Below, in pieces: positions 1 to 33,046 of a stretch of DNA of 33,046 bases. Made by a program: the position numbers and the translations under genes. The stretch is from an uncultured Rhodospirillales bacterium. Lineage in GTDB: Bacteria; Pseudomonadota; Alphaproteobacteria; ATCC43930; CGMCC-115725. The stretch lies in the NCBI GenBank assembly GCA_903923205.1, contig CAIXXC010000402.1, positions 1 to 33,046 of the forward strand. Direction: 5' to 3'. The notes beneath the pieces are model-generated. The model was given only the letters and a program-made list of their open reading frames with translations. It did no database searches and was not told the origin of the DNA. How positions within the stretch are numbered: position 1 is the first letter of the stretch; the number at the start of each line of letters is the position of its first letter.

Positions 1-1
1 C

Positions 2-322
2 GACAAGGTCCATGCCCGCGTGCCCGACATGGTGCTGGTCCACGGCGGCGACAGCAAGGGCATCGACCGTCTCGCCTCATCCTGGGCCGAACGCCACAAA
101 GTCCCGCAAGTGGTGTTTGCGCTCGACATGAGGCTTGGCGCCCGTGCCGGGTTTCAGCGCAACGAGCGGATGCTCAGCCTCGATCCGCGCTACGTCATTG
201 CGTTCCCCGGCAATGGCGTGCTCGAGCGGCTCGTGATCGACGCCAAGGCCCGCAAGGTCACCGTAGTCGATCGTCGCGGTCCGCTGGGTACGTGCCCCAA
301 GGCGATCGCCACTCGCGAATAA
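2..322 (+). CDS. C-terminal part of a DUF2493 (SLOG-like) protein, 5' end outside window
   Basis: The frame is open from the left edge, so the true start lies outside the window; the internal ATG codons are unlikely starts. The visible part begins with a nucleotide-binding style stretch, VLVHGGDSKGIDRLAS, followed by helix, strand and a FQRNERML segment. This is the layout of the DUF2493 / YspA-like branch of the SLOG Rossmann-fold superfamily, whose members are thought to bind nucleotides or their derivatives. Such genes are common on sphingomonad and rhizobial plasmids near transfer and repair genes (recalled, not searched). The last 20 or so residues are basic. It ends shortly before the operator region of the toxin-antitoxin operon. 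The exact ligand is unknown. Confidence 0.7.
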   Translation, partial: DKVHARVPDMVLVHGGDSKGIDRLASSWAERHKVPQVVFALDMRLGARAGFQRNERMLSLDPRYVIAFPGNGVLERLVIDAKARKVTVVDRRGPLGTCPKAIATRE

Positions 323-339
323 TCGCACGGGTTTCTGGC

Positions 340-407
340 TTGCATCGATGCAAACGGCCGTTCATCGGTCGTTTGTATTGACATTGTATATGCAAATGTG
401 CATTTAC
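340..407 (+). promoter_or_regulatory. Promoter and palindromic operators of the toxin-antitoxin operon
   Basis: A perfect 14-bp palindrome, TTGCATCGATGCAA, lies at 340-353. A consensus -35 box, TTGACA, is at 378-383. Directly after it, 386-407 forms an imperfect inverted repeat with arms GTATATGCA and TGCATTTAC around AATG (one mismatch). Both palindromes are built from the same TGCAT/ATGCA half-site. The second occupies the expected promoter spacer and -10 area, so a bound repressor would block transcription. I infer autoregulation by the ribbon-helix-helix antitoxin encoded next. A clear -10 box cannot be picked out inside the repeat. Confidence 0.6.
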
Positions 408-435
408 GGATCCGACGACGAAGAGGTTCCCAGCC

Positions 436-744
436 ATGGCCATGCTCGATTACGATGCTAATGAAGGCGGCCGGCGCAAGTTGCCGGCAGACGCGACAAT
501 AACCATGCGCGTGCCTGCGCGCACACGTGATCTGATCGATTCAGCCGCTGCCTCGCTTGGCAAATCGCGCACGGAATTCGTGCTTGACAGCGCGCGCCAG
601 CACGCGGTCGATGTCCTGCTTGACCGCCGGGTGTTCAGTCTTGATGCCGAAGCGAGCGAGGCTTTTGCCGAAGCGCTGTCGGCGCCTGTCGCACCCAATG
701 CGGCGCTCAAGCGCCTGCTGGCGACCAAGGCGCCGTGGGATTAA
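436..744 (+). CDS. DUF1778 / TacA-type antitoxin (ribbon-helix-helix)
   Basis: A 102-aa antitoxin of a type II toxin-antitoxin system. Residues about 18-60 show the DUF1778 pattern: a basic ITMRVPARTRDLIDSAA strand-helix, then a GKSRTEFVLDSARQHA helix typical of ribbon-helix-helix DNA binding. The C-terminal part, ending in KRLLATKAPWD, is the type of tail that wraps the GNAT toxin in TacA/AtaR homologues. The start is chosen because AAGAGG lies nine bases upstream. The toxin gene starts inside the last codons of this gene (10-base overlap), the usual coupled arrangement. It should neutralise the acetyltransferase and, with it, repress the promoter at 340-407. On a mobile element the pair would act as a maintenance or phage-response module. 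Confidence 0.9.
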   Translation: MAMLDYDANEGGRRKLPADATITMRVPARTRDLIDSAAASLGKSRTEFVLDSARQHAVDVLLDRRVFSLDAEASEAFAEALSAPVAPNAALKRLLATKAPWD

Positions 745-1250
745 ATCCGGCACGGTTGCGCCAGCCCGAGCCTCTGCAAGCGCACCATCATCTCGGCCAG
801 TTCGATTGCGGCAAGCCGCCGCTCGACCAATGGCTTCGGTCCCATGCTTTAGCGAACGAGGGAAAGTCCTCGCGCACGTTCGTTGTGTGCGACGATAGGG
901 ACGATGTCCTTGCCTATTACACGCTGGCTACAGGCAGCGTGGCGCGCACGGAATTGCCGCGCCGCATCCGGCATGACTTGCCCAATCCGGCACCTGTCAT
1001 GGTGCTCGGCCGCCTTGCCGTTGATCGCCGATGCCAGGGTTTGAAACTCGGTCTTTCCCTGCTGCGCGAAGCCATGTTGCGCACCCTTCGTGTGTCGGAA
1101 CAAGCAGGTGTTCGGGCGCTCATAGTCCATGCAATCGACGAGGACGCCATGGCCTTTTACACGCGTTACGGATTCCAAGTGTTCCCGCCGGAAACCCGCA
1201 CTTTGCTCTTGCCGATCGAGACCATGGCAGCCGCCTTGTCTGCGGACTGA
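735..1250 (+). CDS. GNAT-family acetyltransferase toxin (TacT/AtaT-like)
   Basis: A 171-aa Gcn5-related N-acetyltransferase of the TacT group, which blocks translation by acetylating the amino acid of charged tRNA (family knowledge). Visible hallmarks: FDCGKPPLDQWL near residues 23-34, TFVVCD, YYTLATGSV, the VLGRLAVDRRCQG strand-loop at about 90-102, and AFYTRYGF near 140-147 with the catalytic-type Tyr142. The start is GTG at 735, overlapping the antitoxin gene by 10 bases; it gives a full-length family member. The acetyl-CoA loop reads QGLKLG, where relatives usually have QGRGLG or RGNGLG, so one glycine of the pyrophosphate-binding loop is replaced by lysine. That could weaken activity, but the fold seems complete. 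Confidence 0.9.
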   Translation: MGLNPARLRQPEPLQAHHHLGQFDCGKPPLDQWLRSHALANEGKSSRTFVVCDDRDDVLAYYTLATGSVARTELPRRIRHDLPNPAPVMVLGRLAVDRRCQGLKLGLSLLREAMLRTLRVSEQAGVRALIVHAIDEDAMAFYTRYGFQVFPPETRTLLLPIETMAAALSAD

Positions 1251-1775
1251 CCGGCAACGCTTTCGCGCGCCATCGTTCACCTTTTGATGTGGGTCGATAT
1301 CGTCAGCCCGTTCCCGTTCGCATGCCAAAATCGCGCATGGCAATCGGTACCGTCGAGTTGGGCGATGGACCTGCCGGGCGGGCAGCAGACCAGTCCTGCG
1401 GTTTGACCTCGTCCAGCAACAAGCTCGTCGGTACGACCGATCGAAGAACACTGTGTCGGCCAGGGCAGCCTGTTTTTCGAGGCCGGGACAAGCGAAAGCG
1501 AATCTCCAATATCCACGAAATGGCGGGAACTTCTGACCCTTCATCCTGGGCCATCCGGCTCTTCGCGAACCCCTTCCTGAAGCCGGCGCCAGTCCCTCGC
1601 AACCCCGATCCGGTCCGGCCGTGTTGCCGCTTTGCGGCTGCCCGCACCACCCGACCCTGATCCGGGTTCCCCTCCCGTCGCCCCTGGCGCCGTCCGGTGC
1701 GAGCGCCTGTCGCCCCCTTCTGACGGTCAGTTCGCAGCCGGGATGGCCCCGGATTGCACGATCAGGAGAAAACCC
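1251..1775. other. Non-coding stretch and structured leader upstream of ssb
   Basis: I see no convincing gene in these 525 bases. Open frames exist on both strands, but they have no family resemblance, no good ribosome binding site and proline/arginine-rich content typical of shadow frames in G+C-rich DNA. Small hairpins occur: arms CTGCC/GGCAG at 1371-1385 and GCCGC/GCGGC at 1626-1638. The second lies about 150 bases before the ssb start and is followed by C-rich sequence resembling the leader of the 82-aa gene at 2853. A regulatory or single-strand-folded promoter role is possible (inference). Confidence 0.45.
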
Positions 1776-2165
1776 ATGACCAATCTCGTTATTCTCGTCG
1801 GCCGCATCGCCCGCGATCCCGAAACCCGCACCACCAGCGGCGGAACGTCCATCACCTCGATCTCGGTCGTCACCGAACGGCCCGCCCGCAAGGAGGGCAA
1901 GACCTACAAGGACGAGAACGGCTACACCGCCAAGGACAGCGAATTCCACCGCGTCACCTGCTTCAACGGGCTCGGTGCCAACGTCGCCAAATTCTGCGGC
2001 AAGGGCCAACTGGTCACGGTCGAAGGCCGCATCCACTACACCCAGTGGGAAGATGGCGATGGCAACAAGCGCTACGGCTGCGAAATCATCGCTGACAAGG
2101 TCGATTTCCTGACCCGGACCGGCAACCGCACCAACGAAGAGGCACCGCCGATCGACGAGGATTGA
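1776..2165 (+). CDS. ssb: Single-stranded DNA-binding protein, short plasmid type
   Basis: A 129-aa OB-fold protein that coats single-stranded DNA. It begins MTNLVILVGRIARDPETR, the SSB N-terminus in which strand 1 leads to the L12 loop; a FHRVTCFNGLGANVAKF strand-helix (EFHRV..NGLA in relatives) and KGQLVTVEGRIHY follow, then strand 5 (YGCEIIADKVDFL). The start is ATG at 1776, preceded by AGGAG. The upstream open frame extends further but is not SSB-like there. The C-terminal tail is very short and ends EEAPPIDED; it lacks the hydrophobic tip (DIPF type) that recruits repair and replication partners in chromosomal SSBs. The gene lies near the transfer block, and SSBs of conjugative elements protect the incoming strand in the recipient. 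It is followed by a strong terminator. Confidence 0.93.
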   Translation: MTNLVILVGRIARDPETRTTSGGTSITSISVVTERPARKEGKTYKDENGYTAKDSEFHRVTCFNGLGANVAKFCGKGQLVTVEGRIHYTQWEDGDGNKRYGCEIIADKVDFLTRTGNRTNEEAPPIDED

Positions 2166-2188
2166 TCGGCACGTCGCACCATCGCAAC

Positions 2189-2224
2189 AAGGCCCCGGCG
2201 GGCGACCGCCGGGGCCTTTTATTA
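2189..2224 (+). terminator. Rho-independent terminator after ssb
   Basis: Perfect 13-bp stem: AAGGCCCCGGCGG at 2189-2201 and its complement at 2206-2218, with loop GCGA. The stem is G+C-rich and followed by TTTTATTAT. It starts 24 bases after the ssb stop codon. Confidence 0.92.
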
Positions 2225-2283
2225 TGCTCGTGGTGCGAAGCGGCGGCACGGGGGCATCGAGCCCCGCGTGCCACCGTGGATAT

Positions 2284-2514
2284 TCAACCAGCCGACAAAC
2301 ACGCGATTGCGGCGTTGATGCCAAGCGTCATCGAAGCGCGCAGCAATTGCCGCAATTGGGCAGGATCTAGCGTTTCTGCATCGCATTCGAGCAGGACTTT
2401 GCCGAGATCGGTAGCAGCCTCTTCGCGCAATACCGCTTCGCGGTTTGCAAGCTCTTCACGCTCTGCCCGAAGTTTAATGAGGGCATCACGCGCACTGGGT
2501 CTGGACCTGGCCAT
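2284..2514 (-). CDS. Small helical protein, DUF6437-like
   Basis: A 76-aa protein starting MARSRPSARDALIKLRAERE. The first half is a charged helix with a coiled-coil feel (RAEREELANREAVLREEAA). The second half, DPAQLRQLLRASMTLGINAA, is a second helical pair. It recalls small proteins annotated as DUF6437 next to traD/relaxase genes in sphingomonads; this is from memory and no function is established. The start at 2514 is preferred over a longer frame to 2586, because AAGGA lies seven bases before this ATG and the extra 24 residues look unstructured. It is transcribed opposite to its neighbours. A role in element maintenance or transfer control is a guess. Confidence 0.65.
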   Translation of the reverse strand: MARSRPSARDALIKLRAEREELANREAVLREEAATDLGKVLLECDAETLDPAQLRQLLRASMTLGINAAIACLSAG

Positions 2515-2586
2515 ATCGGTATCCTTCACAGGTTGGCCGTTGGTCCCCTCCGTCGCCGATCTTGCCATGACCCGCACACGTTGCAA

Positions 2587-2603
2587 GCTAGAATTGGTCT
2601 AGC
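2587..2603. promoter_or_regulatory. Inverted repeat upstream of the DUF6437-like gene, candidate operator
   Basis: Perfect 6-bp arms, GCTAGA and TCTAGC, separated by ATTGG. It sits about 70 bases upstream of the minus-strand gene start and in the space shared with the plus-strand gene at 2853. Size and symmetry suit a repressor site. No clear promoter boxes frame it. Confidence 0.35.
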
Positions 2604-2852
2604 CGCGAACCATGCGCACCCCACGAATGTTGAAAGGTCTCTCTCGCGAACAGACCGATGATGATGGCGCCTTTGGGTCCGCGTCAAGGACGACGGGGCC
2701 CCACCATTTTGCCGGGGACAAGCCCCGACAAAATCGTTGCCCCCATCGCCGCTACGCGGCCCGCACGGCTGCGCCGCACGGGTCCCTGACCCGGACCGTC
2801 GGCACCATCGCGAAGCCCCTGATGCGACGCATCACCATCAGGAGGAAATGCC
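2604..2852 (+). other. Structured leader of the 82-aa gene
   Basis: This non-coding stretch holds a long hairpin at 2706-2734 with arms ATTTTGCCGGGG and CCCCGACAAAAT around ACAAG (12 bp, one mismatch). It is not followed by a U-run, so it is not a simple terminator. A second hairpin, GCCGC-TAC-GCGGC, is at 2748-2760, and self-complementary GGTCC/GGACC follows near 2780-2797. The stretch ends in ATCAGGAGG, a strong ribosome binding site. The GCCGC-NNN-GCGGC hairpin, the C-rich CCTGA(T/C)CCGG segment and the ATCAGGAG end all have counterparts upstream of ssb. Confidence 0.5.
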
Positions 2853-3101
2853 ATGTTTGCTTGCTCTCACGTTCCGCACGCCGCTGTTGCACCCGCCTAT
2901 GCCGCCGACGCCAGCGCCTGGATTTCTGCGCTCGACAAAGCCCATGCCCGGGCCCTGCACAGCTACTTCACTCAGTATATCCTGACCGACGAACGCAGCG
3001 GCTATGTGGTGATCGACGAAGGGGATTACGGCGCCCTGCCTGCCCATCTCGAACCCCGGGTAATCGATGCGGTTCCGGGCCAGCTGAGCGACGAAAACTG
3101 A
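2853..3101 (+). CDS. Hypothetical 82-aa protein
   Basis: I do not recognise this protein. It is supported by a near-perfect ribosome binding site (AGGAGG, eight bases or so before ATG) and by a strong terminator just after its stop, so it appears to be a single-gene transcription unit. Sequence features: an alanine-rich N-terminus, a helix SAWISALDKAHARALHSYF, a strand pair SGYVVIDEGDYG, and an acidic end. The alanine-rich start is not a convincing signal peptide because no basic n-region precedes it. Its position among small mobile-element genes, and a leader like that of ssb, suggest it is expressed with them. The function is unknown. Confidence 0.7.
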   Translation: MFACSHVPHAAVAPAYAADASAWISALDKAHARALHSYFTQYILTDERSGYVVIDEGDYGALPAHLEPRVIDAVPGQLSDEN

Positions 3102-3118
3102 ACGCCGAGAGGCATCAT

Positions 3119-3155
3119 GAGGAGGGCGCCTGCCGGGGCGTCCTCCTCTATTTTT
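3119..3155 (+). terminator. Rho-independent terminator after the 82-aa gene
   Basis: Left arm GAGGAGGGCGCC and right arm GGCGTCCTCCTC form a stem of about 13 bp that includes G-U pairs, with a GCCG-type loop. It is followed by TATTTTT. It starts 17 bases after the stop codon at 3101. Confidence 0.85.
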
Positions 3156-3214
3156 GCTCGGCTCCCATCGAGCGAACGACAGGTCGCTGGCAGCTATCCT
3201 GTGGGCGCCTGCTT

Positions 3215-3406
3215 TTACGTTTGATCACGCGCGTCGAGTTCGTCGAGGCGGTTTGGCATATCGAGCAACTTCAGGGCTGCCGCGGCAATGGCCTCGGATC
3301 GCGTCGGGAACGTATCCGCAGAACTGATCGAGACACCGCCCGGGAAGGTGATGGTCGCCTGAAATCCATTACCCTTCGGCGTTGCGCTCAACGTCACACT
3401 GGTCAT
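3215..3406 (-). CDS. Hypothetical 63-aa protein, possibly HicB-like fold
   Basis: A small protein starting MTSVTLSATPKGNGFQATI. The pattern is strand, strand (FQATITFPGGVSIS), loop, then a helix (SEAIAAAALKLLDM). This strand-strand-helix order is like the HicB / partial RNase H-like antitoxin fold, but no HicA partner is adjacent and the resemblance is only structural impression. The start at 3406 is chosen because GGGAGG lies five bases upstream; the open frame reaches 3568, but the extra 54 residues have no ribosome binding site. It is divergent from the transfer operon and shares the long intergenic region with it. The function is unknown. Confidence 0.55.
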   Translation of the reverse strand: MTSVTLSATPKGNGFQATITFPGGVSISSADTFPTRSEAIAAAALKLLDMPNRLDELDARDQT

Positions 3407-3682
3407 GCAGGCCTCCCTGGCGGCAGCATATTGGACCCAGATACACCCGTTCCGGCATCCCAGCGATCCTGATAATGTGACTGTTGCGGAAGCCTCAGCG
3501 GCGAAACGTCCCTCCCGGCCAGGGATGGAAGTCGTCAAATCTGATGCAGGTTCAAGGCCCGGATCCATGCTCCAAAGTTAGGGAAAAAGGGGCACACCGT
3601 ACGCGACTTGTCACTGGTGGGAATGGCCCGGAATTGCTGGAAAGTCGTCTATTTTGAGCCTTAAATTAGATCCCCATCACTC

Positions 3683-3709
3683 TGATTTACCGCCGAAATA
3701 TGTAAATCA
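3683..3709. repeat. Perfect inverted repeat, candidate relaxosome or repressor binding site
   Basis: TGATTTAC at 3683-3690 and GTAAATCA at 3702-3709 are exact complements with an 11-base spacer. The centre-to-centre distance of 19 bases is near two helical turns, fitting a dimeric DNA-binding protein. It lies about 50 bases upstream of the -35 box of the transfer operon and next to the nic-like sequences. The ribbon-helix-helix protein encoded at 3841 is the natural candidate ligand (inference). Confidence 0.55.
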
Positions 3710-3760
3710 CACTACATTGCGGTGAGGTGTGGATCGCGCATTTGCTCGCCTCAAATGTTC

Positions 3761-3789
3761 TTGACATGTTCTCATAGCTGATTTATCCC
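3761..3789 (+). promoter_or_regulatory. Promoter of the mobilisation operon
   Basis: A consensus -35 box TTGACA at 3761-3766 is followed, after a 17-base spacer, by TATCCC at 3784-3789, a weak -10. The start codon is 52 bases downstream. At 3817-3833, CTCCT and AGGAG can pair around CAATTGA, which would bury the Shine-Dalgarno AAGGAG (3828-3833) in a small hairpin. Confidence 0.45.
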
Positions 3790-3840
3790 GATTGCCACTT
3801 TCGCAGTGCGACCAGGCTCCTCAATTGAAGGAGTCGGTCA

Positions 3841-4173
3841 ATGTCACGACCAATATCTCTCCAGGTTTATGTATCGGCCGAACTGGCGGCCCGTGCTCGC
3901 GCAGCCGCTTGCGCCAATGGTCTGGCGGTCAGCGAATGGCTGCGCGGCGTTGTGCTGCGCGCGTGCGATAACGACCTCTCGGTCGCCAGCGATCGCAGCG
4001 TTCTGGTCAAGCTCTACCGCCAATCGCTGTTCGCCATGGTCGGGGTCGATGCCCTGCTGGCAGGGCACAGCGATCATGCGCTGCGCGAGCGGGTTCATAC
4101 CGCATTTGCCGCCCGTTGTAGCGCCGCCGGCGTTGCCGTCACTGCCGACGAGGGAGGCGCACATGAAGCGTGA
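3841..4173 (+). CDS. Ribbon-helix-helix relaxosome accessory protein (TrwA/MobC-like)
   Basis: A 110-aa protein starting MSRPISLQVYVSAELAARAR. A short basic strand (ISLQVYVS) is followed by two helices, the second being LAVSEWLRGVVLRACD. This is the N-terminal DNA-binding half seen in TrwA, MobC and related relaxosome proteins. The remaining 65 residues are helical and alanine-rich, probably for oligomerisation. AAGGAG lies seven bases before the ATG. The gene overlaps traD by 11 bases, and AGGGAGG inside its end serves as the traD ribosome binding site. In R388 the equivalent protein binds oriT, stimulates nicking by the relaxase and represses its own operon; I infer the same here from position. 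Confidence 0.75.
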   Translation: MSRPISLQVYVSAELAARARAAACANGLAVSEWLRGVVLRACDNDLSVASDRSVLVKLYRQSLFAMVGVDALLAGHSDHALRERVHTAFAARCSAAGVAVTADEGGAHEA

Positions 4174-6541
4174 TCTCGGCAATTTCACCCGCGGCAGCCA
4201 GCTCATCGAGCATTTCGGCTTCATGTTTGCAGCGGGCCTCAAGGGGCCGCTGCTCGTCGCACTGGTGACCATTTCATGGATGACCTGGTGGCTCGTCTCG
4301 AGCGGCATGTCCGACTATGAAGTCTACCTTGCCTGGATGCGCGTCTACGCCGCGGGCTACCATTTCATGGAATTCGATCCGGCCAAGGATGTGGCGCTGC
4401 GCACCGCTTGGGGCAGCACCGTCACATTCCCGATCTCGGCCCTCGAAACCTATCGGCCTGTCCTGCGCGCCTGGCACCATATGCTGACGCTGGTCGGTTA
4501 TGCGCTTCTCTGTTCGGCGCTGCTGCTCGTTCCGCTGACCATAGCCTGGGTCTCGTTTGCAGCACGCTTCGGCAGCAAGGCGAAGGAACGCAAACACGAG
4601 CGCGGGGCAACTCTTGCGACGCTTCCCGAACTCATCGCAGAAATCCGCGATCACAACATCGCCGAACAGCGCAAGGAGTGGGCGGCAGGCCTCGGGAGAA
4701 ACTGGCGGATATGTTCGGCGGCCGAACTCGAACGGGCCTTCCCCTATTGGCCGGCTGCCATCGCGGGAGTTACCTATCCCTGGCGTCTCGAACAGAGCCA
4801 TGCAATGCTGATCGGCACGACCGGCATGGGCAAGACCGTCGCGCTGTCGGACATGATCGAGGAGGCACGCGAGCGGGGCCAGCGCGCCGTCATCTTCGAT
4901 CTCACCGGTCACTTCATCGAGCATTTTTACGACGCCTCGCGCGACGTTATTCTCAATCCGCTCGATGCGCGCTGCCCCCGTTGGAGCGTGTTTGACGAGT
5001 GCCGCGACGAAGCCGAGTTCACCGCTGCCGCCGAGGCATTGGTGCCCCACGATGGCGGCGGGTCGGAACAGTTCTGGGTGCTCGCCGCGCGCCTGCTGTT
5101 CGTCGAGATGTGCCTCAAATTGCGCGACCGGGGTGCTGCCAGCAATGAGGCGCTGGCGCGCGAACTGATGACCGCCGACCTTGCCCAAGTACACAAGCTT
5201 ATGCGGGGCACGATCGCCGATCCGCTGACCGCGCCCGAGGCCGCGCGCATGGCGGAATCGATCCGCGCCGTGTTCAACGCCAATGCCAAAGCGCTCAAGT
5301 TGCTGCCTTGCCATGGCCCGAGTTTCTCGATGCGCGAATGGATCGAGGACGATGCCGGCAACGCCGGCAAGGGCGGGTTCGTGTTCATCTCGGCGCGTTA
5401 CGTCGACATGAGCGTGTGTTCGCAACTGCTCACCGTCTGGCTCGACACGGCAATGAACACACTGATGACGCTCGATCGCACCCGCGATCTGCGGATCTGG
5501 TTTTTCGTCGACGAATTGGGCGCGCTCCACCGACTGCCCGCGCTCGAGAAAGGACTCCAGACCGCCCGCAATTTTGGCGGTGCGATCGTCACCGGCATCC
5601 ACGCCTATGCCAAACTCAAGGAAGTCTATGGCGACAACATGGCGATGACGTTGTCGTCGCTCGCCCGGACAAAGCTGATCCTTGGTACGGCCGATCGCGA
5701 GACCGCAACCTGGTGCTCGGACTTCATCGGGCACACCCAGGTCCGCGACATGGAAGAGGGCTATACCTATGGCTTCAACAATGCCCGCGATGCTGTCAGC
5801 CTGACCTCGCGCAAACACATCGAGCCGCTGCTGCTGCCCGATCAGTTGATGAACCTGCCGCGCCTCAAGGGCTATCTCAAATTCCCCGATGGCTTTGCTG
5901 CCGCGCAAGTGAAGTTGATCCTGGTCGATCGTCCGCGCCGGGCCGACGGGTTCATTCGTCGGGCAATTGATCCGGTCGCATTAACGCGCGTCGATTCGCC
6001 ATCTGATGAGACCGAAAACGGCGCGCAAGGAGCTACGACGACCGGCGAAGAACACCCGTCATCGAACGACGACGGTGCGGGCAAGCGGGTCATCCCGCGT
6101 CAGGGCGAGCTTGATCTGGCATCGCCTGAAATGGACAGACCGGCAGATGACGAGCCGCGTCAGCGCGACATTGCCGTCACTGACTTTGTACCCGGATCGG
6201 CATCATCGGATCTAGAAGGCACGCGCGCATTGGCAACGCGTGACGCGGGGTCCGCCGACGGTACGCCAGATTTGTCTCGCGCAGATGGCGAACCTGCAGT
6301 CGGAAATGGCCCCGTCGCTTCAAAGCCCTCTGGCGAAGGTCCTGAAAAGGAACCGGCAGCCCCAGATGTAGGTAGGCCGGTTGGTGCTGCGCGCGTTGGG
6401 CTAACCCCGGACCAGGCCAAACAGGATGGCCAACTATCGCTGTCAGATCCGCGCCGCCTGGCGCTCGAGGACGGCGCACCGGAACCCCAGCACCACCATC
6501 CCGCGCCGCGCGATCTCGGGGACTTCGATATCGACATCTGA
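4163..6541 (+). CDS. traD: Type IV coupling protein TraD (TrwB/TraD family ATPase)
   Basis: A 792-aa inner-membrane ATPase that brings the relaxase-DNA complex to the secretion channel and pumps DNA. Two membrane segments lie at about residues 27-47 and 108-133, with a periplasmic segment between. Walker A is GTTGMGKT at 218-225 and Walker B is IWFFVDELGALH near 444-455. A conserved FGGAIVTGIHAYAKL stretch (sensor region) follows. From about residue 600 the protein is a low-complexity, acidic tail rich in D, E, G and P, longer than the TrwB C-terminus and likely a docking arm. The start at 4163 is supported by AGGGAGG five bases upstream; the open frame runs back to 3806, but that part is the shadow of the previous gene. 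The relaxase gene follows after 33 bases. Confidence 0.93.
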   Translation: MKRDLGNFTRGSQLIEHFGFMFAAGLKGPLLVALVTISWMTWWLVSSGMSDYEVYLAWMRVYAAGYHFMEFDPAKDVALRTAWGSTVTFPISALETYRPVLRAWHHMLTLVGYALLCSALLLVPLTIAWVSFAARFGSKAKERKHERGATLATLPELIAEIRDHNIAEQRKEWAAGLGRNWRICSAAELERAFPYWPAAIAGVTYPWRLEQSHAMLIGTTGMGKTVALSDMIEEARERGQRAVIFDLTGHFIEHFYDASRDVILNPLDARCPRWSVFDECRDEAEFTAAAEALVPHDGGGSEQFWVLAARLLFVEMCLKLRDRGAASNEALARELMTADLAQVHKLMRGTIADPLTAPEAARMAESIRAVFNANAKALKLLPCHGPSFSMREWIEDDAGNAGKGGFVFISARYVDMSVCSQLLTVWLDTAMNTLMTLDRTRDLRIWFFVDELGALHRLPALEKGLQTARNFGGAIVTGIHAYAKLKEVYGDNMAMTLSSLARTKLILGTADRETATWCSDFIGHTQVRDMEEGYTYGFNNARDAVSLTSRKHIEPLLLPDQLMNLPRLKGYLKFPDGFAAAQVKLILVDRPRRADGFIRRAIDPVALTRVDSPSDETENGAQGATTTGEEHPSSNDDGAGKRVIPRQGELDLASPEMDRPADDEPRQRDIAVTDFVPGSASSDLEGTRALATRDAGSADGTPDLSRADGEPAVGNGPVASKPSGEGPEKEPAAPDVGRPVGAARVGLTPDQAKQDGQLSLSDPRRLALEDGAPEPQHHHPAPRDLGDFDIDI

Positions 6542-6574
6542 GGCCAACGCGCCGCTCGCGAAAGGTCATTGCCC

Positions 6575-9502
6575 ATGCTTTCCGTTGCCAATGTCCGTAC
6601 CGCGGGCGGCGCCGCCCGCTACTTCGCCGCCGACAACTATTATACGCGCGCCGATGCCGACCGCTCAGGCGAATGGTTCGGCAAAGGTGCAGATCAACTG
6701 GGTCTGTCGGGGGAGGTTGATGCCAAGACCTTCGAAGCAATCCTCAAGGGTTTCCTGCCCGACGGGACCCGCCTCGGCACCGACAAGCGCGAACATCGGG
6801 CTGGCACCGATCTCACGTTCTCGATGCCCAAAAGCTGGTCACTGCTTGCCCTCGTCGGTGGCGACCGGCGACTTCTCGATGCTTACGGCGCAGCGGTCAA
6901 AGAGACGCTGGCCTGGGCCGAACGCAACCTTGCGGAAACGCGGATCGAAGTGCGCGGCAAGGACAAAGCTGTTGCGACCGGAAACCTGACAGTTGCGCTG
7001 TTCATGCACGACACCAACCGCAATCAGGAGCCCAATGCCCATATCCACGCGGTAGTCGCCAACGCCACCCAGGGCCCCGATGGCAAGTGGCGCGCGCTGC
7101 GCAATGACAAGCTGTGGGAACACAACACCCTGCTCAACGCCATGACCATGGCGCGCTTCCGGCTCTCGGTCGAAAAGCTGGGCTATGAGGTGGGGGAGAT
7201 CGGAAAGCACGGCAATTTTGAAGCGGCGGGCGTTCCAAAAGTGGTACGCGACGCCTTCAGTTCGCGCCGTGCCGAGATCGTTTCCGCGCTCGAAGGCATG
7301 AAGACCAGAGGGCTTGCCGCGCGCAACGCGGCCAACCTGATGACCCGCTCAGAAAAGGCAACAATCGAGGACCGCGCTGCCCTCGTTTCTCAATGGCGCG
7401 ACAAAGCGGCGGCGCTTGGCTTTGATCCTGCCAGGGTCATTGCTGCCGCAAACGCTCGCTCTGCCAGTGGACTGGGAGAGGTCGGTAAAGTGACGGCAGT
7501 CGTCCGTGACGCCCTGACGCGAACGAAGGAACTAGCCACTGCTCTTGCCGAGCGTCTGGGCCTAAAGGCCGGTGATCCGCTGGTGCCGCGCGACCTTGCA
7601 CGCAAGTCGCCCGAAGAGGTTGCTGCAATCCATGCCGTGGCCTCGGCTGTACGGCATTTGTCCGAGCGCGAGGCGGCGTTTTCGCGGACCGATTTGTTCC
7701 GCGCGGCGCTGGGCTTTGGTCTCCCCGCCGCCATGCCCGCTATCGAGCGGCGGGTGAGCCAGCTGGTCCGCCAAGGTGAACTGCAACGTGGCACCGGTCC
7801 CGAGCGCGGCATGCTCACGACGACAGCGGCAATCGTCGCCGAGCAGCGTATCGTTGCCGGGGTGGAGGAGGGCAGGGGCAAGGTCGCGCCGATCATCGCT
7901 CCTGATGAAGCCGGGGCACGGCTGCAGGCCCTCTCGCAGTTGAAATATGGCCTGACCTTGAATGCTGGCCAAGAGGCCGCCGGGCGCCTGCTGCTGGGTT
8001 CGAGCAACCGCATCGTGGCGATCCAGGGTGTCGCAGGCGCTGGCAAGAGCACCGTGCTCAAACCGGTCGCGGACATCGTGCGCGAAGAGGGCAAGCCCGT
8101 GCTTGGCCTTGCCGTGCAGAACACGCTGGTCCAGATGCTCGAGCGTGATACGGGCATCCCCTCGATGACTGTCGCGCGGTTTCTGCGCCGCCATCGCGAC
8201 CTGCTTGACGGCACCGATCCCGCTCGCTTCGCCGAAGCCCGCTCCGAAATGAAGGGGGCGGTTATTCTGCTCGATGAGGCCTCGATGGTTGGCAATGCCG
8301 ACAAGGAAAAGCTGGTCCGGCTTGCCAATCTCCTTGAGGTCGATCGCTTGGCCAGCATTGGCGATCGCAAGCAGTTGGGTGCTGTCGATGCGGGCAAACC
8401 CTTCGATGTGATGCAGCGTTCGGGCATCGAAACCGCCACAATGGATACCAACTTGCGTGCGCGAACTGATGATTTGCGCGCGGCGCAGGAGGCGGCACAG
8501 GGCGGGCGTATCGACGAGGCCTTGAAGCATTTGGGAGCTAATGTGGTCGAAGTTCCTGACGGCGCCGCGATCGAGGCCGCAGCGGGATGGTTGGCCCTGA
8601 CGCCTGCCGAGCGGGAGCGCACCACGATCTATGCTTCGGGCCGGACTTTGCGCAGCGAAGTCAATACGGCTGTCCAGACGGGTCTCAAAGCCAATGGCGA
8701 ATTGGGGCAGACCGGCATCAGCCTGGATGTGCTGTCGCGCGTCAACACAACGCGCGAAGAGCTGGGGTATGCCGCCACCTATCGCCCCGGCATGGTCGTC
8801 GAATTCGATCGCGACAACAAGGCGCAAGGGCTGGCAAAGGGGTCGTATTCGGTCACCGACATCGACAGGAAGCGTGGGCTGGTGACGCTGGAACGCTCGG
8901 ACGGCGAACGTGGCATGTTGCGGGTCGATCGGTTGCGTCCGCAAGGCGAATACGATCCACTACGCCTCTACGACGTCAAGCGGCTAGAGCTTCATGCCGG
9001 TGACCGTATTCGTTGGACTGACACCGATCATACACGCGGGCTCATCAATGCGGACCAGGCACGCATCACTGGCATCGATCGGGGCAAAGTCTCGCTCGTA
9101 ACCTCGACCGGCATTGCGCACGAATTGGCAGCGGGCGACCCGATGTTGCGGCGGCTTGATCTGGCTTACGCGCTCAATGCCCACATGGCGCAAGGGCTGA
9201 CTTCCGATCGCGGCATCGCTGTCATGGACAGCCGAGAGCGCAATCTTTCGAACCAGCAGACGTTCCTGGTGACAGTGACCCGGTTGCGCGATGGTCTGAC
9301 GCTGTTCGTCGACAACGCCTCGCGGCTCGAAGCTGCCGTCGCGCGCAACACCGGCATGAAGCGCTCGGCTCTGGAAACCGTCGGGCAACTGCGCGATGCA
9401 GCAGCGTCAGGGCTGGCGAAGGGCACAGCAGAAGCTGCCCCGCAGAAGGAACCACCCGAGCGCGAACGCTCGATCGTCAAGCCGTTCGAGATCGGGATTT
9501 GA
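6575..9502 (+). CDS. MobF-family conjugative relaxase-helicase (TrwC/TraI-like)
   Basis: A 975-aa bifunctional protein: it nicks oriT, stays bound to the 5' end and unwinds the strand during transfer. The N-terminal relaxase shows AARYFAADNYYTRADAD with the tyrosine pairs Tyr16 and Tyr22/Tyr23, then GEWFGKGADQLGL, and the HUH metal motif in HDTNRNQEPNAHIHAVV (His145, His156, His158). The C-terminal half is a RecD-like SF1 helicase: Walker A GVAGAGKST near 485-493, DEAS box ILLDEASM near 563-570, GDRKQLGAVD, and HMAQGLTSDRG near the end. The length is close to TrwC (966 aa). ATG 6575 is chosen over an upstream TTG because GAAAGG lies about nine bases before it and TrwC-type proteins begin at this point. 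The stop is seven bases from that of the convergent repressor gene. Confidence 0.95.
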   Translation: MLSVANVRTAGGAARYFAADNYYTRADADRSGEWFGKGADQLGLSGEVDAKTFEAILKGFLPDGTRLGTDKREHRAGTDLTFSMPKSWSLLALVGGDRRLLDAYGAAVKETLAWAERNLAETRIEVRGKDKAVATGNLTVALFMHDTNRNQEPNAHIHAVVANATQGPDGKWRALRNDKLWEHNTLLNAMTMARFRLSVEKLGYEVGEIGKHGNFEAAGVPKVVRDAFSSRRAEIVSALEGMKTRGLAARNAANLMTRSEKATIEDRAALVSQWRDKAAALGFDPARVIAAANARSASGLGEVGKVTAVVRDALTRTKELATALAERLGLKAGDPLVPRDLARKSPEEVAAIHAVASAVRHLSEREAAFSRTDLFRAALGFGLPAAMPAIERRVSQLVRQGELQRGTGPERGMLTTTAAIVAEQRIVAGVEEGRGKVAPIIAPDEAGARLQALSQLKYGLTLNAGQEAAGRLLLGSSNRIVAIQGVAGAGKSTVLKPVADIVREEGKPVLGLAVQNTLVQMLERDTGIPSMTVARFLRRHRDLLDGTDPARFAEARSEMKGAVILLDEASMVGNADKEKLVRLANLLEVDRLASIGDRKQLGAVDAGKPFDVMQRSGIETATMDTNLRARTDDLRAAQEAAQGGRIDEALKHLGANVVEVPDGAAIEAAAGWLALTPAERERTTIYASGRTLRSEVNTAVQTGLKANGELGQTGISLDVLSRVNTTREELGYAATYRPGMVVEFDRDNKAQGLAKGSYSVTDIDRKRGLVTLERSDGERGMLRVDRLRPQGEYDPLRLYDVKRLELHAGDRIRWTDTDHTRGLINADQARITGIDRGKVSLVTSTGIAHELAAGDPMLRRLDLAYALNAHMAQGLTSDRGIAVMDSRERNLSNQQTFLVTVTRLRDGLTLFVDNASRLEAAVARNTGMKRSALETVGQLRDAAASGLAKGTAEAAPQKEPPERERSIVKPFEIGI

Positions 9503-9508
9503 TGGTGC

Positions 9509-10150
9509 TCAGATCGCGCGGCCGAACCAAAGCACCCGGCCGACGATATTGATCGAGCGCCGATCAAGGCCCTGCCAACTGGGATAGGCGTCGTTGTCGC
9601 TCACCACCGAAATCTTGCGGCCCTGTGGTTCGATCGCGACCCGTTTGACGTTGAGCGCCCCGTCCATGCGCAGCACGTAGATCCCGTCACGCAGCCGCGT
9701 CTGCTCGTCCGACACGTCGACCAGCACTTCGTCACCGTCGTGGAGGGTCGGCTCCATCGAGTCGCCGTTCACCTTGATGATCGACAAATTCGCCGGCTTG
9801 GCCTGGGTAAGCCTGCGCAGCCATTTGTCATCGAACCCGAATTGGCCAGCCCTGGCTTCTGATCCGGCCACTGCGCCATGGCCCGCGGAAGCTTCGACGT
9901 CGAGCACCGGGATCTGCACCAGTTCGACGATCGGACCAGAATAGGACGTTGGACCGCCGAGCACAGCTTCATCAACCCCGAAAAACTGCGCCAGGATCTG
10001 CCGGTCCCGCTCGTCGAGATAGCGCGGGCTGCCTTTGCGGATATACTGCTGGATATAGGATACGTTGCGGCCCAGGAGCCGCGAAATTGACGAGTAGTTG
10101 CATCCGCGCCTGCGGATCAGTTCGTCGAGCGTTGCGCGTGGATCATCCAT
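9509..10150 (-). CDS. S24-family transcriptional repressor (HTH plus LexA/CI-like peptidase domain)
   Basis: A 213-aa regulator. Residues about 5-65 form a helix-turn-helix (SSISRLLGRNVSYIQQYIRKG). A linker holds an Ala89-Gly90 pair (EASAGHGAV) suitable for self-cleavage. The C-terminal S24 domain has VNGDSMEPTLHDGDE with nucleophile Ser131 and LNVKRV with Lys169, so the catalytic dyad is intact. Such repressors are inactivated by RecA-stimulated autocleavage after DNA damage (family knowledge). AGGA lies about eight bases before the ATG. A palindromic array just upstream (10169-10194) is probably its own operator. It sits tail-to-tail with the relaxase gene, a natural controller of the element; target promoters elsewhere were not identified. 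Confidence 0.9.
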   Translation of the reverse strand: MDDPRATLDELIRRRGCNYSSISRLLGRNVSYIQQYIRKGSPRYLDERDRQILAQFFGVDEAVLGGPTSYSGPIVELVQIPVLDVEASAGHGAVAGSEARAGQFGFDDKWLRRLTQAKPANLSIIKVNGDSMEPTLHDGDEVLVDVSDEQTRLRDGIYVLRMDGALNVKRVAIEPQGRKISVVSDNDAYPSWQGLDRRSINIVGRVLWFGRAI

Positions 10151-10168
10151 GGTTGCATTCCTGCGAGG

Positions 10169-10194
10169 CTAGGATTTTATCCTAGGGCTAGGAA
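10169..10194. promoter_or_regulatory. Operator array of the S24 repressor
   Basis: CTAGGAT (10169-10175) and ATCCTAG (10179-10185) form a perfect 7-bp palindrome around TTT, and a third half-site, CTAGGAA, follows at 10188-10194. The array lies 19 bases upstream of the repressor start and overlaps the place where its promoter must be. Stacked half-sites like this fit cooperative LexA/CI-type binding and autorepression. It may also affect the divergent gene at 10351. Confidence 0.65.
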
Positions 10195-10350
10195 TCGTCC
10201 TTAAATAGAACGAAAAGGGAACGCAAGAAGGATTTGAAGGTCGCACGGGTGGTTGATTTTGGCATAAGGAATGGCACTGCCAGCGGGATCACTTGTCAGA
10301 TTTGACTCGACAGATTTCGTAAAGCAGAAATCAAGTTTCGACGAGAGGGG

Positions 10351-13266
10351 ATGATCGAGGACATGCTAACCATGGGCGAAATCGACAGTCTCGAGCGGCA
10401 GCTTAAGAAGGCAGCAGTCTCCTTGAATAAAAAGAAAATGATTGATGTGACGCTGCTCGAGATTATCGATGAATCGATGGTGTGGCCCATGTCATTTGAG
10501 GATCTCGCACCGATTACTGCCAACCACGGTATCGACAATCTTATAAGCCGAGCACCACTCTTCATTTGCGCAGTCGCCACCGAGATCGGCTTTCGCTTCG
10601 AAGGCGTTGGCACAGTTTTTTGGGCGAAGTTTGCAGATGCGCTCGGAGTCCCCGTAACGCTCGTTCAGCGTCAGAAAATTGCTGAGCAATTTGAAGTGCA
10701 GGCACAACGCTTTTCTCTAGCTAGACCAAGCGAGAGTAAATTTAGCAGTCATTTTTCAATAATCGCTTGGCCAATTGCAAACGCGCTTTTGCCGATCGAC
10801 CTAGTCGGTCCGGTTAGTCGACTCATGGCGCGCGCTCCAATTGCGTCACTTCCTGGTCCGGGACGAGATGTCAATTTCGCCACCTTACGCGCATGGGCAA
10901 GCGCCGCTGAAGGTGCCCGACTGACTGACTGGCTACGGTTTGAGGGTCCGACTACCCGCGTTTTAACTTCACTTTTGACTGACAACCGAGGATCAATGCT
11001 GTCGCAAACAAGCTATAATCGGTTGCGTGATGCTGTTGGAATGAACACCGAAGCATTTTTTGCTACGCGTACGGCCCGGCTGCGAAATCGGACGATCAAA
11101 GCCGGATCGAAAGCCGAGCAAAGTTCTGGCCGTTTGTTGCTGACGCGCGATACGACGGGAGTCCGTCTCTTCGTGACTTGGCCAGCTCTTCCGCCCGCAC
11201 TGTTTGAAGAAGCGCGAGGAATAGCGCGTTCAGCGGGGTGGCGACCGCGTTTATGGGGCAAGGGCTCACTACTCCACCCAGACAACGCACTTGGTCCTGG
11301 ACCCTTCGCTTTGGAACTCGGCTCGGCTCCCCAACAAGACGAAGCCTCATATCCGAACGTTGCCGATTTGTTTGGAGTTGGCAGCGATATCACTGCCGCA
11401 CTCGCGGCGCGGATGATCGACTGGACGCCGGATTTGGTGTTCGAGCCAAGCGAGGATCGAACCCGAGCGGAGCAGAAAGTCAACCTACCTAGCAGCTCAA
11501 TCGGTACGTTTTGGGTTGCAACGCGCAACCAGATGTCGATCCTAACGGCGTTGCGAAAGGTCGGCGAAGCGTGTGGGTACTCTATCTATGAAGCTGATCT
11601 TGCCCTAAATGGGGATCGTGAACTCCTTATCCGAGCTAGCTTGCTGGGCAACGAAACCCGTATGATGCTTGCGCGCCATCCGATCGACGCCATCGGTGCC
11701 GACCTGGGTGTGGTGCGATCTAATCGGCCATTTCTCTTCTTTAGGGAGGGAAAGGACATGGCAAACAGCGCGCCACAAAAGCTGACAACCGGGGGGCGAA
11801 TTGGCGCAGTTCCCGGCGTGGCTGGTTCACCGGGAGTTCGCGCTGAGGCCGCAATCCCTGCGACCGAGAGCATCGTCGATCTCTTGCTTTTCGAACGCGA
11901 TAACGCGTTTGAAGCCCTTGTCGAACGCCGGTTGCAACTTCGCGTCGAAAGCCCGTCACCCCTTGTGAACGTAGTAATTACTGCCGATCTCGAAATCGAC
12001 GGGGCGCTGGTCGCGCGGGGACGCGCCTTGTTAGCATTGCTGCCAACCACGGTGAGTGCTGCATCGACGTTGCTTGCGCCGCTCTATGCGGATTCGATCC
12101 GGGCAAAGTTACTTGAGACCGGCAGAGGACGTTTACGCATTATCGTCGGTCATTCGGCTCAAATTGAGATTGCTCTCGCGCGGGCTCCTGCATCGGTTGA
12201 CTGGAGTGGTTCGCTGCCAGAATTAATCGGTGCTGAGATGTCGTCGGTCTTGGTTGGCTCGACCGCTCACACACCGCATCGCTTCTTGCCGGAGAAGGCA
12301 ATTTCGACGCCGACGCGCGGGGTTTACGCCTTTGGCCTTAAGCTGCCAGACGGTCGGATGGCCGATCCGCTCATGCTGCTGACTTCGGATACCTTCGACT
12401 ATGGCGATTTCACTGCCCATTTCGGCGACGATCTAGGATCTCGGCGGATGTTCGATCACGGTAAGGGCGTCGGGGAAATCGCACGAGCGCGTGTTGCGTG
12501 GGCCCGCGCAATTTGCACGTCATTGTCCGCAATTGCTGCAAAGACCCGGGTAGTGCGTCAGTTCGACGAGCCATTGGTTATCGACCTCTGCGGACGGCCA
12601 TGGTCATTGTCTGAGGCGCGAATCAAAGATCGACCAACCGACCCCCATGCAGCGCTATGGCAGGTAGCACTCGATCGCGGTCTTGCTCTCCTCCCCGATC
12701 AGGCCAAAAACCGCTACAGCGCCGATTTTGGCAAGGAATTTGCTGTTCACGCGCGTATCATGGACCCAGAGTGGGGAACTGCAAATGGCGTTCCAGTCGA
12801 TGGCGCAATGGATGACGCTCTCAACGCCGCATTTTCTAAGGTATTGTCGAAGCTTCATGAGCGTGGGCTCCTGTTAGATGTCGAAGATGATTTTGATTTC
12901 GGTTCGCCTGCGGAGGACTGGGATGCTGCAGCTGCGAGCGCGCTGAAAATCATTGAACTCCCCCCGCTCACCAAACTGCTGGCGCCAAGCGATGGCGCAC
13001 GGCAACTTGCTGAGCGTTCTTATTCTCATGTTGGCATTGCCGAACTGGCGGAAGACCTCGCCGCTTGGACCAAAGCTTGGGCGCTGCCCCGTGGGCAACT
13101 ATCACCTGAAGTGGCGGCTAGTGCGCTGCAACTCTGGCTATCTCCCGCCTCCTGCGATGGTGTTGATGCCGCGATCCATGTTCTGGCCAGCGACCCATTT
13201 GTCGCCCGCGCGACGCGCTATGCCGCAATCCGCCTCAATCCGAGCTACGTCGAGGTCGCCCAATGA
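10351..13266 (+). CDS. Large protein of unknown family, first gene of the SNF2 pair
   Basis: A 971-aa soluble protein that I cannot assign. There is no P-loop, no obvious nuclease motif and no membrane segment. The N-terminal 60 residues are lysine-rich and encoded with A+T-richer codons than the transfer genes. The middle is a mix of strands and helices with an acidic patch (VEDDFDFGSPAEDWD) near residue 850. The first ATG (10351) has GAGAGGGG directly against it, which is too close; ATGs at 10363 and 10372 are equally possible starts. The stop overlaps the start of the next gene in ATGA, so the two are translationally coupled and likely form a complex. Large partners of this kind accompany helicases in defence systems, for example DruH or DrmD neighbours, but no homology is claimed. 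Confidence 0.75.
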   Translation: MIEDMLTMGEIDSLERQLKKAAVSLNKKKMIDVTLLEIIDESMVWPMSFEDLAPITANHGIDNLISRAPLFICAVATEIGFRFEGVGTVFWAKFADALGVPVTLVQRQKIAEQFEVQAQRFSLARPSESKFSSHFSIIAWPIANALLPIDLVGPVSRLMARAPIASLPGPGRDVNFATLRAWASAAEGARLTDWLRFEGPTTRVLTSLLTDNRGSMLSQTSYNRLRDAVGMNTEAFFATRTARLRNRTIKAGSKAEQSSGRLLLTRDTTGVRLFVTWPALPPALFEEARGIARSAGWRPRLWGKGSLLHPDNALGPGPFALELGSAPQQDEASYPNVADLFGVGSDITAALAARMIDWTPDLVFEPSEDRTRAEQKVNLPSSSIGTFWVATRNQMSILTALRKVGEACGYSIYEADLALNGDRELLIRASLLGNETRMMLARHPIDAIGADLGVVRSNRPFLFFREGKDMANSAPQKLTTGGRIGAVPGVAGSPGVRAEAAIPATESIVDLLLFERDNAFEALVERRLQLRVESPSPLVNVVITADLEIDGALVARGRALLALLPTTVSAASTLLAPLYADSIRAKLLETGRGRLRIIVGHSAQIEIALARAPASVDWSGSLPELIGAEMSSVLVGSTAHTPHRFLPEKAISTPTRGVYAFGLKLPDGRMADPLMLLTSDTFDYGDFTAHFGDDLGSRRMFDHGKGVGEIARARVAWARAICTSLSAIAAKTRVVRQFDEPLVIDLCGRPWSLSEARIKDRPTDPHAALWQVALDRGLALLPDQAKNRYSADFGKEFAVHARIMDPEWGTANGVPVDGAMDDALNAAFSKVLSKLHERGLLLDVEDDFDFGSPAEDWDAAAASALKIIELPPLTKLLAPSDGARQLAERSYSHVGIAELAEDLAAWTKAWALPRGQLSPEVAASALQLWLSPASCDGVDAAIHVLASDPFVARATRYAAIRLNPSYVEVAQ

Positions 13267-16115
13267 GCGATTTCCATCGCGTCCTGCTTGGGCTTCACGC
13301 CGGTGCCCGGCGGGTGGACCGGGACCAGGCTTTGCTTGGCGCGCTGGGTGTCGGAGCCTTTGCTTATGTCCATCAGATCGACAGCGTCCACCGCATGCTT
13401 ACAGGAACTGTATGCCGCTGGCTGCTCGCCGATGAAGTCGGTCTCGGCAAGACAGTGCAGGCAATCATGGTCATGCGCGCGCTTGCAGCGCAGAGCCCGC
13501 GACCGCTGACTGCTGCACTGGTTGTGCCGGACGATCTGGTCGGGCAATGGGAGGAAGAGCTGCTGTGCAGGGGACATGCGCTAGCGCTCGAAAGCGGCGA
13601 ACAGGGTGCGGTCGCTGGAAATCTTGTGCTGCGGCTGTGTCGTCCCAGTCGCCTGCTAGCCGGTGGCAAGATTGTCGCTGACAGGATCGATTTGCTGCTG
13701 GTCGATGAGTTCACCAAGCTCCAAGTGCAGATACGCGAGGATCTGATCGTCGCCGCACGAACTATACCCAACCTGATCGCAATGACCGCGACGCCTGCAC
13801 TCCATGACAAGCGGCAACGTCGGGAACTCATGCGACTGCTCGAACCCGAAGCGGACCGAATTGCGCGTGCCGAGAGCCGAGACGTTCTTGACGTACTGGC
13901 GGAGCGCGAGGTCGCGGCTCACGCGGCTCACGCGGCAGATCTGCAGGACGCGGGCAAGCGGCGTGCGATCGAGGAAAGCCATGGTCTCTACCGTCGACTT
14001 ATCCGCACAGCGCGCGACGATTATCCCAACGCGCTTCCCAAGCGGGTATATCAACCGATAAAATTGTCGCCGACCGATGGCGATGCCGAGCGCGCTCGAT
14101 CGACGAGGGGTTATCTTGAGGCAGCTCGAACGAGCAACCTTAACATCGACCGCAAAGCGCTTCTTCAGGTTTCGGGTCGCAGTCCACATTCACTGCGACG
14201 TCGTTTGAGCACTCTGCGGCGGACTACACCTGAACTGCAGGAAGCATGGCAGCTAATCACTACATGCCTCCGCGATGAACCTGGCGATGCGAAGCTTGAC
14301 GCTTTGATCGATCATCTGCGTGACCTAAATTTCGAACACCCCGACCGGCGTGTGGTAATTGTTGCCGAGGATGATCCTACGACGGATTATCTGAGCGAAG
14401 CTATTGAGAAACTGACCGACATGGAAGTCGCAAGAAAGCGGCGGACCAGCACGGCGGCAGACGAATTGGAGGTTCAAATCACCCTCCTCAAGGATGCCCT
14501 CGACGATTTCATTAGTGGCCAAGCCAAAGTGCTAGTGGCGTCCGAAGCAGCACGCGAAGGGCATAATCTGCAATTTGCAGATGAGATTATCTTTTTCGCT
14601 CTGCCCTGGTCTCCTCCAGACATCCAACAATGGATCGGCCGTATCGACCGACTTGGCACAAAGGGGCTTCCCGCTAACCGTCGAATTGCGATCACGCCGA
14701 TCGTGGTCGAGGGTTCAATTGAGCATAATATCCTTGGAGTCCTCGAAAGTACTGGTGTTTTCTTGCGCAGCGAAGTGTTCGACGAATCAGAATGGGAAGA
14801 GATCAGCGACGCGATCGGTGCGGCTGTTAATGGCGTGACGGGTGCGAGTTGGGGCGATGCTGAACGGCAGGCCAAAACGCTTGGTGCCGCTTATAACGAA
14901 TGGCTAGAAGCGACCATCCTGCCGCCTTCACCGCGCACTGTCCTCGCTCTTAAATTTGAGACCGCGTTGCGCTGTCGACCCTATGCCGCACCGACGCTTG
15001 ATTTTGGTGATGATAGGTGGAACTGGTTTCAGGCGCGGGAGCGTGCCGTCGAAGTGATGATCAAACTTGCACGCGAGGATGTTCTGGACGTGCGCAATGG
15101 CCACTGTGGCGACCAGCGGTTCAAGACCATGTGGTACAAGACAAAGCCTGAGCCAGGTGAACTGATCATCCCTGACCTAGATCCACAAGGCAGTTGGCAC
15201 CTCCAAGCTTATATCACGCGCCGTTCCGAAATCGAATGCCCACCGCGACCCTACGTAGTAAAGCAGGGCAAGCGTTCACTGCGGTTCTTCGACCATGGCT
15301 GTGGCATTCACGATGGTGCCGTCGCCGCCTTCGAGGCTAAGGCACCCGCTACCGATATCACATCCGAATTTACAATCGAATACCCCATCGGCCATCCTGC
15401 ACTGCTTTGGGAAGGTCGCAGAGTGCTGTTCGCGACGAGCGAGGTTGATCTGCGAGGTGCACTTGCTTTCGATGCCGAGACGATCTTGGGCACCAGCGAC
15501 GAAACGGCATCGAGGCCTGAGCGGGACGCGCGAGCTAGCGTAATTCGTACCGCACTTGCTCAATTTCAGGCGGATCGTCGTTGGCTGATCGATCTGGCTC
15601 CGCCCGAAATGGTATTCGCGACAATGGTTGAAGATGGCGATGAAATGGTGGTCGCAGACGCGGCAGCGGCTCTCCTCGCGCCCTTCCATGATGGGGTCGG
15701 TGTTCGCCAGTTGCCACGCCGACGCTCGATGCTGTCTGAACCGAAGCTCAAAGCAGCCCGGAATGCCGTCACGCGCGAACTCAACCGGATCGGGGGAGTG
15801 TATTTCGCCCGTGCGCTCAAGGCAGTCAGGCAGCAGTCCGGTGCACGGCTATTCGCAAGTCAAGCTGAAGCTGACAACCTGATCGACGCTGCGCGTGCTG
15901 AGCTTAAGGCGGCGGACCTCGCCGAGGTTCCTGCGGAGATAAAGCGGGCGGGCAAACGCGGCGCGGATCTGATGCTTGAACTGACATACGCCGCATGGAA
16001 CGCCCGGGCCGCAAGGCTTGAAGGTGTCGAAACTGCGCTCGGTGATGTCGCTTCGCTGAAGCAGCCGAAGTTTTTCTGGGTCATTCCCAGATCGGTTAAC
16101 GCGCCAAACCCATGA
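13263..16115 (+). CDS. SNF2/RapA-type superfamily 2 ATPase
   Basis: A 950-aa SF2 motor. Lobe 1: CRWLLADEVGLGKTVQAI with Walker A DEVGLGKT at 57-64, LVVPDDLVGQWEEEL (motif Ia), a Walker B box LLLVDEFT at 145-151 (DEFT where most relatives have DEAH or DECH), and IAMTATP (motif III) at 173-178. Lobe 2: LVASEAAREGHNLQFAD and PDIQQWIGRIDRLG (motifs V and VI) near 420-462. The GHNLQFAD/GRIDRLG form is typical of the RapA/DrmD/DpdE branch. About 480 residues after the motor are unassigned. It is coupled to the previous gene by ATGA. It probably translocates on double-stranded DNA as part of a defence complex. Its 3' end overlaps that of the opposing gene by 20 bases. Confidence 0.88.
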   Translation: MSDFHRVLLGLHAGARRVDRDQALLGALGVGAFAYVHQIDSVHRMLTGTVCRWLLADEVGLGKTVQAIMVMRALAAQSPRPLTAALVVPDDLVGQWEEELLCRGHALALESGEQGAVAGNLVLRLCRPSRLLAGGKIVADRIDLLLVDEFTKLQVQIREDLIVAARTIPNLIAMTATPALHDKRQRRELMRLLEPEADRIARAESRDVLDVLAEREVAAHAAHAADLQDAGKRRAIEESHGLYRRLIRTARDDYPNALPKRVYQPIKLSPTDGDAERARSTRGYLEAARTSNLNIDRKALLQVSGRSPHSLRRRLSTLRRTTPELQEAWQLITTCLRDEPGDAKLDALIDHLRDLNFEHPDRRVVIVAEDDPTTDYLSEAIEKLTDMEVARKRRTSTAADELEVQITLLKDALDDFISGQAKVLVASEAAREGHNLQFADEIIFFALPWSPPDIQQWIGRIDRLGTKGLPANRRIAITPIVVEGSIEHNILGVLESTGVFLRSEVFDESEWEEISDAIGAAVNGVTGASWGDAERQAKTLGAAYNEWLEATILPPSPRTVLALKFETALRCRPYAAPTLDFGDDRWNWFQARERAVEVMIKLAREDVLDVRNGHCGDQRFKTMWYKTKPEPGELIIPDLDPQGSWHLQAYITRRSEIECPPRPYVVKQGKRSLRFFDHGCGIHDGAVAAFEAKAPATDITSEFTIEYPIGHPALLWEGRRVLFATSEVDLRGALAFDAETILGTSDETASRPERDARASVIRTALAQFQADRRWLIDLAPPEMVFATMVEDGDEMVVADAAAALLAPFHDGVGVRQLPRRRSMLSEPKLKAARNAVTRELNRIGGVYFARALKAVRQQSGARLFASQAEADNLIDAARAELKAADLAEVPAEIKRAGKRGADLMLELTYAAWNARAARLEGVETALGDVASLKQPKFFWVIPRSVNAPNP

Positions 16116-17055
16116 AGCTTTCGATTACACTGTTAGCCAATGGATCCAAACGCCAAGACCAGGCTTTAGTCTGGATTCCTGTAAGCAGTGCAGCCCGTTC
16201 CAACTGCCGCGGCGGTTCGGTCAGAAAATCGAACTGACCTGTCGCAGGATCATAGCGGGACACAGGATGGCCCGCATCCAATGTCTGCCCGATGACAATC
16301 CAGCGCCATACATCCCGGCTTGGAGGAAACCAGATGGAGGCGGTGCTGCCATCGACATCCAAGATCGCGACACGGCTGCTGTAGCCGTTTTTTATAATGG
16401 CCGGAAAGCAGCCGGATTTCTCAACTCTCTGCCAACGACCCGACGGTGTCGGGTCAGACTTCCCGAAAAATGGCCCCAATCCGCTCAGAACTGCAACCGA
16501 GTTGGGCTCATCGAGCGCATAGCGGTCGCCGCTCGTAGCGAAAGCTTGGGCCAAGTGAAAAAGCGCGGTCGGCCCATCATTCGCGGCATCGGTCCCGAGC
16601 AATTCGACTAGCGCATTGCGCCATTCCGGGCGGCCCAATTCAGCGTGAAGGCTAAGCTTGGCAACCGCCGGGCCCCGATCCACATCGCGTGCGGACCGGC
16701 GGACAGCTACGTTGGTGCCGGCGTCAGTCGCGGCGCCAAGCATTGCCACCTCGGCTCCCCCCCAGTCTACCTGACGCGGTGGTGTTGGCGCGTAGCCACG
16801 ACCCGCCGCAGTAGCATATTCGTCGAGGTCGCCGCTGAGTTCCAGAATACGAAGCGCTTCCTCAATTCGGTTAGCGAGATACGATTCATCAAGCGCCAGC
16901 GGTCGATAGGCTTCTTTCAAACCCGAGGTGATCCGTCCCCTGCTGATGTAGCCGCCCTCGACAACAGCACCACGAATATGGCCAATCACCATTTCGAGCG
17001 AAGGCGCACCTCCGGCGTCCGCAACGAAGCCGATCGCCTGACCCCAAGCACTCAC
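16096..17055 (-). CDS. 319-aa protein with a winged-helix-like N-terminus
   Basis: The family is not recognised. Residues about 15-100 look like one or two winged-helix units: ISRGRITSGLKEAY, then EEALRILELSGDLDEY and GRGYAPTPPRQVDWGG. That ends in a pattern (glycine, tyrosine, proline, arginine) seen in accessory proteins of helicase-based defence loci, which is an impression only. The C-terminal half contains strands with many aromatics (SIWFPPSRDVWRWIVIGQ). The start is GTG at 17055, overlapping the stop of the previous gene in GTGA, so it is the last gene of the minus-strand operon and coupled to the NERD/UvrD gene. It may be the DNA-reading or adaptor subunit. Confidence 0.75.
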   Translation of the reverse strand: MSAWGQAIGFVADAGGAPSLEMVIGHIRGAVVEGGYISRGRITSGLKEAYRPLALDESYLANRIEEALRILELSGDLDEYATAAGRGYAPTPPRQVDWGGAEVAMLGAATDAGTNVAVRRSARDVDRGPAVAKLSLHAELGRPEWRNALVELLGTDAANDGPTALFHLAQAFATSGDRYALDEPNSVAVLSGLGPFFGKSDPTPSGRWQRVEKSGCFPAIIKNGYSSRVAILDVDGSTASIWFPPSRDVWRWIVIGQTLDAGHPVSRYDPATGQFDFLTEPPRQLERAALLTGIQTKAWSWRLDPLANSVIESFMGLAR

Positions 17056-18773
17056 TCGTCGGAACCGGTCGCGACGGCGGCGGCCAGCGCTGCGTCGAGA
17101 CTCTCCTTGGCGGTACGGTCGTGGGCGACGATGATGAGATGAGATCGCGCGCGCGTCAGCGCGACGTAGAGGTCACTGACTGTGAACAATGTACCGAGAC
17201 CGGAAAAATCGCACAAGATAACGACGTCGGCTTCAAGACCTTTGAAACTGCGCGCGGTAGTCACGAGCACGCCCTTGCCGTCACGCCAAGCGCTAGCTTC
17301 ATCAATTAATGGGACGCCGTCAACAGCAGTGACGTTGGCGAGGGGGCCCTTGGCCTTGCTTGCAGGACCCAGGATCGCGATCTGGCGTGGTTCGAGCCGG
17401 TGATCGGTGAGCAGGGATCGTAGTTCTTGATGGACGAGACCGCTGATCGCCGCAGGCGATTGGGGCACGATCAGCTTGGGCGGTCGACCGAGCGGTGCCA
17501 GTTCAAAAGGCTCGCTCTCAATACTCGTCGCGCTGTTCGCACAGGCGACGATCCGGCGCGTGTTGCGGCAATTGACGTCGAGCGCGACGTTAAATGCCCC
17601 TTTGAGGGGTGGTGCGATTGGATCGCGTCGTAGACTTTGTGCCTTGTCGAGAAACGCCCAGACCGGGTTGGCGCGATCGCACAGATAATCGAGCGCGTCC
17701 CACCAGCCTGGCGAGAAGTCCTGTGCTTCGTCGACCACAAGGGCGTCGAACGGCGGGCCATCAGGATAGAGTTCCATGGCCGCCTCAGCGAGGAGATCGG
17801 GTGCTCTTTCATCCCACCAACGCTGGGTATCGGCAGCATTGGCGACAAACTCGACGCCAGCTTCTTTGCACAGATCGGAAGCGAGGCGATGGAAGTTCTG
17901 AACCGTGATCTTGCCTCCATTCTCAGCGAGATCCTCGCCGATTTCCTCGCGGATCCATTTGGCGAGTTCGCTGTTGAAGCAGGTGAAGAGGATCGCGTCG
18001 CGGGTCTTGGTGAAAGAACGCGCACGCTGGATCGCTAGCAAAGTCTTGCCCGATCCGGCGACACCTTCCACGATCGCATGGGTATTGGCATCGAACGCGC
18101 GTAGCACCTGCAACTGCTGGCGAGTTAGCCGCGCGAGTGTCTCGGCAGTATTATCGACGCTGACGCGAAGCGGCTCATAGATGCGGAATTCAGGCGCAAG
18201 CGCGCGGCGAACCGCATCGAACTCCAGCACCGAGAGTTCATGCTTACCACCGCCGCCGGCCTTGTAAGCGCGCAGGATAGCTGGCTCGATGTCCGACAGG
18301 TCGTCCATAGTGATGATGGCTTCTACGGGTAGGTCGCTGGGTGGGTGATCCTTGTAAAGACAATGCGGAAAGGCGACCCCGACCGAAATGATGGTGCGGT
18401 CGGCGATCTGCTTGCCGCAGATCAAGTTGAGACGCTTCTTCAGTGCCCAGAGGCTGCGCCGCGCCTGCTTGACCGGGTCTTTGATCTGCCTGGGTTCGGA
18501 CTTGACCCACCGTACCCAAGTACGACCTTTCAAGGCGATCTCGCCGCCCTTTACCTCAAGAATAAGCAACCCATGTTGACGATGGAGAATAAGGAAATCG
18601 GCTTCGCCCTCACGAGCAGGCGCATCGATATCGTCGCGCGCAGGAAAAACCCAGGGCAGCGAATGCATAACAAGATAGCCCGACCCGAGTTGCTTCAGCA
18701 TCGCGCGCGCGACGTCCGCCTCTGAGCCGAATTCCATCATCTCGGGGTCAATAATGGGGATGAATTGGGCCAT
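17052..18773 (-). CDS. NERD nuclease-domain / UvrD-type helicase fusion
   Basis: A 573-aa protein. The N-terminal NERD domain (a PD-(D/E)XK-like nuclease family) has GEADFLIL with Asp59 and LLILEVKGG with Glu73 and Lys75, so the catalytic triad looks intact. From about residue 215 it is an SF1A helicase: GVAGSGKT at 237-244, LVVDEAQD at 345-352, LDVNCRNTRRIV (motif IV), VTTARSFKGLEADVVIL (motif V) and LYVALTRARSHLII (motif VI). The start ATG 18773 shares its last base with the stop codon of the 2059-aa gene (TGATG, reading the minus strand), so coupled translation is expected; the longer frame to 18845 would overlap that gene. It likely unwinds and cuts DNA or RNA-DNA substrates. Confidence 0.9.
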   Translation of the reverse strand: MAQFIPIIDPEMMEFGSEADVARAMLKQLGSGYLVMHSLPWVFPARDDIDAPAREGEADFLILHRQHGLLILEVKGGEIALKGRTWVRWVKSEPRQIKDPVKQARRSLWALKKRLNLICGKQIADRTIISVGVAFPHCLYKDHPPSDLPVEAIITMDDLSDIEPAILRAYKAGGGGKHELSVLEFDAVRRALAPEFRIYEPLRVSVDNTAETLARLTRQQLQVLRAFDANTHAIVEGVAGSGKTLLAIQRARSFTKTRDAILFTCFNSELAKWIREEIGEDLAENGGKITVQNFHRLASDLCKEAGVEFVANAADTQRWWDERAPDLLAEAAMELYPDGPPFDALVVDEAQDFSPGWWDALDYLCDRANPVWAFLDKAQSLRRDPIAPPLKGAFNVALDVNCRNTRRIVACANSATSIESEPFELAPLGRPPKLIVPQSPAAISGLVHQELRSLLTDHRLEPRQIAILGPASKAKGPLANVTAVDGVPLIDEASAWRDGKGVLVTTARSFKGLEADVVILCDFSGLGTLFTVSDLYVALTRARSHLIIVAHDRTAKESLDAALAAAVATGSDE

Positions 18774-21700
18774 CAGGACACCGCCCTCACGAACAACGCA
18801 ATCGGAACCACCTCCTTCGCGGGCTGCACCAATTCGCTCGCACACTCCATAAAGTGTGAGGCAGGACGGTAACGAACGCGGATGCCATCGCCCGTCACCG
18901 ACTGGAGGAGCCCGACCGTCCAGGTCTCTCCGGTCGCACCGAACACTTTGCCGTCTGTCCGGCGAAGAAGAAATACGTCTGTCTTCTCAGTGGCCTTATC
19001 GGCACCTCCGAGGTAAGGGCGGAATAGGCACATCGTTCCTTTGGGGACGGGACCACCGCCATCACCCTTCTTGCCGCTGAGTACGTTGGCTGTTAGCCGG
19101 AATAGGACGTCGCCCTTTTCTGCACCGCTTACGGCAAAGCGTGGAGCCGTTGCCGCAGACGTAAGCTCGCCCGCCGCGACGGCGACTGCACTTAACTCGG
19201 GAATGCCATTGGGGTCCGGTTTTAGACCGGCATTGGGATCTACATTGGGTAGAGAGAGTGCCTCGCTCGACGCGATCGGAAGGGCGCGCAGAACGAGCAG
19301 AATGTCCACCGCAATCGCATTCTTGCCATCTGCGAGCAGCGCGCCTCGTGCTGAACCAGGACGACTCCCGACAAAAGGATGGGCCAAGCAGATCACTTCG
19401 CCATTGTCCTTGATCAGCCCGCCATCGGCGCGTTTGACCGAAGCACCGCTTTCGGTCAGATCTGCTACAAGACGATCCAGCGCAAGGTCTTCTCGGATCA
19501 TGTCTATTGATAGCGGTGCGCCCTTGAAGGCTGCGCGCAGCAGGTCGGCACCAATACGCCGATCAAATAGTTCATGTTCGTACCGATTCTTGTAGGATCG
19601 CAGACACTGGTAACAACTATCGTCGCAGTCGCAGCTATCTAACAATTGGAGTGCGTCATCGACGAGGCGTTGAGGCTCGCGCGCTGCCGCCTTCACGAAA
19701 CCTGCCCCCCCTGCGGCCTGATCATAAAGATAGAGGTCGATAAATTGTTGGATGCCGTCGCCCGGGGCGAAACGGAAATCACCATCGATGTCGTTGGGCT
19801 CTAGGTCTTCCAATCTGCAGGCCGCGCGGCGAAGAGCCTCGACAGCCGAGCGCGCGGCGATCGTGGTTGATGGTCGATCAGGATCAAGGTCCCATTCCGA
19901 CGGGAGCGCGAGCCGGAATACAGCGACATCCGTCTTGAACTCGTTTCCGAGCACAATTTTGGCTGGGTTGCCGTCGCATTCGACGGTTTCCTTGGACCGA
20001 TTGGGTCGCGGTCGCGGGTGAGTTTGACCTCCGCGTAGTCGCCGCAGCGCCGGATCGAAGTCCGCAGGCTCTATGCGTCCGCATTTGTTGCAATAGTTGA
20101 AGCCGTAATCGGTTGCGCTCAGCGTCCCGCGATTGGTGACGACGAGGGTCTTGCTATCACCCCATCCTTCCCAGCCTGTGCCGATCGGCCAGGCTTCGCC
20201 GCCAATCCGAGATTCGGGCGGGAATTGCAGCGAATCGAGTGTGGCGCGTGTCGGACGAAGCCGCGTGCCGGCGTCGAAATCGGGCGGAAGCGCTGTGGTC
20301 GTCGGGGGGTGCGAGAAGCCAGTTGGGCGCACCCAGCGACGGGCTGGGCCGAGAGCTCCCCGGCTCGCGCATGCCGGGCAGTCGCGAGTTTCGTCGACAT
20401 AACCACCGGCCAAATCCTTTAGATCGGCATAGTTGCAGACTTGGCATTGGTAATAGAGTCGGCGGTTACGATAGGCCTCATAGCGGTCATCTTCATGCTC
20501 CGAATAGAGGCCGAGAGAGATGTAGCGCTGGCTGTCAACATAGACCTCGTGCCCCGGTGCATATTGGCTGAGCGCGGCATTTAGGCCGAGTTGCGGCGAA
20601 TAGCGGCGCTTTGGCTTCCAAGGGTCAGTGTCGCTTTCGAACACGCTGAAGGTCGCGACATCGGTAGGGAATGCGTATTTGGGCAACAGCCCCACGTCGA
20701 AGAGGCGATCGAGCAACTTACCGTTGTCGATGACGCCATGCTCCTCGTCGTCGGCGTCTTCCATCACCTCGTCTTCAATGTCCTCATCGACATGTAGCGA
20801 TTTAGCGGGCTGCGCCGGTGGCGCAGCTACAGGGGGTTCCACCAGCGCGTGCTCGAGCGATCCGGGAAAACTATCTAGCAATTCATTCGCAACGAGCGCC
20901 GGGCAATGCGCGGTGAACATCCGCTCGAGATCAATTCGCAGCGCCTCGCGGTCGTCGGAAATCCACCGCTTAAAGCCAGCAAGCGAGAAGACATCTTCGG
21001 CACCATTCATGAAATCGGCGACGCTGCCTAATGAAGAAAAGACGTCCGCACTGCCACCGACGGTGTCGATGCGGTCTTGCTGGAAGCGTCCGATGAGATA
21101 AGCGAGCGCTTGGCGCCGTGCAATGACGGGATTGTCCAGATTGAGGATTGGGTCAGGAGCGGGACCGGCCACGATCGGTGCCGGGTCGCGGAAGAAGCTC
21201 TGATCGTGGCTGTCGGCACCGCAGAACATCACGACGGTGGAAAGACCGGCGCCGCGCCGACCGGCACGACCGGCCCGCTGTTGGTAGTTGGCACGTCCGG
21301 GGGGCACATTGCGCAGGGCGACGGCGGTCAATCCGCCGATATCGATGCCGACCTCCATGGTCGTCGTGCAGCTCAATATATCGATCGGCGAGCCGATGCG
21401 ACCGTCCTGCTCGATTGGTATGTCCTGGAATCTCAGCTCATATGCTTCGTTGCGCGACATTGCGTTCGCGAGGCCGCTATCGTTGAGAGCGGCAGAATGC
21501 TCTTCGGCGATCAACTGGTGAGGCGCATAGGTGTCGTCGGGATCGTTCAATCGCTCCCACAACCGTCGGTAGAAGGCCTTGCGACTGCGGAAAACGGCAT
21601 CTTGGGCGGGGTCGATGGTCTTTGCGCTGCCGCCACAGTAGCCGCATGCCGCGCCCAGCAATGCGTTGAGTGGGGAGACCTTGGTGCAGCGCTCGCATCG

Positions 21701-24700
21701 CTGCCATGCTGTGGTATCGCCTGGATCGAGCGTGACTCGACCGGCCTGGACATTAAAATCACCTTGCTCCCCCGGACTGAAAACGGATCGCAGCACGGGC
21801 AAACAATTTGTCAGGAAGTCGCCCTTCACCCAGGATTTGAGGCCTCGTTGATCAAGCGCGCTGGCGATAATTTTGCTGAATTTCCCATTCCAAAGCCGCA
21901 CGCCAGACGAGCCCTTGGCGGATTCGATATTGGTGGGCGTCGCCTGGAGCTTGATCGCGTGCTTGCGCATCGCTTGCCAAAGCCAGAGCTCGATGAGCGA
22001 GGCCCGGACCTCCCCCACGGTCAAGCCATCGATCGTAGGGATTTTGAGTTCGTCGATCAGCTTCTGCTGTTCGGTCTTGGTGAGCTTGGGACGCAACATT
22101 GCCAAAGCTAGCGGGAACAAGCCTGTATGATCGTCCTGAAGCACCGCGTATATACTCTGGAAGACCGACAACGGTGCATCGTCGGAGGTCTGGGAAGTGA
22201 GACCGCGAAAGTCGTCATTCTCGGCATCGTCGTTGTCAACGAGAGCAGTCGCCATTTGGCCTGCGCGGTCCATGACGCCGTCATCATCGCCAAGCGGGCG
22301 CAGCCGGACACCGAATTTGGCGGCGCCGAGCGCGACTGCAAGCGGCGCGTCATTGAGCGACGCTTTGTAGGTGGGGTGTCGAAGAGCTGCCATGCCGACT
22401 AACAGTAGCGGTCTAAGGCTGTCGCGAAATGAAAAGGTCTTCATATCGCCGGCAAGACGCGATGCGGTCTGGCGACCATCAGAAAAGACGAGCGCCTTTC
22501 GGCCCTTTAGCGGTGTGTGACTCTCAGGACGTGGTGGCTGCTCGAGTACTTGTACAGTGATCAGTTCCTTAAAGGGCTGCTCACCCTTGGTCTGAAGGTC
22601 GGAGATCCCGCCAATCGCGGCGTCGCCGCAGACCGCCTCACAGCGCGGGCAATTGTCGAACAAAGTAGCACTTGAGATCGGCGGCAACCAGACTTCGCGG
22701 TTGAAACCCCCACTACCGTCGATGCGTCCCGAACCAAGATCGAGATAAACGGGGCGCAGAAGTCCGGCCTTCTGCGGGAACGGATCCTCAAGGCATACGT
22801 GGATAGGCTGGATCAAGCTGGTATCGCCGGCATAGGCGCGACCGTTGTCCTGCCAGAGATGCTCGACTCCGGTTGGGGCGCCGACATTGGCACGTGCGAC
22901 TGATAGGCCACAATCACGACAGCTATGAAGTTCGTAAACTTGTGATCCACAAAGGCAGTTCTGGCGCGCCTCAGCATAGAGGGCCCCAGTGGGCCCACCG
23001 CGCTCTTCCGTCGAGATTTGATTGCACTGAGGGTTCGCACACGCCCACAGGCCAGGGAGCCCGCGAAACAGCAGATGGACGCGGGCTGGCAGTAATGGTG
23101 CGGCACCGGCAGTTGCTCTGGCGAGCGAGGCGAGTTCGACCAAAGAGTCGACTGCCGAGGCAGCAGTCTCTGAATCTATTGTAGGGAATAGCGCTGCAGG
23201 CAGCGCTGTGAAAGCCCACGCTGCCCCAGGGGAAGGGACTGGATCGGTAGGGGATGACGCGCCAGACGTAATGTTCCGAAGACGCCCAAGCACTTCTGAG
23301 CCATCAAGGATCGCGGCAAGCGCGCTCGGCAGATCGTCCTCTGTCCAGTCACAACTCTTATCTGTTGCCGTTCCAAGATCATACAAGCGCGAAAATGCGA
23401 CGCTACCGGAATCAGTGCGCACATCATCGACAATAAGGAACGGCAATTCGGTGGTCGCCGTCGTCCCGCTTGCCACAACCACGAACTCCTCGACCTCCGC
23501 GCCGGAGGCGTCGCGTCCGTGTACTTTGACAATAATGTCAGCGGTACCACTGTCCTTACGGGACAGGGTAACGGTGCGTGCGTCCGAATGCGCAGCATAT
23601 TTGGCGAGGGGAACGAGCACTTGCGCGCGATCAATCGGTGACGAGGATTGGAGCATCGCGAGCGGAACGGATGCGAGGGCTGTGGCGAAGTCTGCGGTAC
23701 CAGCACCTGCGGGCTCGAAGGAGCGCTTGTCTCCTTGCAGTGTCTGGATGCGTGCTTTCTCAAGCCCGGAAAGGCCCGCTACAAACTCTGCGGCAGAGTC
23801 GCCATCCGAGAAGGATGCGCTGGTCGCGATGAAGACAACACGGGATGGCGGCAGGCCCAGGCGGTCTAGCAGCCGGCGGATCAGAAAGGCGACCTCGGTG
23901 CCATTGGCCCCGCGATAAAGGTGGGCCTCGTCGAGGACAAGGATGAACTTTTCGTTCGGATGTGCTTCAAAATAGGCACGTGTGTCGGCGAAAATACGTC
24001 GCTCTATCGGCCGGAGAAGCATATATTCGAGCATCGAATAGTTGGTGATGAGGAGATCGGGGCTGGCGTCCTGAATCTCGTGCCGGGTAAGGAGTTCGGG
24101 ATCCTCGGGCCGCTCGTTGGCGCGCAATGGCTCGCCATTTTTGGTCTGCCAATGCTCGCCTGATTTACCGTACCATTTGCGAAGGCCGTCGAAGGCGCCG
24201 AGGAAGCTGTCGGGCTTCGCTGGCCAACGTCCCTTCTCCTTGAGGACACGGACGAGGGCCTGATCGTTAGCATCGCCAGAGCATGCGCCATCCTCGATCT
24301 TCAAATAGTATTCGAGGGTCTTTAATCGCTTCTGGTCGCGGTCACCGTCGCGGATTCCCGGATACAGGGTGCGTCCGGTATAGCGTCCAAATTTAGCCGG
24401 GCGTCCGGCTGCACCCGTGAAGAACTTTCGGACTGCAGAGGCACCGAATAGGGTTCGAAGGCGGCCCAACTGGTCATTGACCAAAGCGTTCATTGGATAG
24501 AGCAGCAGCGCGCGGACGGCGCGGGTCTCGAAATTCCTAGACCGGTGAATTGCTTCGTCCGCGAGGCGCGCAAGCACGGGCAACAAGAAACTCTCGGTTT
24601 TGCCCGAACCGGTGCCGGTCGTGACGACGATGCCGGTACCGCCGGCATCGGAGCGCATCGTTTTCTCGAGCGCTTGCGCCTGGTGCTCATAAGGGGGGTC

Positions 24701-24952
24701 GAAGAGGAGGTTGTCGGCAGCTTTCGTGGCGAGTGAGGTCAGGAATTCGCGGACATCGCTATCGAGATCAAGCGACGCGAAGGCTCGATCGCCGATGTAG
24801 GCTGGCGTGCTCTCGATATAAGGGGTCTGGGCGACTCCACCTTCCATCAGCAGGCGACGACGAAGGTGCACAACTTTAGGGTTGGAGAGGTGATAGGTAG
24901 CTTCGATGTAGGACGCGAGCGCCTCCCGCATATGTTCTATTTCAGTTCGCAC
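18773..24952 (-). CDS. Giant DEAH-box helicase with DUF1998 (Druantia DruE / MrfA-like)
   Basis: A 2059-aa SF2 helicase. The Q-motif region YEHQAQAL (88-95) precedes Walker A TGTGSGKTES (112-121). LITNYSMLEYML, LVLDEAHLYRG near 338-348 and FIATSASF follow. A long insert with zinc-type cysteine clusters (about 635-690 and 770) splits lobe 1 from lobe 2. Lobe 2 has LVFSDGRQTASRLAGD and TTMEVGIDIGG, then QQRAGRAGRRG near 1222. Further cysteine pairs lie near 1090-1110, 1500-1530 and 1620. DUF1998 is seen as LYDQAAGGAGFV near 1735 with CDCDDSCYQCLRSYKNRYEH after it, then 260 extra residues. Size and layout fit Druantia DruE better than DISARM DrmA, where DUF1998 is a separate gene. The start is GTG 24952, behind a G-rich run ending GGTGGAG; ATG 24931 is possible. 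Confidence 0.9.
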   Translation of the reverse strand: MRTEIEHMREALASYIEATYHLSNPKVVHLRRRLLMEGGVAQTPYIESTPAYIGDRAFASLDLDSDVREFLTSLATKAADNLLFDPPYEHQAQALEKTMRSDAGGTGIVVTTGTGSGKTESFLLPVLARLADEAIHRSRNFETRAVRALLLYPMNALVNDQLGRLRTLFGASAVRKFFTGAAGRPAKFGRYTGRTLYPGIRDGDRDQKRLKTLEYYLKIEDGACSGDANDQALVRVLKEKGRWPAKPDSFLGAFDGLRKWYGKSGEHWQTKNGEPLRANERPEDPELLTRHEIQDASPDLLITNYSMLEYMLLRPIERRIFADTRAYFEAHPNEKFILVLDEAHLYRGANGTEVAFLIRRLLDRLGLPPSRVVFIATSASFSDGDSAAEFVAGLSGLEKARIQTLQGDKRSFEPAGAGTADFATALASVPLAMLQSSSPIDRAQVLVPLAKYAAHSDARTVTLSRKDSGTADIIVKVHGRDASGAEVEEFVVVASGTTATTELPFLIVDDVRTDSGSVAFSRLYDLGTATDKSCDWTEDDLPSALAAILDGSEVLGRLRNITSGASSPTDPVPSPGAAWAFTALPAALFPTIDSETAASAVDSLVELASLARATAGAAPLLPARVHLLFRGLPGLWACANPQCNQISTEERGGPTGALYAEARQNCLCGSQVYELHSCRDCGLSVARANVGAPTGVEHLWQDNGRAYAGDTSLIQPIHVCLEDPFPQKAGLLRPVYLDLGSGRIDGSGGFNREVWLPPISSATLFDNCPRCEAVCGDAAIGGISDLQTKGEQPFKELITVQVLEQPPRPESHTPLKGRKALVFSDGRQTASRLAGDMKTFSFRDSLRPLLLVGMAALRHPTYKASLNDAPLAVALGAAKFGVRLRPLGDDDGVMDRAGQMATALVDNDDAENDDFRGLTSQTSDDAPLSVFQSIYAVLQDDHTGLFPLALAMLRPKLTKTEQQKLIDELKIPTIDGLTVGEVRASLIELWLWQAMRKHAIKLQATPTNIESAKGSSGVRLWNGKFSKIIASALDQRGLKSWVKGDFLTNCLPVLRSVFSPGEQGDFNVQAGRVTLDPGDTTAWQRCERCTKVSPLNALLGAACGYCGGSAKTIDPAQDAVFRSRKAFYRRLWERLNDPDDTYAPHQLIAEEHSAALNDSGLANAMSRNEAYELRFQDIPIEQDGRIGSPIDILSCTTTMEVGIDIGGLTAVALRNVPPGRANYQQRAGRAGRRGAGLSTVVMFCGADSHDQSFFRDPAPIVAGPAPDPILNLDNPVIARRQALAYLIGRFQQDRIDTVGGSADVFSSLGSVADFMNGAEDVFSLAGFKRWISDDREALRIDLERMFTAHCPALVANELLDSFPGSLEHALVEPPVAAPPAQPAKSLHVDEDIEDEVMEDADDEEHGVIDNGKLLDRLFDVGLLPKYAFPTDVATFSVFESDTDPWKPKRRYSPQLGLNAALSQYAPGHEVYVDSQRYISLGLYSEHEDDRYEAYRNRRLYYQCQVCNYADLKDLAGGYVDETRDCPACASRGALGPARRWVRPTGFSHPPTTTALPPDFDAGTRLRPTRATLDSLQFPPESRIGGEAWPIGTGWEGWGDSKTLVVTNRGTLSATDYGFNYCNKCGRIEPADFDPALRRLRGGQTHPRPRPNRSKETVECDGNPAKIVLGNEFKTDVAVFRLALPSEWDLDPDRPSTTIAARSAVEALRRAACRLEDLEPNDIDGDFRFAPGDGIQQFIDLYLYDQAAGGAGFVKAAAREPQRLVDDALQLLDSCDCDDSCYQCLRSYKNRYEHELFDRRIGADLLRAAFKGAPLSIDMIREDLALDRLVADLTESGASVKRADGGLIKDNGEVICLAHPFVGSRPGSARGALLADGKNAIAVDILLVLRALPIASSEALSLPNVDPNAGLKPDPNGIPELSAVAVAAGELTSAATAPRFAVSGAEKGDVLFRLTANVLSGKKGDGGGPVPKGTMCLFRPYLGGADKATEKTDVFLLRRTDGKVFGATGETWTVGLLQSVTGDGIRVRYRPASHFMECASELVQPAKEVVPIALFVRAVS

Positions 24953-25112
24953 ACTCCACCCCCCCCGTGCGTGGCGGCTCGTCCTCCCCGCGTCGCGCCA
25001 GTAAATCTTTAGCTACAGTAGCGTTGCTGCTGCCGGCATCAACACAATGCATAAGGTATCGGTAAGAGGGCAAATGAAAATTCTAGGACAGCAAACGTTA
25101 ATGACGGCGGCC
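24953..25112 (-). promoter_or_regulatory. Only real gap in the minus-strand operon, with a G8 tract before the giant helicase
   Basis: There are 160 bases between the 1584-aa gene and the helicase gene, while all other junctions in the run overlap or nearly touch. On the minus strand the last bases before the start form a run of eight G (24959-24966), then TGGAGT. TTGATG and TACTGT spaced by 16 bases could be a weak promoter. No terminator is evident. The G-run sits in the ribosome binding region, so length changes could tune initiation, but it would not shift the reading frame. Confidence 0.4.
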
Positions 25113-28100
25113 TTAGCCGCTCCGGCGGGATATCCTATCACGCAGATTGGGCGGGGAGGAGGCCGTCAGGTACCGCCGCCCGTCCGATGTTAGGCCACGC
25201 CCACCCGGACCAACACGAATCAGATCTAACCGAGCCAGATATTCTGAGACATTCACGAAGTCACCTCGGTTCGAAATACCTAGGGCACGTCGGATTTCTT
25301 CCTCAGCAACGGCCCCCCGCGTTCGCAGCAGCTTAAGATAAGCGATGTGATCTGGGCCAAGGCCATTGCTGTCCACGCCCAGCGTCTCCTGGAACCAGTT
25401 TGAGACCGCATCGACGCTCATGCGTTCGCTGACTTCTGGCTTTGTCGGAACCCTTCCAAAGGCTTGTTCTGCCGTACCGTAAAAACTCGACACAAGCGGC
25501 TCGAGGATATTGACGCTTGGTCGCGGACTACACTGCATGCGGGCCGAAATTTCCAGGCATGTCTCACGACTAAGCCCTGGTTGCCCAAGCTTTTCGACCG
25601 AGTGTAACCACACGATTCCCGCCATTTCCTCTAGCGTGTAGGACCGCAAGATTGTCTTGTCGGGCCGACTCTGAAACGCTTCACTCAGCTTGCCGGGATC
25701 GGTCGTAGCGAGCAGGAAAACCACTTCGCTGAAGTCGTAGATCACATTTCCGACGGTGGTGTTGCGGCGCTCGTCAAGCGCGCTGAGCAAAACTGTGGAA
25801 ACAGCACCCGCCACAGCATGCACTTCATCAATGAAAATCAGGCAAGGGTCGACCCGAACCGTCCCGCTTGGACTATCGGGAACCTTATCGAGTTCGGCGA
25901 GCCGGTCTATGATCATCTCCGGGCGACGAAGATCGGCACCGTTGAAGATGATTGGTTCAAGTCCTAACAGTTGTTCGGCGATCCGCCGCGCAAGCGTGGT
26001 CTTGCCAACGCCCGCCGGGCCCACGAACAGCTTATCGAGAAAACGTTCGTCCCAACCCTTGGCTTTGCGCGCCTGATTGTCGAGCTCGCGTGCGATTTCA
26101 TCTTGCCCGATCATTCCCAGGGCGTTCACCTGGGGTGGCCAGACGGCACCCGTACCGGACGTGGGCAAGACGGATAGCATCGGCGTCGTTTGGGAATCTG
26201 GCTGACGGGTTGGCTCGCCCTTCGGCTGCGCGGTAGCACTGCTGCTTATCTCCGGCGACGCCGGTTTTGGAGCATTACTGGTAGAGGGATTTTCGGTCAC
26301 CTGCTTCTCAGCCAGCCCCACAGCTTTTGTGACGGACGTATCGGTCGGTCTGTTCGCTGGCCGCGTAGGTCCAGCGCCCTCATCTGCCGACGTTGGATCT
26401 ATCGGTGTATCCGGCGAGCCATCGGGGGTAGCCTTCTGGACGAAATCCTTCCCGAACAATTCCTCAGCCAATTGTTCGGTAATGGTCCGCACCGTGATTG
26501 GGATCTGTCGTGCGCCGAGTGGCGTCAACCGAGGCGCTTCCGTTGCGCGCAGCTTCACTATCACAATCTCACCGTCGACCTGAACGATCGGTGGCTGTGG
26601 GCTATCGCCGAAGAGATCTTTTAGCCAAGGCCCCCATATCTTGCGCTGCGCTGCATCCTCGCGGTCATTCCCCCATCGATTTGATGCAGCCCTAACCAAA
26701 ACTTCCTTCAACATCTCCGAGCGCGGTGCTGCGAACGGCCCGCTGCCGCTGACCGCGTTGAGCAACACCGCTGCTGTCTTCTCGATCTGATCGGCCGCGT
26801 GCCCGATAAGCGCCGCCTCATCGAACAGCATTGCCTCCCTGGTTGTTTTGACCTCTATGCATGTGATGCGGAACGATCCATCCCCCTCGCGACGGACCGC
26901 GATAAGATCACAGCGTTCCCCGCCGGTATTGGGGCCGAGCTTGAGCCAGAGCCGAGCGATCCGACCATCGACCGAGGCGACTAGCGCATTGGCATTTTGC
27001 CGACGTACATCTCGCGCTGCGAGCAGCATGCCAACAAAACCAAGCACTTTGGCATTGTCAGGCAAGCCGGACTGCTTCTTGATCATATCCAGCAAGCCTG
27101 CGCCGACCAAGTTTACGCCTTGCCGCAGGACGTGACCCAAGCCCTCGTCGGTTATCGTCAAATTGCAGCTGCCAAAAGCCGCATACATCAGTGTCGACAG
27201 GCGACCGTAATTCGCCGCGCTGAGCAGAACCTGGCGGTTCCCCTCCTTGCGTTGCAGGAGACGGATTGCCTTCATTCCGCTTTCAGGCGGCAGCGCGCGG
27301 TCGGCTAGCAGGACCCACTGCGCAGGCGGACGCTCCCCAATTACTAGACTATCAATGGTCGTGCGCAGCCGATCTGCATCTGCGGACGCAATCATCGTGC
27401 TGTCACGCTGTTCCTGCTCGAATTCATGAATCATTGTCATGAAGTCGGAGAAGGGTGGTTCCCCCGGATGGGGGCTCAAGCTAATATCGCCTAACATCCT
27501 ATCGACTACGATTTCGTTGCGCACACAAAAAGGGCTCATTGGCAGTAGGCGCTCGACGCGCCGTCGCCGCACTGAAATTGCTGATTCGTCGAAGATTGCC
27601 ACAAGATGCTGTGGACGCACCGACAGGACATCGTGGACAAGCTTATCAAGGCTCTCATGCGCATCGCGATCGACGCGAAGATCGAGCCTACCGGCGGCGA
27701 CCTTCTCATAGACAAGGTCCTGCGCTTTGCCCTCTAGCGTTGCAGCTGCGACAAGCCGATCCTGGTGGCCAGCTGTCGCGACGATTGATACGTCGAGCGC
27801 GGGCAATCGATCACGGCTGTTACGCGGCTCGCTCAAAAATTTGGTCAACCGCTCAAGCAGCTTTGCCGGCTCTGGCGGGTTGACGAGGGTCAAGCGCAGT
27901 GGGCGCGGATGATTGGGGTAGAGCAGCACATAATGGCTAAGCGCAAGCACCAGCGTCTCGACGCCATCGGCGCTGCTCACTGCGTTGTGGAGATTTTCGA
28001 AGGTTGCCAGACCGCAAATCGTGTTGGCAACCGGCAAAAGCTGGTTGAGACCCCGTCCTTCGGGCGTGGCCCCCGTTCTTATAACGCCCAGGAATTGCTC

Positions 28101-29867
28101 GGGCCGTCGCAGTTCCTCTATAACGACCTTCCGGTCACTATCTGACATACCTCCTACCAGCGACAGATCCCGAAGTACCTCGCCAAGGCGCTGATACCGC
28201 CAAAGATGTAGGGGATGAAGTGGCAGCATCACCGCCTTCGCGCTCACGCCGCCATCCGCGCGCCGGATCCGGACTTGGATCAGATCGAGCGAAAGGATCG
28301 CATCCAGCGTCGCTTGCGCCCAGTCTCGAGACTCATCCCAGACTGCCCGATAATTTTGCTGAACGGCTTTGTAGAGTTCAGTCGTCACCGCCAGATATTG
28401 GGTGCACCGTTCCTTTGTCTCAGGATGGGTGTCCAGCCACTCGCGGGGGTGGATCAGCAATGGCCGGACGGAGTCGGCGAGCGATGCGCGTGCCGCCAGA
28501 AAATCACGCCACATGGCCGCAATTGGACGCGAGCAAGCTTCCGCTACGGCTGCAATTTCATCCCAAGCTTCAAGCAGGGATTCGACCGAATAGGATTCAC
28601 CATCATGCCGCCAGATTGCCTGCGGATCGACAAATACCGGATCAACTTCTGCATAGCGTGCCAGAGCCTGTGGCAGGTCGGCGACATCGGTTTCCATTAG
28701 TCCGCCAAAGCGGTCAACAGCGCAAAAGCCCGTGACCCAGTCTATGATCTTCGGATCAATAGACTCATCGAGCTTTGCGACGCCTTGGCTTGTGGACTGG
28801 TTGGATGCCAGGCGGTCGCCGTTCTGGTCGAATTCTTCCCAAGCATCCTCAAGTGCCTTGCCGATCGCTGCAAGATCCTCTTCTCGCCCTTCGAGGAGCG
28901 CATCAACGGCCATATCTCGGAAATCTGGTTCGTCCGGTCCGGACGTGTCACCTGGATCGCCGCGGTCTTCGATGACATCTGGCTCGTCGTCCGTCGGGGT
29001 CTGGATGGTCATCGGCGGGTCGGGAGGCAAGGTCACGAGCTTATCTGCGTCTTCAAGCGTCAAGCCAGCGTCCGGATCCCCCCGCCGATGCGCCTCGAGC
29101 CGATCCAGCGCGCGCGTCACCGCAGTCGCCGTATCTAAACTTTTGTAGCGAGTGACGCGCTGGCGCCGCTGCCGAATTTCGCCCGGGGAGAGGATAGTAA
29201 CGCGCTCTCCGACCTGCAGATTATGTTCGAGCCGCTTGGCAACGTCGTCGGCTTCGAACAGCTGCGGGTCGGCGAGCAATCCCAAAGCCGGTAGCGCATC
29301 TCGTGGCGCGTCAATATTGCCCTCGGGCGCGGCGCTCCAAGCGGCGAGAAACGCGGAGACCCCCTCCAGCGAGCGAAGCGAAGCTAAAGGCGGAGACTGG
29401 CGAAGTGTCGTCAGCAACGCACGGTGCTGCGGCGTACCGGTGAAATTCGCGCCGGTCTCGGCCCAGTTTAGCAAATAGCTGGCAAGCTCTCCCGAGGAGG
29501 CGCGCGAGAAGAAGCGCAGACCATGCACGCTGGGATTATACCCTCTTGCCAAAGCGATGATCCTGGGATGACGTGTGCGGTCATTGCGCCACTCGGTGGC
29601 AATGTGCAGGTCGTTGGTTACGCTCACAAGTCCCGAAAGCCCTGCCCCCGCGGCGCTTGCTTGGACATCAGCGTCGCTCGCACCAAAGCCGACCAGTGCT
29701 AGCGAAAACGATTGGGCCGGCAATCCGCCGATGGCCAGCGCCGTCAGTAGGCTGTCGATGTCGCAGCGCGGAAGTCCTTCGCGAGCAAAGTCATTTTCGA
29801 GATCTAGCCGCGCCAATATCCATGCGGCTAGTGCTTCGCTGACGAAGGATGCAGCAGATCGTACCAT
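25113..29867 (-). CDS. 1584-aa protein with PD-(D/E)XK-like motif and C-terminal RuvB-like AAA+ module (DptH-like position)
   Basis: Regions in order: about 300 mixed residues; an acidic linker (DDEPDVIEDRGDPGD); a long body with LPLHPLHLWRYQRLGEVL and RLTLVNPPEPAK, phrases recalling the large FtsK/HerA-type proteins such as DptH; a nuclease-like motif CDLIAV ... ITCIEVKTT (Asp about 987, Glu about 1004, Lys about 1006); a Pro/Ser/Thr linker (about 1160-1245); then an AAA+ module with FVGPAGVGKTTLARRIAE near 1281, LIFIDEVHAVAG near 1341, FLLATTDPGKL, and a winged helix as in RuvB (about 1500-1575). ATG 29867 is chosen: it follows the previous stop as TGAgATG with GAAGAG ten bases upstream. 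A frame from TTG 29900 would overlap. The body plus RuvB-like end is unusual, and the role is inferred. Confidence 0.8.
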   Translation of the reverse strand: MVRSAASFVSEALAAWILARLDLENDFAREGLPRCDIDSLLTALAIGGLPAQSFSLALVGFGASDADVQASAAGAGLSGLVSVTNDLHIATEWRNDRTRHPRIIALARGYNPSVHGLRFFSRASSGELASYLLNWAETGANFTGTPQHRALLTTLRQSPPLASLRSLEGVSAFLAAWSAAPEGNIDAPRDALPALGLLADPQLFEADDVAKRLEHNLQVGERVTILSPGEIRQRRQRVTRYKSLDTATAVTRALDRLEAHRRGDPDAGLTLEDADKLVTLPPDPPMTIQTPTDDEPDVIEDRGDPGDTSGPDEPDFRDMAVDALLEGREEDLAAIGKALEDAWEEFDQNGDRLASNQSTSQGVAKLDESIDPKIIDWVTGFCAVDRFGGLMETDVADLPQALARYAEVDPVFVDPQAIWRHDGESYSVESLLEAWDEIAAVAEACSRPIAAMWRDFLAARASLADSVRPLLIHPREWLDTHPETKERCTQYLAVTTELYKAVQQNYRAVWDESRDWAQATLDAILSLDLIQVRIRRADGGVSAKAVMLPLHPLHLWRYQRLGEVLRDLSLVGGMSDSDRKVVIEELRRPEQFLGVIRTGATPEGRGLNQLLPVANTICGLATFENLHNAVSSADGVETLVLALSHYVLLYPNHPRPLRLTLVNPPEPAKLLERLTKFLSEPRNSRDRLPALDVSIVATAGHQDRLVAAATLEGKAQDLVYEKVAAGRLDLRVDRDAHESLDKLVHDVLSVRPQHLVAIFDESAISVRRRRVERLLPMSPFCVRNEIVVDRMLGDISLSPHPGEPPFSDFMTMIHEFEQEQRDSTMIASADADRLRTTIDSLVIGERPPAQWVLLADRALPPESGMKAIRLLQRKEGNRQVLLSAANYGRLSTLMYAAFGSCNLTITDEGLGHVLRQGVNLVGAGLLDMIKKQSGLPDNAKVLGFVGMLLAARDVRRQNANALVASVDGRIARLWLKLGPNTGGERCDLIAVRREGDGSFRITCIEVKTTREAMLFDEAALIGHAADQIEKTAAVLLNAVSGSGPFAAPRSEMLKEVLVRAASNRWGNDREDAAQRKIWGPWLKDLFGDSPQPPIVQVDGEIVIVKLRATEAPRLTPLGARQIPITVRTITEQLAEELFGKDFVQKATPDGSPDTPIDPTSADEGAGPTRPANRPTDTSVTKAVGLAEKQVTENPSTSNAPKPASPEISSSATAQPKGEPTRQPDSQTTPMLSVLPTSGTGAVWPPQVNALGMIGQDEIARELDNQARKAKGWDERFLDKLFVGPAGVGKTTLARRIAEQLLGLEPIIFNGADLRRPEMIIDRLAELDKVPDSPSGTVRVDPCLIFIDEVHAVAGAVSTVLLSALDERRNTTVGNVIYDFSEVVFLLATTDPGKLSEAFQSRPDKTILRSYTLEEMAGIVWLHSVEKLGQPGLSRETCLEISARMQCSPRPSVNILEPLVSSFYGTAEQAFGRVPTKPEVSERMSVDAVSNWFQETLGVDSNGLGPDHIAYLKLLRTRGAVAEEEIRRALGISNRGDFVNVSEYLARLDLIRVGPGGRGLTSDGRRYLTASSPPNLRDRISRRSG

Positions 29868-29868
29868 C

Positions 29869-31227
29869 TCAGATGAGCTCTTCAGCATTGATGGCAACAA
29901 GGGTCAGACCATCCGATGGCTCGACGGCCAGCCCTAGACGGATCAGCAGTGCTTCAAAAGCCATGGAATTTGGCCTGAGGTCATCGTCGCGATCCAGCGG
30001 ACCAAAGCGATTTGACCGCAGCAGATCGCCGTCCTGGGCGCCAGCGCCGACCACCAATGACCATGTGGTTCGCAGGCGTTCGGCAAAGTCGGTCATCGTT
30101 AACACCTGGTTTTCCTTAAGCAGACTGAGCGCGAGCACGCGCAGCGTATCCGCCTGCAGCTCGATATGTTTGTGTTTGGCGACCGCAGAGCGCGGCTGAA
30201 CAATTCCGATCCGAACCCCCAGATCGCGAAAATGCTCGTCCAGTATCTGACGAGCCTCTGCAGAGCTTGCGAAGACGTTCCAATCGCCTTCTGCCACGGT
30301 TTGTCTATCGACGGAGGAGTAGGCGCGGTCATAGCTTGAGGAAAAGAAGTCGAGCGCGCGCGCATACGTTGCCCGGCTTTGACTCCGGATGCGGGGATTG
30401 CTTCCCTGAAGAGCATCGATCAGCAGCAGCGGTGCGTCGCTGGCCTGCCGCATCATATACGCGAACAACCAGCAGCAGATTCCCAATATCACATAGCGCA
30501 GAGCGTAGTTTGAACGCTGCCGCTCAAGATTTGCCGTTAGCTGGCCAATTGCGATGGTGCAATCTTGCATCATGGCCGCGATCGCTGCCGCTCGATCGGG
30601 TTCGATCGAGCCAAAAAATTCGTCATGACGATCAGGCCACTCCTCGTACTCCGCATCGAGCAATGGCTCGCCCAGCGTCGCCAGAGGCGGTGGCGGTAAT
30701 TCGATCAGTCGCCTGATCGTTTCAAGCACGATCCGTCCCTCAGCGGTCGCCTCGAAAATGTTGATGACGAAGCTTCCTGAATAGCCGTGGTTCTTCGACG
30801 AATTGGAGACGTAACGCACCGAAGGCGCACTGTAGTCGGCACCAAACGTAGAATAAGGGGGGAAGGCGGCGGCAAGCGCTGAGCCGTCATTGTTATAGGC
30901 GGCGTTGAGATGCGCCCGCAACGTTCTGAAAGCATCAAGGTCAACCGACGGATCCAGCCTACCAAGATCGATTAGAAGGGGATGCAGCCGGTCCGACGGA
31001 TAGTCGTCTTGAACGCGCTTACTGTCCTTTGGCGCGATCTTCGGCACAGACGCTTTGTTGAGATATTCAAGCTTATAGTGACGCCCGGTCAGCGCCAGAA
31101 GGAAGCTCGTCGCGAAATGGACCGGCTTCATGCGAAGCGGTTGGTACCCCAATATAGCACCATGCACGCGGCGCTCTGCCGCTGTTTCTTCACGCCTTTC
31201 GGCGCCGCTACGCACTGGCTTAGGCAT
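29869..31227 (-). CDS. 452-aa protein of unknown family (DptG-like position)
   Basis: Not recognised by sequence. It starts MPKPVRSGAERREETAAERR, a charged helix, then FATSFLLALTGRHYKLEYLN. One hydrophobic segment, YVILGICCWLFAYMMRQ near residues 240-260, could be a membrane or buried helix. The C-terminal 120 residues are helical and resemble a winged-helix end (LALSLLKENQVLTMTDFAERLRTTW). ATG 31227 is preferred over GTG 31239: AAGGTG lies nine bases upstream, and the gene then overlaps the end of the ATPase gene by eight bases. It sits between a GNAGDGKT ATPase and a 1.6-kilo-residue protein, the place and size of dptG in phosphorothioate-dependent restriction loci; homology is unproven. 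Confidence 0.75.
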   Translation of the reverse strand: MPKPVRSGAERREETAAERRVHGAILGYQPLRMKPVHFATSFLLALTGRHYKLEYLNKASVPKIAPKDSKRVQDDYPSDRLHPLLIDLGRLDPSVDLDAFRTLRAHLNAAYNNDGSALAAAFPPYSTFGADYSAPSVRYVSNSSKNHGYSGSFVINIFEATAEGRIVLETIRRLIELPPPPLATLGEPLLDAEYEEWPDRHDEFFGSIEPDRAAAIAAMMQDCTIAIGQLTANLERQRSNYALRYVILGICCWLFAYMMRQASDAPLLLIDALQGSNPRIRSQSRATYARALDFFSSSYDRAYSSVDRQTVAEGDWNVFASSAEARQILDEHFRDLGVRIGIVQPRSAVAKHKHIELQADTLRVLALSLLKENQVLTMTDFAERLRTTWSLVVGAGAQDGDLLRSNRFGPLDRDDDLRPNSMAFEALLIRLGLAVEPSDGLTLVAINAEELI

Positions 31228-32830
31228 AGGTACGTACACCTTCGAATCGACGACCGTCCGCGCTCAGACTGACTTGGATGAGCTCGAGACTCTCAAGATG
31301 GACGGACCAGATCGTATCATGTCTGCTTGCTTGGCCCGCTCCCAGCTTCTCGAGAAAGGCGTCGAGGCGATGAATATCCCTCTCGGGTATGAGCTTGCGA
31401 GGCAGACCGCGGGCCAGGCGGCGCAGCGTTCGCCACAAGGGGAAATCGATTCGCAAGCGCGGCGAACCGACAATCGTGGGCGCGGTGAGCGCGACATGAT
31501 CGGGGCGATAGTCGAAGCAACCAGCCAACCGGGAGGGCAGACGCGGAACCTCGAGCTTGAATTGCTCGGCTGCGACCCGTTCGGCGGCGACGAATGAGCG
31601 CGAAGGCTGCTCGTGAAAGCGATGTCCACTCCACAGATAAAGATGCTGGTCCCGCGAATCAAAACGGACCGGACAATAGGCAGCGTTGATTGCATTAACC
31701 AGATCTGCGACTAGTGCGCGTCCGGAACCGCGCCGACCTCTTAACAGATTTTCAAAGTCGGTGGCATCCGGATCGGCCAGATCAAATACTTCCTGACCGT
31801 TCACGTGCTCGAAATAGAAACGCCGCTTGAGGGCGGCAAAATCTTCCCACTCAAGTGTCGGGTGCGGCGGCGGTACCGGAGCGCGCATTGCCCAACCATG
31901 ACGTACTTCGGGCGCGCGGTTCTCGAGCGCGGCATCCCAGAGTGGGTGACTGCTCGCCGCCGGATCGACAGCCTGAAGCGCTGCCGTTAGATCGAAGCGC
32001 TCATCGCGGGAGAACAGCGCCTCGGAATACCAGTCGTTGCGCTGGTAGTCGCCGCGCCCTTGGCGCCCAAAGATCATGCGAGCAATTATGATCCAGAGCT
32101 CGCGTACCGTTGCGCGATAGCCAAGCGCCACCAATCGATCGGCCAATGTCCTGAGGCGGGCGCGCACGAGCGGCAGCGACAGCAGTTCGACGTTGCGGCG
32201 CGCAATCGGCTCACTGGCTCCTGTTATAACGCGCTTCAATCCTTCATCGGCTAGGATCGTATCGAGTAGCGCATCGACAAAGTCTGCTCCCAGCGGGTTG
32301 CGCAGGCTCAGGTCAACGACGAGCACATCTCCCGCGTCCTCCTCCAGTGTGAGATCACCGTAAGCAAGGCGGTGACGGCACTGGCGCGAAACCTCACTGA
32401 GGTGTGGCGCCGACGAATCTGCCATGCGCATCTGATACAGCGGATATTCGTTGGCGGCGATGCAGAAGGGATGTCCCGCGGCGATCGCATCACGCCACGC
32501 TGCCAGTATCGGACCGGGATCGTCCCCACGCATACGTGCGGTCGCGTCCTCGATCACGACGGCACCTGCGGCTTCCAGTTCCGCCTTCACACGGCGCAGC
32601 AAATGCGTCTTACCGTCACCAGCATTACCGGTCAGAACAATGCTGCGCCCCGCGCGTACCTGCTCGCCAAGGAAACGCTCGATATCGCCGGCTACATGCA
32701 ACCGAACGAAATCCTCGTCGGTTAGCGCCTCCGCAATAGCTTTCGGACCCGCCGCAGCAAGCGTGCGCCACAGCGCACTTCCGTCCTCTTCGACTGCCGT
32801 GCGAGGCAAATCGACCTCTCCCCCATTCAT
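31220..32830 (-). CDS. P-loop ATPase with GNAGDGKT motif (DptF-like)
   Basis: A 536-aa ATPase. Walker A is VLTGNAGDGKTHLL with the P-loop at 68-75, preceded by a helix and IERFLGEQVRAGRS. A Walker B-like strand is DVLVVDLSLRNPL at 168-180, between PFCIAANEYPLYQ (sensor-like) and a helical lid. The GxxGDGK(S/T) form with the IAANE stretch recalls DptF, the ATPase of phosphorothioate-dependent restriction, but I cannot confirm it by alignment. The C-terminal 300 residues contain FEHVNGQEVFDL, GRRGSGRALVADLVNAIN and LYLWSGHRF, with no known motif. ATG 32830 overlaps the upstream stop in ATGA, and GGGAG lies about ten bases upstream. Confidence 0.85.
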   Translation of the reverse strand: MNGGEVDLPRTAVEEDGSALWRTLAAAGPKAIAEALTDEDFVRLHVAGDIERFLGEQVRAGRSIVLTGNAGDGKTHLLRRVKAELEAAGAVVIEDATARMRGDDPGPILAAWRDAIAAGHPFCIAANEYPLYQMRMADSSAPHLSEVSRQCRHRLAYGDLTLEEDAGDVLVVDLSLRNPLGADFVDALLDTILADEGLKRVITGASEPIARRNVELLSLPLVRARLRTLADRLVALGYRATVRELWIIIARMIFGRQGRGDYQRNDWYSEALFSRDERFDLTAALQAVDPAASSHPLWDAALENRAPEVRHGWAMRAPVPPPHPTLEWEDFAALKRRFYFEHVNGQEVFDLADPDATDFENLLRGRRGSGRALVADLVNAINAAYCPVRFDSRDQHLYLWSGHRFHEQPSRSFVAAERVAAEQFKLEVPRLPSRLAGCFDYRPDHVALTAPTIVGSPRLRIDFPLWRTLRRLARGLPRKLIPERDIHRLDAFLEKLGAGQASRHDTIWSVHLESLELIQVSLSADGRRFEGVRTYA

Positions 32831-33046
32831 TCCCGTGATTCTCCCGCCTCTTGAAAGTTAGCATTGCCCAAGGGAATGAAGGCGTCCAGCGGCAACGCCG
32901 CCATTGCTGGCTGATGATCAAGACGGCTCGCCAACCAACGCTTGCGCCAGAACTCCGCGATGCGCTCCGAGGCGTCCTCGAACTGGTCTGGTGCCGCCAG
33001 ATAGCTGGGCAGTTCGGTAGTGCGTTCGACCAGCCAGTCCGGAGCG
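32827..33046 (-). CDS. C-terminal part of an upstream operon gene, 5' end outside window
   Basis: A frame open from the right edge ends at 32827-32829 (TGA), overlapping the ATPase start as ATGA. The 72 visible residues read like a real protein: DWLVERTTELPSYLAAPDQF, then ERIAEFWRKRWLASRLD, and a C-terminus AFIPLGNANFQEAGESRE. They are amphipathic and rich in tryptophan and arginine. No family is recognised. It is too short for a call, but shows that the minus-strand operon continues beyond the window. Competing frames here are shorter or read poorly. Confidence 0.7.
   Translation of the reverse strand, partial: APDWLVERTTELPSYLAAPDQFEDASERIAEFWRKRWLASRLDHQPAMAALPLDAFIPLGNANFQEAGESRE

Follow-up and report, generated by a model that had tools for sequence, protein, structure and literature searches.

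The question raised by this locus is whether a cluster of five motor proteins and two candidate nucleases, situated beside conjugation genes, represents a new defence system, as a first-pass annotation had proposed, or belongs to a family that is already known. Judged from the sequences, the locus is best read as a Druantia-related composite that carries an SspFGH-like module, and as a Druantia variant rather than a wholly new system.

Gene content and surroundings of the locus

The window, that is, the whole stretch of DNA that was analysed, is one entire contig (G000:C402) of 33,046 nt, so that no sequence continues beyond its ends. Eight long, intact genes occupy positions 10351-32830, and the 3' end of a ninth lies at the contig end:

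10351-13266, plus strand: A, 971 aa, the usual DruE partner in DruA-A-DruD-DruE loci
13263-16115, plus strand: SNF2-family ATPase, 950 aa, Pfam SNF2 and Helicase_C
16096-17055, minus strand: DruD-like protein, 319 aa, joined to DruD by iterated HMM
17052-18845, minus strand: NERD-UvrD/SF1 helicase fusion, Pfam NERD and UvrD, with D..ExK and GVAGSGKT motifs; the true start is likely at 18773, with a TGATG overlap with DruE
18773-24952, minus strand: DruE, type I-like YprA-family DEAH helicase, 2059 aa
25113-29900, minus strand: H, SspH-like N-terminal part, PD-(D/E)xK nuclease motif, C-terminal RuvB-like AAA+ domain and winged helix
29869-31239, minus strand: G, SspG-like, 456 aa
31220-32830, minus strand: F, SspF/DndF-like P-loop protein, 536 aa, Walker A GNAGDGKT
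32827-33045, minus strand: druA 3' end, the final 72 codons plus stop, truncated by the contig end

The full order is DruA-F-G-H-DruE-NERD/UvrD-DruD-like, convergent with the SNF2-A pair. The first-pass annotation had placed at least eight genes, with four or five motor ATPases, two candidate nucleases, and NERD-UvrD and SNF2 components, on a mobile element, and each of these points was borne out: the eight intact genes come after TraD and a relaxase of the TrwC/TraI type, their products include five P-loop NTPases (F, H, DruE, UvrD and SNF2) and two candidate nucleases (the PD-(D/E)xK domain of H and NERD), and Pfam NERD, UvrD and SNF2 profiles match. Its list of eight genes nevertheless overlooked the druA 3' end (33045-32827, minus strand). 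It had also taken constant overlaps as a sign of one functional unit. Most neighbouring genes do overlap, by 1-32 nt, but the series is not unbroken: 160 bp separate H from DruE, and the SNF2-A pair is convergent.

In window coordinates, the locus is preceded by a TacA1-GNAT pair, SSB, TraD, the TrwC/TraI relaxase and a repressor gene of the S24 type. The pair (436-1250), a TacA1-like antitoxin with a GNAT acetyltransferase toxin, is located upstream of the conjugation genes, and the S24/LexA-like repressor gene (9509-10150) lies between the relaxase and gene A and is not conserved beside A in the other loci examined. Another contig of the same genome (L157, G000:C265) carries Zorya ZorD and a Druantia III pair (DruH, DruE3).

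Homologies of the individual components

The locus had initially been set apart from Druantia, and this separation did not survive the profile searches: DruE is of type I, DruA is present although cut by the contig end, and a DruD-like protein and A accompany them. DruE matched PADLOC DruE1 with 1447 bits (E 0), whereas DruE2, 3 and 4 reached at most 587 bits, and its Pfam domains are DEAD, Helicase_C and MZB. The 319-aa protein has no direct PADLOC match; its Leisingera orthologue matches PADLOC DruD1 (E 1e-5), and an iterated HMM groups the 319-aa protein with the DruD proteins beside DruE in about 75 loci. Protein A gave no Pfam, PADLOC or NCBIfam match, and its AlphaFold model (pLDDT 85) gave no PDB fold match; the idea that A is a DruB-DruC fusion is unsupported (prob 0.1-0.3% against DruB/DruC). 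A was found in 73 of the loci examined, and in DruA-A-DruD-DruE loci this gene (about 950 aa; e.g. L009:14031-16898) is near-universal yet unnamed.

F, G and H were compared by hhalign profile-profile alignment with their counterparts from canonical SspFGH loci, which were retrieved with the SspG profile. F, which also matched PADLOC SspF (E 2e-11), aligned with SspF of SspBCD-linked loci (prob 98.7%, E 2e-16), G with SspG (prob 98.4%, E 7e-15) and H with SspH (prob 96.1%, E 4e-9, with the nuclease motif within the aligned part), and the negative controls gave 0.2% (G against SspF) and 0.04%. The nuclease motif of H, R996-x-D998 ... I-E1016-x-K1018, that is, RxD-(17)-IExK, is invariant in five H proteins from three phyla. 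The C-terminus of H matches RuvB (E 4e-17, positions 27-326 of 330), and the motor also matches RuvB in the PDB (E 3.5e-9). By sequence, the same RuvB-like motor is present in H of an uncultured Rhodospirillales bacterium (L013) and of another proteobacterium (G447), and a HerA/FtsK motor is present in H of haloarchaea and Hymenobacter. The PADLOC SspH profile does not match the window H but does match haloarchaeal H; it also picks up FtsK-type translocases and is therefore useless for surveys. No H was found in the viral contigs. For the module first described as DptFGH-like, SspFGH is the closer fit, and the H motor is RuvB-like, not HerA/FtsK. Two narrower assignments were rejected, namely a strict DndFGH, since DptF scored 20 against a cut-off of 50 and an SspF-like protein is favoured, and the identity of F with the GHKL (MzaB-hit) ATPase of sister loci, since the ATPase folds differ by motif.

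At the contig end, the druA stop and the F start overlap as ATGA, and the truncated product is 85% identical over 72 aa to residues 635-706 of the L013 DruA (E 1e-35), which occupies the equivalent position; an HMM built from 67 DruAs also matches it (E 3e-10). The remainder of druA was not found elsewhere in the assembly, and a Pfam DruA search of the genome gave no match, but its controls gave none either. The AlphaFold model of DruA (pLDDT 79) had no significant PDB match, and its weak GNAT-like fold matches go no further than agreement with the published annotation.

Distribution of the core and its head cassette

The DruE profile scan covered 80 genome loci, 16 viral contigs and plasmid records. 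DruA-A-DruD-DruE is a common arrangement across many phyla, in which A and DruD occupy the place of DruB-DruC-DruD in the Pseudomonas putida pKF715A locus. The core of five genes (DruE-NERD/UvrD-DruD-like plus SNF2-A) was found in 20 loci, which fall in a single DruE clade with support 100 and a longer DruE (about 2050 aa); the lone exception in this clade, L022, runs into the edge of its contig. Its members are alphaproteobacteria, an Acidobacteriota bin, Planctomycetota and a gammaproteobacterial bin. SNF2-A is convergent in the alphaproteobacteria, and in Planctomycetota A-SNF2 lies ahead of DruE in the same orientation. Elsewhere the same genes are found together at 40-80% protein identity, so the set is not a chance assembly. 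Co-occurrence in other genomes was the very test by which the proposal of a coherent system was to stand or fall, and the gene order does recur across genomes.

What differs within the clade is the head of the locus. L013 has the identical nine-gene order at 68-89% identity (DruE 81%). Within the clade, F-G-H was seen only in L013 and the window, as was the full set of nine genes; in both, DruA-F-G-H occupies the position upstream of DruE, and in several sister loci DruA and a gene for a GHKL ATPase (PADLOC MzaB match) stand beside DruE or A. The window DruE is 67% identical to that of Mesorhizobium, whereas the L013 DruA is only 28% identical to Mesorhizobium DruA, and in the DruA tree the L013 protein groups with that of G447, which is likewise FGH-linked, and away from the DruAs of loci whose DruE is sister to its own. 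Together, the identities and the trees indicate a swap of the head cassette. A single origin of all FGH-linked DruAs was neither rejected nor proven (p-AU 0.41).

The DruA-F-G-H cassette also occurs elsewhere, in Halobacteria, Bacteroidota and Pseudomonadota. Haloarchaeal plasmids of Haloplanus, Natrialbaceae AArc-T1-2 and Natribaculum carry it with DruE nearby; a Halobaculum plasmid, two Hymenobacter plasmids and G447 carry it as well, and no DruE match was found in these three plasmid records or in the G447 genome. DruA precedes F or is fused to it at every H locus inspected with upstream sequence, a count that leaves out a Halalkaliarchaeum match and G421 (cut at G); DruA-F is a single protein in G447 (1281 aa) and Hymenobacter canadensis (1052 aa). 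Other partners of such modules were also observed. In G447 (L122:5326-14188), a PbeA-like helicase comes after SspB-SspC-SspD, together with a GHKL (MzaB-hit) ATPase of the type found alongside DruA in sister Druantia loci. In G642 (L150:3820-19899), the FGH module has yet another partner: SspF and a PglW-like NERD-kinase form one protein of 1377 aa, and behind it lie G, H, a gene for a 279-aa protein and one resembling SspC.

Interpretation and comparison with known systems

We propose a model, which we consider somewhat more probable than its negation, whereby the locus is a composite DNA-targeting immune system, a Druantia variant of two blocks into which DruA-FGH was swapped as a head cassette. 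The first block, DruA-F-G-H, would form a DNA-damaging complex of the SspFGH/DndFGH type, in which F may be the nucleotide-binding member, G and the N-terminal region of H may bind DNA, and the PD-(D/E)xK domain of H may cut it; DruA would take over from the phosphorothioate genes the task of licensing or targeting FGH. A RuvB-like AAA+ ring, in place of a HerA/FtsK pump, would drive H, suggesting action on branched or replicating DNA. The second block would be the Druantia core, DruE-NERD/UvrD-DruD-like plus SNF2-A. Because type III DruE engages replication intermediates that contain ssDNA (PMC13192584), DruE may unwind such intermediates here, with NERD/UvrD unwinding and cutting, SNF2 moving or remodelling DNA-bound protein, and A and DruD serving as scaffold or adaptor. 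DruA is the likely hinge, at which the GHKL ATPase-DruA head of sister loci would have been exchanged for DruA-F-G-H. The two blocks may also act separately, since DruA-F-G-H occurs without DruE (G447 and the three plasmid records) and most sister loci have the core but no FGH.

A more far-reaching version, which we put forward only tentatively, holds that DruA-F-G-H is a distinct and widespread system in its own right, in which a GNAT-like DruA replaces phosphorothioate as the self/non-self or targeting partner; the exchange for a RuvB-type motor would have taken place in one proteobacterial branch, H would cut branched replication or recombination intermediates, and in the window the cassette would work as one machine with the DruE-NERD-SNF2 core.

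The composite model must be weighed against the possibility, which we take seriously but doubt, that two independent systems lie side by side: a DruA-F-G-H restriction system, and a NERD/SNF2 Druantia core whose own DruA head was lost and which acts alone or borrows DruA. The occurrence of the cassette without DruE in the whole G447 genome and three plasmid records is in accordance with such independence, as is the 160 bp between H and DruE, a gap in which no promoter-like or terminator-like site was found and which is little informative either way. However, several sister cores keep DruA by DruE or A, suggesting that the core needs it; the H-DruE junction is retained in L013 at 81-89% identity; and DruE adjoins DruA-F-G-H independently in haloarchaea. 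The locus might instead be a plain Druantia type I among other genes of a defence island, since DruE1 is the best profile and DruA and a DruD-like gene are present; but DruB and DruC have no profile match, A matches neither, NERD and SNF2 are tied to a single DruE clade rather than scattered, and DruA-F-G-H travels as a cassette, which makes this reading unlikely.

The homology of F, G and H to SspF, SspG and SspH could also indicate an orphan phosphorothioate-dependent restriction module (SspFGH/DndFGH) that uses modification genes elsewhere in the genome, and in G447 SspBCD does lie on another contig. We consider this very unlikely here, as neither the genome of the window nor that of L013 has an SspC/DndC profile match and the constant neighbour of the module is DruA rather than SspBCD. 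Least probable of all is a role outside defence, as a DNA-processing module of the conjugative element in plasmid competition, stability or transfer. TraD, TraI and SSB genes adjoin the locus and several relatives are on plasmids, yet the gene order recurs in many different surroundings, and antiphage members of both the DruE and the FGH family have been published (PMC13192584, PMC8092258).

The composite model can be set against the systems already described. It had been noted at the outset that no catalogued system is complete here, and profile searches agree, none of the DruB/DruC, SspC/DndC, DISARM and Dpd sets having been found. DISARM was rejected because DrmA matched (54 bits) via the helicase core only and no methylase or DrmB matched, and Dpd because NCBIfam DpdE scored 148 bits against a cut-off of 500 and no deazapurine synthesis genes were present among the proteins scanned. 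With Druantia type I (DruABCDE; Doron et al. 2018), the window shares a type I DruE and proteins of the DruA family and DruD-like type; it differs in having A instead of DruB/DruC (neither of which gave a PADLOC match in any window protein examined), an additional NERD-UvrD and SNF2, and a DruA that is associated with F-G-H. The partners of Druantia II, III and IV (DruM/F/G, DruH, DruL) have no match in the window; type IV, DruE-DruF-DruL, was added in the PADLOC paper. The locus represents a recurrent Druantia subtype not described as a unit in the profile collections searched.

Similarly, SspABCD-SspFGH (PMC8092258) and DndFGH (PMC10853773) share with the window an adjacent F-G-H with a P-loop F and a nuclease H; here, the partner is DruA and a RuvB-like AAA+ motor replaces HerA/FtsK. 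SspFGH damages DNA that lacks phosphorothioate and is toxic without SspBCD (PMC8092258). The profile search for SspC/DndC gave no match in the genome of the window (541 contigs, 100% estimated completeness) or in that of L013, so a different licence is needed, and DruA would be the obvious candidate. How DruA-FGH spares its host thus becomes a direct question. Rakesh, Aravind and Krishnan (2024, PMC10853773) describe DndFGH as stand-alone and as having captured HerA/FtsK motors, and they note that some DndF proteins carry DUF4338, the GNAT domain of DruA, as an N-terminal fusion. Compared with these fusions, DruA here mostly stands as a gene of its own, and the cassette is joined to a DruE core; the text of that paper mentions neither Druantia nor DruA nor RuvB. 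No description of DruA-FGH in Druantia, of the NERD/SNF2 core or of the RuvB-like motor was found in the open-access literature searched. The motor itself suggests that one nuclease chassis takes different DNA engines, and it could reveal the part that the motor plays in target choice.

ARMADA, BRIGADE and TALON (Bell et al. 2025, PMC12458937) likewise combine helicases of the YprA/DruE, SNF2/RapA and UvrD types, with a NERD nuclease in TALON. Their PglX-like methyltransferase, RelE-GajB, TPR-CSD and TBP genes were not found in the window, and ARMADA, which joins a PglX-like methyltransferase to BrxHII-like and YprA helicases, was rejected because no methyltransferase domain was found among the window proteins scanned; the DruE of the window scores as that of Druantia type I. 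Druantia and the FGH restriction complexes, two families that have been treated apart, would be linked via a shared partner, DruA.
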